This document shows positions 1 to 64,000 of a stretch of DNA of 64,000 nucleotides, one piece after another. A program made the translations under genes and the position numbers. The notes under the pieces are model-generated. The model was not told the origin of the DNA. It did no database searches and worked only from the letters and a program-made list of their open reading frames with translations. Source of the DNA: Amycolatopsis sp. FDAARGOS 1241 (GTDB lineage: Bacteria > Actinomycetota > Actinomycetes > Mycobacteriales > Pseudonocardiaceae). The DNA is taken from assembly GCF_016889705.1 (NCBI RefSeq), contig NZ_CP069526.1, positions 248,001 to 312,000 on the forward strand, in the 5' to 3' direction. The first letter of the stretch is position 1. The number at the start of each line of letters is the position of its first letter.

Positions 1-24
1 CCGCGCGGAATATCCAGTTCGGGC

Positions 25-237
25 TCAAGTGAAGCGTGGTGGCGGTTTCAGCACGCTCGCCCGGTAATCGGTCACCGCGCGGCTCTCGGCGATTCCGGGC
101 TTGGGGTTCAGGCCCCACTTCCGGATCACCTTGAGGGCCTGCGCCGGCCGGTTGTCCGAAACCAGTTTGTCGACCTCGAACTGCAGGTCCAGCGGCATGG
201 TGGCCCACAGAGCGCGGGCGGCGGCGTCGTCGGTCAC
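25..237 (-). CDS. small hypothetical protein downstream of thiD
   Basis: A 70-residue protein with a GTG start 17 bases after the thiD stop, so it is probably the last gene of the thiC-thiD operon. It is soluble and charged, with a central segment FEVDKLVSDNR and a Pro-rich C-terminus (KPPPRF). I recognise no domain and see no signal peptide or membrane segment. Position in the operon is the only hint to its role, and a thiamine function is not shown. The start is chosen because the reading frame upstream becomes an Arg/His-rich antisense shadow of thiD. Confidence 0.65.
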   Translation of the reverse strand: MTDDAAARALWATMPLDLQFEVDKLVSDNRPAQALKVIRKWGLNPKPGIAESRAVTDYRASVLKPPPRFT

Positions 238-254
238 GGGTCCAGTGTGGCCGG

Positions 255-1073
255 TCAGTGGGCCAGCCGCCAGAACGGGGAGACCGGGCCCACGCCCGCG
301 CCCAGCGGGTAGGCCTCGGCGACGCAGCGTTCGATGAACCGCTTGGCTTCGCCCACGGCCGTCGGCACGTCGGCGCCCTTGGCGAGCGACGACGTGATGG
401 CCGAGGCCATCGTGTCGCCGCCGCCGTGGGTGTTCTCCGTCGCGATCCGCGGTCCGCTGAACTCGACGACATCGGTGCCGTTCGTGAGCAGATCCACGCA
501 GTCCTCGGCCTCGTGGAGGTGCCCGCCCTTCACGAGCACCCACGACGAACCGAACTCCAGCAGTGCTTCGGCCGCCGCGCGCTGGGTTTCGGTCCCGGTG
601 ACCGTGACGCCGGTGAGCAGCCGCACCTCGTCGAGGTTCGGCGTGATCAGCGTGGCCCGCGGGAAGAGCTCGGTGCGGATGGCTTCGAGCGCCTCCTCGC
701 GCAGCAGCGCGTGCCCGGTCATCGAGGCCGCGACCGGGTCGACGACGAACGGCGTGTCCGTGTCGCGTCCGATGTGGACTTCGTCGAGCGTCTTCGCGAC
801 CGCCTGGATGATGTCGGCGGTGGCGAGCATGCCCGTCTTGGCCGCGTTGACGCCCATGTCGCCGGCGACGGCCTTGATCTGCGCCGTGACGACGTCGGCC
901 GGGATCTCGGTGAAACCCTGCACGCCGAGCGAATTCTGCACGGTCACCGCAGTGAGGGCGACGAGCCCGTGGACGCCGTTGGCGAAGAACGTGCGCAGGT
1001 CGGCCTGCACGCCCGCACCACCGCCGGAGTCCGATCCGGCGATGGTGAGGGCCGTGCGGGGGGTGCTGGTCAT
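255..1073 (-). CDS. thiD: ThiD, hydroxymethylpyrimidine/phosphomethylpyrimidine kinase
   Basis: A 272-residue ribokinase-fold kinase that phosphorylates HMP and HMP-P to HMP-PP, the pyrimidine half of thiamine, in the cytosol. The N-terminal ALTIAGSDSGGGAGVQADL is the family substrate-binding signature. Further family features are NSLGVQGF, the VKGGH segment near residue 180 and the C-terminal GGGDTMASAI, which holds the anion hole and the catalytic Asp. Length is normal. The ATG start has a GGAGAAAG ribosome site. It lies 32 bases after thiC on the same strand and is presumably co-transcribed under the thiC riboswitch. Confidence 0.96.
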   Translation of the reverse strand: MTSTPRTALTIAGSDSGGGAGVQADLRTFFANGVHGLVALTAVTVQNSLGVQGFTEIPADVVTAQIKAVAGDMGVNAAKTGMLATADIIQAVAKTLDEVHIGRDTDTPFVVDPVAASMTGHALLREEALEAIRTELFPRATLITPNLDEVRLLTGVTVTGTETQRAAAEALLEFGSSWVLVKGGHLHEAEDCVDLLTNGTDVVEFSGPRIATENTHGGGDTMASAITSSLAKGADVPTAVGEAKRFIERCVAEAYPLGAGVGPVSPFWRLAH

Positions 1074-1105
1074 GACTTTCTCCGGTTGTGCTGGTGCTGC
1101 TGGTG

Positions 1106-2755
<1,650 letters not shown>

Positions 2756-2866
2756 TCACTCCCTACGCCGGCATTACCCGGTCAGGTTCATGCGGTCGGC
2801 GGCACCGGGTGTCCTCAGACAGACACCAGCCGCCCTCTCAGCCCGCCAAGGCGCGAGCTCCCGCGT
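2756..2866 (-). promoter_or_regulatory. TPP riboswitch (THI element) in the thiC leader
   Basis: Read on the minus strand, the leader contains GGGCTGAGAGGG and, further 3', GAACCTGACCGGGTAATG followed by CCGGCGTAGGGA. These are the two conserved halves of the THI box, joined by a variable hairpin arm (GGTGTC...GACACC). The 5' GGGAGC strand can pair with the 3' end. The terminal AGGGAG doubles as the thiC ribosome site, so the likely mechanism is sequestration of that site when TPP is bound. Confidence 0.95.
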
Positions 2867-3011
2867 TGGTTATGGGGTTGTCCCCCGACCATGCCACGGC
2901 GGATCACGCGAGCACAAGGCGACTTGTCGACCCGTGTGTTCTTCACCGGATCGGAGCAGGCGGACGGCAGCGCTTCACGGAAGAGCGCACGAGCACGACA
3001 CCCCGCGACAC

Positions 3012-3047
3012 AAAAGAGCCTCCCCGCCCACCAGGGCGAAGAGACTC
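3012..3047 (-). terminator. Rho-independent terminator of def
   Basis: On the minus strand a 14-bp stem (GAGTCTCTTCGCCC with GGGCGGGGAGGCTC, three G-T wobbles) closes a TGGT loop and is followed by TTTT. It lies 22 bases after the def stop. Confidence 0.88.
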
Positions 3048-3068
3048 CTCGAGAAACCACCGAGACCG

Positions 3069-3647
3069 TCAGGCTTCAGCAGACTCCTCCGCGCCTTCCT
3101 TCGGCGGCAGCCAGCTCAGCCCCGGCACTCCCCACTTGTTCTTCTTCAGCATCTTCTTCGCCGCCCGCGCGTGGCGGCCCACGAGGCGGTCCAGGTACAG
3201 GTACCCGTCGAGGTGATCGGTCTCGTGCTGGAGGCACCGGGCGAAGTAGCCCGTGCCCTCGACGGTGATCGGCGTGCCGGACACGTCGAAGCCCGTCACC
3301 CGGGCCCAGGACGCCCGCCCGGTCGGGTAGGACTCGCCGGGAACCGACAGGCAGCCTTCCCAGTCGTCGTCCGGGTCAGGCATCGTTTCGGGGATCTCGG
3401 AGGTCTCCAGCCGCGGGTTCACCACCACGCCGCGGTGCTCGACGCCCTCGTCGTCGGGGCAGTCGTAGACGAAGACGCGCAGGTCGAGGCCGATCTGGTT
3501 GGCCGCGAGGCCCACGCCTTCGGCCGCGTACATCGTCTCGAACATGTCCTCGGTGAGCGTGCGCAGCTCGTCGTCGAACTCCGTGATCTCACGGGTCGGC
3601 TGGTGCAGCACGGGATCGCCGGCGATGCGGATGGGGTGGACGGTCAC
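3069..3647 (-). CDS. def: peptide deformylase
   Basis: A 192-residue metalloenzyme that removes the N-terminal formyl group from nascent proteins. All three signatures are present: GVGLAANQ (44-51), EGCLSVP with the metal ligand C99, and QHETDHLDG with H141, E142 and H145. The acidic insert around residues 85-96 ([11 protein letters not shown]) resembles mycobacterial enzymes. The Lys-rich tail ([11 protein letters not shown]) is typical of actinobacterial type I enzymes. The start is GTG. The gene is monocistronic with its own terminator and is divergent from the DUF3263 gene. Confidence 0.96.
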
Positions 3648-3784
3648 GAGCAGCGAGTTTAGTCCGACCCTCCATTACACCTGGATCGGACCGTGACGCG
3701 CCGCGCCGGATGCCCATGTCGAGCATCGGTTCCGTGGTTCAATGACGCCCGCGGAAGGACAGCCGAAGCGATTGCGAGGACCGC

Positions 3785-4093
3785 ATGGACGCCGCGGAGT
3801 CGATGGCTGGTGATCAGCCGTCGCCGCCGGAGAGTACGGGTGGCCTGACCGAGCGCGAGCTGGACATCCTCGCGTTCGAGCGCCAGTGGTGGCGGCACGC
3901 CGGTGCCAAGGAGAACGCCATCCGGGAACGCTTCTCGCTGTCCTCGACCCGTTATTACCAGCTGCTGAACACGCTGCTGGACAAGCCTGAGGCCGTGGCG
4001 GCCGACCCGATGCTGGTGAAGCGGCTGCGCAAGACGCGCGCCGCCCGGCAGCGCAAGCGCGGCGCCCGGCGGCTGGGGATCGAACTGTCATGA
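3785..4093 (+). CDS. DUF3263 family protein
   Basis: A 102-residue protein matching the actinobacterial DUF3263 family (compare Rv0430 of M. tuberculosis). The core is LTERELDILAFERQWWRHAGAKENAIRERF followed, in the next stretch, by SSTRYYQLLNTLLD, which looks like a small helix-turn-helix. The C-terminus is strongly basic (KRLRKTRAARQRKRGARR) and could bind nucleic acid. Its stop overlaps the next start as ATGA, so the two are translationally coupled. The molecular role is unknown. Confidence 0.88.
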   Translation: MDAAESMAGDQPSPPESTGGLTERELDILAFERQWWRHAGAKENAIRERFSLSSTRYYQLLNTLLDKPEAVAADPMLVKRLRKTRAARQRKRGARRLGIELS

Positions 4094-4728
4094 GCTTCTT
4101 CTCGGGACTGTCCCGGCCCATGCGGGCCGCGGGCGTCGCGCTCATCGGGGTCGCCGTGATCGCCGCGATCATCGGCGGCGTCACCGCGCTGTCGGGCGGC
4201 GGCCCGAGCGCCAACAACGCCGGGCCCACCAGCAGTTCGGGCAGTCCGTCGGCTTCGTCACCGGCCCCGGGTTCGTCGTCGTCCGCGACGCCGCCCTCGT
4301 CGTCGGCCGTGTCCTCGGCGCCGTCCTCCGCGCCGGGCAGCCCGTCCGGACAGCCCAGCACGCAGCCGGGCCAGCAGAGCGGGCAGCCCGGCCAGCCGGG
4401 ACAGCCGGGCGACCAGCAGGCGTCCAACAAGTGGGTCACCCTGCGCGTCTACAACAACTCCCTGGTCCAGCACCTCGCCGAACAGGCCGCCAACGACTTC
4501 CGCGGCGGGGGCTGGAACGTCGCCGAGGTCGGCAACTACTCCCAGGGTGTGATCCCGCACACCACGGCCTACTTCCGCCCCGGCACCGACGAGGAAGCCG
4601 CTGCGAAACAGCTGGCCGCCGAGTTCGGCTTCGTGGCCGAGCCCCGGTTCGAAGGCATCCAGAACTCGAGCCCGGGTGTCATCGTGATCATCACGAAGGA
4701 CTACCAGAGCGGCCACAAGGGCAGTTGA
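4090..4728 (+). CDS. membrane-anchored LytR C-terminal domain protein
   Basis: A 212-residue protein with a short cytoplasmic N-terminus, one membrane segment (about residues 10-35, AAGVALIGVAVIAAIIGG) and a low-complexity Ser/Pro/Gly/Gln linker (about 36-112). An extracytoplasmic domain follows, beginning VTLRVYNNSLVQHLAEQAANDF, which matches the LytR_C family. The known homologue order (Rv0430-Rv0431) is kept. LytR_C domains are associated with cell-envelope assembly, but no enzymatic residues are evident here. It overlaps the DUF3263 gene by four bases and is followed by a strong terminator. Confidence 0.85.
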   Translation: MSFFSGLSRPMRAAGVALIGVAVIAAIIGGVTALSGGGPSANNAGPTSSSGSPSASSPAPGSSSSATPPSSSAVSSAPSSAPGSPSGQPSTQPGQQSGQPGQPGQPGDQQASNKWVTLRVYNNSLVQHLAEQAANDFRGGGWNVAEVGNYSQGVIPHTTAYFRPGTDEEAAAKQLAAEFGFVAEPRFEGIQNSSPGVIVIITKDYQSGHKGS

Positions 4729-4736
4729 CCGGCGAA

Positions 4737-4781
4737 AACAGGAGGACCCGCCGCCCTCGGGCAGCGGGTCCTCCTGTGTTT
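4737..4781. terminator. bidirectional terminator between convergent genes
   Basis: AACAGGAGGACCCGC pairs with GCGGGTCCTCCTGTG around a 12-nt loop and is followed by TTT on the plus strand. It serves the LytR_C gene and could also stop readthrough from the AAA ATPase gene on the other strand. Confidence 0.88.
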
Positions 4782-4807
4782 GGCCGGTCAGCCGGACAAG
4801 TGATCGT

Positions 4808-7087
4808 TCAGCGTTCTCGCTGCGCCTGCGCGTAAGCCTCCAACGTCGCCAGCTGGGCCGGGTCCAGTGAAGGCCGCACCGTTTCCCGGGCCTTCGCCAG
4901 GTGAGCGGCCGTGACCTCGCGCGCGTCTAGCGATTCGCGCATCGCCGTCAGGGCCGCCTCGCGGATCAGGGCGGCGCAGTCGGCGGCGGAGTAACCGTCC
5001 AGGGTGGACGCGAGGGCCGCGAGATCCACATCGGACGCCAGTGGGGTGTTCTTCGACGCCGCCGTGAGGATGGCGGCACGGGAGTCGGCGTCGGGCGGCG
5101 GCACGTAGATGCGGCGCTCCAGGCGGCCCGGCCGCAGCAGCGCCGGGTCGACGAGCTCGGGCCGGTTCGTGGCGCCCAGCACCACGACCTCGCGCATCGG
5201 CTCCACGCCGTCGAGCTCGGTGAGCAGGGCGGCGACCACGCGGTCGGCCACTCCGGAGTCGGAGGACTGGCCGCGTCGCGGCGCCAGCGCGTCGATCTCG
5301 TCGAGGAAGATCAGCGACGGCGCGGCGTCGGCGGCCCGCCGGAAGAGGTCGCGCACCGCGCGCTCGGATTCGCCGACCCACTTGTCCAGCAGCTCCGCGC
5401 CCTTGATCGCGAACACGTTGAGCGCGCCCGTGCCCGCCAGCGCTCGGACCAGGAACGTCTTGCCGCCGCCGGGTGGGCCGTAGAGCAGCACGCCGCGCGG
5501 TGGGTCGATGCCGAGCCGGGCGAACGAGTCGGGGTAGCGCAGCGGCCACAGCACCGTCTCGGTGAGGGCCTGCTTGACGTCGACCATGTTGCCGACGTCC
5601 TCGAGCGTCAGCCCGCCCGTGGCGAGGTTGTCCGAAGTGGACAGGGAGATCGGCCGGACGGTGGCCAGCGCGTCGAGCAGGTCCTGCTGCGAAATGCTCG
5701 GCTCCTCGACGTCACGCTGGCGCAGGGCGGCGCGCAGCGCGGCGTCGCGGCGCAGCGCGATGAGGTCGGCGGCCACGAACCCGGGTGTCTTCTCGGCGAG
5801 CACGCCCAGATCGGCGCCCGGTTCGACGGGGACGTCGCGCAGCAGGATCCGCAGCAGCTCCACCCGGGACTTCGCGTCGGGCAGCGGCAGGCCGAGCTCG
5901 CGGTCGAGCAGGTCGGCGGCGCGCAGCCGCGGGTCGACGGACTCGGCGCGCTGCGTCGTGGCCACCACGGCGATGCCCTCGAGCCGCATCGCCCCGCGCA
6001 GCTCCTCCAGCACGACGGTCGCCACCGGCGGCGGCTGGCTGGCCGGCAGGAGCGCGTCGACGTCGTTGATCAGCAGCACCCCGGGCCCGTCCCCGTCGGC
6101 GGCGTGGCCGATGGCCTCGCGCAGGCGCGCGTGCACGGTGCCGGGCTCGAGCACGGCGATGTTCGGCGCGGTCAGCGCCACCACGCGCACCTTCTCGGCC
6201 TGCGCGACGGACCGCACCAGCGTCGCCTTGCCGACGCCTTCGGGGCCGGACAGCAGCACGCCGAGGTGCGCCGACGTGCCGAGCCGCTCGAGCAGGTCCG
6301 GCCGGTGGAACGCCAAGTCGAACCACTCGGCGAGCTTGCGGGCGGCACCCTCGGCGCCGACGAGGTCGGTGACGGGCGGGACCGTTTCCACCAGCTCCTC
6401 TGCGGGCTCCTCGACGATCTCCGCGTCGAGGTAGTCCTCGGCCGCCGTGACGGCCGTCCTGCGCACGAGGGCGGTGGCGCTGCGGACGGGCGCCGGGTCA
6501 CCGGCCGGTTCGCCGGTGCGCGCGCCGTCGCGCCAGCTGACCACTGTGGACGGTCCGACGACGACGGCGCCGACGGGCTCCGTCGCCGTGACGGTGAGCA
6601 GCTCATTGGTCCACGTCGCCCCGATCACCCGCGAGAGCTGGCCCCGCACGGCCGCGACGTCGGCCCCCGGCGCCGGGGCGAGGTCCTGTGGCAGCAGCGA
6701 CACCGCGTCGCCGCGCGTGAGCACCTTGCCGGTCAACGCCAGCCGCAGCGTCTGCGGCGGTACGGAGACGCTGGCCAGCCTCGATCCGGCCACCGTCACC
6801 GTCTTGGCGGCCGCCACGTCGGCCGGCGCCACCACGACCTCGCCGCCCTCGGACACGCCCAGGTTCGACAGGGTGACGTCGTCCACCAGCACGACGCCGG
6901 GTATGCCCTCTTCTCCGGACGGCGCGGCCAGCGCGGCGCTGCGGCGCGCCCCGGTGAGGTGCACGGCGTCCCAGGGCCTCAGCCCGAGCGCGTCGAGCAC
7001 CTCGGGGTGCAACCGCACAACCCCCCGTCGCGAATCCAGCGCGGACGGCGTGTGCCGGACGGTCAGCGTGATCTGCGGAGCGCTCAC
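4808..7087 (-). CDS. CDC48/p97-like tandem AAA+ ATPase
   Basis: A 759-residue protein with an N-terminal CDC48-type double-psi barrel (ITLTVRH...LHPEVLDALGLRPWDAV) and two AAA modules. D2 is canonical, with GPPGGGKT near residue 535, LIFLDEIDALAP near 590 and the LLRPGRLER sensor region. D1 is degenerate: GPEGVGKAT near 280 lacks the Thr/Ser after Lys, and the Walker B reads LLINDVDALLP instead of a hhhhDE form. D1 probably binds but does not hydrolyse ATP. Expected role is unfolding or remodelling of proteins. The GTG start at 7087 has AGGG eight bases upstream; GTG at 7096 is possible. The homologue Rv0435c also sits beside pssA and psd. Confidence 0.9.
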   Translation of the reverse strand: MSAPQITLTVRHTPSALDSRRGVVRLHPEVLDALGLRPWDAVHLTGARRSAALAAPSGEEGIPGVVLVDDVTLSNLGVSEGGEVVVAPADVAAAKTVTVAGSRLASVSVPPQTLRLALTGKVLTRGDAVSLLPQDLAPAPGADVAAVRGQLSRVIGATWTNELLTVTATEPVGAVVVGPSTVVSWRDGARTGEPAGDPAPVRSATALVRRTAVTAAEDYLDAEIVEEPAEELVETVPPVTDLVGAEGAARKLAEWFDLAFHRPDLLERLGTSAHLGVLLSGPEGVGKATLVRSVAQAEKVRVVALTAPNIAVLEPGTVHARLREAIGHAADGDGPGVLLINDVDALLPASQPPPVATVVLEELRGAMRLEGIAVVATTQRAESVDPRLRAADLLDRELGLPLPDAKSRVELLRILLRDVPVEPGADLGVLAEKTPGFVAADLIALRRDAALRAALRQRDVEEPSISQQDLLDALATVRPISLSTSDNLATGGLTLEDVGNMVDVKQALTETVLWPLRYPDSFARLGIDPPRGVLLYGPPGGGKTFLVRALAGTGALNVFAIKGAELLDKWVGESERAVRDLFRRAADAAPSLIFLDEIDALAPRRGQSSDSGVADRVVAALLTELDGVEPMREVVVLGATNRPELVDPALLRPGRLERRIYVPPPDADSRAAILTAASKNTPLASDVDLAALASTLDGYSAADCAALIREAALTAMRESLDAREVTAAHLAKARETVRPSLDPAQLATLEAYAQAQRER

Positions 7088-7183
7088 GCCGTTCACCCTA
7101 GCGACGCGAGGCCGCCCCATGTGCCGAACGACGGGATGTCGCGCACCGGCGGGGGGAGAACTTCCGCTGCCCTTCGGTCCTGA

Positions 7184-8188
7184 TCAGCGCCGGCGGATGC
7201 CGATCCGCCGCCACGACCGCCGGCGCTGGCCCGGGCCCGACGCGCCGTTGCCGCTCGCCCCGCCGACCGTGCCGGTGGTGCCCCGGTCCCGGTCCCGCAG
7301 CGCGCGCGTCACGCGCACGAAATCCGACCCGTTCCGCGGCAACCGCACCGCGCGCATGGCGCCCGCGACGCGGCGCGAAGCCGGCCGCAGCCGCAGCCGG
7401 CGCTGCGAGCGGGCCCGGCGGATGGCGCGGCGCTCGCGCGGCGGCACCGTCCAGGCCTCCGGGTGGGCGGCCAGCCAGCGGTGCCGGTAGACCGAGTACG
7501 GGATGTGCAGCAGGTACAGCACCAGCGCGATCGCCAGTGCGACCAGCGGGAACTGGATGATCGCCGCTGCCAGGAGGCCGACGCCGACCAGCAGCGGTGC
7601 GATGGCCTTGGCGGGGGCCTTGACGGTCTTCAGCGACAGCGTCGGGATGCGGCTGATCAGCAACGCGGCCACGGCGATCGTCCAGACGATCACCACGTAC
7701 TGCTCGGACCACCAGCCCTCGCCCCACTGCAGCGTGGCGATGAGCGGCAGCAACGCGACCAGGCCCCCCGCCGGGGCGGGGACGCCCACGAAGAACTCCG
7801 CGGCATACGGGGGCTGCTCGGTGTCGTCGAGCAGCGTGTTGAAGCGCGCGAGCCGCAGGATCATGCAAACGGCGAAGATCAGCGACGCGACCCAGCCGAT
7901 GCGATCGCCGTGCGACTGCCACACGTACAGCACCAGCGCGGGCGCCACGCCGAACGAAATGCCGTCGGACAGGGAGTCGAGCTCGGCGCCCATCTTGGAC
8001 GTCGCGTCGAGCAGGCGGGCGATGCGGCCGTCGAGGCTGTCGAGGACGGCCGCGATGCCGATCGACGCGATGGCCATCGCGTAGTTGTTCGTGAGCGCGA
8101 ACTGCACGGCCGACAGGCCGGCGCACAGCGCGAGCACGGTGATGGCGTTCGGCAGCAGCCTGATGCCGGGGGTGGTCACGCGGACCAT
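7184..8188 (-). CDS. pssA: CDP-diacylglycerol-serine O-phosphatidyltransferase
   Basis: A 334-residue integral membrane enzyme making phosphatidylserine from CDP-diacylglycerol and serine. The CDP-alcohol phosphotransferase signature is complete (D53-G54, A57-R58, G67, D71, D75 in DGRIARLLDATSKMGAELDS). About six to eight hydrophobic segments lie between residues 10 and 230. An Arg-rich hydrophilic tail of about 90 residues (RRAIRRARSQRRLRLRP) is longer than in many homologues. The ATG start is two bases after the psd stop (TGATCATG), so the two genes are coupled. Confidence 0.94.
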   Translation of the reverse strand: MVRVTTPGIRLLPNAITVLALCAGLSAVQFALTNNYAMAIASIGIAAVLDSLDGRIARLLDATSKMGAELDSLSDGISFGVAPALVLYVWQSHGDRIGWVASLIFAVCMILRLARFNTLLDDTEQPPYAAEFFVGVPAPAGGLVALLPLIATLQWGEGWWSEQYVVIVWTIAVAALLISRIPTLSLKTVKAPAKAIAPLLVGVGLLAAAIIQFPLVALAIALVLYLLHIPYSVYRHRWLAAHPEAWTVPPRERRAIRRARSQRRLRLRPASRRVAGAMRAVRLPRNGSDFVRVTRALRDRDRGTTGTVGGASGNGASGPGQRRRSWRRIGIRRR

Positions 8189-8190
8189 GA

Positions 8191-8904
8191 TCAGCCTTCT
8201 CCCAGTGCCGGGAGTTCGGCGAGCACCGTCTCGCCGCCGACCGTGCGCTGGCCCTTCGAGACGAGCACGCGGCTGCCGGGCGGCAGGTAGAGGTCGACAC
8301 GGGAGCCGAACCGGATGAGGCCGTAGGTGGCACCGGCGGCCACCTTGTCGCCCTCGCGGATCTCGCACACGATGCGCCGCGCGACGAGGCCGGCGATCTG
8401 CACGACGACGAGCTCGTGGCCGTCGACGGTGCGCATGAGCACGGAGTTGCGCTCGTTGTCCTCGCTCGCCTTGTCCAGGTCCGCGGAGAGGAACTTGCCG
8501 GGCCGGTAGGCCACCTTCTCGACGACGCCCGGGGCCGGGATCCGCTGGACGTGCACGTCGAACACGGACAGGAACACGCTCACGCGCATCCGCGGCTCGG
8601 CGGGCAGCCCCAGCTCCGGCGGCGGCACGGCCTCCTCGATGAGGGACACCAGCCCGTCGGCCGACGCCACGGCGATGTTCGGCCGTTCCGGCGCGACGCG
8701 CTTGGGCTCGCGGAAGAACGCGGCGGTCGCCGCCGTCGCGAGCGCGCCCACCACGCCGAGGCGCTTGGAGAACCGGCGCAGCACCAGCGTCGCCGCCAGC
8801 CCGCCGAGGACGAACGGGCGTCCGGCGGGGTGCATCGGCGGGATGGTCTCCCGCGCGAGCTCCACTGCGTGGGTGAGGGGATTGCCGGTGGGCTTGCCGC
8901 TCAT
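8191..8904 (-). CDS. psd: phosphatidylserine decarboxylase proenzyme
   Basis: A 237-residue PSD-A type enzyme that decarboxylates phosphatidylserine to phosphatidylethanolamine. It has one N-terminal membrane segment (PFVLGGLAATLVLRRF) and the family block VFLSVFDVHVQRIPAPG. The C-terminal LIRFGSRVDLYLPPG holds the Gly-Ser pair where the proenzyme cleaves itself and forms the pyruvoyl group. It is the first gene of the psd-pssA pair, supplying both steps from CDP-diacylglycerol to PE. Confidence 0.95.
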   Translation of the reverse strand: MSGKPTGNPLTHAVELARETIPPMHPAGRPFVLGGLAATLVLRRFSKRLGVVGALATAATAAFFREPKRVAPERPNIAVASADGLVSLIEEAVPPPELGLPAEPRMRVSVFLSVFDVHVQRIPAPGVVEKVAYRPGKFLSADLDKASEDNERNSVLMRTVDGHELVVVQIAGLVARRIVCEIREGDKVAAGATYGLIRFGSRVDLYLPPGSRVLVSKGQRTVGGETVLAELPALGEG

Positions 8905-9152
8905 GGATCGGTTCCCCGCGTTTCGTTGCGATCGGAGGGAGGGGACGGTTTCACGTCCGATTTGGGCGTCACCACGCTACCGCCCGTCGGCGGGCGGACA
9001 CGCCCAGGGCTGGCGGGCTCTCTCCCGCAAGGGTTTCCCCGCAGCGGGTGGGCATGCCCACAAACCGGTAACGACGAGTCGAATTCCTCGACAACTCCCA
9101 GTAGTACCAGCCGCTCGGGCCCGGTGCCCGAGCCGAAACCGCCGAGGAAGCG

Positions 9153-9329
9153 ATGGCCGTGCCCGATCCGCTCATCGAGCTGCTGTGCGCCTGGCGACGG
9201 GAGATCTCCGCCGCGCCGATGCCCGTGCTCGTGGACACGGCGCTGGCCGTGCGCGTGGTCAGGGAGGCCGCCAGGGCGGGCCGGGTGCATGCATCCCCCG
9301 ACGACGCATGCACCCGGGCGCGGAACTGA
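9153..9329 (+). CDS. small hypothetical protein, 58 aa
   Basis: ATG at 9153 follows a good ribosome site (GAGGAAG) and opens a 58-codon frame, MAVPDPLIELLCAWRREI and onward, with amphipathic helix character and no membrane segment. I recognise no domain. Its 3' end contains a perfect 12-bp inverted repeat (9281-9292 with 9306-9317). The Shine-Dalgarno and protein-like composition support a real gene between psd and the membrane protein at 9378, but no family is known to me. Confidence 0.5.
   Translation: MAVPDPLIELLCAWRREISAAPMPVLVDTALAVRVVREAARAGRVHASPDDACTRARN
9281..9317. repeat. perfect 12-bp inverted repeat
   Basis: CCGGGTGCATGC (9281-9292) is mirrored exactly by GCATGCACCCGG (9306-9317) with a 13-nt loop. 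No U-run follows on either strand, so a simple terminator is unlikely. It overlaps the end of the 58-aa frame. It could be an operator or an mRNA structure. Confidence 0.7.
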
Positions 9330-9377
9330 CCAGTTTAGGGGTTTCGGGGACGTTACTGACGGTTCGTGGGCAAACCG

Positions 9378-9662
9378 TTACAAACGGTCACTGGGCCGCC
9401 GGCCGATCGCGCTGATCAGCCGCAGGATTGCCAGCAGCACGATCGCGCCGAGGATCGCGACGCCGAAGCTGGGGAAGTCGAATTCGAACCGCTGCTGCTC
9501 ACCGGTCGCGAGGCGGTAGATGAAGCCGCCGAGGGCCGCTCCGAGCACGCCGACGAGCACGCTGACCAGGCATCCCTGCCGGCGCCGCTCCGGCCCGCCG
9601 ACCACGAGGTTCGCGAGCCAGCCGACCAGTGCGCCGAAGATGATCCAGGTGAAGAAGCCCAT
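9378..9662 (-). CDS. GlsB/YeaQ/YmgE family stress-response membrane protein
   Basis: A 94-residue protein with three predicted membrane helices: GFFTWIIFGALVGWLANLVVG, LVSVLVGVLGAALGGFIY and FGVAILGAIVLLAILRLI. The layout and the GxLVGWLA motif fit the transglycosylase-associated (GlsB/YeaQ) family. These proteins accumulate under envelope or acid stress, but their biochemical activity is not established. The ATG at 9662 is preferred over an upstream start because the longer form would run into the palindromic operator at 9690-9715. It is divergent from the ArsR-type regulator and may share that operator. Confidence 0.85.
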   Translation of the reverse strand: MGFFTWIIFGALVGWLANLVVGGPERRRQGCLVSVLVGVLGAALGGFIYRLATGEQQRFEFDFPSFGVAILGAIVLLAILRLISAIGRRPSDRL

Positions 9663-9689
9663 GGCGTGAGGATACCTGCCGGTATTGTA

Positions 9690-9715
9690 CAAGAGTTGTT
9701 GTACAACTACTCTTG
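9690..9715. promoter_or_regulatory. 26-bp palindromic operator between divergent genes
   Basis: The site is CAAGAGT, one base, GTTGTACAAC, one base, ACTCTTG. It is a complete dyad apart from one T/T mismatch on each side of the central palindrome. It begins 27 bases from the membrane-protein start and ends 7 bases before the ArsR-family start. A further TTGTACAA lies at 9685-9692. Such a site would be the natural target of the adjacent regulator, giving autoregulation. The binding partner is inferred. Confidence 0.8.
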
Positions 9716-9721
9716 TGTGCC

Positions 9722-10273
9722 ATGGCCCACGAGATTCGCGATTCCCGGGTGCTCGCCGCGATGTCCCACCCGCTGCGCCGCCGCCTCCTCGACGTCCTGC
9801 GCCTCGACGGCCCGGCGACGGCTTCCGGTTTGGCCGCTTCGCTCGGTTCCGCGGTCGGGAACGTCAGCCACCACCTGAAGGTGCTGGCGGGCGCCGGCCT
9901 GGTCGAAGAGGCACCGGAGCTGGCGCGCGACCGCCGCGAACGCTGGTGGCGCCGGCCCGACGGCGCGCTGTCGTGGTCCACTTCGGACTTCGTCGGCGAC
10001 CCCGTCGGCGACGCCGCGGAGATCGTGGCACTCGACCGGCAGACTTCGCTGTCGCGGTCGTGGCTGTCCGCTTTGGAGACCGCACCGGCCGAGTGGCGGG
10101 ATTCGTGGTTCACGAACGAGACCTGGGCGCGGTTGTCGCCTGAGGAGCTGGCTTCGCTGAGCTCGCGGATCCTGGCGCTGTTCGCCGAGTACGCCGACCG
10201 CGAGCCGCCCGACGACGGAGTCGAGCGGCAACCGGTGTTCCTGTTCGCGCGTGGCTTCCGGGCTGAACCGTGA
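9722..10273 (+). CDS. ArsR-type winged-helix transcriptional regulator
   Basis: A 183-residue regulator. The N-terminus (DSRVLAAMSHPLRRRLLDVL, then ATASGLAASLGSAVGNVSHHLKVLAGAGLVEEA) is a clear ArsR/HTH_20 winged helix with the recognition helix at GNVSHHLKVL. The remainder resembles the effector domain of regulators paired with multidrug exporters. No metal-binding Cys pair is seen, so a metal sensor is unlikely. The ATG at 9722 is used; the leader is very short and may be nearly leaderless. The MFS exporter at 10845 is the probable target. Confidence 0.87.
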   Translation: MAHEIRDSRVLAAMSHPLRRRLLDVLRLDGPATASGLAASLGSAVGNVSHHLKVLAGAGLVEEAPELARDRRERWWRRPDGALSWSTSDFVGDPVGDAAEIVALDRQTSLSRSWLSALETAPAEWRDSWFTNETWARLSPEELASLSSRILALFAEYADREPPDDGVERQPVFLFARGFRAEP

Positions 10274-10365
10274 CGGTTCGGTCGGCCGGGCTGCGTGTTG
10301 GGGTCGAGCGGGCTGGGCTGGCCGCGGAGGTTGAGCGGATCGGCTCGGGTGTCGTGGTTGAGCCG

Positions 10366-10491
10366 GCTGGTATGGCTGGTGTGGTTGGTCTGGTGGAGCT
10401 GGCTGGTATGGCTGGTGTGGTTGGTCTGGTGGAGCTGGCTGGTCTGGCTGGTGTGGTCGGTCTGGTGGAGCTGATTGGTCTGGTTGAGCTG
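10366..10491. repeat. 36-bp tandem repeat, three and a half copies
   Basis: Units at 10366-10401, 10402-10437 and 10438-10473 are nearly identical, and a half unit follows to 10491. The plus strand is T/G-rich (GGCTGGTGTGGTTGGTCTGG). A frame through it would encode AGMAGVVGLVEL repeats, but nothing else in that frame looks like protein. It lies in the 571-base gap between the ArsR gene and the MFS gene. The rest of the gap holds one copy of the dispersed DnaA-box element. Confidence 0.85.
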
Positions 10492-10567
10492 GATCGGGCG
10501 GTCCCGGCGGTTGCACTGATGCAGCTGGTCGACCTCGACGGCCCGGTCGCTCCGGTCGGGAGGCGGG

Positions 10568-10700
10568 GTTGTCCACAACTTGGCTCTCCTGTGGACAACC
10601 TGGCTGAGCGAGCCGTTTTGTCGGTGGGGGCCGATATACTGGACAAGGGCCGTCCCCCTGAGGTTGGGCGGGGGCTCGCTTGCTGGCGGGGTTGCCCGCG
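10568..10700 (+). repeat. dispersed paired DnaA-box element, copy A
   Basis: TTGTCCACA (10569-10577) and TGTGGACAA (10590-10598) are perfect inverted 9-mers with 12 bases between them. About 37 bases on lies the second module: TTTTGTCGGTGGGGGCCGA, TATACT (10635-10640) and a G/C-rich segment CCGTCCCCCTGAGG...GGGCGGGGGC. This copy is the most diverged in the second module. Confidence 0.8.
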
Positions 10701-10844
10701 ACAGCAGGGTTGGGCGCGGAAAGTTGTTGCGCTGCAACGAAGATCGGCCACTTGTGCGGTGAAGGACCGTAGGCAACGGAGTTCGGTTCTCAGCAGGCGG
10801 CGATCGGGCGCGATTTCTTGCCGGCGGCCGAATCCGGCTCGCGC

Positions 10845-12095
10845 ATGAGCACCCGCGTGAGTCTCCGGCGCGACCGGGACTTCCGTCTCGTGTGGACCGG
10901 CGAGACGATCAGCACCCTGGGCAGCGCGGTCGCCGGCACCGCGCTTCCCCTGACCGCCCTCCTGGTCCTCCACGCGACCACTTTCGAAGTCGCCGCGTTG
11001 TCGGCTGTCGCGTGGGCGCCGTGGCTGGTGGTTGCCCTGCCGGCCGGGGCGTGGGTGGACCGGTGGCGCAAGAGGCGCGTGATGCTGGTCTGCAACGTCG
11101 TCTCCGCGCTCGCCTTCGCGGCGGTGCCCGTCGCGTACGTGACCGGCCTGCTGTCCATGCCGTTCCTGCTCGCGGCGGCGCTCGTGGGTGGCGTCGCGAA
11201 GGTGTTCTTCTCCCTGGCCTACCGGGGGTACCTGCCGGCGCTCGTGCCCAAGGACCGGCTGCTCGAGGCGAACGTCAAGCTCCAGGGCAGCGAATCAGCC
11301 GCCCAGGTGGCGGGCCCGGGGCTCGCCGGGGTGCTCGCCGCCGCGGCGGGACCGGTGACGGGGGTGCTGGCGAACGCCGTCAGCTTCGCGATCTCCGTGC
11401 TCTGCCTGCACCGGGTCCGCAAGGAAGAACCGCGGCCCGAGCCGCGGAAAACCCGGCTCCGCACCGAAATCGCCGAAGGACTGCGGTTCCTGGCGAAAGA
11501 CCCGTACCTGCGCACGCTCGTCGCGGCCGCCGCGATCGCCAACCTCGCCCTCGACGGGTACGCCGCCATCCAGGTCGTCTTCCTCGTCGATGACCTCCAC
11601 ACCGGCGCGACGGCCACCGGCGTCGTCCTGGCCCTCGCCGAGGCCGGCGGAGTCGCCGGGGCGCCCCTCGCCGCCCGGCTGGCCAGGAAGGCCGGCACCG
11701 CGCGCGCCTTCCTCCTCTGCGAAGGACTCGCGGCGCCCGCGATGCTGCTCGGCCCGTTCGCGGCGCCCCGCGCCGGTCTTGTCCTCTTCATCCTGTCCGG
11801 CACGGGTGTCGCCGCCGGAATCGTCGGGTCGAACGTGCTCGCCGGCACCTTCCGCCAGGAGTACTGCCCACCCGGGCGCTACGGCCGCATCACCGCGAGC
11901 TCCGCCGTCGTCAACTACGGCACCATCCCGCTCGGCGCGCTCCTCGGCGGCGTGCTCGGCGAAGCGCTCGGCGTGCGCGAAACGCTCTTCGCGATGGCCG
12001 CGGTCCAGCTCGGCTCCCTCACGGTCCTGCTCACCAGCCCGCTTCGCCGCCACCGGGACTTCCCGGCGGCGGCAGCAGCTCAGCAACCCGGGTGA
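10845..12095 (+). CDS. MFS exporter (MFS_3/enterobactin-exporter-like)
   Basis: A 416-residue transporter with 12 predicted membrane segments. The loop between helices 2 and 3 carries the MFS motif A variant GAWVDRWRKRRVML. The first helix region (TLGSAVAGTALPLTALLVL) and the AYRGYLPALVPKDRLLEANVKL segment are typical of the MFS_3 group of proton-driven drug or siderophore exporters. ATG at 10845 is chosen; TTG at 10818 is possible and the ribosome site is weak. It pairs with the ArsR-type gene upstream. The substrate is unknown. Confidence 0.88.
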   Translation: MSTRVSLRRDRDFRLVWTGETISTLGSAVAGTALPLTALLVLHATTFEVAALSAVAWAPWLVVALPAGAWVDRWRKRRVMLVCNVVSALAFAAVPVAYVTGLLSMPFLLAAALVGGVAKVFFSLAYRGYLPALVPKDRLLEANVKLQGSESAAQVAGPGLAGVLAAAAGPVTGVLANAVSFAISVLCLHRVRKEEPRPEPRKTRLRTEIAEGLRFLAKDPYLRTLVAAAAIANLALDGYAAIQVVFLVDDLHTGATATGVVLALAEAGGVAGAPLAARLARKAGTARAFLLCEGLAAPAMLLGPFAAPRAGLVLFILSGTGVAAGIVGSNVLAGTFRQEYCPPGRYGRITASSAVVNYGTIPLGALLGGVLGEALGVRETLFAMAAVQLGSLTVLLTSPLRRHRDFPAAAAAQQPG

Positions 12096-12101
12096 CGGCC
12101 C

Positions 12102-12147
12102 CTACAACAGCAGCACGTCCACTTCCGCGCTTTCGGCGGCTTCCGTC
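12102..12147 (-). pseudogene. duplicated 3' end of moeA
   Basis: This 46-base stretch matches the last 46 bases of moeA (12178-12223) at 42 positions and reads on the minus strand as TEAAESAEVDVLLL followed by a stop, against TEAAEGSEVDVLLL in the gene. The offset of 76 bases rules out an in-frame extension. It looks like the scar of a tandem moeA copy or a recombination remnant. Confidence 0.8.
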
Positions 12148-12177
12148 GCAGCCCGTGGTGGTCGCTGCGTGAGCTCC

Positions 12178-13371
12178 CTACAGCAGCAGCACGTCCACTT
12201 CCGAACCTTCGGCGGCTTCCGTCACCTCCTCCGGCAACACGATCAGGCAATTGGCCTGCGTGAACGCGGCCAGCAGGTGCGAACCCGGCCCGCCGCGCGG
12301 CCCGACGACGCCGGTGACCTGGCCCTCCGTCGGCGTGTAGTAGCCGCGCCGGAACTGGCGCCGGCCGCCCGGCGACGTCATCGCCTCGGTCAGCCGCGCC
12401 CGCACGCGACGGCGGTCGAGCACCGTGTGCCCCATCGCCGACAGCAGCGCCGGGCGCAGGAACGCCTCGAACGACACCAGCACGCTCACCGGGTTGCCCG
12501 GCAGCGTCACCACGGGCACGCCGTTCCACCGGCCGCACCCCTGCGGCCCGCCGGGCTGGATCGCGACCTTCCGGAACTGGACGCCCTGCCCGGTCAGCGC
12601 GTCCTTGACCACCTCGTACGCACCGGCGCTGACGCCGCCCGACGTCACGAGCAGGTCGGCGTCCGCGAGCTTCGGCTCGATGATCTTGCGGAACTCCTCG
12701 ACGTCGTCCACCACGCTGCGCACCACCGCCACGCGGCAGCCCAGCTCGCGCAGCGCGGCGGCGAGCATGACGCTGTTGGACTCGTAGATCTGCCCGTGCC
12801 GCAACGGCTTCGGCGCTTCCACGAGCTCCGTGCCGGTCGACACGACGAGCACCGACAACGGCCGGTACACCTTCAGCTCGGCCAGCCCGACGGCGGAAGC
12901 GAGCCCCAGCTGGGAGTGGCCGAGCACGGTGCCGGCGTACAGCGCCACCGTCCCCTGCGTCACGTCCTCGCCGGTGCGGCGCACGTGGTCGCCCGCGGTG
13001 GCGGCCGTCGAGATCAGCACCTGCTCGGTGCCGCGGTCGGTGTCCTCGACCATCACGACGGCGTCGGCCCCCGGCGGGATCGGCGCGCCTGTCATGATCC
13101 GCTGCGCCGTACCCGGCTCCAGCGGCCGGACGTCCACGCGTCCGGCCGGGATGTCGTCGGCGACGGGCAGGGTCACGGGCACTGCGGCGACGTCGGCGGA
13201 GCGCACGGCGTACCCGTCCATCGCGGAGTTGTCGAACGGTGGCAGCGACACTCCCGCGAGCACGTCTTCGGCGAGGACGAGCCCGGCGGCGTCGGCCAGG
13301 GGCAGGGTGGTCACGGGCGCGCGGCCGAGCAGCTCGGTCACGGTCTCGCGATAGGCGTCGACGGAGATCAC
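12178..13371 (-). CDS. moeA: molybdopterin molybdenumtransferase MoeA
   Basis: A 397-residue enzyme that inserts molybdate into adenylylated molybdopterin, the last step of Moco synthesis. Family blocks are PPFDNSAMDGYAV, IMTGAPIPPGADAVV, VLVVSTGTELV, LLVTSGGVSAG and TLPGNPVSVLVSFEAF, in the normal order. The GTG at 13371 has GGGGGAGG at good spacing; ATG at 13380 sits directly against that run and is less likely. M. tuberculosis moeA2 is likewise near psd, pssA and groEL2. Partner moa genes lie at 60,110-64,000. Confidence 0.94.
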   Translation of the reverse strand: MISVDAYRETVTELLGRAPVTTLPLADAAGLVLAEDVLAGVSLPPFDNSAMDGYAVRSADVAAVPVTLPVADDIPAGRVDVRPLEPGTAQRIMTGAPIPPGADAVVMVEDTDRGTEQVLISTAATAGDHVRRTGEDVTQGTVALYAGTVLGHSQLGLASAVGLAELKVYRPLSVLVVSTGTELVEAPKPLRHGQIYESNSVMLAAALRELGCRVAVVRSVVDDVEEFRKIIEPKLADADLLVTSGGVSAGAYEVVKDALTGQGVQFRKVAIQPGGPQGCGRWNGVPVVTLPGNPVSVLVSFEAFLRPALLSAMGHTVLDRRRVRARLTEAMTSPGGRRQFRRGYYTPTEGQVTGVVGPRGGPGSHLLAAFTQANCLIVLPEEVTEAAEGSEVDVLLL

Positions 13372-13446
13372 GCGGACCATCCTCCCCCGCGCGCGCGGGC
13401 GTGCAACACTCTCCCGCGGCAAGAGTCGGGGTTCAGGGGAGAAGTC

Positions 13447-14124
13447 ATGCAGGTACAAGTGCGCCACCAGCCGTCGTTCGCGGTGGCGCGGCCGGAGCCG
13501 GCGCCGGGCGAACCCGTGCAGGTCGACGCGGGCGCGATGATGGCGACCAGCTACGGCGTGACCGTCCAGTCGCAGTCGCAGGGCGGGCTCATGACGGGCC
13601 TGGGCCGCTCGTTCCTGGAGGGCGAATCCTTCTTCATCTCCACCTTCACCGCTCCGCAGAACGGCGGCTGGGTCGCCGTCGCGGCCAACCTGCCCGGCGA
13701 CATCCAGACCGTGACCCTCGACGGCCGCACCGGCTGGTGCATCACGCAGGGCAGCTGGCTCGCCTCGTCGCACGGTGGGCAGACCGAGACGCGCTGGGGC
13801 GGCTTCAAGAACCTGGCCGGCGGCGAGGGCGGCTTCCTGCCCCAAGCCACGGGCCAGGGCCAGGTGCTCGTGTCCTGCTACGGCGGGCTCGACCTCATGA
13901 CGCTGCAGCCGGGCGAGGCCGTCACGATCGACACCGGTCACGTCGTCGCGTACGCCGACACCGTGCAGTATCAGGTCCGCAAGGTCTCGAAGGGCGTGAT
14001 CCAGTCGATGAAGAGCGGTGAGGGCCTCGTGTTCGACTTCGCCGGCCCGGGCCAGGTCCTCACGCAGACGCGTAACCCGTCTGCGCTGATCAGCTGGATC
14101 CTGTCCTCCGTCCCGTCCCGCTGA
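13447..14124 (+). CDS. AIM24 family protein, copy 1
   Basis: A 225-residue member of the AIM24/TIGR00266 family, proteins rich in beta strands with a double-layered helix fold. Characteristic text includes HQPSFAVARPEPAPGEPVQVDAG near the start, EGESFFISTFTAPQNGGWVAVA, and DTGHVVAYADTVQYQVRKVS with GEGLVFDFAGPGQVLTQTRNP at the end. The Shine-Dalgarno GGGGAGAA precedes the ATG. The next gene begins one base after its stop and is a paralogue. Biochemical function is not known for bacterial members. Confidence 0.88.
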   Translation: MQVQVRHQPSFAVARPEPAPGEPVQVDAGAMMATSYGVTVQSQSQGGLMTGLGRSFLEGESFFISTFTAPQNGGWVAVAANLPGDIQTVTLDGRTGWCITQGSWLASSHGGQTETRWGGFKNLAGGEGGFLPQATGQGQVLVSCYGGLDLMTLQPGEAVTIDTGHVVAYADTVQYQVRKVSKGVIQSMKSGEGLVFDFAGPGQVLTQTRNPSALISWILSSVPSR

Positions 14125-14125
14125 C

Positions 14126-14746
14126 ATGCGAGTCCACACGAGGCACACGCCCAACTTCGGCGTCGCGCGGGTGCTGCTGGCGCCCGGCGAGGCCGTGCAG
14201 TCGGCGGCCGACACGATGCTCGCGACCAGCTTCGGCGTGCGCGAGAGCGCGCCGCCGGCCCGCGGGGGCTCGCGCAAGCCCGGCCTGTCCGTGTTCACCG
14301 CGCCCGCCGAGGGCGGCTGGGTGGACCTCGCGCCGATCGGGCCCGGCGACGTCTACCCGCTGGAGCTCACCGGCACCACCGGTTGGTCGGTGCACCACGA
14401 CGCCGTGCTCGCGCGGCCCGCGTCGGTGCGCCACGACCAGGCCTGGGCGCCGTTGCAGCAGCTCTTCGGGTCCGACAGCGGGTTCCTCGACCACTACAGC
14501 GGTACCGGGCCGCTCGTGCTCACGGCGCCGGGTCCGGTCGACTCGTTCGAGCTGAAGCCGGGTGAGCTGGTGACGGTGCGGCCGGACTACGTGCTGGCCT
14601 ACCCGGACACGCTGCAGTGCCGGCTGCGCGCCGTCGACCCGAGCGGCCCGCAGTCGCTGCGGACGGGGGAAGGTCTGGTCCTCGATTTCGCCGGACCTGG
14701 CACCGTTCTGGTCCAAGCGCGGAACAGGCGGGTTTCGCGCGCCTGA
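14126..14746 (+). CDS. AIM24 family protein, copy 2
   Basis: A 206-residue paralogue of the preceding gene, aligned along its length: HTPNFGVARVLLAPGEAVQ, GLSVFTAPAEGGWVDLAP, VRPDYVLAYPDTLQCRLRAV and GEGLVLDFAGPGTVLVQARN. It lacks the central EGESFF segment and is shorter, so the copies have diverged. ATG is one base after the upstream stop, so the pair is one operon and may form a heteromer. No catalytic residues are recognisable. Confidence 0.86.
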   Translation: MRVHTRHTPNFGVARVLLAPGEAVQSAADTMLATSFGVRESAPPARGGSRKPGLSVFTAPAEGGWVDLAPIGPGDVYPLELTGTTGWSVHHDAVLARPASVRHDQAWAPLQQLFGSDSGFLDHYSGTGPLVLTAPGPVDSFELKPGELVTVRPDYVLAYPDTLQCRLRAVDPSGPQSLRTGEGLVLDFAGPGTVLVQARNRRVSRA

Positions 14747-14849
14747 CGAATCTCCGAATTGACCATTGCCGAAGTGCGTAATTCCGGTAGCGTGAACTGC
14801 ACTTCCAGCCGCTACCGGGAGAGCGGATCTTGTCCTGAGGGAGGGCGCC

Positions 14850-15056
14850 GTGGCTGTCGGCACCGTTAAATGGTTCAACTCGGAAAAAGGCTACGGCTTC
14901 ATCGAATCGGCGGAGGGTCCGGACGTGTTCGTCCACTATTCGGCTATCCAGGCCGAAGGATTCCGCACACTCGACGAAGGCGACCGCGTGGAGTTCGAGG
15001 TCCAGTCCGGCCGCGACGGGCGAAGCCAGGCCGCGGACGTCCGCAAGGTCTCCTGA
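14850..15056 (+). CDS. CspA-family cold-shock protein
   Basis: A 68-residue single OB-fold protein that binds single-stranded RNA or DNA. RNP-1 (KGYGFIES) and RNP-2 (DVFVHYSAI) are intact, and the N-terminus [15 protein letters not shown] is canonical. The GTG start follows GAGGGAGGGC. Expected role is RNA chaperoning and antitermination. It stands alone, with about 100 bases upstream available for a structured leader. Confidence 0.95.
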
Positions 15057-15125
15057 GTTCTCCTCGCCCGACCGGTTGGGCGAACCCCCCATCGCTGCGG
15101 ATTGCTGGGCGTTAAGCTGCGCAGC

Positions 15126-16739
15126 GTGACAGGCGATGTGTCGGGGGACCTCACCGGTCGCCGGCTGGGCAACTACCGCATCGACTCGGTGCTCGGCAAG
15201 GGCGGCATGAGCGTGACCTACGAGGCCACCGATGTGCGGCTCGGCCGGAAGGTGGCGCTGAAGGTCATCGGCGACCACCTGGGCACCGACGCCGAGTTCC
15301 GCGAGCGGTTCGTGGACGAAGCGCGCAACACGTCCGCGATCGACCACGCCAACATCGTGCCGCTGTACGACTTCGGCGAGCTCGACGGCATGCTCTACAT
15401 CGCCATGCGCATGGTCGACGGCGGCGACCTCGCCGGGCTCATCTCGTCGGGCCCGATCGCGCCTGCTCGAGCCCTGACCCTGCTCGACCAGGTCGCCGAC
15501 GCCCTCGACACCCTGCACAACCGCGGCCTGGTGCACCTCGACGTGAAGCCCGCGAACGTGCTCGTGACCAATCGCGAGACGTCCCGCGAACACGTCTACG
15601 TCGCCGACTTCGGTCTGACGCGCCGTGGCGCCACCGGTCACCGCACCCGCGGGGGCGACTTCCTCGGTTCCCCGACGTACGCCGCGCCCGAGCACCTGCG
15701 CGGCGAGCCGCTCGACGGGCGCACCGACCAGTACGCCCTCACCTGCGTGCTCTACGCGTGCCTCACCGGCAGCCCGCCCTTCAAGGGCGACGTGCCCACG
15801 GTCATCAAGGGCCACCTCAACGGCGAACCGCCCTCAGTGGCGCGTGTGGTCGCGCTGCCGTCCGCCGTCGACGACGTCATCCGCAAGGGGATGGCGAAGA
15901 ACCCGGCCGACCGCTACCCGAGCTGCGTCGCGATGATCGCCGCCGCCCGCACCGCCCTCGGCCCGCTCGCGACGTCTGACACGCCGCCAGGCCCGCCGGG
16001 CACCCAGCAGAACGGACCGCCCGCGCCGGTGCAGGGGGAGGGAACCGCCGCGCAGCCCTTCGGCGGACGGCAGCCCTACGCCCAGAGCGGACCGGGGAGC
16101 AACGGTGGCGGTCAGTGGCCGGGTGCTCCCGGTGCGCCGGGTGGGCAAGGCACTCCCGGGCCTCCGGGTGCGCCCGCTGGGCCCGCTGGTCCGGGTGTCC
16201 CTGGTGGACCGGGTGCGCCGGGTGTCCCCGGTGGACAACGCGCTCCTGGTGTCCCGGGTGGACAGGCCGCGCCCGGTGTGCCGGGTGCGCCCGGCGGGTG
16301 GCCGGGAGCACCGCAGAACCCAGCCCAGGCTCCGCCGCTCGGTTACGGCTACCCCGGCGCGCCGCAGGGCCCCCAGGGCCATCCCGGCTACGGCTACCCG
16401 AACCGGCAGCAGGGCTACTCCGCCGTGCCGCCGGGCTACGGCCCGCCCGGTGATCCGATGCGCCTGCGCCCGCCGTCACCGGCCGGCGGGGCCGGAACGT
16501 TCCAGCAATCCCGCGGCGGCGAGCTGAAGTGGCTGTGGCTCGTGCTGGGGATCGTCGTGATCGCCGGCCTGGTCGTCGGCGCGATCTTCCTCTTCGGCGG
16601 TGATGACTCCGGCGGCGGCACCACCACGCCCACCACCGCCCCGAACATCCCCGTCGGCCCCGACGGCTCGCAGCCCAACGCGCCCGGGTCGTCCCTCAAC
16701 GCCCCTCCGACGTCGATCCCCATCCAGCCGAGCCGTTGA
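15126..16739 (+). CDS. membrane Ser/Thr protein kinase with collagen-like linker
   Basis: A 537-residue PknB-class kinase. Residues 15-285 form the kinase domain, with glycine loop GKGGMS (24-29), K46, E65, HLDVKPAN (H137, D139, K141, N144), DFG (161-163) and YAAPE. The usual HRD arginine is Leu (HLD), so this is a non-RD kinase. Residues 295-450 are Pro/Gly-rich with Gly-x-x triplets (GAPGVPGGQRAPGVPGG), then one membrane helix (about 470-490) and a short Thr/Pro extracellular tail without PASTA repeats. The GTG start at 15126 is chosen for the kinase N-terminus. The signal sensed and the substrates are unknown. Confidence 0.9.
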   Translation: MTGDVSGDLTGRRLGNYRIDSVLGKGGMSVTYEATDVRLGRKVALKVIGDHLGTDAEFRERFVDEARNTSAIDHANIVPLYDFGELDGMLYIAMRMVDGGDLAGLISSGPIAPARALTLLDQVADALDTLHNRGLVHLDVKPANVLVTNRETSREHVYVADFGLTRRGATGHRTRGGDFLGSPTYAAPEHLRGEPLDGRTDQYALTCVLYACLTGSPPFKGDVPTVIKGHLNGEPPSVARVVALPSAVDDVIRKGMAKNPADRYPSCVAMIAAARTALGPLATSDTPPGPPGTQQNGPPAPVQGEGTAAQPFGGRQPYAQSGPGSNGGGQWPGAPGAPGGQGTPGPPGAPAGPAGPGVPGGPGAPGVPGGQRAPGVPGGQAAPGVPGAPGGWPGAPQNPAQAPPLGYGYPGAPQGPQGHPGYGYPNRQQGYSAVPPGYGPPGDPMRLRPPSPAGGAGTFQQSRGGELKWLWLVLGIVVIAGLVVGAIFLFGGDDSGGGTTTPTTAPNIPVGPDGSQPNAPGSSLNAPPTSIPIQPSR

Positions 16740-16765
16740 CCACCGCTCGCCACTGACCTGCGATT

Positions 16766-16792
16766 CTTGCACTCTCACCCCGAGAGTGCTAA
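16766..16792. promoter_or_regulatory. CIRCE operator 1 (HrcA site)
   Basis: CTTGCACTC, nine bases, GAGTGCTAA. This matches the CIRCE consensus TTAGCACTC-N9-GAGTGCTAA with two changes in the left arm. It lies upstream of groEL and is the expected HrcA repressor site. Confidence 0.9.
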
Positions 16793-16800
16793 ACACGGCA

Positions 16801-16827
16801 TTGGCACTCGGCGCCGTCGAGTGCCAG
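16801..16827. promoter_or_regulatory. CIRCE operator 2 (HrcA site)
   Basis: TTGGCACTC, nine bases, GAGTGCCAG. A second CIRCE-like dyad begins eight bases after the first, 35 bases from it start to start. Both sit in the 261-base groEL leader, giving tandem HrcA control. Confidence 0.85.
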
Positions 16828-16946
16828 GCAGCGGTCGCGGACCGCTCGCCTGAAGGTCGGGACGGTGAGGCTGACCCATCCGGTCAGTCGTCCGTCGCGG
16901 GCACCGAGCCTGGCCAACGCAAGAGTCCTGCTGCCGCCGCTGCTGA

Positions 16947-18629
<1,683 letters not shown>

Positions 18630-18650
18630 GTTCGCCTGGCTGCTAGACCC

Positions 18651-18690
18651 GGAAAAGCCCGGCCCGCTTCGGCGGACCGGGCTTTTCCCT
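18651..18690 (+). terminator. groEL terminator
   Basis: GGAAAAGCCCGG pairs perfectly with CCGGGCTTTTCC around a 14-nt loop, 22 bases after the groEL stop. Confidence 0.9.
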
Positions 18691-18824
18691 GTGTTGATGC
18701 CAGATCGGTGCCCCCCGCGCGCATCCGGCCGGCGACTTCCGTTGCGCGGCTTCGGGTGCTTCGCCAGGATCCGGCGGCCGGCACCACACCGTTACGCGAG
18801 GGGCACGGTCCGGTGTGGACGCAG

Positions 18825-18864
18825 GAAAGAGCCCGGACGCTCCCCGACGCGCCCGGGCTCTTTC
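18825..18864. terminator. inverted repeat terminator between groEL and the PspC gene
   Basis: GAAAGAGCCCGG pairs perfectly with CCGGGCTCTTTC around a 16-nt loop. It probably stops the minus-strand PspC transcript, and together with the groEL terminator it insulates the two convergent genes. Confidence 0.8.
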
Positions 18865-18926
18865 TCCCCCTTTGTGGTGCCACCCCGTTCCCCCAGCGAC
18901 CGCGGCCCTCCCCAGGCCGCGGCGGA

Positions 18927-19142
18927 TCAGGAAGCCGCCTCCGGGGTGAGCACAGCGGCGGCGAGGTAAATCGGCACGGCCAGCCCGGCGGACAACACCG
19001 CCGCGGCCACCACGGCGATGCGGACCATCGACGGGTCGACACGGAGGTACTCGGCCCAGCCCCCGCACACGCCGGTGATCATCCGGTCGCTGCGGCTGCG
19101 GTAGAGCTTCTTGGTTTCCGGGGTGTACACGCTGTTCGTCAT
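18927..19142 (-). CDS. PspC domain small membrane protein
   Basis: A 71-residue protein. The motif KKLYRSRSDRMITGVCGGWAEYL followed by RVDPSMVRIAV is the PspC signature, and one membrane helix covers about residues 42-66 (IAVVAAAVLSAGLAVPIYLAAAV). PspC proteins sense or answer membrane stress. The N-terminal stretch MTNSVYTPE lacks the zinc ribbon of some homologues. The ATG at 19142 is chosen because the upstream extension is Arg/Gly-rich and not protein-like. It is convergent with groEL. Confidence 0.9.
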   Translation of the reverse strand: MTNSVYTPETKKLYRSRSDRMITGVCGGWAEYLRVDPSMVRIAVVAAAVLSAGLAVPIYLAAAVLTPEAAS

Positions 19143-20014
19143 GCCATGAATACTCCGCCCGGCGGCCGCTGGGCACATCGGGGAACGCCCCGGAGACCAA
19201 CCCTGGACTCCGACCCCGAGACCACCTCGGGGAAATCCGGATGCCCGGGTGTCGAGCGCCCAGCCGGCGCCGTAGCGCACTCCTGCCTGGACTCCGAAGA
19301 CCACAGTTCTGCGCCGGTCCCTCCACGGACACCGGTCGCCGGCTGTACCCAAGACCTGTCTGCGCGTCCGGTTGGTTGCGCCGTCGGCCCAGCCGGGCCC
19401 GCACCTCCGCCGTACTTGTTTTCGGCTGCGTTCGCACTCCGCCTGCGCCCCGACCTCGACTGTGCCGCAAAATCGCTGGCACCTTCGATCTCGCCGCCGG
19501 CATTGCCTGTCGCAGATGCGCCCGATTTCGGGCCACCGTAGGTGGGCACATCGCTACCGACCACACCCCCAAGCGGCGCCGCGCGTCAGTCCATCGCTCG
19601 ATGGCCATCCACAGCCCAACCGAGTTGTGGACAAATCGACTGCGCTGCAGGAGATTCTCAAGAACTGTCGGCGTTGGCCAGTAGAATGGACATGGGACGC
19701 CCCCTCAGGGAGGGCGGGGGCATGTCCGGGCCGCCGCCGGGGCAGGGGCTCCGGCAAGCGCGGCGTGGCCTCTCATTGTGCGGGCGTCGCGGCACTGTTC
19801 GGGCGAGCTGGCGAAAGACCCGCCGTGCCCGGGGCATCACTACGGGCCGTCGTCGTGGTCCGGTTCCGCTCGGTTCCGGCGGCGCGGTCGTGCCACGCGT
19901 GCCGAGGCCGCTGCGGGACGGTTCGCGTATGTGCCGCGCCGTTGCCCGAGGAGCCCGACGAGGAGTGGGCCGACGACTTCCTCGTCCGCGCGCACCTGGC
20001 GTACTGGGCGTGAG
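19143..20014. other. 872-base gene-poor gap
   Basis: No convincing gene lies here. The gap contains copy B of the dispersed element. A plus-strand frame ends at 20,013 in an acidic tail (PLPEEPDEEWADDFLV) that looks protein-like, but what precedes it is not. A decayed small gene is possible. Confidence 0.6.
19605..19740 (+). repeat. dispersed paired DnaA-box element, copy B
   Basis: CCATCCACA (19605-19613, a weak box) and a perfect TGTGGACAA (19626-19634) are 12 bases apart. After 47 bases come TAGAAT (19682-19687) and GGACATGGGACGCCCC, then the G/C hairpin CCCCTCAGGGAGGGCGGGGG. Confidence 0.85.
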
Positions 20015-20950
20015 TCAGAGCAGCGCGTGGACGCGCTCGAACCGGGCGCGCCACGCCTGCGTGACGTCGGGCGAAGCGGCGAAGTCCTCGAAGCGGTCCG
20101 GGGCGGGAGCCTGCCGCGGCACGGGGAGGTAACCGTCCACAGGCGACAGCGACGACGTGCACACGTCCCCCGCCAGCAGGGACACCGTGCCCAGCCCGCA
20201 GGCGAACTCGAGCGAGGGCAGGGCGCCCGCGAGCGCCAGGCCGGCCGCGAGGCCCACGCTCGTCTCCACGGCGGACGACACCACGCACGGCAGCCCGCAC
20301 GCCTCGGCGACCTCCAGCGCGCGGCGGACCCCGCCGAGTGGCGCGACCTTCAGCACGGCGATGTCGGCGGCACCCGCGACGGCCACCTTCAGCGGGTCCT
20401 CCGCGCGGCGGATCGACTCGTCGGCCGCGATGCGCACCGACACGCGGCGGCGGACGGCGGCCAGCTCGTCGATCGTGCGGCACGGCTGCTCGGCGTATTC
20501 GAGCCCGCCGGCCGCCTTGTCGAGGGCGGCGAGCGCCGTCACCGCGGTGTCGACGTCCCACGCCATGTTCGCGTCGACGCGGATCGCGCCGGCCGGGCCG
20601 AGGGCGTCGCGCACGGCTTCGAGGCGCGCGCAGTCTTCGGCGAGGGAAGAGCGCTTGTCGGCGACCTTCACCTTCGCCGTGCGGCACCCGGACGCGCGGA
20701 CCAGTGCGTGAGCGCGGTCCGCGGGCACGACCGGGACTGTCGTGTTGATCTCGACGCGATCGCGCACCGGCGCGGGCCAGCCCTGCTCACTCGCCTCGAG
20801 CGCGCTCGCCAGCCACGGGACGCCTTCGACGTCGGAATAGTCCGCGAACGGGCAGAACTCACCCCATCCGGCGGGCCCTTCGAGCAGGACGCCTTCACGG
20901 ACGGTGATGTCCCGGAACCGGTTGTGCAGAGGCAGCGCGTAGACCTTCAT
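20015..20950 (-). CDS. menC: o-succinylbenzoate synthase MenC
   Basis: A 311-residue enolase-superfamily enzyme that dehydrates SHCHC to o-succinylbenzoate in menaquinone synthesis. The catalytic TAKVKVA supplies K93 and K95. Metal ligands are in RVDANMAWD (D126), EYAEQPC (E154) and AADES (D177/E178), and the second base lies in VLKVAPLGG (K201). Length is normal for the actinobacterial form. It is alone on its strand, with no other men gene in view, and is divergent from the SARP-type regulator only 68 bases away. Confidence 0.93.
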   Translation of the reverse strand: MKVYALPLHNRFRDITVREGVLLEGPAGWGEFCPFADYSDVEGVPWLASALEASEQGWPAPVRDRVEINTTVPVVPADRAHALVRASGCRTAKVKVADKRSSLAEDCARLEAVRDALGPAGAIRVDANMAWDVDTAVTALAALDKAAGGLEYAEQPCRTIDELAAVRRRVSVRIAADESIRRAEDPLKVAVAGAADIAVLKVAPLGGVRRALEVAEACGLPCVVSSAVETSVGLAAGLALAGALPSLEFACGLGTVSLLAGDVCTSSLSPVDGYLPVPRQAPAPDRFEDFAASPDVTQAWRARFERVHALL

Positions 20951-21018
20951 CACCGCAGATCATGCCACCTGCCTCCAAACGCGGAAGGCACGTGCCGAAC
21001 GGCCCGTCACCGGCCAGA

Positions 21019-23772
21019 ATGGGGCGGGTGGACGGCCTCGACTTCCGGGTGCTCGGCCCGGCTGAGGTCGTGGCCGAGGGCCGCGCCGTGCCGCTGGGCG
21101 GGAGCCGGCCGTTGATCGTGCTGGCCGGGCTGCTGCTGCGCGCCAACCGCGTGGTGTCCGTCGACGAGCTGAGCCGCTGGCTGTGGGACGACGACCAACG
21201 TCGATCGAAGGGTGCGCTGCAGACGTACGTGCTGCGGCTGCGGCGCGCGCTGGGTGAGGCCGTGGTGATCCGCACCGAGCGCGGTGGGTACGTGCTGGAG
21301 ATCGACCCCGACGCGACGGACCTGGGCCGGTTCCGCGAATTGACCGTCCGCGGCCGGGCCGCCGCCGAGCAGGGGGAACACCGGCGGGCGGCCGCCCTGT
21401 TCGCGCAGGCGCTGGCGGAGTGGCGCGGGCCGGCGCTGCAGAACGTCGAGTCCGACGCCCTCCACCGCGACGAAACCGGCCAGCTCGCCGAGGAGCGCAC
21501 GCGCGTGCGCGAGCAGTGGGCCGACGCGCTGATGGCCGTCGGCGAGTACGGCACGGTCGTGCCGGAGCTGACGCGGCTCACGCGGGAACACCCGCTACGG
21601 GAACGGCTGCACGAACAGCTGATCCTCGCGTTGTTCCACTCCGGACGACAGGCCGAGGCGCTGGAAGTGCACCGGCGGATCAGCGCGGTGCTGGCGGAGG
21701 AATTGGGGCTCGACCCGGGCGCGGGGTTGCAACGCGCGCACCGGTTGGTGCTGGGCGGCGCCCCGTACCAGCCGGCCGCCGAGCCGCAGGTGCCGCACCA
21801 GCTGCCGCCCGATCTCGGGGCGTTCGCCGGACGCGAGGCGGACCTGAAGGCGCTGCACGCGCTGCTGCCGGCCGACGACAGCACGTCGACGCCCATCGCG
21901 TCCGTCGAAGGCATGGGCGGCATCGGTAAAACCACCTTGTCCGTCCACTTCGCACACGGGATCGCCGACCGGTTCCCGGGTGGGCAGATCTTCCTGAACC
22001 TGCGCGGGTACGGGCCCGGTGAACCTGTGGAACCGTTGGCCGCGCTGGAAACCCTCCTCGCCGCGCTGGGTGTGCCGGCCGAACAGATCCCGACGGACCT
22101 CGACGGACGCGCCGCGACCTGGCGCACCCACACGGCCCGGCGGCGGCTGCTCGTGGTGCTGGACAACGCGAACAGCACCGAACAGGTGCGGCCGCTGGTG
22201 CCGGGGCCGGGGTGCCTGGTCGTGGTCACGAGCCGCTGGCAGCTGCGTGGGCTCGTCGCGACGCACGGCGCGCGGCGGATCGCGCTGGAGGAGCTGGACG
22301 AGCCGGACGCCGTCGAGCTGCTCGCGTCCGCGATCGGCGTCGACCGCGTGAACGCCGATCCCACGGCCACTGCGCGGTTCGTGCGGTACTGCGGCGGGCT
22401 GCCGCTGGCCATCCGGATCCTGGCGGTGCGGGCAGCGCAGTTTCCGGACTACCCACTGGGGTCCTTTGTGGACTCCCTGGAGCCCGACCGGCTCGGGTCG
22501 TTCGACCTCGGTGACGGCGACGAGACGAACATCCGGGCGGTGTTCTCGTACTCCTACCGCGCGTTGCCCGTCCAGGCGGCGCGGCTGTTGCGGTTGCTGG
22601 GCCTGCCGTCGGGGCCCGACGTGACGCCGGACGTGGCTTCCGTGCTGCTGGGCGAACCCGCGTCGGCTGCGTTGGACGCGCTCGTTTCGGCGCACCTGCT
22701 CGCGCAGCCGCAGCCGGGGCGGTACCAGTTCCACGACCTGATCCGGGCATACGCCGCGGAGCTGAGCCACCGCGTCGACAGCGACGAGATGCGCTCGGCG
22801 GCGCGGCTGCGGTTGCTGGACTTCTACGTCGCTTCGGCGTTGAACGCGTCGCGCGCGATGCGGCCGGAGCGGATCTACGAATCGCTGGGACTCGAGCCGG
22901 TCGACGGCGGCCTGGCGTTCGCCGGCTACCACGCGGGGCTCGCGTGGTTCACCGAGGAGTACGGCAACCTGGTAGCAGCCGTGCACTTGGCCTTCCGGCT
23001 GCGGTACTTCAGGCACTGCTGGCAGCTGACGTGGCTGATGTTCACGTACTTCGCCGGCCGCGGGCGCATCGATGAGTGGCGTGCGCTCAACGAGCTGGCT
23101 CTGCGCGGCACCCGGCTCTCGGGTGATCGCCGCGGCGAGGCGGGGATCTTGAACTGCCTGGGCGTGATCGACGGCGTGGTGCGGGACTACGCGTCGGCGC
23201 GGCTGTACTTGTCGCAGGCGTTGGAGCTGCAGCGCTCGCTCGGCTCGCGGCTGGGGGAGGCGCGGGCGCTCTACAACCTCGCCATGGCCGCGGACAGCCG
23301 GGACGACTACCCCGCTGCGCTGGCCCACGGCTACGAGGCCCTCCACATCGTGCGGGACCTGCGGCTGGTCGGATTCGAGGCCAACGTGCTGCGCGCCCTG
23401 GGCGACTTGTGCGCGCGCTTCGGCGACTACCCGCGGGCGCTGTCCCTGGCCGACGCGTCCCTGTCCCTGGTCGACGGCGATCCGCGCGCGGGCCGGTTCT
23501 CCTTGACCACGCGCGCGAAAGCCCTGCTCGGCCTGGGCCGGCACGCGGAGGGCATCGAGTGCATGTCTGACGCGGTGGACCAGTTCTTCGCCGTGGACGA
23601 ACACTACGAAGCCGCCGACGTCCTCTCCCAGCTCGGCTCGGCCCACCAGCGCCTCGGCCACCCGGCCGCCGCGCGCGACTGCTGGCTCCGCGCCGCCCGC
23701 CTCCTGACCGACCTCTCCCACCCCGACGCCGACGACGTGCGCGCCAAACTCGCCGCGCTGGTCGGCGGCTGA
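21019..23772 (+). CDS. AfsR/SARP-type regulator (winged helix, BTAD, NB-ARC, TPR)
   Basis: A 917-residue regulator. Residues about 5-90 are an OmpR-like DNA-binding domain (FRVLGPAEVVAEGRAVPLGG, ALQTYVLRLRRALG). About 95-245 is the bacterial transcriptional activation domain (REHPLRERLHEQLILALFHSGRQAEAL). A STAND ATPase follows, with P-loop GMGGIGKTT near 298-306, LLVVLDNA and CGGLPLAIRI. TPR-like repeats lie in about 620-890. Such proteins activate secondary metabolism genes, yet no biosynthetic cluster is present in the window. ATG 21019 is used; GTG 21028 is possible. Confidence 0.9.
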   Translation: MGRVDGLDFRVLGPAEVVAEGRAVPLGGSRPLIVLAGLLLRANRVVSVDELSRWLWDDDQRRSKGALQTYVLRLRRALGEAVVIRTERGGYVLEIDPDATDLGRFRELTVRGRAAAEQGEHRRAAALFAQALAEWRGPALQNVESDALHRDETGQLAEERTRVREQWADALMAVGEYGTVVPELTRLTREHPLRERLHEQLILALFHSGRQAEALEVHRRISAVLAEELGLDPGAGLQRAHRLVLGGAPYQPAAEPQVPHQLPPDLGAFAGREADLKALHALLPADDSTSTPIASVEGMGGIGKTTLSVHFAHGIADRFPGGQIFLNLRGYGPGEPVEPLAALETLLAALGVPAEQIPTDLDGRAATWRTHTARRRLLVVLDNANSTEQVRPLVPGPGCLVVVTSRWQLRGLVATHGARRIALEELDEPDAVELLASAIGVDRVNADPTATARFVRYCGGLPLAIRILAVRAAQFPDYPLGSFVDSLEPDRLGSFDLGDGDETNIRAVFSYSYRALPVQAARLLRLLGLPSGPDVTPDVASVLLGEPASAALDALVSAHLLAQPQPGRYQFHDLIRAYAAELSHRVDSDEMRSAARLRLLDFYVASALNASRAMRPERIYESLGLEPVDGGLAFAGYHAGLAWFTEEYGNLVAAVHLAFRLRYFRHCWQLTWLMFTYFAGRGRIDEWRALNELALRGTRLSGDRRGEAGILNCLGVIDGVVRDYASARLYLSQALELQRSLGSRLGEARALYNLAMAADSRDDYPAALAHGYEALHIVRDLRLVGFEANVLRALGDLCARFGDYPRALSLADASLSLVDGDPRAGRFSLTTRAKALLGLGRHAEGIECMSDAVDQFFAVDEHYEAADVLSQLGSAHQRLGHPAAARDCWLRAARLLTDLSHPDADDVRAKLAALVGG

Positions 23773-23889
23773 GCGTTGGTGGGTAGGTGCCGCCCGGCCG
23801 CGGTCGAGCTGCGCGGCGGTTGGCCGGCGAGGTCTGCGGCGCTCGGCGGGTGAGTTGCCAAAGCCTCGGGAGTGCCGGGGTGGACGTCA

Positions 23890-23957
23890 GCTTGCCGGCG
23901 GACGTGGTGGCTTGCCACGGCGGAACGCGGCTTGCCATAGGGGGTGGCGGCTTGCCG
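23890..23957. repeat. GCTTGCC repeated four times at exact 20-bp spacing
   Basis: GCTTGCC starts at 23890, 23910, 23930 and 23950. The bases between differ, so the phased heptamer itself is conserved. A weaker match (GAGTGCC) sits at 23870. It lies in the 287-base gap between two convergent genes, which otherwise shows nothing. Confidence 0.8.
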
Positions 23958-24059
23958 AAGGGCAGGTGGTGCGGTGGTCTGCATGCCGACCCCCAGTGAC
24001 AGCAGGCAGACCACCCGCACCCGTATGCGTCACCCAACCGGATGGCGCTCACTGTGCGC

Positions 24060-24899
24060 TCACTGCGCCGGGGGCAGGCCCAGGAGGTTCTTGAGAGTGA
24101 TGGCGTTGCGGGGTGCTTCGACTTTGACGTCGTTGTCGAAGTAGACGTGGACGTCCCGGCGGCCGGAGTCGTGCCAGGCGGTCACCTTGCCGGCCCAGGT
24201 GCGAAGGGCGGAGTCGGTGTAGCCGCTGGTGTAGAGCTCGACGTCGCCGTGGAGGCGGACGTACGTGAAGTCCGCGGTCTGGTCCTCACGGTACGGCCAG
24301 CGCCCCGCGGTGTCCGCGACGACCAGCGCGACGCCGTGGTGCCGGAGCAGTCCGAGGGCCTCGGGCGTGACGAAGCTCGGGTGGCGGACTTCGAGCGCGT
24401 GGCGAACCGGACGTTCCTCGCCCGGTTCCAGGTGGGGCGGAGCCTTGAGTTTTTCGTCGTGCTTCGCGCCGAGTTTCGCAGCTTCGGCGGTGGTGCGGGG
24501 AAGCAGGCCGAGAAAGGTGTCGACGCGGTCCGGGTCGAACTGGAGCCGCGCCGGCAGTTGCCACAGGACAGGGCCCAGTTTCGGGCCGAGAGCGAGCAAG
24601 CCGGACGCGAAGAAGTTCGCCAATGCGGGTTCGACGTCGCGCAGCTGCTTCATGTGGGTGATGAACCGCCCGCCCTTCACGGCGAACACGAAGTCGGCCG
24701 GGGTCTGCGCAGCCCATGAGCGGTACCACTCCGGCCGCTGCAAGGAGTAGAACGACCCGTTGATCTCGACCGCGTTCACCTGACGCGACAGGTACTCCAG
24801 TTCCCGCCGCTGCGGCAGGCCCGCAGGGTAGAACTCGCGCCGCCACGGCGGGTACCGCCAGCCCGACGTGCCCACCCGAATCTCGGCGATCGTCCTCAC
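24060..24899 (-). CDS. DUF72 (YecE-like) family protein
   Basis: A 279-residue TIM-barrel protein. The N-terminal IRVGTSGWRYPPWRREFYP, the VNAVEINGSFYSLQRPEWYRSWA block and the C-terminal HVYFDNDVKVEAPRNAITLKNLL are the DUF72 hallmarks. Homologues are structurally related to Xyl-isomerase-like barrels, but their reaction is not established. GTG at 24899 is chosen because the sequence before it is an Arg-rich non-protein stretch. It is convergent with the SARP gene. Confidence 0.9.
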   Translation of the reverse strand: MRTIAEIRVGTSGWRYPPWRREFYPAGLPQRRELEYLSRQVNAVEINGSFYSLQRPEWYRSWAAQTPADFVFAVKGGRFITHMKQLRDVEPALANFFASGLLALGPKLGPVLWQLPARLQFDPDRVDTFLGLLPRTTAEAAKLGAKHDEKLKAPPHLEPGEERPVRHALEVRHPSFVTPEALGLLRHHGVALVVADTAGRWPYREDQTADFTYVRLHGDVELYTSGYTDSALRTWAGKVTAWHDSGRRDVHVYFDNDVKVEAPRNAITLKNLLGLPPAQ

Positions 24900-25185
24900 C
24901 GCCTTCCTGTGCCGCGAATTTCCCCGCCGCCGGTTGCGGTAAACGCGCCCGCGCAACGGTCGTCCGGACACGCGCACCGGAGTTCGGGACAGGTGACCCA
25001 ACCTGGCGGACAGTCGTCTCACGGGATCACCGCCCGCTCGATGAACCGGGGCCCGACGTGGCGAGCGCGGCCGCGATCGTGCGCCGTCCTCACCGCTGAG
25101 CTCGTCAGCTGGGTTCGGCCGAGCTCGCGCGTGGTGAGGGGTACCGGCCGGCCCCGGGGTCCGGGAGGTCGGCCGGCCTCGCGGG

Positions 25186-25947
25186 TCATGCCCATGAGAA
25201 CTTCCACCGGCGGGACTGCACGAGGGTGCTCGCGTACTCCCGCAGGTTTCCGGGCTGCGACAGGTACGTGGGCAGGCTGAAGGCGCGGTGCTCCGCGGCG
25301 ACGGTAAGCGCCCGCGCCAGCGTGCGGGGCGGCGCGGAGACGGACAGCTCGAGCGAATCGAACCCCATCGACAGCAGCGTGGCGCCGAAGCGGTCCTCCC
25401 AGCTGCGGAGGACGGCGGACAGCTCCGCGACCTGGTCGGTGGACTTGATCATGCCCGTCCAGCCGAGGAGGGCGGGAACGTCGGCCGGGCGGTCGGTCTG
25501 GACCAGGCCGAGGCGGTGCGGCGCGCGGGCCGCCAGGATCGAACCCGTGTTGCCGGCCTCGGCGAGCGGGTCGGCGCGGCGGTGGGTGCGGCGGGCGAGC
25601 CCGGGAAAGCGGGCGCCGAAGGGGCGCAGGCACGCGCCGTCGCAGCAGGAGGTGTCCCACCACCGCGCCAGGGCCGCCGCGGGGTCCGCCGAGTCGATCC
25701 GGTGCCCGGCCGGCGCGAGGCGGCCGCGGTCGTCGAGCCAGTCCTCACCGCGCGCGGCGAATCGCTGGTCGTGCGGGATGAGAACGGGCCAGAGGCCGGA
25801 GCGCTCGAACTCGGCCACGCACGCCAGGTATCGCTGCGGCTGCGAGAGCGGCTCGTCGGACACCCAGATCCGCCCGTGCCACCTCCCGGGCGGCAACGTC
25901 TGGACCGGCGGTGCGCCGACGCTGGGGCGGAACGGAGCGATCGTCAT
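25186..25947 (-). CDS. DUF4253 domain protein
   Basis: A 253-residue cytosolic protein. The C-terminal half (LLGWTGMIKSTDQVAELS, FGATLLSMGFDSLELSVSA, AAEHRAFSLPTYL, and the final RRWKFSWA) fits the DUF4253 family, common in actinomycetes and without known function. The N-terminal half (RYLACVAEFERSGLWPVLIP) is also found in longer family members. ATG has the ribosome site GAGGGGAAG. It has 161 bases of open leader to the XPB-side gap and no operon partner. Confidence 0.82.
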   Translation of the reverse strand: MTIAPFRPSVGAPPVQTLPPGRWHGRIWVSDEPLSQPQRYLACVAEFERSGLWPVLIPHDQRFAARGEDWLDDRGRLAPAGHRIDSADPAAALARWWDTSCCDGACLRPFGARFPGLARRTHRRADPLAEAGNTGSILAARAPHRLGLVQTDRPADVPALLGWTGMIKSTDQVAELSAVLRSWEDRFGATLLSMGFDSLELSVSAPPRTLARALTVAAEHRAFSLPTYLSQPGNLREYASTLVQSRRWKFSWA

Positions 25948-26472
25948 GAGCTTCCCCTCGAACTGGTGTTCGGTCCTGCTTGTCGAACAGTAGTTCGAGG
26001 GGCCGACAATTTCCAGGGGTTTGCTCGCTCATCCGTTCGAGTGAATCGAGAAAAGTGCAGGTCGGAGGTACTCCTGTGACACATGGGGCGATTGGGCCGG
26101 ATGGGTAGTCGAAAAGGCCGGCGACGGGCGGGCAGGGAGCGCCCGTTGTCCACAGGGCGGTCGGGTTGTGGACAGGCAGCCTCTCGGCCGGCGTGGCCGG
26201 CGGCTGATCGTTCACCATGGGCTTGACCAGCGGTGGAGCCCGCGGCGGATCATCGGCAGCCGGCGCGATCCCCCCGGCCAGTTTGGGTGACGGGTGACGT
26301 CCGAAACGATCTACCAAGCCCGCAGATCCGCCGGCGGCCGCACCCACTGCGCTGCGCGACGCGCTCGTCGCGAAGAGCGCGACCCTGCCCAGACAGCCAC
26401 AGCGCCGGCTGACTGACCTGGGGCCAGAGCGGCGAAACGCATCTGCACGGCAGGTCCGGGGCGAACCCGCCC
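25948..26472. other. 525-base gap between DUF4253 and XPB genes
   Basis: No gene is supported on either strand. The gap must hold the DUF4253 promoter at its left end and the 3' end of the XPB transcript at its right. It carries one paired DnaA-box motif (26146-26175). Confidence 0.7.
26146..26175. repeat. dispersed paired DnaA-box element, copy C (boxes only)
   Basis: TTGTCCACA (26146-26154) and TGTGGACAG (26167-26175, one mismatch) are inverted with exactly 12 bases between them. The TAGAAT/hairpin module seen in the other copies is not found on either side. Confidence 0.8.
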
Positions 26473-28119
26473 TTACAACGGCCGGCGCAGGTCCTCCGCG
26501 TCGACGATGCGGTAGGCGTACCCCTGTTCCGCCAGGAAGCGCTGCCGGTGGGCCGCGTACTCGGTGTCCACGGTGTCCCGCGAGACGATCGAGTAGAAGT
26601 GCGCCTGGCGACCGTCGCCCTTGGGGCGCAGGAGCCGGCCCAGGCGTTGGGCTTCCTCTTGGCGGGAGCCGAACGTGCCGGAGATCTGGATGGCCACCGA
26701 GGCTTCCGGCAGGTCGATCGAGAAGTTCGCCACCTTCGACACCACGAGGGTCCGCAGTTCGCCGCGGCGGAAGCGGTCGAAGAGTTCCTCCCGCTCCTTG
26801 TTCTTGGTCGCGCCCTGAATGACCGGGGCGTCGAGCTCGGCGCCCAGCATCTCGAGCTGGTCGAGGTACGCGCCGATCACCAGGGTGGGCTCGCCGGGGT
26901 GACGCTCCACAATGGACTTGATCACCGGCGTCTTCGTCATGGCCGTGGCGGCGAGCTTGTAGCGCTCGTCGGCGTCCGCGGTGGCATAGGACAGCCGTTC
27001 GGCGTCGGTCAGCGTCACGCGGACCTCGGTGCACTCCGCGGGCGCGATCCAGCCCTGCGCCTCGATGTCCTTCCACGGCACGTCGTACCGCTTGGGCCCG
27101 ATCAGCGAGAACACGTCGCCCTCGCGGCCGTCCTCGCGCACCAGCGTCGCGGTGAGGCCGAGGCGGCGGCGGGACTGCAGGTCGGCCGTCATGCGGAACA
27201 CGGGCGCCGGCAGCAGGTGCACCTCGTCGTAGACGACCAGGCCCCAGTCGCGTGAGTCGAAGAGCTCCAGGTGCCGGTATTCGCCCTTGGTCTTGCGCGT
27301 GATCACCTGGTACGTGGCGATCGTGACCGGCCGGATCTCCTTCTTCTCGCCCGAATACTCGCCGATCTCGTCCTCGGTCAGCGACGTGCGCGCCACCAGC
27401 TCACGCTTCCACTGCCGCCCGGCGACGGTGTTGGTCACCAGGATCAGCGTGGTCGCCTGGGCGTGGGCCATCGCGGCAGCGCCGACGAGCGTCTTGCCCG
27501 CGCCGCACGGCAGCACGACGACGCCGGAACCGCCGGCCCAGAACGCTTCCGCGGCCTTGCGCTGGTAGTCGCGCAGGTGCCAGTCCTGTTCCTCCAGCGC
27601 GATCGGGTGCGCTTCACCGTCGACGTAGCCCGCGAGGTCCTCCGCGGGCCAGCCGACCTTCAGCAGTGCCTGCTTGAGCCGCCCGCGCTCCGACGGGTGC
27701 ACCACCACGGTGTCGTCGTCGATCGACGTGCCGAGCATCGGGCTGATCTTCTTGTTGCGCGACACCTCCAGCAGCACTGCGCGGTCGGTGGTCGTCATCA
27801 CCAGCCCGTGGGCCGGGTGGTTCGCGATCTGCAGCCGGCCGAAGCGGCCCATCACGTCGACGACGTCGATGAGCAGCGGCTGCGGCACGGGGAAGCGCGA
27901 GTACGTCGTCAGCGCGTCCACGACCTGCTCCGCGTCGTGCCCGGCGGCGCGCGCGTTCCAGAGCGCCAGCGGCGTGATCCGGTACGTGTGCACGTGCTCG
28001 GGCGCTCGTTCGAGCTCGGCGAACGGCGCGATCGCGATCCGCGCGTCGTCGGCCTTCGGGTGGTCGACCTCGAGCAGCACGGTCTTGTCGGACTGGACGA
28101 TCAGGGGGCCATCAGTCAC
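26473..28119 (-). CDS. XPB/ERCC3-type DNA repair helicase
   Basis: A 548-residue superfamily 2 helicase with 3'-5' unwinding expected in nucleotide excision repair. An N-terminal damage-recognition region comes first. Then come LPCGAGKT (motif I), VVYDEVHLLPAP (DEVH, motif II), LGLTATLVRED (motif III with the RED triad) and the C-terminal motif V-VI QEEAQRLGRLLRPKGDGR. The GTG at 28119 follows AAAGGACGG at good spacing. The relative in M. tuberculosis is Rv0861c, whose neighbours are found here 28 kb downstream. Confidence 0.94.
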   Translation of the reverse strand: MTDGPLIVQSDKTVLLEVDHPKADDARIAIAPFAELERAPEHVHTYRITPLALWNARAAGHDAEQVVDALTTYSRFPVPQPLLIDVVDVMGRFGRLQIANHPAHGLVMTTTDRAVLLEVSRNKKISPMLGTSIDDDTVVVHPSERGRLKQALLKVGWPAEDLAGYVDGEAHPIALEEQDWHLRDYQRKAAEAFWAGGSGVVVLPCGAGKTLVGAAAMAHAQATTLILVTNTVAGRQWKRELVARTSLTEDEIGEYSGEKKEIRPVTIATYQVITRKTKGEYRHLELFDSRDWGLVVYDEVHLLPAPVFRMTADLQSRRRLGLTATLVREDGREGDVFSLIGPKRYDVPWKDIEAQGWIAPAECTEVRVTLTDAERLSYATADADERYKLAATAMTKTPVIKSIVERHPGEPTLVIGAYLDQLEMLGAELDAPVIQGATKNKEREELFDRFRRGELRTLVVSKVANFSIDLPEASVAIQISGTFGSRQEEAQRLGRLLRPKGDGRQAHFYSIVSRDTVDTEYAAHRQRFLAEQGYAYRIVDAEDLRRPL

Positions 28120-28208
28120 CCGTCCTTTATACGTTCTCCCGGGCCGTCCCTCCCGTCGCGCCCGCGCGGGTGCCAAGATGATCGGCAGGAAAAAGCTGGA
28201 GGGGACCT

Positions 28209-28838
28209 TTGACCACACCACCGTTCGGCGTCCCGTCGGCCGCGAACCCGTTCCAACCGCCGAGCGCGCCGCCGGGCCCACCGCCGGGCGTGCGGCGCGG
28301 GGTCGGCGGCACGGCCAAGGCGCTGATCGCCGCCGGCATCGTGGCGGCGCTGGGCGTCGGTGTGCTCGCCGCGTTCGGCGTGGCTGCGATCGCGCGCTCG
28401 GCGGGCACCCCGGTGGCGGGCAGCTGCCTGTACCTGTCCGACGTCGGCTCGGGTTCGCAGAGCTACCACGGCATCAGCTGCTCCGAGCAGCGCGCCACCT
28501 ACCGCGTCGACGACGTCGAGAACGGTTCGTCGAGCTGCCACGGCGACGACTACGTGCGCTTCCAGCTCTTCGGCGCGTCGAGCAGCAGCCGGAGCACTTC
28601 GCCGCGCGAGACGCTGTGCCTCGCGCTGAACGTGAGCACTGGCGACTGCCTGCGCGACGTCGACGACGAAGCCGAGGTCAGCAAGATCAGCTGCAGCGAC
28701 CCCGACGCCGAGGCCCGCGTGACCGTCCACGACGGCGAGGCCTCCGGCGACACCTGTGGCGACGACGGCACCGCGCTCGTCTACGCGGGGCCGCCGGAGC
28801 GCACGGTGTGCCTGGCGCCGGCCGGCGAGAACATCTAG
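28209..28838 (+). CDS. membrane-anchored Cys-rich exported protein
   Basis: A 209-residue protein starting at TTG 28209 behind GGAGGGGACC. A Pro-rich cytoplasmic stretch (NPFQPPSAPPGPPPG) precedes one membrane helix (about 36-63, ALIAAGIVAALGVGVLAAFG). The extracytoplasmic part has eight cysteines in two repeats of four (GSCLYL...ISCSE...SSCHG...TLCLAL and GDCLRD...ISCSD...DTCGD...TVCLAP), consistent with four disulfides. The repeats suggest an internal duplication. I recognise no named family. Its stop shares a CTAG with the stop of the convergent lipoprotein gene. Confidence 0.78.
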   Translation: MTTPPFGVPSAANPFQPPSAPPGPPPGVRRGVGGTAKALIAAGIVAALGVGVLAAFGVAAIARSAGTPVAGSCLYLSDVGSGSQSYHGISCSEQRATYRVDDVENGSSSCHGDDYVRFQLFGASSSSRSTSPRETLCLALNVSTGDCLRDVDDEAEVSKISCSDPDAEARVTVHDGEASGDTCGDDGTALVYAGPPERTVCLAPAGENI

Positions 28839-29800
28839 GGCCGGCCCTCGGCGGGCAGCATCGCCTGCACGTCGAGCCGGCTCGGGATGAGGTTCGACGT
28901 GTGCATGAGGTCGGCCACGCGCTGCAGCCGGATCGCGGACAGCGTGGTCGGGTACGAGCCCAGCGAGATCAGCGCCGCCGTAGTCGGGTCGATGTCGGAG
29001 AACGTCGGCAGCGCGTCGCGGACCGTCGCGGGGTCGGCGGCGGCCTGCTGAGTCTGCATGAGCACGCGCCGGAACGCCGCCAGCGAGCGCGGGTTGTTCC
29101 GGGCGAAAGCGCCGGTCGCGGCGTAGCCCGAAGCCGGGAAGTCGAGCGTGGCGCCGGTGGAACCGTCCGCGAGGATCTGCGCGCCGAGCTCCTTCTCGGC
29201 GCGCGTGATGTACGGCTCCACCATGAGCGCCGCGTCGACGTCGCCCGCCTGCAACGCGGCGGGCATCTGGTCGAACGGCTTGGCCTGGAAGTGGATCCGC
29301 GCCGGATCGACGCCCGCGGTCGTGAGCACCGACCGCGCCGTCAGCGCGCCGATGTCGTCGACGTCGTCCACCGCGATCTTCGGGGACTTCTCGGCCGTCG
29401 GCTCGGTGTAGCCGGAGTTCGGCAGCGTCACGAGCGCGATCGTGTTGCTGCCCGACGTGTACGCCTCGCCCTGCAGCTGCAACGCGGTACCTGAAGCGGC
29501 CGCGCGGAACAGCGACACGTCGCTCGCGAACGTCACATCCAGTTGCCCCGCGGCGAGTTGCGTGATCCCGTCGCGGGCCCCGAGCTCGACGAGAGTGACG
29601 TTCAGCCCGGCCTCGCGGAACTTCCCGACGGCCGCGGCGATGCGCAGCGGTGCGGTGTCGATCGGCCCGCCGACGCCCACGCGCAGCGTGGTCCGCTCCA
29701 ATACCGGGGGCGGCGCTGCGTCACCTGAGGAGAACAGTGAGCAGCCGCTGACGGCGAGCAGGACCACCACCAGCGGCAACACCATTCCGCGCACGTTCAT
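28835..29800 (-). CDS. ABC transporter substrate-binding lipoprotein (SsuA/NMT1-like), orphan
   Basis: A 321-residue lipoprotein with signal peptide MNVRGMVLPLVVVLLAVSGC, where the lipobox AVSGC gives the acylated Cys20. The fold is of the aliphatic sulfonate/nitrate/thiamine-precursor type (LRVGVGGPIDTAPLRIA, GQLDVTFASDVSLFRA, GDVDAALMVEPYI). It is a paralogue of the binding protein at 45,910: both contain an LDFPASGY/QDFPTAGY segment and an RRIQRV/IRLQRVADL end. No permease or ATPase gene is next to it, so it may work with a distant transporter or with the 43-46 kb operon. A 13-bp dyad lies in its leader. Confidence 0.87.
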   Translation of the reverse strand: MNVRGMVLPLVVVLLAVSGCSLFSSGDAAPPPVLERTTLRVGVGGPIDTAPLRIAAAVGKFREAGLNVTLVELGARDGITQLAAGQLDVTFASDVSLFRAAASGTALQLQGEAYTSGSNTIALVTLPNSGYTEPTAEKSPKIAVDDVDDIGALTARSVLTTAGVDPARIHFQAKPFDQMPAALQAGDVDAALMVEPYITRAEKELGAQILADGSTGATLDFPASGYAATGAFARNNPRSLAAFRRVLMQTQQAAADPATVRDALPTFSDIDPTTAALISLGSYPTTLSAIRLQRVADLMHTSNLIPSRLDVQAMLPAEGRP

Positions 29801-29837
29801 CCGCTCTCACCTACCGGGAGAATGTCCCCATCAAGCT

Positions 29838-29867
29838 GGATCGTATGGGCCACTGCCCATACGATCC
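29838..29867. promoter_or_regulatory. 13-bp perfect inverted repeat in the lipoprotein leader
   Basis: GGATCGTATGGGC and GCCCATACGATCC are separated by CACT, 38 bases before the lipoprotein start. It is a candidate operator or transcript hairpin that could make the binding protein conditionally expressed. Confidence 0.75.
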
Positions 29868-29918
29868 CCGACAGGGCCGTGAGCCCGCCAGTGCGGCTGC
29901 CGGTCCGGTGACCGATAC

Positions 29919-29932
29919 CTACTGTTCAGTAG
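29919..29932. promoter_or_regulatory. TetR-like palindrome in the sensor-kinase promoter
   Basis: CTACTGTTCAGTAG is a perfect dyad about 65 bases upstream of the sensor kinase start, overlapping a -10-like TAGACT. The TACTG-N2-CAGTA form resembles many TetR-family operators. No TetR gene is adjacent. Confidence 0.45.
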
Positions 29933-29996
29933 ACTGGCGCCGGACAGCCTCGAGGTCGTCCGCGGGTGAGGTCCCGCGGTGGAAAAGGAAGCTTAG

Positions 29997-32777
29997 GTGA
30001 GCCGTCGCGACCAGCGTCCCCCGAAGGGCGACGCGACGGATTCCGCTGCGGCGAGAAGGGTCGGGAGCCGCTGGCGGCTGCGCAACTGGCACTTGCGCAC
30101 CAAGCTCTTCGTAGTCCTGCTGATCCCCGCGCTCGCCGTGATCGGGCTCGTCGGCCTGCGCGTGAGCACCGATCTGCGCGACGCCCAGCAGCTCGCCGAG
30201 TTCGCCGCCCGCAGCCGCGTGGACAGCACCGTCGCCGAGGTCCTGCACCAGCTGCAGCGCGAGCGCGATGTGACCGTCCGCTTCGTCGCCGGCAACCGGC
30301 AGGGCGCCACGACCGACCTCGCGGGCCAGCGCACGCGCGTGGACCAGGCCATCGGCACGTTCGAGAAAACGCTGGCGGACAGCAAACCGCGGCTCGACCA
30401 GGTCGCGGCCGGCAGCCTGCAGCAGAGCGACGACCGGCTGCGCGTGCTCGGCGGCCTGCGCTACTCCGCCGAGCACTCGGCGTTCCCCGCGGACGCCGTG
30501 CTCCGCTCGTACAGCGAGCTGATCTCCGGCCTGCTCGACATCAGCGACATGGCCGCGGCCGACGTGTCCGACCCCGACCTCGCTCGGCTGCGCCTGGCCG
30601 GCAACGCGCTCGCGCGGATCAAGGACCAGATGTCGGTCAAGCGCGCGATCATGTCCGAGGCGCTGGCCGTCGGCAGCCTCAACCGCGAGCGCACGCGCGC
30701 ACTGCTCGGCGCCGAGGCCGAGCTCAACGCCGCGCGCAACGACTACCGCACCTTCGCGACGCCCGACCAACAGCGCATGTACGACGACACCGTGATCGGC
30801 CTCGTCGTCGACATCGGCAACGATATGGTCGAGTCCGCGCTGACGCGCGCGGAGAACGGCCAGTCGCTGCAGGGCCTCGACTCCAACCAGTGGGACACCG
30901 CGGCCACCTACACCATGAACCTCGCGCACCAGGTGCAGGAATCGCTGCTCGTCCAGCTCCAGCAGCAGACCGACGCGCAGGCCGCCCGCGCCCGCACGTC
31001 GACGATCTGGGACGGCGGCATCGTGCTCGCCGTGCTGCTCGTGGCGGGTGTCCTGTCGGTGGTCATCGCGCGCTCACTGCTGCGGCCGCTGCGCGTGCTG
31101 CGGCGCACGGCCCTGGACGTCGCCGACCACCGCCTGCCGGAGGCCGTGCAGCGGCTGCTCACCGATCCCGATCCCGCGCCCGAAAACCTGCGCCACCGAG
31201 CGGCTGTGGCGCCCGTGCCGGTGTTCACGCGGGAAGAGGTCGGCCAGGTGGCGCGCGCGTTCGACGCGGTCCACGGCGAGGCCGTGCGGCTCGCGGCCGA
31301 ACAGGCGATGCTGCGCGAGAACGTCAACTCGATGTTCGTCAACCTCTCGCAGCGAAGCCAAGATCTCGTCGAACGACAGCTGTCGGTGCTCGACCGCATG
31401 GAGGCTGGCGAGCAGGACCCGGACACGCTCGCGGGCTTGTTCGAGCTCGACCACCTCGCCACGCGGATGCGCCGCAACAGCGAGAACCTCCTGGTGCTCT
31501 CGGGCACCGATCTCGTGCGCGAGGACAGCGGGCCCGTGGTGGCCGACGAGATCATCGGTGCCGCACTGTCCGAAGTGGAGGACTACCAGCGCATCGAGCT
31601 CGGTTCCGCGCCCGCGCTCGCGGTGCGCGGCGAAGTCGTGAACGACCTCGTGCACGTGGTGTCCGAGCTGCTCGAGAACGCCACCCGCTACTCCGCCGAG
31701 CGCGCAAGCGTCACCGTCGAAAGCGAACAGACGCCCGAGGGCGACTGGCTCATCGAGATCACCGACCGCGGCGCGGGCATGCCGCAGGCCGAGATCGACC
31801 GCACCAACGCGCGGCTGGCCAACCCGCCGGAAGTCGACGTCGAGGTGTCGCGCCGGATGGGCCTGTACGTGGTCGCGACGCTCGCCGGGCGCCACCACAT
31901 CGACGTCTCGCTGCGGCTCGCCGAAGGCACCGGCATCACCGCGACGGTGCTGGTGCCGGCCGCACTGATCGTCGAAGCGCCGCCGCTGCCCGAACCGCCC
32001 GCGCCGGCGGCTCCCGCGGAACCCGAGCCGGAGCTGCTGCCGCCACTCGCGCCGCTGGTCCCGGTCGCGGAGGAAGAGGAACCGGAGCCGGCCGAGGAGT
32101 CGCCGATCGGCCCGGTCCTGGAGCCCGGCCCGCCGCGCCGCGCGCCGGTGGTGGAGAGCACGCCGCAGTGGCCCACGCCCGAAGACCGCTCCCACCTGGA
32201 CCTCGACGCCCCGACCGAGCGCATGCCGGCTTACCGCGACGTGCTGTCCCGCTGGTTCGACGCCGCCTCGCCGCCGCCGCAGGGCCGCCCGGCCGCGCCG
32301 GCTGAACCGCTGCCGGTGGCCGAACCGGTGCCGGCACCGCAGGCCGGGCCGGAGCCGCAACCGCCATCCGAACCGGAGCCGCCCCCGTCACCACCGGCGG
32401 CCGAACCGGAAGCACGGCACGTCCGCGCGGCCCTCGAACCGGAGTTCACCGGGCCGGGGTACGCCGAATCGGCGTACCCGCAGAACGAGTTCCCCACGAC
32501 CGACCCGGACGACGAGATCCCCGAACCGGCGCAGGAACCGCTCCAGTGGCCGACGTCCGACGAGCTCGAACAGGAGGACGGCAGAGAGGACACCTGGCCC
32601 TTCCTGCGGATCTCGGACGTCGGCGCGGTGGCAGCCGGCGGCCCCGGGCAGGTGCCCGAGCAGCGGCCGATACTCTCGCTTTCCCCCGAAGCGGTGCGCG
32701 AGCGGATGACGAGCCTTCAAGGCGGGTTCCGGCGTGGTCGTCACGCCCGGGGGGACGAAGCCCCACGACCCGATTGA
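29997..32777 (+). CDS. NIT-domain sensor histidine kinase, orphan CvnA-type
   Basis: A 926-residue membrane kinase. Two membrane helices (about 36-55 and 338-358) flank an extracellular nitrate/nitrite-sensing-like helical domain. A HAMP-like linker follows, then the phosphoacceptor region [13 protein letters not shown] (H486) and an HATPase_c domain with ELLENATRYS (557-566), DRGAGM (590-595) and MGLYVVATLA. The last 270 residues are Pro/Glu-rich and disordered. GTG at 29997 follows AAGGAAG. Architecture equals CvnA of conservons, but no cvnB, C or D gene follows. Confidence 0.9.
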   Translation: MSRRDQRPPKGDATDSAAARRVGSRWRLRNWHLRTKLFVVLLIPALAVIGLVGLRVSTDLRDAQQLAEFAARSRVDSTVAEVLHQLQRERDVTVRFVAGNRQGATTDLAGQRTRVDQAIGTFEKTLADSKPRLDQVAAGSLQQSDDRLRVLGGLRYSAEHSAFPADAVLRSYSELISGLLDISDMAAADVSDPDLARLRLAGNALARIKDQMSVKRAIMSEALAVGSLNRERTRALLGAEAELNAARNDYRTFATPDQQRMYDDTVIGLVVDIGNDMVESALTRAENGQSLQGLDSNQWDTAATYTMNLAHQVQESLLVQLQQQTDAQAARARTSTIWDGGIVLAVLLVAGVLSVVIARSLLRPLRVLRRTALDVADHRLPEAVQRLLTDPDPAPENLRHRAAVAPVPVFTREEVGQVARAFDAVHGEAVRLAAEQAMLRENVNSMFVNLSQRSQDLVERQLSVLDRMEAGEQDPDTLAGLFELDHLATRMRRNSENLLVLSGTDLVREDSGPVVADEIIGAALSEVEDYQRIELGSAPALAVRGEVVNDLVHVVSELLENATRYSAERASVTVESEQTPEGDWLIEITDRGAGMPQAEIDRTNARLANPPEVDVEVSRRMGLYVVATLAGRHHIDVSLRLAEGTGITATVLVPAALIVEAPPLPEPPAPAAPAEPEPELLPPLAPLVPVAEEEEPEPAEESPIGPVLEPGPPRRAPVVESTPQWPTPEDRSHLDLDAPTERMPAYRDVLSRWFDAASPPPQGRPAAPAEPLPVAEPVPAPQAGPEPQPPSEPEPPPSPPAAEPEARHVRAALEPEFTGPGYAESAYPQNEFPTTDPDDEIPEPAQEPLQWPTSDELEQEDGREDTWPFLRISDVGAVAAGGPGQVPEQRPILSLSPEAVRERMTSLQGGFRRGRHARGDEAPRPD

Positions 32778-32788
32778 ACGGATGACCG

Positions 32789-33466
32789 ATGAGCTCGAAG
32801 ACCGCCCTGCTGGAAGTGATCGCGCTGGGCGCCGAGGACGCGGAGCGCGCTCAGGAAGGCGGGGCGGACCGGCTCGAGCTGGTCGCGAACATGGCCAAGG
32901 ACGGCCTCACGCCTTCGGAGCAGACCGTGCGCGACGTCCTGGCGGCCACCGACCTGCCGGTTCGCGTCATGCTGCGCGCCGCGGACGGCTTCGCCGCCGG
33001 TGACCTCGACGCCCTTCGCGCCGACGCGGCCCGCCTCGTGGCCGCCGGCGCGCGCGAATTCGTCTTCGGGTTCTTGACGGACGGCAACGAGGTCGACGTC
33101 GACGCGTGCCGCGCGCTGCTCAAGGAGCTCGACGGTCGCGCCTGGACTTTTCACCGGGCGATCGACCGCGCGCGCGACCCGCTCGCTGCCTACGACGTCC
33201 TGACCGAACTCGGCTGCGACACAGTGCTGGCGGCGGGCAGTCCGCACGGCGTCGGCCGCGGGCTTTCCGTGTTGCAGCAGCTCGCGCGACGGACGGACGG
33301 CCCGGCTCTGCTCGTCGGCGGCGGACTGCGGGCGCAGCAGGTGCACCTCCTGCGGGCGGGTGGGGTGCGCGGATTCCACGTCGGCAGCGCCGTTCGCCGG
33401 AACGGGTGGCCGTCCCCTGTGGACGTCGCGGCGGTGCGCGAATGGGCCGAACGCATCAAGGGTTGA
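32789..33466 (+). CDS. cutC: CutC family protein (copper homeostasis)
   Basis: A 225-residue TIM-barrel protein. ALLEVIALGAEDAERAQEGGADRLEL, FVFGFLTDGNEVDV, WTFHRAIDRARDP and ALLVGGGLRAQQV are the family blocks. CutC was named for copper tolerance in E. coli, though a direct role in copper handling is disputed. It starts 12 bases after the sensor kinase stop on the same strand, so it is likely co-transcribed by readthrough. No copper-binding Met or Cys cluster is seen. Confidence 0.92.
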   Translation: MSSKTALLEVIALGAEDAERAQEGGADRLELVANMAKDGLTPSEQTVRDVLAATDLPVRVMLRAADGFAAGDLDALRADAARLVAAGAREFVFGFLTDGNEVDVDACRALLKELDGRAWTFHRAIDRARDPLAAYDVLTELGCDTVLAAGSPHGVGRGLSVLQQLARRTDGPALLVGGGLRAQQVHLLRAGGVRGFHVGSAVRRNGWPSPVDVAAVREWAERIKG

Positions 33467-33523
33467 GTTAGCATTTCGGCAGTTCTCCGGTCCAGCCGGG
33501 TAGTCGAGCCGAAAGCGCGGGCC

Positions 33524-34261
33524 GTGGAGGCGAGCGAGCACGGAAGAAGGGACGACAGCGCGCTTTCCCGTGCCTGGGAACGGGTCAACGAGCAGGCGCG
33601 GCGATTGCGCAGCGACGTCACCGTTTCGATCTTGTGCCAATCGGCGGTCGCGTGGCTGGGGGTGGCCGGAGGATGCTTGTCGGTGAGCACCGGGCCGGGT
33701 ACGCAGGAAGTCCGGGCGGCGACCGACGAACTCGCCTCCGTGCTCGCCGAATTGGAGATCACTGTGGGGGAGGGACCGGTGCGCAGTGCCCGTGAGCTGG
33801 GCTCGCCCGTGCTGGTCGGGGACTTCGACGGCCTCGAGAACTCGCGCCGCTGGCCCCTGTACGCCCCGCTCGCCGTGCAGGCCGGGGTCCACTCCCAGTT
33901 CGTGCTGCCGCTGCGGGTCGGGCTCATCGACGTCGGCACGCTCGTGTTCCACCGAAAGGCCGCTGCGCCCCTGGAACCCGTTCTGCTCGCGGACGCGCTG
34001 GCCTACGGTGAACTGATGCTCCTGCTGTTGCTCGACGAGCAGTCGGGGCGCGGGCATCCCGAACCCGTCGGCCTTTCGCTGCGATCGACATACGTGCACC
34101 AGGCCACCGGCATGGTCGCGGCGCAACTCGACGTGAGCCTCGACGACGCTTTCGCCGCTCTGCGCGCGGGGGCCTTCGCGGAGCAGCGTCCCCTCTCGGA
34201 ACTCGCCGCGGATGTCGTGGCCAGGCGGTTTAGGTTCGAACGCAATGGGGGAACCCAATGA
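33524..34261 (+). CDS. GAF-ANTAR domain regulator 1
   Basis: A 245-residue cytosolic protein starting with GTG. Residues about 15-165 form a GAF-like sensor (VTVSILCQSAVAWLGVAGGC, PRSA-like GEGPVRSARELGSPVLVGDF, SQFVLPLRVGLIDVGTLVFH). Residues about 180-240 form an ANTAR RNA-binding three-helix domain (STYVHQATGMVAAQLDVSLDDAFAALR-type text). ANTAR proteins act on dual-hairpin antiterminator RNAs. Two of them in tandem suggests paired control of unknown targets. Confidence 0.86.
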   Translation: MEASEHGRRDDSALSRAWERVNEQARRLRSDVTVSILCQSAVAWLGVAGGCLSVSTGPGTQEVRAATDELASVLAELEITVGEGPVRSARELGSPVLVGDFDGLENSRRWPLYAPLAVQAGVHSQFVLPLRVGLIDVGTLVFHRKAAAPLEPVLLADALAYGELMLLLLLDEQSGRGHPEPVGLSLRSTYVHQATGMVAAQLDVSLDDAFAALRAGAFAEQRPLSELAADVVARRFRFERNGGTQ

Positions 34262-34288
34262 AGTTGGGGTGTGGTGTTGTGGTGGGAG

Positions 34289-35029
34289 ATGGTGCGGGTG
34301 ATTGACGGACGCCTCGTCGACACATTCGTCGAATTGGCGGACACGCTCACGGATGATTTCGACGTGATCGACTTCCTGCACTTGCTGTCGGCTCGCAGCG
34401 TCGAATTGCTGTCCGTCGACGCGGCGGGTCTGTTGCTCGCCGACGCGCACGGCGAGCTGCAGCTCGTCGCCAGTTCGAACGAGCAGGTGCGGCTCCTGGA
34501 GCTTTTTCAGCTCCAGCGAGACGAAGGCCCCTGCCTCGACGCCTTCCGGCTGCGTCAGTCGGTGACGATCTCCGACCTGAGTGCGGACCCGGGGAAGTGG
34601 CCCTCGTTCGCGACGGTCGCGCTCGACCAGGGCTTCCGCGCGGTGCACGCCTTCCCGATGCGGCTGCGCTCGGAGGTCATCGGCGCCCTCAATCTGTTCT
34701 CCACGGGGCCGGGCGAGCTGGCGGCCGAGGACGCGCGGGTGGCGCGCGGCATGGTCGACGTGGCCACGATCGGCCTGCTGCAGGCGCGCACGATCCACCG
34801 GCACGAGGTGCTGGTGGAGCAGCTGCAGACCGCGTTGAGCAGCCGCGTGGTGATCGAACAGGCGAAGGGCTTCATCGCCGAACGCCTCGGCCTCGCGATG
34901 GACGAGGCCTTCTCCCTGCTGCGCCACTTCGCGCGCTCGCACAGCCGCAAGCTGAGCCTGGTGGCCGCCGACGTCGTGAACCGGGCCGAGACCGTGCGGG
35001 AGCTGTTCGACAACCCGCCCACGCGCTGA
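34289..35029 (+). CDS. GAF-ANTAR domain regulator 2
   Basis: A 246-residue protein, 27 bases after GAF-ANTAR regulator 1. GAF domain at about 15-170 (LLSARSVELLSVDAAGLLLAD, RDEGPCLDAFRLRQSVTISD, FPMRLRSEVIGALNLF). The ANTAR domain is at about 180-240 (ALSSRVVIEQAKGFIAERLG, MDEAFSLLRHFARSHSRKL). This second copy is closer to the family consensus than the first. ATG 34289 is chosen; GTG at 34292 or 34298 fits the GGGAG ribosome site equally well. Confidence 0.87.
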   Translation: MVRVIDGRLVDTFVELADTLTDDFDVIDFLHLLSARSVELLSVDAAGLLLADAHGELQLVASSNEQVRLLELFQLQRDEGPCLDAFRLRQSVTISDLSADPGKWPSFATVALDQGFRAVHAFPMRLRSEVIGALNLFSTGPGELAAEDARVARGMVDVATIGLLQARTIHRHEVLVEQLQTALSSRVVIEQAKGFIAERLGLAMDEAFSLLRHFARSHSRKLSLVAADVVNRAETVRELFDNPPTR

Positions 35030-35140
35030 CTTGCGCCGCTCGGAGCAACCTCGCCGCGCGGATTGGGGCTAGCGTGGACTGTTCCGTCCCGGCCCCCGGC
35101 GGACTGCGGTTCCGGTCCGGCAGGTGCGGAGGGGCGCGTG

Positions 35141-35260
35141 ATGGGCGTGCGGATCCAGTTCGGGACGCGCTCGAGGACTCGGCGAGGGGTCTCCTCGATA
35201 GCGCTCGGCATTCGATGGCTCAGGCGGCTCTCGCACCGTCTGGACCGGAGCCGCCACTGA
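35141..35260 (+). CDS. possible small basic peptide, 39 aa
   Basis: ATG 35141 follows GGAGGGG at seven bases and opens a 39-codon frame, MGVRIQFGTRSRTRRGVSS and onward, ending four bases before the sigma factor stop on the other strand. The composition is Arg-rich (11 Arg). The ribosome site favours translation, but high-GC DNA gives such frames by chance and there is no family match. Confidence 0.3.
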   Translation: MGVRIQFGTRSRTRRGVSSIALGIRWLRRLSHRLDRSRH

Positions 35261-35264
35261 CGGG

Positions 35265-35855
35265 TCAGTCGTCCTGCTTCGGCAGCGGACCGCCCTGCAG
35301 CAGGCGGCGCAGCTTCGCCAGCGCCCGGTGCTGGCTCACGCGCACGGCTGCCGCACTGGGCAGGCCGAGCGCCGTAGCCGTCTCCTCCGCCGTGTAGCCC
35401 AGGAGGACGCGCAGCGTCAGCAGCTCGCGCTGGGCCGGCGGCAGGTGGTCCAGGAGCTGTTCGATCTGCAGCCGCGCGTCGGTGCGGGCGTACTCGTCGG
35501 GGCCGGGCTTGTTCTCGTCGGCCGGGTCCGCGTGCGGGTCGGCGCGGTTGCGGGCGCGGCGGCGGAACTCGTCGATCACCTTGTGGCTCGCGATGCCGAA
35601 GACGAACGGCAGGAAGCTCTCCGGCTCGTAGCGGTAGCGCGGCAGCTCCACCAGCACCGCGAGCAGCACGTCCTGCGCGCAGTCCTCGGCGACGCTGCCC
35701 GAGCCGTGCGTGCCGAGCCGGCCACGGCAGTAGCGCAGCACCAGCGGGCGCAGGAACTCCAGCAGCTCGGCGACAGCGGCTCGGTCGCCGTCGACGGCCG
35801 CCTCGACTACCCGCCTCTCCGGGCGAGGTGCGGGCGCGCGGTCGTCGGTCGTCAT
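35265..35855 (-). CDS. ECF sigma factor, ShbA/SigD-like
   Basis: A 196-residue sigma-70 family protein with region 2 (VAELLEFLRPLVLRYCRGRL, AEDCAQDVLLAVLVELPRY, FLPFVFGIASHKVIDEFRRR) and region 4 (LLDHLPPAQRELLTLRVLLGYTAEE, TALGLPSAAAVRVSQHRALAKLR). The region 2 wording is close to the ShbA/SigD group of actinobacteria. No anti-sigma gene adjoins. ATG at 35855 is preferred because of GGGGGAAGAAG upstream. Its targets are unknown. It is divergent from the S53 peptidase gene. Confidence 0.88.
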   Translation of the reverse strand: MTTDDRAPAPRPERRVVEAAVDGDRAAVAELLEFLRPLVLRYCRGRLGTHGSGSVAEDCAQDVLLAVLVELPRYRYEPESFLPFVFGIASHKVIDEFRRRARNRADPHADPADENKPGPDEYARTDARLQIEQLLDHLPPAQRELLTLRVLLGYTAEETATALGLPSAAAVRVSQHRALAKLRRLLQGGPLPKQDD

Positions 35856-36222
35856 GTGCTTCTTCCCCCTCGTGCGGGCCACCGCGCCTGAGCGCCTCGG
35901 TGGCGGGGCCGCTCGACCGCCGGGGTCTGGGGGAAGCGTCGCGGGCCAAGCGAAAGCCTGCTACGAAGATACCGGATTGTCCATGGCGAATCGGCAGCAA
36001 GCAGGGCGAACCCGGCAAATCCCGCATTTACGAAGCGGTGCCGCAATTCGGGTCAGCTCTCCCGAAAACACGAGGAATAGTTCTGGTGAAAGACAAACGA
36101 ACCCCAGCCAAAAGTAGGTTCCTCGGTGTCGGGGTGGTTCTTATGCTCATCCGCAGGCCGGGACAACACCTGTCAGTGATGGGTGTTTCGGTCAGGTCCC
36201 CCACCGTTTGAGAGGAATTGCC
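35856..36222. other. 367-base divergent promoter region
   Basis: No gene is supported. The gap separates the sigma factor and the secreted peptidase. It is less GC-rich than its flanks (GAATAGTTCTGGTGAAAGAC) and contains a small dyad AACACC...GGTGTT near 36164-36186. Promoters for both genes must lie here. Confidence 0.6.
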
Positions 36223-37863
36223 ATGCGCTTGCGCAAGCTCGTCGCCGCAGCGGTCCCGCTGCCGGCGTTGCTGTGCCTTTCCCTGGCCGGCGTGGCCCAC
36301 GCCGATCCCTTGATCACCTTGAGCGCCAACGCCGCCCCCCTGACCTCGAGCGCTCGTACCGGCGACGTCGAGGCAGGTAAGCAGATCACCGCCGCCTTCT
36401 CGCTCAAGCTTCACAACCAGCAGGCCCTCCAGCAGTTCCTCGCCGACGTCCAGAACCCGGCCTCGCCGCAGTACCACCGGTTCCTCACTCCGGCGCAATT
36501 CAATAGTGCATTCGGCCCAACGCAGGCTGATGTGGCCAAGGCCGTTTCATTCCTGAAACAAAACGGCGCCCGTGGAATCGAGGTTTCCGGTAACCGGCAG
36601 GCCATCACGTTCACCGGTTCGGCGGGTCAGCTGGAATCGACATTCCACACGCGCCTCGGCAATTACACCGACACGAGCACCGGACGGAAGTTCTTCGCGA
36701 ACGACGCGGCGCCCGCGCTGCCCGCTTCGGTTTCCTCGGTGGTGCAGTCGGTGGTCGGTCTCGACAACCACGCAGTGAAGGAGCATTCGGCCACCAAGGC
36801 CGCTCCGCGCGTGGTGAAGGCCGTGACGCCGAGCATTCTGCGCACCGCGTACTCGACCAGCGGCCTCTCGGCCACCGGCTCGGGCGTGAACGTCGGCTTC
36901 GTCGAGTTCGACGGGTACCGCAAGTCCGACATCACCAGCTACGACACCAAGTACGGTCTTGCCGGCGGCAGCGTCACGACGGTTCCGGTGAGCGGTGCCA
37001 ACTACGACTCGAATCCGGGTGACGGCGAGGTCGAGGTCGACCTGGACATCGAGGTCGTGCACGCCCTCGCCCCGGCGGTGAGCTCGTACGTGTACGAGGC
37101 CCCGAACTCCAACGCCGGCGAGCTGGCGATGTACCAGAAGATCGCGTCGGACGACCGTGTCGACGTGGTTTCGATCTCGTGGGGCTCGTGCGAGGCGGCC
37201 GAGGGTTCGTCGGCGGCCAACAGCGTGAACAACGCGATCGCCACCGGCACCGCGGAGGGCATCTCCTATTTCGCGGCCGCGGGCGACGACGGCACCACTG
37301 ACTGCGCCCGCCAGACCGGCAGCCTGTCGAAGGCCGTCGACTTCCCGGCGTCGAGCCCGAACGTCAGCGGTGTCGGCGGCACCCAGCTGACGGTCACCTC
37401 GTCCAACACCTACAGCAGTGAGAAGGCCTGGAACGACGGCGCCTCGGCCGGTGCCGGCGGTGGCGGCATCTCGACGCTGTTCAACGCGCCTTCCTGGCAG
37501 TCGCACCAGAGCACGACGAAGCGCAAGGTCCCGGACGTCGCGGGTGACGCCGCCTCGGGCTCCGCGTACACCATCGTCTCCGGCGGCCAGACCGGCAACG
37601 TCTGGGGCACGTCCGGCGCGGCCCCGCTGTGGGCCTCCTTCACCGCCCTGCAGAACCAGCTCCACGGCGGCTCGCTCGGCAACCTGAACCCGACCTTCTA
37701 CGGCATCGGCAACGGATCGTCGTACTCCACGGGCTTCCACGACGTCACCACGGGCAACAACACGTTCAACGGCACCACCGGCTTCTCCGCCGGCACGGGC
37801 TACGACCAGGTCACCGGCTGGGGCTCCTTCAAGGGCACCGGGCTGTCGGGTCTGATCGGCTGA
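36223..37863 (+). CDS. secreted S53 (sedolisin/kumamolisin-like) serine peptidase
   Basis: A 546-residue pre-pro-enzyme. Signal peptide at 1-27 (cleavage near AHA-D), then a pro-kumamolisin activation domain (about 35-190, FLADVQNPASPQYHRFLTPAQF). The catalytic Glu and Asp lie in EVDLDIEV (E271, D275), and the nucleophile S464 in GTSGAAPLWA. The C-terminal calcium site is FHDVTTGNNTFNG...GYDQVTGWGSF. Such enzymes act extracellularly at low pH. ATG follows GAGGAA. It is monocistronic, with a strong terminator. Confidence 0.94.
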   Translation: MRLRKLVAAAVPLPALLCLSLAGVAHADPLITLSANAAPLTSSARTGDVEAGKQITAAFSLKLHNQQALQQFLADVQNPASPQYHRFLTPAQFNSAFGPTQADVAKAVSFLKQNGARGIEVSGNRQAITFTGSAGQLESTFHTRLGNYTDTSTGRKFFANDAAPALPASVSSVVQSVVGLDNHAVKEHSATKAAPRVVKAVTPSILRTAYSTSGLSATGSGVNVGFVEFDGYRKSDITSYDTKYGLAGGSVTTVPVSGANYDSNPGDGEVEVDLDIEVVHALAPAVSSYVYEAPNSNAGELAMYQKIASDDRVDVVSISWGSCEAAEGSSAANSVNNAIATGTAEGISYFAAAGDDGTTDCARQTGSLSKAVDFPASSPNVSGVGGTQLTVTSSNTYSSEKAWNDGASAGAGGGGISTLFNAPSWQSHQSTTKRKVPDVAGDAASGSAYTIVSGGQTGNVWGTSGAAPLWASFTALQNQLHGGSLGNLNPTFYGIGNGSSYSTGFHDVTTGNNTFNGTTGFSAGTGYDQVTGWGSFKGTGLSGLIG

Positions 37864-37874
37864 GCCTTTTCGTT

Positions 37875-37920
37875 GCAGTGGGGCCCTTTCCTGCGGGAGA
37901 GGGCCCCACTGCCGTGTTTG
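37875..37920 (+). terminator. terminator of the S53 peptidase gene
   Basis: GCAGTGGGGCCCT pairs perfectly with AGGGCCCCACTGC around a 12-nt loop, followed by CGTGTTTG, 11 bases after the stop. Confidence 0.88.
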
Positions 37921-38386
37921 CGCGCGGCGACGCCTGGGCCGAACCTGATGCTCCGAGTGCCGCGTGATCGGTGACACAATGCGCTCATGCCGACACTGAT
38001 CGCGACGCCCCGGGCTCGCGCATTGGGCTTCTCGCTCAGAGCCGCCCGCGAGGAGCGCCGGATGGCGCTGCGCGAACTGGCTCGCATGGCCCGCATCTCG
38101 CCGGGCCACCTGCACAACTGGGAAACCGGCCTGCGAGTGCCGAAGGAGTCCGAAGTGGGCCTCCTCGCGGGGTGCCTGCGGATGACCGTCGAGGAGCGAG
38201 ACCGGCTGGGGGAGCTGGCTCGGAACGCTCGCGAGCCGAACTGGCTGGAAAGCGTGGTTCCCGGCGCACCTAACGAAGCGGCGGTGTACGCGGAGTGCGA
38301 GCGAACCGCGAGCGCGATGTTCAACTGGCAACCGCTGCTGATTCCGGGATTGCTCCAGACCGGCGATTACGTGCGCGCGAGCCTTA

Positions 38387-39254
38387 GAGCTTGTCTCATT
38401 TGGCGAGTTTCTTGTGGCAGGTGATGGTGGCGGCGAGGGTGAGGAAGGCGAGGTAGTGGCCGGCTTTGCGTTCGTAGCGGATGGTCAGTCGCCGGTAGCC
38501 GGTCAGCCAGGCGATGGACCGTTCGATCACCCACCGGTGTTTGCCGAGTTTCTCGGCGGATTCGATGCCCTTGCGGGCGATGCGCGGGACGATCCCGCGC
38601 TGGCGCAGCCAGGCGCGCAGGGCGGGGATGTCGTAGGCCTTGTCGGAGTGGAGTTTGGCCGGTTTCCGGCGCCGCGGTCCGCGGCGCGATCGGATCGGCG
38701 GCAGCGCGTTGACCAGAGGTCTGAGCGCGTGGCTGTCGTGAGTGTTGGCCGCGGAGATCGCGACGGTCAGGGGCAGCCCGGCCCCGTCGGACAGTACGTG
38801 GATCTTCGAGCCCGGTTTGCCGCGGTCGACCGGGCTCGGACCGGTCAGACCGCCCCCCTTTTGGCCCTGACGGATGCTCCGTCGAGGACCGCGCGAGACC
38901 AGTCGATCAAACCCCGGCCGCCCAGTTCGTCCAGCACTGCCTGATGCAACTGCCGCCACAGCCCGGCCTCGGTCCATTCGGTGAACGTCCGGTGCGCCGT
39001 GGGCACCGATACCCCGAACGAGGGCGGCAGGTGCCGCCACGCACAACCACTGGTCAACACGAACACGATCGCCGTGAACACCGCCCGCGGATCAGTCCGC
39101 GCACGACCACCACCCTGCGGACGCTCCTTTGCCGGCGGGACCAGCGGTTCCACCAACGCCCACAAGTCATCGGGCACCAGCCGTTGCGACAGCGAGTCGA
39201 TCACGGTACAAGATCATTGCAGCCCAGCGGGAAAGATCCAAACGAGACACGCTC
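38387..39254 (-). mobile_element. 868-bp IS5-family insertion sequence with TTA target duplication
   Basis: The terminal inverted repeats are 17 bp: GAGCTTGTCTCATTTGG at 38387-38403 and the complement of GAGCGTGTCTCGTTTGG at 39238-39254, differing at two positions. TTA at 38384-38386 and 39255-39257 is the target duplication. The two-frame transposase and short duplication fit the IS427/IS1031 part of the IS5 family. The duplication is intact and the transposase frames look undamaged, so the insertion is probably recent. Confidence 0.93.
38396..39204 (-). CDS. IS5-family transposase expressed by -1 frameshift
   Basis: Frame A (39204 to 38845) encodes 119 residues: MIDSLSQRLVPDDLWALVEP, then the DUF4096-like FVLTSGCAWRHLPPSFG and AVLDGASVRAKRGAV with the first catalytic Asp. 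Frame B continues as GQKGGGLTGPSPVDRGKPGS with the second Asp in LHSDKAYD and the Glu in KHRWVIERSIAWL. The switch is at a run of four A and six G (minus strand, 38853-38862), a usual -1 slippage site in this family. The stop codon lies inside the left terminal repeat. Confidence 0.9.
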
Positions 39255-39702
39255 TTAGCGGGCGAAGCGGGTGGTCGAAGGACGATGTCGAGGTCGCGGT
39301 GCTGATCCGGATGGCCCGCCGCGACGTTCTTTCCCGACTGGCGGAGTTCACCGCGATGATCGGCGAGGAAGCACTGCGACAGAACATCGGTGGTGCGGCG
39401 ACCATGGGTGCCCAGCTGCACCACCTGCTCACGGTCGCGAGACGCCGAAACATCGCGATTCAGGTTGTGCCGCGTGGGGTCGGATTCCACCCCGGCTTGT
39501 ACGGGTGCTTCGTTGTCCTCGACTACGAGAATCTCCCTTCGATCGTGCACGTGGAGGAATTTCGAGGCGGCGCCTACTTGTACGATGAGCCTGATGTGGC
39601 CGCGTACCGTGAGGCCGCGAAGGAGCTGGCGGAACTGGCCCTGGACGAGCAGGAGAGCATCGAGTTCATCCAGGGGGTGCTCGCCGAACTGGAGGCTTGA
39701 AG

Positions 39703-39867
39703 ATGCTTGGCAGCGCTTGGCGCAAGTCCAGCTATTCCGATACGGGCAATTGCCTTGAGGCTGCGCTGCGCAAGACGGTGCGAGTCCGCGACACCAAGAA
39801 TCGCCGCGGCGGCGAACTGACCGTCGCGCCTGCCGCCTGGTCCGCTCTCCTCCGAAAACTCGGCTGA
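39703..39867 (+). CDS. DUF397 family protein
   Basis: A 54-residue protein, MLGSAWRKSSYSDTGNCLEA with VRVRDTKNRRGGELTVAPAAW, matching DUF397. It begins two bases after the stop of the WhiJ-like gene. DUF397 proteins are commonly encoded next to XRE/DUF5753 regulators and may act as their antagonist or partner. With the regulator disrupted by the IS, this gene may be expressed without its partner or be silent. Confidence 0.88.
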   Translation: MLGSAWRKSSYSDTGNCLEAALRKTVRVRDTKNRRGGELTVAPAAWSALLRKLG

Positions 39868-39889
39868 GCGCCGCCCATCCCCGGCAGAC

Positions 39890-40009
39890 AAGCCCCCGCC
39901 CTCCCGAGGGGGGCGTCCCCACGTCCATTCTATCGGCCACCACCGACAAAACCGGGTCGGAAGCCGGGTGAGGGCTGAGCTGTCCACAACTCGCCTGCTC
40001 TGTGGACAA
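39890..40009 (-). repeat. dispersed paired DnaA-box element, copy D
   Basis: Read on the minus strand: TTGTCCACA (40001-40009), 12 bases, TGTGGACAG (39980-39988, one mismatch), 47 bases, then TAGAAT (39927-39932) within GGCCGATAGAATGGACG, and the G/C hairpin CCCCCTCGGGAGGGCGGGGG. It fills the left part of the 659-base gap after the DUF397 gene. Confidence 0.85.
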
Positions 40010-40242
40010 ACCCGCTCGGTGCCCGAAAAGCGGTGCAGGGAGCGAAGACGCTCCGGTTGTGGCCGGACGGCGAGGCAGCGCGGGCGGTGGCAGAAAATCT
40101 GCCGAGGCGTTGCGAGCGGTCCCCCGGCCGACCCCCACTCGGGCCAGACTCGTGCCGGTCAGAGCGATTCCGGCCGGTCGCGCCTCGCCGAAGACTGACC
40201 ACGGCCAGACCCGTTCCGGCCAGGCCGATTCCCCGGTCGACG

Positions 40243-40412
40243 CACCTTGGCGAAGATGCCGCCTTGGCGAAGATGCCGTCTCGGCGAACACACCGCCTCG
40301 GCGAACACACCGCCTCCGCGAAGACCCCGCCTCAGCGAACACACCGCCTCAGCGAAGACCTACCTCCGCGAACACCCCGGCCGGGCGAAGACCCCACCTC
40401 GGCGAACACCCA
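40243..40412. repeat. 17-bp tandem repeat, ten units
   Basis: Ten contiguous 17-bp units begin at 40243. The plus-strand consensus is CGCCTCGGCGAACACAC, with a recurring variant ending GAAGACCC. A period of 17 cannot hold one reading frame, so it is not coding. It ends 114 bases before the mdlC-like start, in the upstream region of that gene. The sequence between copy D and this array shows nothing else. Confidence 0.88.
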
Positions 40413-40526
40413 CCGGCCCAGCCCACCCCAAACCAACCACCCGACCGTTCCCACCTGCGAACACGCACCCAACGTTCACTCGGGTGGGTGACACGAGGAG
40501 CCCCACCGCGAGATAGCCTCCGGATC

Positions 40527-42110
40527 ATGCGCACGATTCGCGACGCCACCCGGGAGCTGCTCCGCAACCTGGGTCTGACCACGGTGTTCGGCAACCCCGG
40601 CACCACGGAGATCGCCTTCCTGACCGAGTGGCCGGACGACTTCACGTACGTCCTGGGGCTGCAGGAGTCGGCCGTGGTGGCGATGGCGGACGGGTACGCG
40701 CAGGCGACACGCAAGCCCGTGCTGGTGAACCTGCACTCGGCCGGCGGGGTGGGCCATTCGCTGGGCCACGTGTTCACCGCGTTCCGCGACCGGGCGCCGT
40801 TGATCGTGCTGGCGGGGCAGCAGACGCGGTCGCTGCTGCCGGACGAGCCGTTCCTCGGGGCCGTGGAGGCGGCGAACTTCCCGAAGCCGTACGTGAAGTG
40901 GAGCATCGAGCCGGCCCGGGCGCAGGATGTGCCGGCCGCCATCGCGCACGCGTACTACGTCGCGACGCAGGCGCCGCAAGGGCCGGTGTTCGTGTCGGTG
41001 CCCGTGGACGACTGGGACGCCGAAGCGACCATGCCGTTGCCCACCGGCACCAGGACGCCGGGCTTCGCGCCCGATCCCGAGGCGCTGCGAGAGCTCGCCG
41101 ACGCCCTGGACAGCGCCGGCAACCCCGCGCTCGTCGTCGGGGCCAGCGTGGACGCCGACGGCGCGGTGCCGGACGTCGTGGACCTCGCCGAGAAACTCGG
41201 CGCCGGGGTGTGGGCCGCGCCGATGTCGTCGCGCTGCTCGTTCCCCGAGGACCACGAGCTGTTCCTCGGTTTCCTGCAGCCCGAACGCAAAGCGGTGGCC
41301 GAGGCCCTGCGCGAGCACGACGTCGTGGTGGTGCTGGGCGCACCCGCGTTCACCTACCACGTCTACCGCGGCGAGCCGGGAGAACCGTTGCCGCCGCTGT
41401 ACCTCGTGAGCGACGACGAGCAGATCCTCGCCCGCGCGGGCACCGGCACCGGCATCCGGTCCACACCGAAGCTCGCGATCCGCGCCCTCATTGAACGCGT
41501 CACCGCGAAGACGCGCGAAACCAAGCCCAGGCCCGAAAAGCCCGCCAGGCCCGCGGAAACCACGCCGATCTCGCCCGACTTCGCCTATGCGACCGTCGCG
41601 GAACTGTTGCCGGACAACGCGATCGTCGTCGAGGAGACACCGAGCCACCGCAACTGCCTCCACGACCACCTGCCGATCACCTCGACCGACACCGGGTTCC
41701 TCACCGTCGCGAGCGGCACGCTCGGTTACGGCCTTCCCGCGGCCGTCGGCGCGGCGCTGGGCCGGCCCGACCGCAAGGTCGTCGCCGTGCTGGGCGACGG
41801 CTCCAGCATGTACTGCGTGCAGGCGCTGTGGACGGCCGCGCGCGAGAACGCGCCCGTCACGTTCGTGGTACTGGACAACGCGCAGTACGCCGCGGTCCGC
41901 ATCCTCGGTGAGACGGCCGGCGGCACGAAGGTCCCCGGCACCGATCTCGGCGGCATCGACTTCGCGCAGCTGGCGCAGAGCATGGGCGTGCCGGCGCGGA
42001 CCGTAGAACAGGGCGCCGACCTCCGTGACGCACTGGCGAACGCGCTCGCGGAGAACGGACCCCGGCTCGTGCACGTGAAGGTCGACCCGAACCCGCAAAC
42101 ACTGTACTGA
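40527..42110 (+). CDS. mdlC: benzoylformate decarboxylase-like ThDP enzyme
   Basis: A 527-residue thiamine diphosphate enzyme. The N-terminal NPGTTEIAF carries the cofactor-activating Glu, LHSAGGVGHSLGHVF is the active-site His block of benzoylformate decarboxylases, and GDGSSMYCVQALWTAAREN begins the metal/ThDP motif. Expected reaction is decarboxylation of benzoylformate (mandelate pathway), though related 2-keto acid decarboxylases are possible. ATG 40527 is chosen. It is followed by a broken acyl-CoA dehydrogenase gene on the same strand. Confidence 0.87.
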   Translation: MRTIRDATRELLRNLGLTTVFGNPGTTEIAFLTEWPDDFTYVLGLQESAVVAMADGYAQATRKPVLVNLHSAGGVGHSLGHVFTAFRDRAPLIVLAGQQTRSLLPDEPFLGAVEAANFPKPYVKWSIEPARAQDVPAAIAHAYYVATQAPQGPVFVSVPVDDWDAEATMPLPTGTRTPGFAPDPEALRELADALDSAGNPALVVGASVDADGAVPDVVDLAEKLGAGVWAAPMSSRCSFPEDHELFLGFLQPERKAVAEALREHDVVVVLGAPAFTYHVYRGEPGEPLPPLYLVSDDEQILARAGTGTGIRSTPKLAIRALIERVTAKTRETKPRPEKPARPAETTPISPDFAYATVAELLPDNAIVVEETPSHRNCLHDHLPITSTDTGFLTVASGTLGYGLPAAVGAALGRPDRKVVAVLGDGSSMYCVQALWTAARENAPVTFVVLDNAQYAAVRILGETAGGTKVPGTDLGGIDFAQLAQSMGVPARTVEQGADLRDALANALAENGPRLVHVKVDPNPQTLY

Positions 42111-42154
42111 TCTTCGCGATTGACCCGACCGGGTGACGCTGTTTTGATGGCCGG

Positions 42155-43379
42155 GTGCGGCCTGTGCTCACTCCCCGTCAGCAGGAACTCGTCGACCGGG
42201 CCCGGAAGCTCGCCGACGTGTTCGCCGAGCGCGCCGCCGGGGTACGACCGCGAGAACACGTTCCCCCATGAGAACTACGACGACCTGCGGGCAGCCGGGT
42301 TCCTGCGGCTGTCGGTGCCGGAGGAGCTGAACGGGTTCGGCGTCGGGTTGCCGGAAATCCTGCCCGTGCTGGAGCGGCTGGCGATGGGCGACGGCGCCAC
42401 CGCGCTAGCGTTCACGACGCACCTCTCGCCGCTGGGGCAGTGGGCGAGTGTCTGGCGCCGCGCGCAGTCACCCCGCCTGGCCGAACTGCTCACGAAAGCG
42501 GCCGAGGGCAAGCTGATCTGGGCGTCGGTGACCAGCGAAACCGGTCTGCGCAACGACATGACGGACGCCAACGCCCAAGCGGTCCGTGTCGGCGGCGGTT
42601 CGTGCTCACCGGGCGCAAGAACTTCGCCACCAACACGTCCGTCGCCACACACTGTTCCACCACCGCGCGCTACGAAGACGCCGACGGCGGCCCGCGGCTC
42701 CTGCTGTGCCAGATCGCGCTCGACCAGCCGGGTGTCCGGATCCACCAGACCTGGGACACCATGGGCATGCGCGGCACGCAGAGCAACGACGTCGAGCTCA
42801 CCGAGGTGTTCGTCGAAGACTCGGCCGTGATGCACTCGCTGCCGGTGAAGCACCTCGACGCGCGCGTGCTGGAAACCGTGTGGGCGTGGGCGTGGGGCGA
42901 TGCCGGCGTTCTCGGCCGTCCACACGGGAGTCGCGGCCGGTGCGCTGGACTGGACCGTTCGGTCGCTGCGGAAGCGGGGCAAGACGGGTGACCCGGTGCT
43001 GCAGGACGTGATCGGCGAGTGTCGGATCCTCCTCGAGAGCTCACGCGCGCTCATCCACCGCCAGGCCGAGGATGTCATGTCGCGGCGCCTCTTCACCGGT
43101 GACGTGCAGGACGAGGTGGCCCGCTGCTCCGTCGTGAAGTACGTGGCGGCCAACAACGCCGTGCAGGTGATGCAGCGCCTCGTCGACGTGCTGGGCGGCA
43201 TGTCGTACACGAAGAAGCTGCCGTTCGAGCGCATGTGGCGCGACGTGCAGGCGAGCACGTTCATGCCGATGGGCAACCTGGCCACGCGCAGGCTGGTCGG
43301 CGCCCACGTCCTGGGTGTGCGGACGCTGCCGGAGATCGGCCCCGGCGAAACCGGCCCGGATTCCCGCGCCAAGGCCTGA
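42155..43379 (+). pseudogene. acyl-CoA dehydrogenase gene with three frame changes
   Basis: Consecutive pieces in different frames make one normal acyl-CoA dehydrogenase. GTG 42155 opens RPVLTPRQQELVDRARKLAD. The frame then moves near 42240 (GYDRENTFPHENYDD, FTTHLSPLGQW), near 42600 (FVLTGRKNFATNTS, WDTMGMRGTQSNDVELTEVF), and near 42895 (MPAFSAVHTGVAAGALDW to QVMQRLVDVLGGMSY). Two changes look like an extra base and one like a missing base, all beside G runs. It is either a decayed gene or an assembly artefact. The domain content is otherwise complete. Confidence 0.85.
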
Positions 43380-43386
43380 CCCGGGA

Positions 43387-43416
43387 AACGGGGCGCTCGC
43401 GGCCGGGCGCCCCGTT
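43387..43416. terminator. bidirectional terminator
   Basis: AACGGGGCGC pairs perfectly with GCGCCCCGTT around a 10-nt loop, between the acyl-CoA dehydrogenase and the convergent transporter operon. Confidence 0.8.
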
Positions 43417-43430
43417 GTCGTTGCAGAGTC

Positions 43431-44294
43431 TCAGTGCTGCGCCTTGGCTTCTTCCTTCTCGGCCGCGACAGCCGCGGCAGCTTCATCAGCAGCCGCCACC
43501 TCGGCTTCATCGGCCACCGCCGCCGACGCCGGCCCGTGCAGCAGCCGCGCCACCTCGGCGCGCATCGTCACGAACTCCGAAGACTCGCGCGTGGTGATCT
43601 GGTCGCGCTCCTTCGGCAGGCCCACCGGCAGGTCCGCGACGATCGACGCCGGTGACTTCGACAGCACGAGCACCCGGTCGCCCAGGTACACGCTCTCGTC
43701 GATGTCGTGCGTCACCAGCAGGACGGTGGTGCCCTGTTCTGTCTGCACGCGCCGCAGCAGGTCCTCCAGCTCGAAACGCGTCTGCGCGTCGACGGAGGCG
43801 AACGGCTCGTCCATCAGCAGCAGCGCCGGCCGCGAAGCCAGCGCCCGCGCGATGGACACGCGCTGCTGCATGCCGCCCGAGAGCTGCCACGGGAACTTCG
43901 AGCCGACGCCCGCCAGGCCCACGGCCTCCAGCGCCTCGGCAGCTCGCCGTCGCCGCGCCGCCTTGTCGAGTTTGGTCCAGCGCAAGGGGAACTCGACGTT
44001 CTTCGCCACCGTCAGCCACGGAAACAGCGAACGGCTGTAGTCCTGGAACACCACGGCGAGGTCGTCCGGCACACCGGTGACCAGGTCGCCGTGGAGGCTC
44101 ACGGTGCCGGCCGTCGGCGGCACGAGGCCGGCGATCGCCCGCAGCAGCGTCGACTTGCCGCACCCGGACGGGCCGACGATGCACGCCAGCTGGCCGGCCT
44201 CGACCGTGAACGACAGGTCGTTCACGGCGATGTGCGCGCCGTCGCCGCTGCCGTAGCGGTGGCTCAGGTCCGAGACCTCGAGCATGGTCGACAT
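43431..44294 (-). CDS. ABC transporter ATPase, SsuB/TauB type
   Basis: A 287-residue ATPase with Walker A GPSGCGKST, Q-loop VVFQDYSRSLFPWLTV, signature LSGGMQQRVSIARAL, Walker B ALLLMDEPF and switch VTHDIDES. The Q-loop wording is characteristic of the nitrate/sulfonate/taurine family. The last 35 residues are Ala/Glu-rich (AAADEAAAAVAAEKEEAKAQH), an unusual tail. It is the last gene of the binding protein-permease-permease-ATPase operon, 22 bases after the second permease. Confidence 0.93.
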   Translation of the reverse strand: MSTMLEVSDLSHRYGSGDGAHIAVNDLSFTVEAGQLACIVGPSGCGKSTLLRAIAGLVPPTAGTVSLHGDLVTGVPDDLAVVFQDYSRSLFPWLTVAKNVEFPLRWTKLDKAARRRRAAEALEAVGLAGVGSKFPWQLSGGMQQRVSIARALASRPALLLMDEPFASVDAQTRFELEDLLRRVQTEQGTTVLLVTHDIDESVYLGDRVLVLSKSPASIVADLPVGLPKERDQITTRESSEFVTMRAEVARLLHGPASAAVADEAEVAAADEAAAAVAAEKEEAKAQH

Positions 44295-44316
44295 TCTGAC
44301 AACCTTCCGGAGAGAT

Positions 44317-45144
44317 CTAGTGACGGCCGGGCTGCCACGTGAGCACCCGGCGCTCCACGGCGAGCAGGGCCGCGTTGAACCCGTAACCCAGGATGCCCAG
44401 CAGCACGATCCACGCCCACATCTGGTCGAAGTCGTACTGGCGCTGGGCGTTGATCAGCGCGTAGCCGATGCCGTTGAGCGCGCCCACGAGCTCCGAGATC
44501 GCCATGAGGATCAGGGAGATCGACAGCGACAGCCGCAGGCCGGCGAAGATCTTCGGCAGCGCCGCCGGGAGCACGACGAGCCCGATCCAGTAGCGCCGCG
44601 GCGTGCGGAACGCTCGCGCGGTGTCCACCTTGACCTTGTCCACCGAGCGCACACCGTCCACCGTGTTCAGCACGATCGGCCAGATCGAGCCGAAGATGAT
44701 GGTGGCGACCTGCATGCCCGGTCCGATGTGGAACAGCACGATGAACACCGGCACCAGCGCGGGCGGCGGGATCGCCCGGAAGAACGCGAACAGCGGGCCC
44801 ACGTAGTCCATCCCGGTCTTCGAGCGGCCCAGCGCCGTCCCGAGCGCGACACCCAGCACGACCGAGAGGAGCCAGCCGCCGAGCACGCGCTCGAGGCTCG
44901 GGAAGACGTGCTGGAACACGGCGTCGCCGAGGAAGACGTGCGAGGCCGGTCCGGAGAACCACAACTTCGCCGCGGCCGCGACGATCTTCGTGGGCGGCGG
45001 GAAGAAAACGCTCTCCGTGAACTGCGTGACGACCTGCCAGATCACCACGAGCACCACGAACAGCAGCCACTTGCGCGCGAACCCGCTCAGGCCGCTGCGC
45101 ACGCGGCCGCGGGTGGCCGCGGCGGGTTTGCCGACGACGGTCAC
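44317..45144 (-). CDS. ABC transporter permease 2, SsuC type
   Basis: A 275-residue permease with about six membrane helices. The EAA-like loop ARAFRTPRRYWIGLVVLPAALP contacts the ATPase. The GTG start overlaps the stop of the first permease (GTGA), so the two are coupled. The N-terminus has a basic extension (TRGRVRSGLSGFARKW). With the first permease it should form a heterodimeric channel for an alkanesulfonate-, nitrate- or related anion-type substrate. Confidence 0.92.
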   Translation of the reverse strand: MTVVGKPAAATRGRVRSGLSGFARKWLLFVVLVVIWQVVTQFTESVFFPPPTKIVAAAAKLWFSGPASHVFLGDAVFQHVFPSLERVLGGWLLSVVLGVALGTALGRSKTGMDYVGPLFAFFRAIPPPALVPVFIVLFHIGPGMQVATIIFGSIWPIVLNTVDGVRSVDKVKVDTARAFRTPRRYWIGLVVLPAALPKIFAGLRLSLSISLILMAISELVGALNGIGYALINAQRQYDFDQMWAWIVLLGILGYGFNAALLAVERRVLTWQPGRH

Positions 45145-45908
45145 GCGAGGTCCCCTTCGTCGTTGCTGCTCCAGCGGAAGAGCCGGCGCCCCAGCCGTTC
45201 GAGCCCTTCGTTGGCGAGGTACCCGAGGATCCCGGCGACGACCGTGCCCGCGAGCACCAGGTCCATCCGGCCGGAGCCCGAGGACGCTTCGAGCACGAAC
45301 TGGCCGATGCCGAGCTTCGCGCCGGCGAGGAACTCCGTGCTGATCACGAGGATCAGCGAGATCGCCGCGGACATGCGGATGCCGGTGAACACGAACGGCG
45401 CCGCGTGCGGCAGCGCCACCGAGGTGAGCAACCGTGACTTCGGCGTGCCGTACGACCGCGCGGTCTCGATGAGCACGGGGTCGATCTCGGCCATCGCGTA
45501 GATGGTGTTGAACAGGATCGGCCACACCGCCGCGTAAACGGCGAGCAGGATCTTCGACTCGGGCCCTCCGCCGACCACGAGGAGGATCAGCGGAATCCAG
45601 GCCACCGACGGGATCGGCCGCAGGAACTCGACGATCGCCTTGGTGGCATCGCGCAGCCAGCGGACACTGCCGAGCAGCAGGCCCGCCGGCACCGCGATCG
45701 CGATCGAGATGCCCATGGCGATGAACCACGCCAGCACCGACGCGATCACGTCCCGCACGAACTCCGTGTCGCCGAGCAGTTCGCCGATCCGAGCGAACAC
45801 CACCGTCGGCGGCGGCACGTCGTTCTGGTCGATCAGACCGGCCCGCACGACGACCTCCCAGATCAGGAGGAAGCCGAGCAGGCCGGCCAGGTTGCGAACG
45901 ATCCGCAC
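45141..45908 (-). CDS. ABC transporter permease 1, SsuC type
   Basis: A 255-residue permease with about six membrane helices (LLGFLLIWEVVVRAGLI, FIAMGISIAIAVPAGLLL). The EAA loop is ARSYGTPKSRLLTSVALPHAAP. It starts one base after the binding-protein stop and overlaps the second permease by four bases. It lacks the long basic N-terminus of its partner. It belongs to the binding-protein-dependent transport family for sulfonates, nitrate and taurine. Confidence 0.92.
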   Translation of the reverse strand: MRIVRNLAGLLGFLLIWEVVVRAGLIDQNDVPPPTVVFARIGELLGDTEFVRDVIASVLAWFIAMGISIAIAVPAGLLLGSVRWLRDATKAIVEFLRPIPSVAWIPLILLVVGGGPESKILLAVYAAVWPILFNTIYAMAEIDPVLIETARSYGTPKSRLLTSVALPHAAPFVFTGIRMSAAISLILVISTEFLAGAKLGIGQFVLEASSGSGRMDLVLAGTVVAGILGYLANEGLERLGRRLFRWSSNDEGDLA

Positions 45909-45909
45909 G

Positions 45910-46935
45910 TCAGGAGGCGCTCGGCTGGGACACGATCATCTGGGCGACGTCGATCTTGGCCGGGATCGACCCGAACTGCTGCAGCAGGTCCGGCACGCGC
46001 TGGATGCGGCGCGCGTCCAGAGTGGACTGGAAGGTGAGCAGCGCGGTGAGCGAGGCGGTGGCCTCGTCGACCTTCGAGAACTTCACCATCAGCGGTTCGA
46101 TCTTGGAGCGGTCCGCCGACTCCTTGGTGGCGCGCAGCATGGCGCGCTGGAAGGCGGCGACGGTCTTCGGGCTCGACGACGTGAACTTGCCGAGCGCGCC
46201 GTACCCCGCGGTCGGGAAGTCCTGCGTGGCGCCGGTTGCCGTGTCGATGATCGGGACGGTCCCGTTGGTCTTCGCCGAGCTCGTGATGAACGGTTCGGTG
46301 AGGAAGCCCGCGTCGACGTCGCCGCGCTTCACGGCCGCGCCGATGCTCGGGAAGGGCAGGGACACCCACTGCACCTTGGAGTAGTCCACACCGTTGTCGC
46401 GCATCACGGACTTGGTCAGGGTGTCGGACACGGTGTTGGGAGCGGAGATGGCGATCTTCTTGCCCGCCAGGTCGCGCACGGTCTTGACCGGTCCGTTGGG
46501 CATGGCCACGATCTCGGTGCTCTTCGGGCCGGCCGAGGAGGCGTCGGACACGAACTTGATGTCCGCGTTGCCCTTGCTCTTCGCGATGAAGAACGGTGTG
46601 TAGCTCGAGTAGGCGATGTCGACCTCGCCGGACAGCAGCTTCGTGACCGACGCGTCGCCGCTCGCGGCGTCGACGGACTCGACTTCCAGGCCCTCGTCCT
46701 TGAAGTAGCCGTTCTGCACGGCGAGGTGGAACGGCGCGACGTCGATCGTCGGCATGACCGAGACCTTGATCTTGGACTTCTCCAGCCCTGAACCGCCGCT
46801 CGTGCTGCCCGAATCGTCCGAACCGCCCAGCAGGCCGCAGCTGCTCGCGGTCAGTGCGACGCCGCTCGCCATGGCGAGGGAGAGGAAGCCACGGCGCCCG
46901 AGTCTGGCCTGGCTGCTCCCGGCTGATTCAAACAA
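45910..46935 (-). CDS. ABC transporter substrate-binding lipoprotein, SsuA/NMT1-like
   Basis: A 341-residue lipoprotein. The export signal has a twin-arginine look (RLGRRGFLSLAMASGVALTA) and a lipobox ending TASSC. The mature part (IKVSVMPTIDVAPFHLAVQN, GEVDIAYSSYTPFFIA, GDVDAGFLTEPFI) fits the sulfonate/nitrate/HMP family. TTG 46935 is five bases after GGAG; GTG 46941 is an alternative. It is the first gene of the transporter operon and a paralogue of the orphan at 28,835. The substrate is not deducible. Confidence 0.88.
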   Translation of the reverse strand: MFESAGSSQARLGRRGFLSLAMASGVALTASSCGLLGGSDDSGSTSGGSGLEKSKIKVSVMPTIDVAPFHLAVQNGYFKDEGLEVESVDAASGDASVTKLLSGEVDIAYSSYTPFFIAKSKGNADIKFVSDASSAGPKSTEIVAMPNGPVKTVRDLAGKKIAISAPNTVSDTLTKSVMRDNGVDYSKVQWVSLPFPSIGAAVKRGDVDAGFLTEPFITSSAKTNGTVPIIDTATGATQDFPTAGYGALGKFTSSSPKTVAAFQRAMLRATKESADRSKIEPLMVKFSKVDEATASLTALLTFQSTLDARRIQRVPDLLQQFGSIPAKIDVAQMIVSQPSAS

Positions 46936-47633
46936 GTCCACTCCTTGGAAAATGAGGTCACGTGGGTGTTGACCGTGCGGGGATGGTGGGTGTGGCTCAT
47001 TGTCCGGAGTCACGCGGCCACTGTAGAGAAGCGACGCATCCATCACAATGGGTGGTCATCAACGGTTCAGCAGTGTCTTGAATCACTCGATCAGGTGATC
47101 CAGTTCCTCTGGACAGCGGTCATCCAGCACGTCGAGACCGTGTCCGGTTGGTCTTGATCCGCTAGCCGGGTGCTCTGGTAGGGCCGTCGGGAGGGTTACA
47201 AATCGGCGTGTCGTTCGCTACCCTCTGCTCCGGCAGTGTGAGGTGTGGACCACCGATGTAGTGAGAGTCAGCCTCGTCGAGAGGCACTCTGCGCAGGCCG
47301 GCTCCCGTCGGCGGACTGGTGGCTTCGGCCTATTGGACCAGCTGATCGACCAGTGCGGGGATCGAACGCCATGCAAGTACTGAACCGATTCCGCGTCAAC
47401 CGCGGCGCGAAACCGCACCTGGAAGTGGATCTTTTCACCCGAAAGGGTGTAATGGGCCGGGTCAACCGGACCGTTGGGGTGCCGGGTGGGCTGCCGGGAG
47501 CGTGCGGCTAGTGGTCGCGGGCACGGCAGGCTTCAATTCACAGGGTCCCACGGGGCCGGAAGACGATGGTGGTGCGGCGGTGCCGAACGAAGACACCGCG
47601 GGGGTGGGAGGGGCCCCTGCGCGCGGAGGCGGG
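46936..47633. other. 698-base divergent control region
   Basis: No gene is supported. It lies between the transporter operon and the conservon and contains a sigma-70-like promoter toward the conservon at 47196-47224. A start for the sensor kinase at GTG 47502 would take the last 130 bases. Confidence 0.6.
47196..47224 (+). promoter_or_regulatory. candidate vegetative promoter of the conservon
   Basis: TTACAA (47196-47201), 17 bases, TACCCT (47219-47224). It is the best -35/-10 pair in the gap, about 410 bases before the kinase start, implying a long leader. Confidence 0.35.
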
Positions 47634-50630
47634 GTGAACCCGTCACGAAGGGGTTCGGTCTTCGCGCTGAACAACTGGCGGCTTCGGTCGAAGCTCGCCC
47701 TCGTTCTGATCATCCCGACGCTGACCGCGCTCGTGCTCGGTGCGCTGCGCGTGGTGGACGACGCCCGCGAGGCCGTGCAGTTCGGCCACACCGCGGACCA
47801 GGTCGCCTTCGCGGTAAAGGTGACCACGGTCATCCACGACCTGCAGGGCGAGCGGACGCTCGCGGTCGCGCGGCTCTCCTCCGGCGACTCCTCGCGCCAG
47901 ACCGGGCTCGACGCCCAGATCGCGAAAGTCGACCGCGACGTCGACGACCTGCGCAACGCGCTCGTGAACCTCAACCCCGACGACCAGGCGACCAGCGACC
48001 GGTACGCCCGCGGCATCCAGCGCCTCGACGCGCTGCGCCCGCTGCGCGCGGCCACCAGCTCCTCGTCCTACTCCGACGTCGCGGTGCTCGACACGTACTC
48101 GTCGATCCTGGACTCGCTCATCCAGCTCGGCCGCGAAGTGACCACCGCGGTCACCGACCGCGACTTGCTGAGGCTGGGCAACAGCACGCAATCCATCAGT
48201 GAGGCCAAGGAGTTCACGCTCCGCGGCGACACCGCGCTCGAGATCGCGGCGTTCCGCAACGGCTTCCCGGGCGACCTGCTGGACCAGACCCGCTCCGCCG
48301 AGGCGAGCGGTGACGCGTCGATCGCCTCGTTCCTCGCGAACGCCACCGACGACCAGGTGCAGCTTTACTCCGACACCGTGTCGGGCCCGGAGGTTGACGA
48401 CCGGCGCCGGATCCAGAAGCAGGCCTTCTCGTTCGCGCAGCAGGGCGAATCGCTGAACCTCGATCCGACTCGGCTCGCGCAGGACAGCACCGTCGCGTCG
48501 GACAAGATGCGCGCGGTGGAGTCGAACCTGCTCACGCAGCTGCGCACGCAGGCCGACGACCTGGCCAGCTCGGCCGTCCGCTCCGCGTGGGTCGGCGGGG
48601 TGATCGTCCTCGCGGCCCTGATCGCGGCGCTGGTCCTGATGCTCGTGGTCGCCCGCCTCATGCTACGCCCGCTGCGCGTGCTGCGGACAACGGCGCTCGA
48701 CGTGGCCTACACGCGGCTGCCGGAAACGGTTCAGTCCATTCTGGACGATCCGGATCCGGTCAACGCCTCGAAGAAGGCCGTGGACCCGGTTCCGGTCGTC
48801 TCGCGTGACGAGATCGGTGAAGTGGCGCGCTCGTTCGACGTGGTCCACGAACAGGCCGTCAAGATGGCCGCCGAACAGGCTCTCCTGCGCGAGAACGTCA
48901 ACGGCATCTTCGTGAACCTCTCCCGGCGCTCGCAGCGGCTGGTGGAACGCCAGCTCGGCGTGATCGACCGCCTCGAGGCCGACGAGCAGGACCCGGACCA
49001 CTTGGCGAGCCTGTTCGAGCTCGACCACCTCGCGACGCGGCTGCGGCGCAACGGCGAGTCGCTGCTGGTGCTCTCGGGTGCCGGCCTCGCGAAGTCCGTG
49101 CCCAAGCCCGTGCCCGCGGCCGACGTGATCGGCGCCGCGGTGTCCGAGATCGAGCAGTACGCCCGCATCGAGGTCGGCATCGTGCCGGAGGTCGCCGTGC
49201 AGGGCCTCGCGATCCACGACCTCGTGCACGTGCTCGCCGAGCTGCTCGACAACGCGACCTACTTCTCCGAGCCGGAGACGAAGGTCACAGTGCGGGCCGT
49301 GGTGACTCGCAAGAAGGCGCTCGCCATCCAGATCACCGACCACGGTGTGGGCATGGCCGAGGACCGGCTCGCCGAGATCAACCAGCGCCTGGCCGACCCA
49401 CCGGACCTCGACGTCTCGGTGACGCGGCGGATGGGTCTGTACGTGGTCGCGCGACTGGCCCAGCGCCACGGCATCGAGGTGCGGCTGCGCGAGAACGAGG
49501 ACATCGAAGGTGGCGTGATCGCCCGCGTGGTCGTGCCGGCCGAGCTGCTCACGCAGCTGCGCCCGAACACCGTCGCGCCGCGGCAGACGCCGCCGCTGAA
49601 CCGCAACGAGATCTCGCACCCGAGCCTGCCGCCCCTCAACCGGCAGATCGAGTCGACGCCACCGCCTCCCGCGCAGTCGGCGCCGCCGGCGCCCCCGCCC
49701 GTGCCGGCGCAGTCGAACGGCGGCCTCGTACCGCTCGACCAGCCGATCAGCCTTGACGACCTCGTGGCCGGGAACCGCGCGGCCGGGCCGTTCCTCAGCC
49801 CCGAAGCGGCGCTGCCGGAAGCCCCGGCGTGGCCGACGGCCGAAGACCTGGCCCCGCTCACCCAGCAGTCCAACGGGGACGGTGCGAGCCTGGCGGAGAC
49901 CGAGTTCCCGCCGCTGGTGCTCCCGAAGCGCGAACCGAAGTACGTCGCGCCGGAGGAGCCGAAGCGGGAGGAACCGGCCGTGGACGACGGCGCGTCGGCC
50001 CTCGAGGACGACGTGCCCACCCGGCGCCTGCCGATCTACCAGTCGGTGCTGTCGCGGTGGTTCAGCGAAGGCAGTGAAGACGGCGAGTCCGGACCGAGCG
50101 CAGCGCTCGACGAGTTCGCCGTCCCGGCGCCCTCCGAGAGTGCCGCCGAGCCGAACGCAGCGACCGAACCGGCGGCACCGGAGGCCGGCAGCCCGGACGA
50201 GAGCCGTGAGGAGGAGCCGAGCGAAGCCACGCCGCTCTACCCCGGTTCCGAGGACGGCTGGAGCAGCGCCTCCGACGAGGGCTGGCAGGCCGCGCAGTCG
50301 CTGCTCGAGAACAGGGCCGAGGAGATGACGCCGGCGGGCCTGCCCAAGCGGGTGCCCAACGCCTACCTCGTGCCGGGCTCGATCGGCAGCCGGCCGGCAG
50401 CGGGGGAGCAGCAGAATTCGTTCACGGACGCGACTGCCGGTCTGCCCGGAACGGGTGCTATCACCCGCTCGGCTGCCGCGGCCCGCAACCGGATGGCAAG
50501 CTTCCAGCGTGGGTACACCTCCGGACGGCACGCTCTGCAGGAGCGGCCGGCCGATGCCCGGCTCGACGAGGATGGCGTCCGGGTCACCGGAGCCGGGTAT
50601 GTGAGCGACAGCAGTGAGGAGCGACAGTGA
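47634..50630 (+). CDS. cvnA: conservon sensor histidine kinase CvnA
   Basis: A 998-residue membrane kinase with two membrane helices (about 20-40 and 318-340) around a NIT-like extracellular helical domain. A HAMP-like segment follows, then [13 protein letters not shown] with the phosphoacceptor H465, HATPase_c motifs [10 protein letters not shown] and DHGVGM, and a 330-residue Pro/Glu-rich disordered tail. The GTG at 47634 has GGAGG; GTG 47502 is possible. It is the first gene of cvnABCD. No response regulator gene is present. CvnA kinases instead work with the CvnB-C-D GTPase module. Confidence 0.91.
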
Positions 50631-51100
50631 CACGGGCGGGTGCAGTGCAGCCGGGGGGCGGCTCGGCGCCGAACGGCAGGGCTTCGGCCGGCGCGGCGGG
50701 CAGCTTCGCGTGGCTGATCACGGACTTCGTCCACCGCGTGCCCGGGGCGGCGCACGCGGTGGTCGTTTCGGCCGACGGGCTGCTGCTCGCGGCTTCGCGG
50801 GGGCTGCCGAAGGACCGAGCCGACCAGCTGGCGGCCGTCGCGTCCGGGCTGACCAGCCTGGCGCGCGGTGCGGCGAAGGTGTTCGAAGGCGGCCCGGTCG
50901 CGCAGACCGTGGTCGAGATGGCCAACGGCTTCCTCTTCCTGATGTCGGTCTCCGACGGCTCGTGCCTCGCGGTGCTGGGCGCGCCGGACAGCGACATCGG
51001 GCTCGTGGTGTATGAGATGACGCTGCTGGTCGAACGCGTCGGCCAGCAGCTGACACCGGAGATGCGTGCGCAACTGCAGGGCGCTGCGATCCGCCGCTAG
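50627..51100 (+). CDS. cvnB: conservon roadblock/LC7 protein CvnB
   Basis: A 157-residue roadblock/LC7 domain protein. The block [35 protein letters not shown] and [20 protein letters not shown] is typical of CvnB. The GTG start overlaps the cvnA stop (GTGA). Roadblock proteins regulate small GTPases; CvnB is thought to bridge kinase and GTPase at the membrane. A close paralogue is at 52874. Confidence 0.93.
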
Positions 51101-51127
51101 GCGGATCGGGAACTTCAGGAGCAAACC

Positions 51128-51892
51128 GTGGACGACGGGCGCTTGAGGGGCGATGGCCGCCTCGGTGACGACAACACCGGTGGCTGGGCCGAGCGGGACG
51201 AGGGCCGGGAGGACTGGAAGTCCTTCCGGGACCGGGTGGACCGCGAGTGGCGTGCCCGGCGCGCCACGGGATCCGACGCGGACCCGGTGCGGGAGCCTCC
51301 GAACTGGCTGACGGACTCCAACGCCGGGCAGCAGCCGATCACCGGCGAGTACCGCGACCGCCTCCTGGGCGGTCCGGGCGCCGAGCTGTTCGGCGGGTCG
51401 AGCGGCCCGCTGTACGACTCCGCCGAGTTCGCGGCGTTCTCCGCCGCGCGCGACGGCTCGCCGGGCCCGTCGTCGAACGAGCTCTCGGCCGCGCTGCCGC
51501 TGCAGGCCGCGGGCGAGTTCGTGGACGAACCGCCGGTCGCCGAGGTCGAGACGTCCGGGCTCGTGCGGCCTTACTTCCGCACGCGCGGGCGGACGAAGCC
51601 GACCTACGACCTCGCGATCGAGGCATTGGTCTCGACCAGCGAACAAGGGCGCGTGCTCGACCGCGTGCGCGTGCCCGAGCACCGGTCCATCTGCGATCTG
51701 TGCATCGACACCCGGTCGGTGGCCGAGGTGGCGGCGCTGCTGCGCCTGCCGCTCGGCGTCGTGCGGGTGCTCATTGGTGACGTGGCGGGTCTCGGACTGG
51801 TGCTGGTGCACACGACCACCAGCACGACCTCGGGCGACCGCCCCAGTATCGAGTTCATGGAAAGGGTGCTCAGTGGGCTTCGGAGAATTTGA
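51128..51892 (+). CDS. cvnC: conservon DUF742 protein CvnC
   Basis: A 254-residue protein. The C-terminal 110 residues are the DUF742 domain (VRPYFRTRGRTKPTYDLAIE, HRSICDLCIDTRSVAEVAAL, RLPLGVVRVLIGDVAGLGLV), a winged-helix-like fold. The N-terminal half is charged and low in predicted structure (DDGRLRGDGRLGDDNTGGW). GTG start. Its 3' end overlaps the cvnD start by 20 bases, so the two are coupled. Confidence 0.92.
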   Translation: MDDGRLRGDGRLGDDNTGGWAERDEGREDWKSFRDRVDREWRARRATGSDADPVREPPNWLTDSNAGQQPITGEYRDRLLGGPGAELFGGSSGPLYDSAEFAAFSAARDGSPGPSSNELSAALPLQAAGEFVDEPPVAEVETSGLVRPYFRTRGRTKPTYDLAIEALVSTSEQGRVLDRVRVPEHRSICDLCIDTRSVAEVAALLRLPLGVVRVLIGDVAGLGLVLVHTTTSTTSGDRPSIEFMERVLSGLRRI

Positions 51893-52481
51893 CTCCGACG
51901 CGAACACACCGCAGGTGACGGGTCCGACCTCGTCGGCCAAGATCGTGGTCGCGGGTGGGTTCGGTTCGGGCAAGACGACACTGGTCGGAGCGATCTCGGA
52001 GATCGACCCGCTGACCACCGAGGCCATGATGACCGAGGCGAGTGTCGGCACCGACGACACTTCCGCCACGCCGAACAAGATGACCACCACGGTGGCCATG
52101 GACTTCGGCCGCATCTCGCTGGACTCGGACCTCGTGCTGTACGTGTTCGGCACGCCGGGTCAGCACCGGTTCTGGTTCATGTGGGACGACTTGGCCGTCG
52201 GCGCGATCGGCGCCGTGGTGCTGGTGGACACGCGGCGGCTCGCCGACGCGTTCCCCTCCATCGACTTCTTCGAGAACCGGAAGCTGCCGTACGTGGTCGC
52301 GATCAACTGTTTCGACCGCTTGCTGCATCACCAGATCGAGGACGTGCGGCACGCGTTGACGATCTCCCCGTCGGTGCCGATCATGGCGTGCGACGCTCGC
52401 GAACGGGACTCGGCCAAGCAGGTGCTGATCTCGGTCGTGCAGCACGCGATCGCCCACGACACGGCACTGCGGGCAGGCTAG
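51873..52481 (+). CDS. cvnD: conservon small GTPase CvnD
   Basis: A 202-residue Ras-like GTPase with G1 GGFGSGKTT, G3 FGTPGQHRF in place of DxxG, and G4-like NCFD instead of NKxD. The weak G4 is usual for CvnD (MglA-like) proteins. GTG 51873 is inside the end of cvnC. It completes a four-gene conservon, proposed to act like a eukaryotic GPCR switch in controlling development or secondary metabolism. Confidence 0.93.
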   Translation: MGFGEFDSDANTPQVTGPTSSAKIVVAGGFGSGKTTLVGAISEIDPLTTEAMMTEASVGTDDTSATPNKMTTTVAMDFGRISLDSDLVLYVFGTPGQHRFWFMWDDLAVGAIGAVVLVDTRRLADAFPSIDFFENRKLPYVVAINCFDRLLHHQIEDVRHALTISPSVPIMACDARERDSAKQVLISVVQHAIAHDTALRAG

Positions 52482-52873
52482 AACCCGAGTACCCGGGGCC
52501 GGGTGCGGCCGTTGGAGTGAACTCCACGTGCTTCACCCGCTTCGGGGAGTGGTGCCTTCGACCGGAGTAGGGCTGCGGTGGTGCTCTTCGGTACGGTCGG
52601 GGCCGGCAACGCCCGAACGGGCAGCCGGAACGCCGGTGACCTGCGCGGACATCCCACTGCGTACCGTTGCCGACGCCACCACCGAGTGATCCACGCATGC
52701 GTGGTCCTCGGTGGGTCCGCGCGGTGTGCGTTCGCGTGCGCACGCACAGTGCGCGGTGCTCGACGGACGCGGGCTCGACAGTGTCGGGCGGGTGAATACG
52801 CTGGAACGGCGTCTTCACGGCCGCCCGGTGATCATGGCGGAGCTCGGCGGTGTTCGACCGGTTTGGAGGAGCA
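52482..52873. other. 392-base gap between two conservon units
   Basis: No gene is supported. A perfect 14-bp palindrome TGGAGTGAACTCCA lies at 52513-52526. Whether the second cvnB has its own promoter here or depends on readthrough cannot be told from the sequence. Confidence 0.55.
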
Positions 52874-53293
52874 GTGACCGTTTCCGGCCAGGAGAGCCAG
52901 TTCGGCTGGCTGATCACGGACTTCGTGCGCCGGGTGCCCGGTGCCGCCCACGCCGTGCTGGTGTCGGCCGACGGCCTGCTGCTCGCACCGTCCGAGGGGC
53001 TGCCGGGGGACCGCGCGGAGCAGCTGTCGGCCGTCGCGTCGGGCCTCGTGAGCCTCACGCAGGGCGCGGCCCGCTGCTTCGAGGCCGGTGGTGTGAACCA
53101 GACCGTGGTCGAGATGGAGCTCGGGTACCTGTTCCTGATGTCGGTGTCGGACGGGTCTTCGCTGGCCGTGCTGGCCGCGCCCACGTGTGACATCGGGACC
53201 GTCGCGTATGAGATGACGCTGCTCGTGGAGCGCGTCGGCCAGCAGCTCACGCCCGAGCTGCGCGCCCGGCTCCAGGGCGGGGTGCGTGGGTAG
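52874..53293 (+). CDS. cvnB: second conservon roadblock/LC7 protein
   Basis: A 139-residue roadblock/LC7 protein, GTG start after GGAGGA. It is closely related to the first CvnB over its whole length ([60 protein letters not shown]). It shares an operon with the following DUF742 gene, three bases on. No kinase or GTPase of its own is nearby, so it may exchange with the first CvnB or work with the orphan kinase at 29,997. Confidence 0.92.
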
Positions 53294-53296
53294 TAG

Positions 53297-55093
53297 ATGA
53301 AGATCTCCGGTTTCGGCGAGCAGGACACGAGTGCCTGGGACGCGCTGCACAAGGGCACCGATCGCGAGAACTTCGATTCGCCCAGCCACTACGAGCTGAG
53401 CACGCTGAAGACGATGCTGCCGCACCGGCGGCCGTCGCCGCCGCCTCCGCCGGCACCTGAGCCGGACATGCGGGAATGGTCTGGTTCTGCTGCCGCTGCT
53501 CCCGGGGCTGCTCCCGCCGAGTACGACGAAGACGACGGCTACGAGTGGGTCGAGGACGGCGAGTCCGGCTACTGGGAGGAAACGGGCTCCTCGTCGGGCT
53601 ATTACGACACGGAGTCCTACCTCACGCACGACGACCGCCAGGTCCCGGAGGACTCCGCGTACGGCCGCCGCCACCTCACCGCGGTGGACGATTCGCAACC
53701 CGAGTACTACCGCGATCCGGCGACGGAGCCTTCGGGTTACCCGGCGGCCACGGGGTACCGGCACGCTGCTGACTCGGGTGAGGTATACGGGTCGGGCTAT
53801 TACGCGACGCCGCCGGCCGAGGCGGCTGATGCGTCGGGTTATTACGGTGCGAGGTCGACCGGTGCGTCGGCTCATCACGAGGCGCGATCTGCTGAATCTG
53901 TTGACGCGTCCGGGTATTACGCGATGCCGGCTGCTAAATCGGTGGATGCGTCGGGCTACTACGCTGCGCGGCCAGGTGAATCGGCTGATGAGTCTGGTTA
54001 TTACGCGACGCGGTCGGCGGGATCGGGCCAAGCGTCTGGTTATGACGTAGCACCGTCTGCCGAATCGGCTGGTGTATCTGGGTATTACGCGACGTCGTCT
54101 GCGGAGCCGGGGTATTACTCGGCGCGGTCTGCGGACACGGCTATTGCGTCTGGTTTCCACGCGGTCTCTTCTGGGGAATCGGCTGGTGCGTCGGGTTTTG
54201 GTGCTGCGCGGTCCGCCGAGCCGGTTGGTGGGTTTGGTTCGCATGTTGCGTCGGCTGATGAGCCGGGGTATTACTCGGCACGGTCTGCAGAACCGGCGGC
54301 TGCGTCCGGATACGCCGCCGCCTCCGATGCCGACCCAGGTGACGAATACGCCTCGAGCTACCGCGCCGCGCCGCCGGCGGCCTCGGGTGAGGCGTACGCG
54401 TCCGGCTACTACGCCACGCCGTCCGCCGAGTCCTACAAACCCGCCGAGCCGACCGGCCGGCACGCCGTTGTGGAGCGGACCACCGAACCGAACCGCCGGA
54501 GCGAACCGAGCCGTCGCCACGCGGCCGTCGACACCGCCGACCGTGAATCCGGCTACCACCCCACGCCCGCGGACGTCGGTTACCTGCCCCCGGCCGACGG
54601 CCAGCACCGGCTCGCCGAGCCGCGCGAGCGCACCACGCCGCGTCCGTCGGGTCGACGCCGCGCGCCGGAAACCGTTGCGGCGCAAGAGGAAACGTACGCC
54701 GAGCCGACGTCGTGGCCCGAGCCGCCGCGCGCGGCGCCGCCGCCTGCGAAACCGGCGAAGTCGCGGGTGCGCCCGTACGCCCGTACCCGCGGCCGCACGC
54801 GCTCGGACCACAACCTCGCCCTCGAAGCCCTGGTCTCCACCAGCGACGACGGCCGCCGCTACCGGGGCGTGCGCTCCATCGAGCACCGGCGGATCTGCGA
54901 CCTCTGCCTGGACACCCGGTCGGTCGCCGAGATCGCCGCGCACCTGCACCTGCCGCTGGGCGTGGTGAAGGTCCTGGTCGGCGACATGGCCGATATCGGC
55001 CTCGTCCTGATCCACCAGACCGACCTCGTCCTGGGCGACCGCTCGTCGCGCGAGTTCATGGAACGGGTGCTGCAGGGTCTGCGCAACCTCTGA
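53297..55093 (+). CDS. cvnC: giant CvnC: DUF742 protein with a Tyr/Ser/Ala repeat region
   Basis: A 598-residue protein, more than twice the usual CvnC length. The C-terminal 108 residues are a normal DUF742 domain (VRPYARTRGRTRSDHNLALE, HRRICDLCLDTRSVAEIAAH). Before it stand a Pro-rich stretch (48-56), an acidic Tyr-rich stretch (75-110) and about 14 units of a 14-residue repeat, consensus SGYYATRSAESADA (residues 165-375). The repeat DNA is T-richer than its flanks. The region is probably disordered and aromatic-rich. No CvnD gene follows. Confidence 0.9.
   Translation: MKISGFGEQDTSAWDALHKGTDRENFDSPSHYELSTLKTMLPHRRPSPPPPPAPEPDMREWSGSAAAAPGAAPAEYDEDDGYEWVEDGESGYWEETGSSSGYYDTESYLTHDDRQVPEDSAYGRRHLTAVDDSQPEYYRDPATEPSGYPAATGYRHAADSGEVYGSGYYATPPAEAADASGYYGARSTGASAHHEARSAESVDASGYYAMPAAKSVDASGYYAARPGESADESGYYATRSAGSGQASGYDVAPSAESAGVSGYYATSSAEPGYYSARSADTAIASGFHAVSSGESAGASGFGAARSAEPVGGFGSHVASADEPGYYSARSAEPAAASGYAAASDADPGDEYASSYRAAPPAASGEAYASGYYATPSAESYKPAEPTGRHAVVERTTEPNRRSEPSRRHAAVDTADRESGYHPTPADVGYLPPADGQHRLAEPRERTTPRPSGRRRAPETVAAQEETYAEPTSWPEPPRAAPPPAKPAKSRVRPYARTRGRTRSDHNLALEALVSTSDDGRRYRGVRSIEHRRICDLCLDTRSVAEIAAHLHLPLGVVKVLVGDMADIGLVLIHQTDLVLGDRSSREFMERVLQGLRNL
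53789..54421 (+). repeat. 42-bp degenerate tandem repeat inside cvnC2
   Basis: About 14 units of roughly 42 bp encode SGYYA-type repeats. The units are diverged at the DNA level (several Gly/Ala codon choices differ) while keeping Ser-Gly-Tyr-Tyr, so the protein pattern seems to be under selection. Third positions include many T, unlike the rest of the gene. Confidence 0.82.
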
Positions 55094-55119
55094 GCCGGCA
55101 GCGGGTGCTGTCGGAGCCC

Positions 55120-55415
55120 GGCGTGCGCTGTGGGCTGTCGACCACGAGTGTCGCGAGTGCGGCGGTGCTTCTTCTCGTCCGTGTCCAGCGGGGTTTCGTC
55201 GATGAGGGTGTCTTGGACGAGGCGGGCCAGTCGAGGTCCGCGCGCAGCACGCCGGCTTCCTGCGCGCGCCGGAACAGCCGCACGCACGCCTCGCGTACCT
55301 TCTCGTGGACCCGCACGACCTCGCGGCTTGCCGACGGCGCCCGGCTCATCATGAACACCGTCCGCACCGGCCTCGCCCGGCTCCTGGACCACGACGGCGT
55401 AACGGTTTCCCACAT
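55120..55415 (-). pseudogene. TetR-family C-terminal remnant
   Basis: From 55415 the frame reads VRTVFMMSRAPSASREVVRV and HEKVREACVRLFRRAQEAGV, LRADLDW, typical of the effector domain of TetR regulators. Near 55228 it shifts to a second frame, RLARLVQDTLIDETPLDTDE. The DNA-binding half is missing. It looks like a decayed regulator gene. Confidence 0.6.
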
Positions 55416-55617
55416 CGCCCACCCACCTCGACGTCGCCTGCGCACCTGGACATCAAGGTGGACACGGAGACTCTCGCGGCTCCGGACCGCCTCTTCCCGG
55501 CCTCGGGCCGACCACCACGAACCCCGCTCCGGATACCTCCGGCTGACTGGTGCTCTCAGCTTTCCCATGCCGCCACGCTGCCACACCCGGTCGGCAACCC
55601 GCGGCCACTTCGGCCGG

Positions 55618-55760
55618 TAGTCCACAGGCTGCCCGAGTTGTGGACAACTGCCGCCTGATCTGCTGTATTTGCCGGGACCGTCGGCGGCGGCCGGTAGAAT
55701 GGGCATGGGACGCCCCCCTCGGGAGGGTGGGGGTTGTCTGCCCGGCCCGGGGCTGCCGGC
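55618..55760 (+). repeat. dispersed paired DnaA-box element, copy E
   Basis: TAGTCCACA (55618-55626) and TGTGGACAA (55639-55647) are inverted with 12 bases between. After 47 bases come TAGAAT (55695-55700), GGGCATGGGACGCCCCCC and the hairpin arm TCGGGAGGGTGGGGG. The rest of the 580-base gap from 55416 to 56000 shows nothing else. Confidence 0.85.
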
Positions 55761-56000
55761 AGCACTCAGCCCGCCCGATTAGGTCGCAGATGTGTTGTGG
55801 TGCAACGGAAATCGCCAGTGATCGGCCGTCGTCTGGGCTGGTCGGTGAGGTGCCGGTTCCGCTCGACCGCCTGGCGCTCCATTTCCGGTGCGACGCGTAA
55901 TGATCTGCCACAGAAGCTGCGAAAAATCCCGACTCTCAAGCGCGGCCCAACCACGTCGGCGGACGGCGACCAGTCTCAACCGCTGTCCCCCCGGGAAACC

Positions 56001-58241
56001 TCAGTCCTCGACCAAAGCCGCCGACGTGATGCGGTGCAGTGGGTACCGCTCGTGGTCCGTGCCGACCAGGACGCCGCCGCCGACGCGGATGGGGCGGACG
56101 ACGCGCTGGCTGGCCGTGCCGCGGGAGTCGACGAAGCCGATCCAGACCTCGCGGTGCTCGAGGGTCGCGCGGGAGAGCAGTTCGAGCGTCGCAGTGGTGT
56201 CGGCGCCGCCGCCGGAGGGGGCGCGGACGGCGGCGCCGCGGCGGCGCGCGGAGGCCGAGTCGCCGGCGCGGAGGTTGGAGACGATGCGGGCCGCTTGCTC
56301 GTCGGTCAGCACGGCCTGCTCGCCGGGGCGCGCGCGAGCGGCGCGGACCCGCGCGGGCAACCGGCGGCCGGACGGGCGGAGGTCGACGACGCGGCCGTCG
56401 GGGCCCTCCGCCGCGGGCGCGAAACCCGCGCCGCGCAAGGCTTCCAGGACTTCGCCCAGGGAATACGAGCTGATGAGGACCGTCGGCGCGATCAGGCGCA
56501 GGTCGAACTCCGCGGCGATCGGCGAGGCCAGCACCTCGGCCAGCAAAGCTTCGTCGTCGCACCGCAGGAAGGAGCCGGCCGCGCCGCCGCGGAGGCGGCC
56601 GTGGCGGCGGGCGACGTCGTCGATCAGGTAGGTCAGGCCCTGCGGCACGGGCGTCGCCGACTTGTCGCGGAACAGGGCGTGCAGCTCGTCCGCCGTGCGG
56701 CCCGTGTCGAGGGCGCGGCGCACGGTCTCCTCGGTGATGCGGTATACGGTCGCGTGCCCGGCCGACTCGATGCCGGCCACCGCGGCCATCTCCGCCGCCA
56801 GCTCAGGCGTGAGCGGTCCCGGCGCGACCACCGTCAGGTCGGCCTGCACCAGCACGTGGTCGACGGGCGCCGGCAGCGCGTCGTGCATCGCCTCGACCGC
56901 GGCCGGCCGGTCGTCGTCCAGCAGTGCCCGCGTCGCGGACGTCAGCGCACCCAGCCCGACGAGCCCCAGCGCCGACGCTTCGGCCATCGCCCAGCGCACG
57001 GTCTCGTCGCGCAGCCGCCCGCCCCGCCGCGGCGCGCGCCACGCGAGCACGGCCACCAGCTCGTCCACGCTCTTCACGCCCGACCCGGGCGGCAGCTCCG
57101 CCAGAGCCGCGAGCACCCGCCGCCGGCCAACCGGCGCCAGCGGCCGCCGCAGGTCCTCCGACAGCGGTGCGATCGGCTTGTCCTTCGCGTCGCGCCCGCC
57201 CGCCAGCCCGGGCAGCCGCGGCAGCTCCAGCCAGGCCTGCGCGAGCGTCATCCACCGCTGCACGGTCGGCGACGCGAGCCAGGTGTCCGTGAGCGTCGTC
57301 GGCACCCACTCCGGCGTCGTCGACTCGCTGTCGGCCACCAGTCCCGCGCCCACGGCCAGCTCCGCGACCAGCGTGGCGCGCGCTTCGTCGACCTCCAGGT
57401 CCTTCGCCAGCTTCCGCAGCTCCCGCACGCCCAGGCCGCCGGCCTTGAGCACGGGCGGCGGGGAGGCCGACCACGACCGCAGCAGCGCTTCGGTCTGCCG
57501 CAACAGCTCCATGGCCTCGCCGGCCGCCGTGGTGTCCACAGTGTCCGTCTCATGTGGATGGACGGGCAGGGCGGGTTCGTCGAGCGTCGCGGGGTCGAAC
57601 GCGCGGCCGCCGCGCAGCAGCAGGCCCAGCTCGAGCGGCAACTCCACCGTCTGGTCGTCGCGCCGCAGCAGCAGGCCGCGCGCGAGCAGCTTCTGCACGG
57701 GGGTGGCGGCGTCGGACAGCGCGACGTCGAAGCTCGCGTCTCGCGTGCGCCCGATCGGCGGCCCCGCGGCCAGCGCCGTGAGCACCTTCCGCTCGTCTTC
57801 GGTCACCTCGGCCACTCGCTCGGCCACGTCGATGGCGGCCAGCGCGGGCGACGGCGCCCCCAACCCCGCCGGGTACGGTCCGAGCGCGTCGCGCGCCGCC
57901 GGCGGCACGCGCAGCTCGTCGTCGGCGCCCCAGACGAGGGCCCGCGCGCGCAGCCGGGCCAGCTGGTCCGTGATCTCCGTGCCGACGAGCTCCGTCACGG
58001 TCGCCAGTGGCGCCGGCGCGGTGTCGGCTCCGGCGACGAGCAGCGCGTCGAGCACGGCCAGGGTGAACGTGTCCAGGTCCTCGCAGGCGCGCGCGACGGA
58101 ACCGGGGGTGCCGGCGCGGGTGGCCAGCACGGTGGTGTCGGAGGGCGGTGGGGTCGACAGGTCGCGACGCGTGCGCAGCAGCTCGGTGAGTGCGTCGTCG
58201 GACTCCGCACGCAGCCAGTCCGCCAGAGAGGTCGCGGGCAT
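56001..58241 (-). CDS. helicase-associated protein (Helicase_C_3/XPB-Ssl2-like domain)
   Basis: A 746-residue cytosolic protein without Walker motifs. The C-terminal third (PVDHVLVQADLTVVAPGPLT, ETVRRALDTGRTADELHALF, LTYLIDDVARRHGRLRGGAA) matches the XPB/Ssl2-like helicase-family domain, the relative of Rv0862c. In M. tuberculosis it is next to XPB, so it probably cooperates with that helicase, which here is 28 kb away. The final 50 residues carry a WYL-like stretch (HREVWIGFVDSRGTASQRVV). ATG start. Confidence 0.85.
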   Translation of the reverse strand: MPATSLADWLRAESDDALTELLRTRRDLSTPPPSDTTVLATRAGTPGSVARACEDLDTFTLAVLDALLVAGADTAPAPLATVTELVGTEITDQLARLRARALVWGADDELRVPPAARDALGPYPAGLGAPSPALAAIDVAERVAEVTEDERKVLTALAAGPPIGRTRDASFDVALSDAATPVQKLLARGLLLRRDDQTVELPLELGLLLRGGRAFDPATLDEPALPVHPHETDTVDTTAAGEAMELLRQTEALLRSWSASPPPVLKAGGLGVRELRKLAKDLEVDEARATLVAELAVGAGLVADSESTTPEWVPTTLTDTWLASPTVQRWMTLAQAWLELPRLPGLAGGRDAKDKPIAPLSEDLRRPLAPVGRRRVLAALAELPPGSGVKSVDELVAVLAWRAPRRGGRLRDETVRWAMAEASALGLVGLGALTSATRALLDDDRPAAVEAMHDALPAPVDHVLVQADLTVVAPGPLTPELAAEMAAVAGIESAGHATVYRITEETVRRALDTGRTADELHALFRDKSATPVPQGLTYLIDDVARRHGRLRGGAAGSFLRCDDEALLAEVLASPIAAEFDLRLIAPTVLISSYSLGEVLEALRGAGFAPAAEGPDGRVVDLRPSGRRLPARVRAARARPGEQAVLTDEQAARIVSNLRAGDSASARRRGAAVRAPSGGGADTTATLELLSRATLEHREVWIGFVDSRGTASQRVVRPIRVGGGVLVGTDHERYPLHRITSAALVED

Positions 58242-58333
58242 AGAAGCCCAGGATACCGGGCGGGTGCGCGGGCTCGGGGGGTGTTGGGGCAGACTGTGTG
58301 CGAAGCCGGTGCGATTTGCCGATGGAGGACGTT

Positions 58334-58519
58334 GTGGCCAAGGGTGAGAACGGCAGGAAGAAGGGCGTCGACCCGACCTGGCCGGGCGAGGACGGCGAGC
58401 ACCCCGTGACGGAGCTCTCGTCCGACCGCCAGGGCGCGCTGTCGCCGTTCGGCGAGCTGACTTTCCCGCTCGACACGGTGCCGTACGTGCATCCGGAGAC
58501 GGAAATCAACTGGAAGTAG
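58334..58519 (+). CDS. small conserved actinobacterial protein (Rv0863-like)
   Basis: A 61-residue protein, AKGENGRKKGVDPTWPGEDG and ending TVPYVHPETEINWK. The GTG at 58334 follows GGAGG; ATG 58322 would add four residues. It is between the helicase-associated gene and the malic enzyme, which matches the place of Rv0863 before moaC2. The family is conserved in actinobacteria and without known function. Confidence 0.75.
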   Translation: MAKGENGRKKGVDPTWPGEDGEHPVTELSSDRQGALSPFGELTFPLDTVPYVHPETEINWK

Positions 58520-58630
58520 GGGGCCGCCGGAGTTACCGGCGAGTCACCCGGTTGGGGTCGGGTGTCCGGCGTCACGGGGCTAGTGTCGTGAGTGTCCTAG
58601 CCACAGGTTTCCCAGCGGGGAGTTAGTGCC

Positions 58631-60028
<1,398 letters not shown>

Positions 60029-60043
60029 GATTTCTTCGCGACG

Positions 60044-60072
60044 GGGCCCCGCTGCTGTTCGCGGGGCCCTTT
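60044..60072 (+). terminator. terminator of the malic enzyme gene
   Basis: GGGCCCCGC pairs with GCGGGGCCC around an 8-nt loop and is followed by TTT, 16 bases after the stop. Confidence 0.88.
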
Positions 60073-60109
60073 GCGTGCTCTCCGGTGGCGGCGTGGGTAG
60101 CCTCCAGGG

Positions 60110-60583
60110 GTGAGTGAACTCAGCCACGTCGATGCCACCGGTGCCGCGCGGATGGTCGACGTCTCCGGCAAGACGGCGACCGCGCGCACGGCTCTCGCGG
60201 GCGGCACCGTGCACACCACCGCCGAGGTGGTGGGTTTGTTGTCCGCCAACGGGTTGCCGAAGGGCGACGCGCTGGCGACAGCCCGGATCGCCGGGATCAT
60301 GGGCGCGAAGAAGGTGCCGGACCTGATCCCGCTGTGCCACCAGATCGCGCTGTCCGGCGTGAAGGTGGAGTTCGAACTCGACGACGCGGCCGTGCACATC
60401 ACCGCGACGGCGAAGACCACCGACGTCACCGGCGTCGAGATGGAGGCCCTCACGGCCGTCGCCATCGCCGGCTTGACCGTGCACGACATGATCAAGGCCG
60501 TCGATCCGGCCGCGACGCTCGACAACGTCCGCCTGATCCGCAAGGACGGCGGCAAGACCGGCACGTGGGAGCGGCAGTCATGA
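60110..60583 (+). CDS. moaC: cyclic pyranopterin monophosphate synthase MoaC
   Basis: A 157-residue enzyme that finishes cPMP formation after MoaA. MVDVSGKTATARTALA, KVPDLIPLCHQIALSGVKVEF and GVEMEALTAVAIAGLTVHDM are the family blocks with the active-site Asp, His and Lys. GTG start. Its stop overlaps the next start (ATGA). It is orthologous in place to moaC2 of M. tuberculosis. Confidence 0.95.
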   Translation: MSELSHVDATGAARMVDVSGKTATARTALAGGTVHTTAEVVGLLSANGLPKGDALATARIAGIMGAKKVPDLIPLCHQIALSGVKVEFELDDAAVHITATAKTTDVTGVEMEALTAVAIAGLTVHDMIKAVDPAATLDNVRLIRKDGGKTGTWERQS

Positions 60584-61566
60584 ACAAAGCACGGGTGATC
60601 GTGGCGTCCAACCGCGCCGCGAAGGGCGTGTACGAGGACAAAACCGGGCCAGTGCTGGTTTCCTGGCTGTCCTCGCACGGGTATGACGTGCCGGCGCCGG
60701 TGGTCGTCGAGGACGGTGCGCCGGTCGGCATGGCGCTGCGCGCGGCGGTTTCCGACGGCGTCGCAGTGGTCTTGACCACTGGCGGGACCGGGATTTCCCC
60801 CACGGACCGGACCCCCGACGTCACTCGCGAAGTCCTGGACTACGAGCTGCCGGGCGTGGCGGACGCCATCCGGGCGGCCGGGCTGCCGCACGTGCCGACG
60901 GCGGTGCTGTCGCGCGGGGTAGCCGGTGTGGCGGGGCGCACGTTGATCGTGAACCTGCCCGGGTCCACGGGCGGGGTGAAGGACGGGCTGCGCGTGCTGG
61001 AGGACATCCTGGCGCACGCGGTGGACCAGCTCGCCGGTGGTGACCACCCGCGGCCTCCGACCACAGAGGACGCTGCCTCGGTGGCGGACGCGCTCGCCGC
61101 TGCCCAGCCCGCGGAGTCCGTCGCCGTGGCCGCGGCCCCGGCGGTGCGGATCCTGCGCGCCGACGTCAGCGACCAGCCGCTGTCGGTCGACGACCACGCC
61201 CGCCTGGTCGAAGACGACGCCGCCGGCGCCGTGGTGACCTTCGGCGGGGTCGTGCGCGACCACGACGGCGGCAAAGGCGTCCGCGACCTCACGTACGAGG
61301 GCCACCCCACGGCCGGGGACATGCTCGCCCAGGTGGTCGACGACCTGGCCGGCCGGTGGACGGGGGTGCGCGCCGTGGCGGTCAGCCACCGCGTCGGCCC
61401 GCTCGCCATCGGTGACGTGGCCCTGGCCTGCGCCGTGGCGGCCGAGCACCGCGGGCAGGCTTTCGCCGCGTGCGCAGAGCTGGTCGACGAGGTGAAGGCC
61501 CGGCTGCCGATCTGGAAGCACCAGCACTTCACGGACGGCTCGGACGAGTGGGTCAACTCGCCCTGA
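60580..61566 (+). CDS. MoaB-MoaE fusion protein
   Basis: A 328-residue two-domain Moco enzyme. Residues 1-155 are MoaB/Mog-like (VVLTTGGTGISPTDRTPDVT, VNLPGSTGGVKDGL), expected to adenylate molybdopterin. An Ala/Pro/Glu linker covers about 155-190. Residues 190-328 are MoaE, the large molybdopterin synthase subunit (VVTFGGVVRDHDGGKGV, YEGHPTAGDM, RVGPLAIGDVA, and WKHQHF at 312-317). M. tuberculosis has separate mog and moaE2 genes at this place. Coupled to moaC by ATGA. The fusion joins two non-adjacent steps. Confidence 0.93.
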   Translation: MNKARVIVASNRAAKGVYEDKTGPVLVSWLSSHGYDVPAPVVVEDGAPVGMALRAAVSDGVAVVLTTGGTGISPTDRTPDVTREVLDYELPGVADAIRAAGLPHVPTAVLSRGVAGVAGRTLIVNLPGSTGGVKDGLRVLEDILAHAVDQLAGGDHPRPPTTEDAASVADALAAAQPAESVAVAAAPAVRILRADVSDQPLSVDDHARLVEDDAAGAVVTFGGVVRDHDGGKGVRDLTYEGHPTAGDMLAQVVDDLAGRWTGVRAVAVSHRVGPLAIGDVALACAVAAEHRGQAFAACAELVDEVKARLPIWKHQHFTDGSDEWVNSP

Positions 61567-61729
61567 AGACGAACCACGGCTCTGAAACGGGCTGAGCGCG
61601 CCCGGACCGGCCGAACCGGCATGGAATCGGGCGAAGCGGACGAACGGTGCGCTCAGTGCGCCTGAGTCGCGAGAATCGCCGTCGGCGTCCGCACCACCGG
61701 CTCAGCGCCGGGTTCCGAACCCCGACCTC

Positions 61730-61771
61730 GAAGGGCCCCACCGCCGGGGGAATGTCGCGGTGGGGCCCTTC
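61730..61771. terminator. bidirectional terminator between moaBE and rpf
   Basis: GAAGGGCCCCACCGC pairs perfectly over 15 bp with GCGGTGGGGCCCTTC around a 12-nt loop. It serves both convergent genes. Confidence 0.9.
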
Positions 61772-61825
61772 GTCGGGGTTTACCAGCCCGATGGAGCGGT
61801 CAGAGCCTCCCGGAGGAGGCCCGGA

Positions 61826-62753
<928 letters not shown>

Positions 62754-63129
62754 GTAACAGCAGGCAACCTCCCACGATCGGCATGTTTCCGCAGGTCAGA
62801 GGACCGTTATCTGCGCGTTTTCTGGCCGAGATATTTCACGGATCGTGAGGCTTGGGTCACGTCGATAAGGTGTCAACGGTCCATTCGTGCGTCGAATGAG
62901 TGGCGCACCTTAAACCACTCAGTGCGAAGTCCGCCAGTGCAGGGGGAGTGGTTCCGGGAAAGCCTGGAATACGCCGTGAGCGAACTACTTCGGAGAGTAG
63001 GGATTAGCGAAAATGGCCGCTCACGGCGTCTGGAGCGCTGTTTGCTATGGTCCGGACCAAATGGCGCGGGACGCCCGTTGCGGCGCCCAGTGAGGCGCTG
63101 AGCGCCGTCGGACGCGGTTCAGGCGCAGG

Positions 63130-63405
63130 TCACCCGCCGGCGAACGGCGGAAGAACGTCGAGTTGTGCACCGTCACTGAGCGTACGATTCTGATCACGGA
63201 CGGCGATCTCGTTCAGCAGGAAGCTCGCCGCGTCGAGGATGCGCGACAGCTGACCCGGATGCAGTTCGCGCACCACGCGGACGGCGTCCGCCACCGTGGC
63301 GCCCTCGGACAGCTTCAGCTTCTCCTCCTCGACGCCCGCCGCAGCGCGCGCCGAGGCGAAGTAGCGGACCAGCACGGTCATCGGTTCGAGGGACTGGGGT
63401 GCCAT
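63130..63405 (-). CDS. moaD: molybdopterin synthase sulfur carrier subunit MoaD
   Basis: A 91-residue ubiquitin-like protein with the obligatory C-terminal Gly-Gly (LDVLPPFAGG), which is thiocarboxylated and donates sulfur to MoaE. VRYFASARAAAGVEEEKLKL is the usual N-terminal core. ATG 63405 lies one base after the moaA stop, so both are one operon; ATG 63381 would give a shorter form. Partner of the MoaE half of the fusion at 60,580. Confidence 0.93.
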   Translation of the reverse strand: MAPQSLEPMTVLVRYFASARAAAGVEEEKLKLSEGATVADAVRVVRELHPGQLSRILDAASFLLNEIAVRDQNRTLSDGAQLDVLPPFAGG

Positions 63406-63406
63406 G

Positions 63407-64000
63407 TCATCCGCCGATCGCACTCATGGGCCGGATCGGCTGCGCGAACCCGGCTTCGTTGATCTCGTGGCCCGCGAGCTTGCCCCACATCGTGGCCCGC
63501 CACGCGTCCGCCACCTCTTCATCGCGCGCGCCGCCGCGCACGAGGGCACGCAGGTCCGTCTCGTCCTGGGAGAACAGACAGGAGCGCACAGCGCCGTCGG
63601 CCGTGAGCCGGGTGCGCTCGCACGCGGCGCAGAACGGCCTGGTCACCGACGCGATCACCCCGACGTCGCCGGGGCCGCCGTCCACCAGCCACCGTTCGGC
63701 CGGCGCGCCGCCGCGGGCGGCCGGGAACGGGGACAGGGTGAACTCCTCGCCCAGCATCGCGAGGATCTCTTCCGCGGTGATCATGTCGCGGCGGCTCCAG
63801 CCGTGCTGCGCGTCGAGTGGCATCTGCTCGATGAACCGCAGGTGGTAGCCCTCGGCGAGGCAGAACCGCAGCAGCGGGACGGCCTCGTGGTCGTTGAGCC
63901 CCCGCATCAGCACGGAGTTGACCTTCACCGGCGCCAGGCCGGCGTCGCGCGCGGCCGCCAGCCCCGCGAGCACGTGGGACAGCCGGTCGCGCCGGGCGAT
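63407..64000 (-). CDS. moaA: GTP 3',8-cyclase MoaA, C-terminal part
   Basis: The gene runs off the window at 64,000; about 198 C-terminal residues are visible, up to 64000 in frame. The second 4Fe-4S cluster site [20 protein letters not shown] (CX2CX13C) and the final Gly-Gly dipeptide are intact, as are [13 protein letters not shown] and [10 protein letters not shown]. MoaA rearranges GTP for MoaC. The radical-SAM CX3CX2C motif is outside the window. Confidence 0.95.

Follow-up and report, generated by a model that had tools for sequence, protein, structure and literature searches.

A 64,000-nt window of the 9.8-Mb genome of Amycolatopsis sp. FDAARGOS 1241 carries five copies of an intergenic element in which a pair of inverted DnaA boxes (hereafter the dyad) is usually followed by a second module with the features of a promoter. 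A complete copy would be a unit of about 120 bp, in which asymmetric inverted DnaA boxes precede a promoter of the PafBC type, also named RecA-NDp, and a GC-rich C-run/G-run near the predicted transcript start. On balance we think it probable that these elements are non-coding promoters under DnaA control, often of the PafBC type, which at the same time act as a sink for DnaA.

The five inverted box pairs with a spacer of exactly 12 bp that had been noticed in an earlier, sequence-only reading of the window were all recovered (table 1). The suspicion that such a spacing might be no more common than in shuffled sequence can be dismissed, as it occurs far above chance: shuffling the window gives a mean of 0.01 dyad matches per 64 kb as compared with the five real ones, and the whole genome contains 44 dyads with at most two mismatches versus none in its reversed control. 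Genome-wide, 18 perfect box pairs are found when the spacer is left free between 0 and 30, and exactly as many zero-mismatch pairs when it is held at 12; given these equal counts, the spacing of the dyad is fixed. A free-spacer search in relatives did find some pairs with other spacings, if few. The half-sites conform to the consensus TTGTCCACA, which we take to be the preferred DnaA box of actinobacteria, and are hence predicted DnaA sites. The perfect box occurs 153 times in the genome, the reversed word 28 times, and by our own count from the dyad list 58 of the 153 sit inside the 44 dyads. The spacer is asymmetric, with CGAG adjoining one box. Some variant copies in this genome carry direct boxes, two of them about 30 bp apart, and lack TGTCGG; others have a single good box. 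These variants bear on the idea that some dimeric regulator other than DnaA occupies the dyad and reads TTGTCCACA by chance. Rigid inverted spacing is typical of dimers, and the 12-bp rule would suit such a protein, but neither direct boxes nor a single box would serve a strict dimer; the half-site, moreover, equals the actinobacterial DnaA consensus, and dnaA itself has a perfect 9-mer some 124 bp ahead of its predicted start. We therefore consider this idea highly improbable.

Table 1. Parts of the five copies of the element in the 64,000-nt window.
Feature	Position	Strand	Remarks
Copy 1, DnaA-box dyad, 34-bp class	10569..10598	+	0 mismatches
Copy 1, PafBC-type promoter TTGTCGG-N10-TATACT	10618..10640	+	motif match
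Copy 1, C-run/G-run, possible hairpin in predicted transcript	10653..10675	+	
Copy 2, DnaA-box dyad, 45-bp class	19605..19634	+	3 mismatches, distal box
Copy 2, promoter TGTCGG-N10-TAGAAT	19666..19687	+	motif match
Copy 2, C-run/G-run	19698..19721	+	
Copy 3, DnaA-box dyad without module 2	26146..26175	+	1 mismatch
Near copy 3, TTGTCGG-N10-TACTGT motif	25987..26009	-	39 bp before predicted minus-strand gene 25186-25947; element spacing not matched
Copy 4, DnaA-box dyad, 45-bp class, minus-strand element	39980..40009	-	1 mismatch
Copy 4, promoter TTGTCGG-N10-TAGAAT	39927..39949	-	genome's top module-2 model match, 86.4 bits
Copy 4, C-run/G-run	39892..39915	-	
Copy 5, DnaA-box dyad, 45-bp class	55618..55647	+	1 mismatch
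Copy 5, promoter CGTCGG-N10-TAGAAT	55679..55700	+	one mismatch to TGTCGG
Copy 5, C-run/G-run	55711..55733	+	

The second module (module 2) is present in four of the five copies, as had been described, and missing from the one at 26146. The interval of 37-48 bp then assigned to it is correct when the -10 hexamer is taken as the end point (37 bp past the dyad in the copy at 10569 and 48 bp in the other three), GTCGG being 22 or 33 bp from the dyad end. The earlier view that module 2 is not coding is supported by the indels between the -10 and the C-run and by the fact that most genes downstream face the other way. Within the loci fetched, module 2 accompanies 35 of 47 aligned dyads (at most three mismatches); the remaining 12 lack it at the score applied in that alignment, and the module-2 model matches three of them, one only at E 0.12. 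This model, built from 23 of 34 prepared sequences after 11 of the more divergent had been removed by hand, has 59 matches of its own in the genome (E ≤ 0.01), and among the 57 examined (all except 2726901 and 9552756) 17 have no dyad at up to four mismatches. As there are both dyads without module 2 and module-2 matches without a good dyad, each part may act alone.

The PafBC promoter consensus is given as tTGTCRgtg-8-TannnT (PMC5656591) or TGTCGG-10N-TA-3N-T (PMC8151990). The best copies of the element read TTGTCGGTG-N8-TAGAAT, an exact fit, and in the window copies 1, 2 and 4 fit TGTCGG-N10-TAnnnT, with copy 5 one mismatch away. The motif TTGTCGG-N10-TAnnnT occurs 42 times in the genome versus twice in the reversed control. 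Seven of the 30 such sites listed as loci are elements; others in the list precede genes for recA, dinB, radA, a RarA-like AAA ATPase and a DnaN-like protein, and one lies 228 bp ahead of a Pup-proteasome ATPase gene, while at most listed TGTCGG sites outside elements the downstream gene has no evident damage role or there is no codirectional gene. Of the seven motif-downstream proteins compared with NCBIfam, each truncated at 330 residues, RecA, DNA polymerase IV and the proteasome ATPase scored above the cut-off, RadA and the two proteins resembling DnaN and RarA fell short of it, and one had no NCBIfam family. PafB, PafC and PafA are all encoded in this genome, near each other.

The TGTCGG motif is not universal, and PafBC control therefore cannot define the whole family of elements. 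Among the named copies (the 80 listed of 97) it is exact in 16 and agrees in at least five of six positions in 36; it is degenerate in many copies of the subclade compared by orthology, and the direct-repeat copies of this genome do without it. Module 2 thus matches a PafBC-type promoter for part of the family, for which induction by damage would be predicted. The LexA-independent damage promoters that PafBC serves in mycobacteria have the same TGTCGG-N10-TAnnnT, and the present genome encodes PafB and PafC and has the motif at recA; the elements differ from those promoters in that most of them run into the 3' end of their downstream neighbour, in the phased upstream dyad, in the C-run/G-run at the predicted transcript start and in the loss of the motif from part of the family. 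The hairpin that the C-run and G-run may form hardly beats mononucleotide shuffles in energy (mean z -0.63; 19 of 57 below -1) and shows weak covariation (one of eight pairs). No relevant RNA family was found with Rfam, either in the window at the gathering threshold or in nine loci at E ≤ 5.

The distance between the dyad and the promoter takes one of two values. In this genome, all 40 module-2 matches with a dyad (at most four mismatches) have it 34 bp (12 copies) or 43-46 bp (28 copies) from the G(G/A)TA of the -10. All 63 complete elements in the relatives, drawn from dyads with at most two mismatches (18 of 81 being without a -10 core plus C-run/G-run) and with orthologous copies counted apart, fall at 34-35 bp (35) or 45-46 bp (28), with no complete element at any other distance within the 85 bp scanned on each side. 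In the named copies (again 80 listed of 97), a set that shares species with that of the relatives and, like it, includes orthologues, the dyad lies 36-37 bases from TAGA in 50 cases and 47-48 in 30, with none between, the range allowed being 30-48. The two arrangements in this genome can be written as dyad-27-29 bp-TTTTGTCGG and dyad-17 bp-TTTTGTCGG, and they go with the orientation of the spacer: the distance to TTTTGTCGG is 27-29 bp in 22 of 22 copies with CGAG facing module 2, and 17 bp in 11 of 13 copies with CGAG turned from it, the two exceptions being an orientation tie (27) and a case with a second, neighbouring dyad (70). The box-adjacent base tracks the class in relatives (A...C in 27 of 35 shorter elements, G...T in 21 of 28 longer ones), a rule to which the named copies keep less strictly (30 of the 50 shorter and 11 of the 30 longer ones).

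Eleven bases correspond to one helical turn, and a bound protein that has to face RNA polymerase from one side would be expected to give just such a pair of positions one turn apart. We infer that this protein is DnaA, which, bound to the dyad upstream of RNA polymerase and always on the same face of the helix, would set the activity of the promoter; with transcription assumed to begin some 12 bp downstream of the first -10 base, the dyad centre would be at about -63 or -74. Single-stranded DNA activates PafBC (PMC11804915), and PafBC charged in this way would fire the promoter where TGTCGG is intact. The sequence analysis establishes the motifs, their spacing, conservation and distribution and the presence of the PafBC genes; the binding of DnaA and the transcription itself, like the sign of the regulation, the role of the RNA and any phenotype, are inferred. 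Scattered sites of the DARS or datA kind, altering the nucleotide state of DnaA and not transcription, are a very unlikely substitute for this mechanism: DARS1 and DARS2 of Escherichia coli likewise have DnaA boxes in opposing orientation, but they are two loci, DARS2 with IHF/Fis sites, whereas tens of copies with a promoter attached are found here.

Many copies have been inherited in place in the tested subclade. Orthologous groups extend across loci of five genus members at about 84-97% identity, and conservation was counted in 35 pairwise comparisons from nine of ten aligned groups (the tenth, with an 11-bp spacer, was left out, and two further groups stayed outside the alignments). The -10 plus hairpin is identical at 1667 of 1851 positions (90%) and the upstream flank at 2693 of 3822 (70%); the corresponding values are 343 of 420 (82%) for the dyad spacer and 981 of 1259 for the stretch between the dyad and the -10. 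The bases of the two boxes are identical at 315 of 315 positions each, as guaranteed by choosing loci with both boxes perfect, so that box invariance alone proves nothing. The contrast between -10/hairpin and flank is independent of this selection.

Inheritance in place has to be set against signs of copying. Two copies 638 bp apart have a stretch of 117 bp in common at 93% identity and two others one of 202 bp at 96%, and in both of these neighbouring pairs, which make up the two loci that were compared with themselves, the similarity stops no more than 2 bp from the outer edge of the distal box. Two such sharp-edged local duplications indicate that the element is at times duplicated as a unit, which is how dispersed repeats of the MITE or REP kind behave. 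A non-autonomous repeat of the REP/MITE type, able to spread and put up with where genes converge, would also fit the varying number of module-2 matches per genus member (1 to 67), and there is a general likeness to REP/BIME or MITE repeats in the short length, dispersal, C-run/G-run hairpin and often convergent context. We nevertheless judge this explanation unlikely, since several species have the element at the same loci with flanks that have drifted, the boxes and the -10 are kept at these orthologous positions, viral contigs contain no exact dyad, and terminal inverted repeats were not seen by eye.

The module-2 model matched all 36 genus members searched (this genome included) and, weakly, one of 24 genomes outside the genus. 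The dyad at no more than one mismatch is present in 14 of 14 genus members and in 20 of the 65 genomes from elsewhere in the taxonomic family (the genus/family split being counted by hand), with one to three copies each except for 13 in the genome G173; outside the family it was detected in three of 318 genomes. In the named collection, the combination of the dyad with TAGAMTGG came exclusively from Amycolatopsis among the matches listed (80 of 97).

Mapping of the dyads relative to the origin, which had been put forward as a check, showed that the copies favour the origin side. The dnaA gene was located here and in 40 of 40 genus members. In this genome, 32 of 44 dyads lie within 30% of the half-genome from dnaA, and in seven relatives pooled the figure is 39 of 48 among the matches listed, all for dyads with a spacer of exactly 12 and with G012 and G014 left out; in G031 and G020 each, 10 of 10 dyads listed are within that range. 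In two of these eight genomes, G034 and G029, the bias is not significant. Perfect boxes that stand alone over the same range show none (mean 0.52, based on the first 100 of the 153, versus 0.32 for dyads). The bias of the dyads may in part come from conserved core genes near the origin. Together, the origin-side copies would constitute an early-replicated store of high-affinity DnaA sites.

Such placement is also what passive titration sites would show, and one may ask whether the elements are simply that, with the promoter and hairpin incidental or acting as an insulator or terminator beside convergent genes. In E. coli, an accumulation of boxes near the origin is reported to be favourable for titration (PMC12371093). 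The clustering, the excess of perfect boxes over the reversed word, the dyads without a promoter and the convergent location are all in line with this explanation, yet it needs neither the fixed 12-bp spacer, nor the phasing at 34/45 bp, nor the 90% conservation of the -10 and hairpin, and we regard it as possible but rather improbable. DnaA-box clusters outside oriC, including titration sites and datA, resemble the elements in their high-affinity intergenic boxes and origin-side bias, and differ from these many small two-box units with a fixed spacer, mostly tied to a promoter. The sequence-only reading had offered three options, namely titration of DnaA, a small DnaA-responsive promoter and a non-autonomous mobile element. 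The promoter is best supported, by the PafBC consensus and the two phased distances; titration stands as a companion effect, on the strength of origin-side placement and box enrichment; and a purely mobile nature is weakened by the orthologous conservation, although the two local duplications do show copying.

The gene context bears on what the promoter would produce. Using a codon-usage gene caller and setting aside one overlapping copy, we classified 56 copies in this genome as convergent (28), codirectional (12), opposed (11, two of which lack a called upstream gene and were entered as opposed upstream) or divergent (5), so that 39 of the 56 run into the 3' end of their downstream neighbour and 17 towards a codirectional gene. 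Among the 80 named copies listed of 97, 58 are convergent, 13 codirectional, two opposed, one divergent and six unclassified, and 60 of the 74 classified aim at an opposed gene. As a background, 67 of 482 element-free gene pairs are convergent, or 125 of 556 with element-bearing pairs included. With a codirectional gene downstream of so few copies, the element is not mainly the promoter of a protein gene; its product would be RNA rather than protein. In the named copies, the opposing gene ends at a median of 26 bp past a point 30 bp beyond the -10 core, and with the gene end this close the hairpin may double as its terminator; in this genome the downstream gene lies farther off (median gap 534 bp). 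No sequence common to all downstream regions emerged from k-mer counts and reading by eye. Small groups of copies do have downstream sequence in common. The flanking genes in relatives, inspected by eye, have no common theme. A hand count of orientation relative to replication gave a weak-looking bias.

The possibility that the repeated sequence is just the conserved 5' end of DUF222/HNH (13E12) genes, which had been named as the finding that would overturn the interpretation, did not materialize: this genome has no PF02720 match, and neither the dyad nor module 2 occurs in 29 DUF222 loci of relatives (L115-L143, one per genome). At least three DUF222 loci from other families of the order do have a similar TGTCGG...TAnnnT motif upstream, as seen in a first pass over one strand and the first 2000 bases and a second reading by eye.

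Among the papers listed, mostly from outside the subscription journals, we found no report of the element or of a link between PafBC and DnaA. The rigid pairing of probable DnaA sites with a damage-type promoter suggests that the control of replication is connected with the signalling of DNA damage. It is tempting to go further and speculate, albeit tentatively, about a genus-wide circuit in which origin-side units, numbering up to dozens in a genome, would integrate, on one helical face, DnaA occupancy as a measure of replication state and PafBC charged by single-stranded DNA as a signal of damage, giving rise to non-coding RNA rather than a protein and sequestering DnaA, and would thereby tune initiation to damage. 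If this is true, DnaA and PafBC would be placed on one promoter, and both initiator titration and initiator-controlled transcription would become directly testable in actinobacteria, with the 1 to 67 module copies per genome providing a natural copy-number series and the 34/45-bp helical rule a precise prediction of RNA polymerase contact that experiment could falsify.

Several arrangements of DnaA boxes depart from the element proper. Five variants in the Amycolatopsis sp. FDAARGOS 1241 genome have two direct boxes; these lack the TGTCGG motif, while their -10 and C-run/G-run resemble those of the element. Perfect direct boxes at a closer spacing were found as two pairs (see the table). Three species share, at a single orthologous position (L169, L187 and L195), a dyad whose spacer is 11 bp and which lacks the -10/hairpin module.

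The gap downstream of dnaA, probably the dnaA-dnaN interval, is presumed to be oriC. A scan at <=1 mismatch found seven one-mismatch DnaA boxes there and no perfect box; three of the seven are TTGCCCACA, placed at 56-bp intervals.

Two small groups of copies in this genome are each united by similar sequence downstream of the hairpin, and both are associated with long stretches without called genes. Short tandem repeats also lie directly 3' of the hairpin at five loci (L025, L023, L034, L037 and L149), where its 3' arm appears to be their start.

Separately, an Rfam search of the window returned a TPP riboswitch candidate scoring 54.9 bits, barely over the gathering score of 54.3, with a gene adjoining it.

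Features and their coordinates (C1, contig of the Amycolatopsis sp. FDAARGOS 1241 genome)
Feature	Sequence	Position	Strand
Variants, direct boxes ~30 bp apart	C1	9241210, 5884717, 1404548, 8391718, 9126098	
Perfect direct boxes 18 bp apart	C1	46257/46275, 528159/528177	
Gap downstream of dnaA	C1	9187020-9188276	
Similar downstream sequence, group one	C1	1460773, 4032701, 6857908	
Similar downstream sequence, second group	C1	2011828, 2040872, 7662240, 7667247, 7965291	
TPP riboswitch candidate	window	2743-2874	minus
Adjoining gene	window	1106-2749	minus

Matches to DUF222 (13E12) range among the genus members (G000-G035) from 0, in the genome behind the window, to 31 per genome, and these raw per-genome counts look high in members where the element is scarce. 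Outside the genus, one genome of the same family (G173) has 13 dyads at <=1 mismatch, a count of dyads alone that is far above those of the other non-genus genomes sampled.
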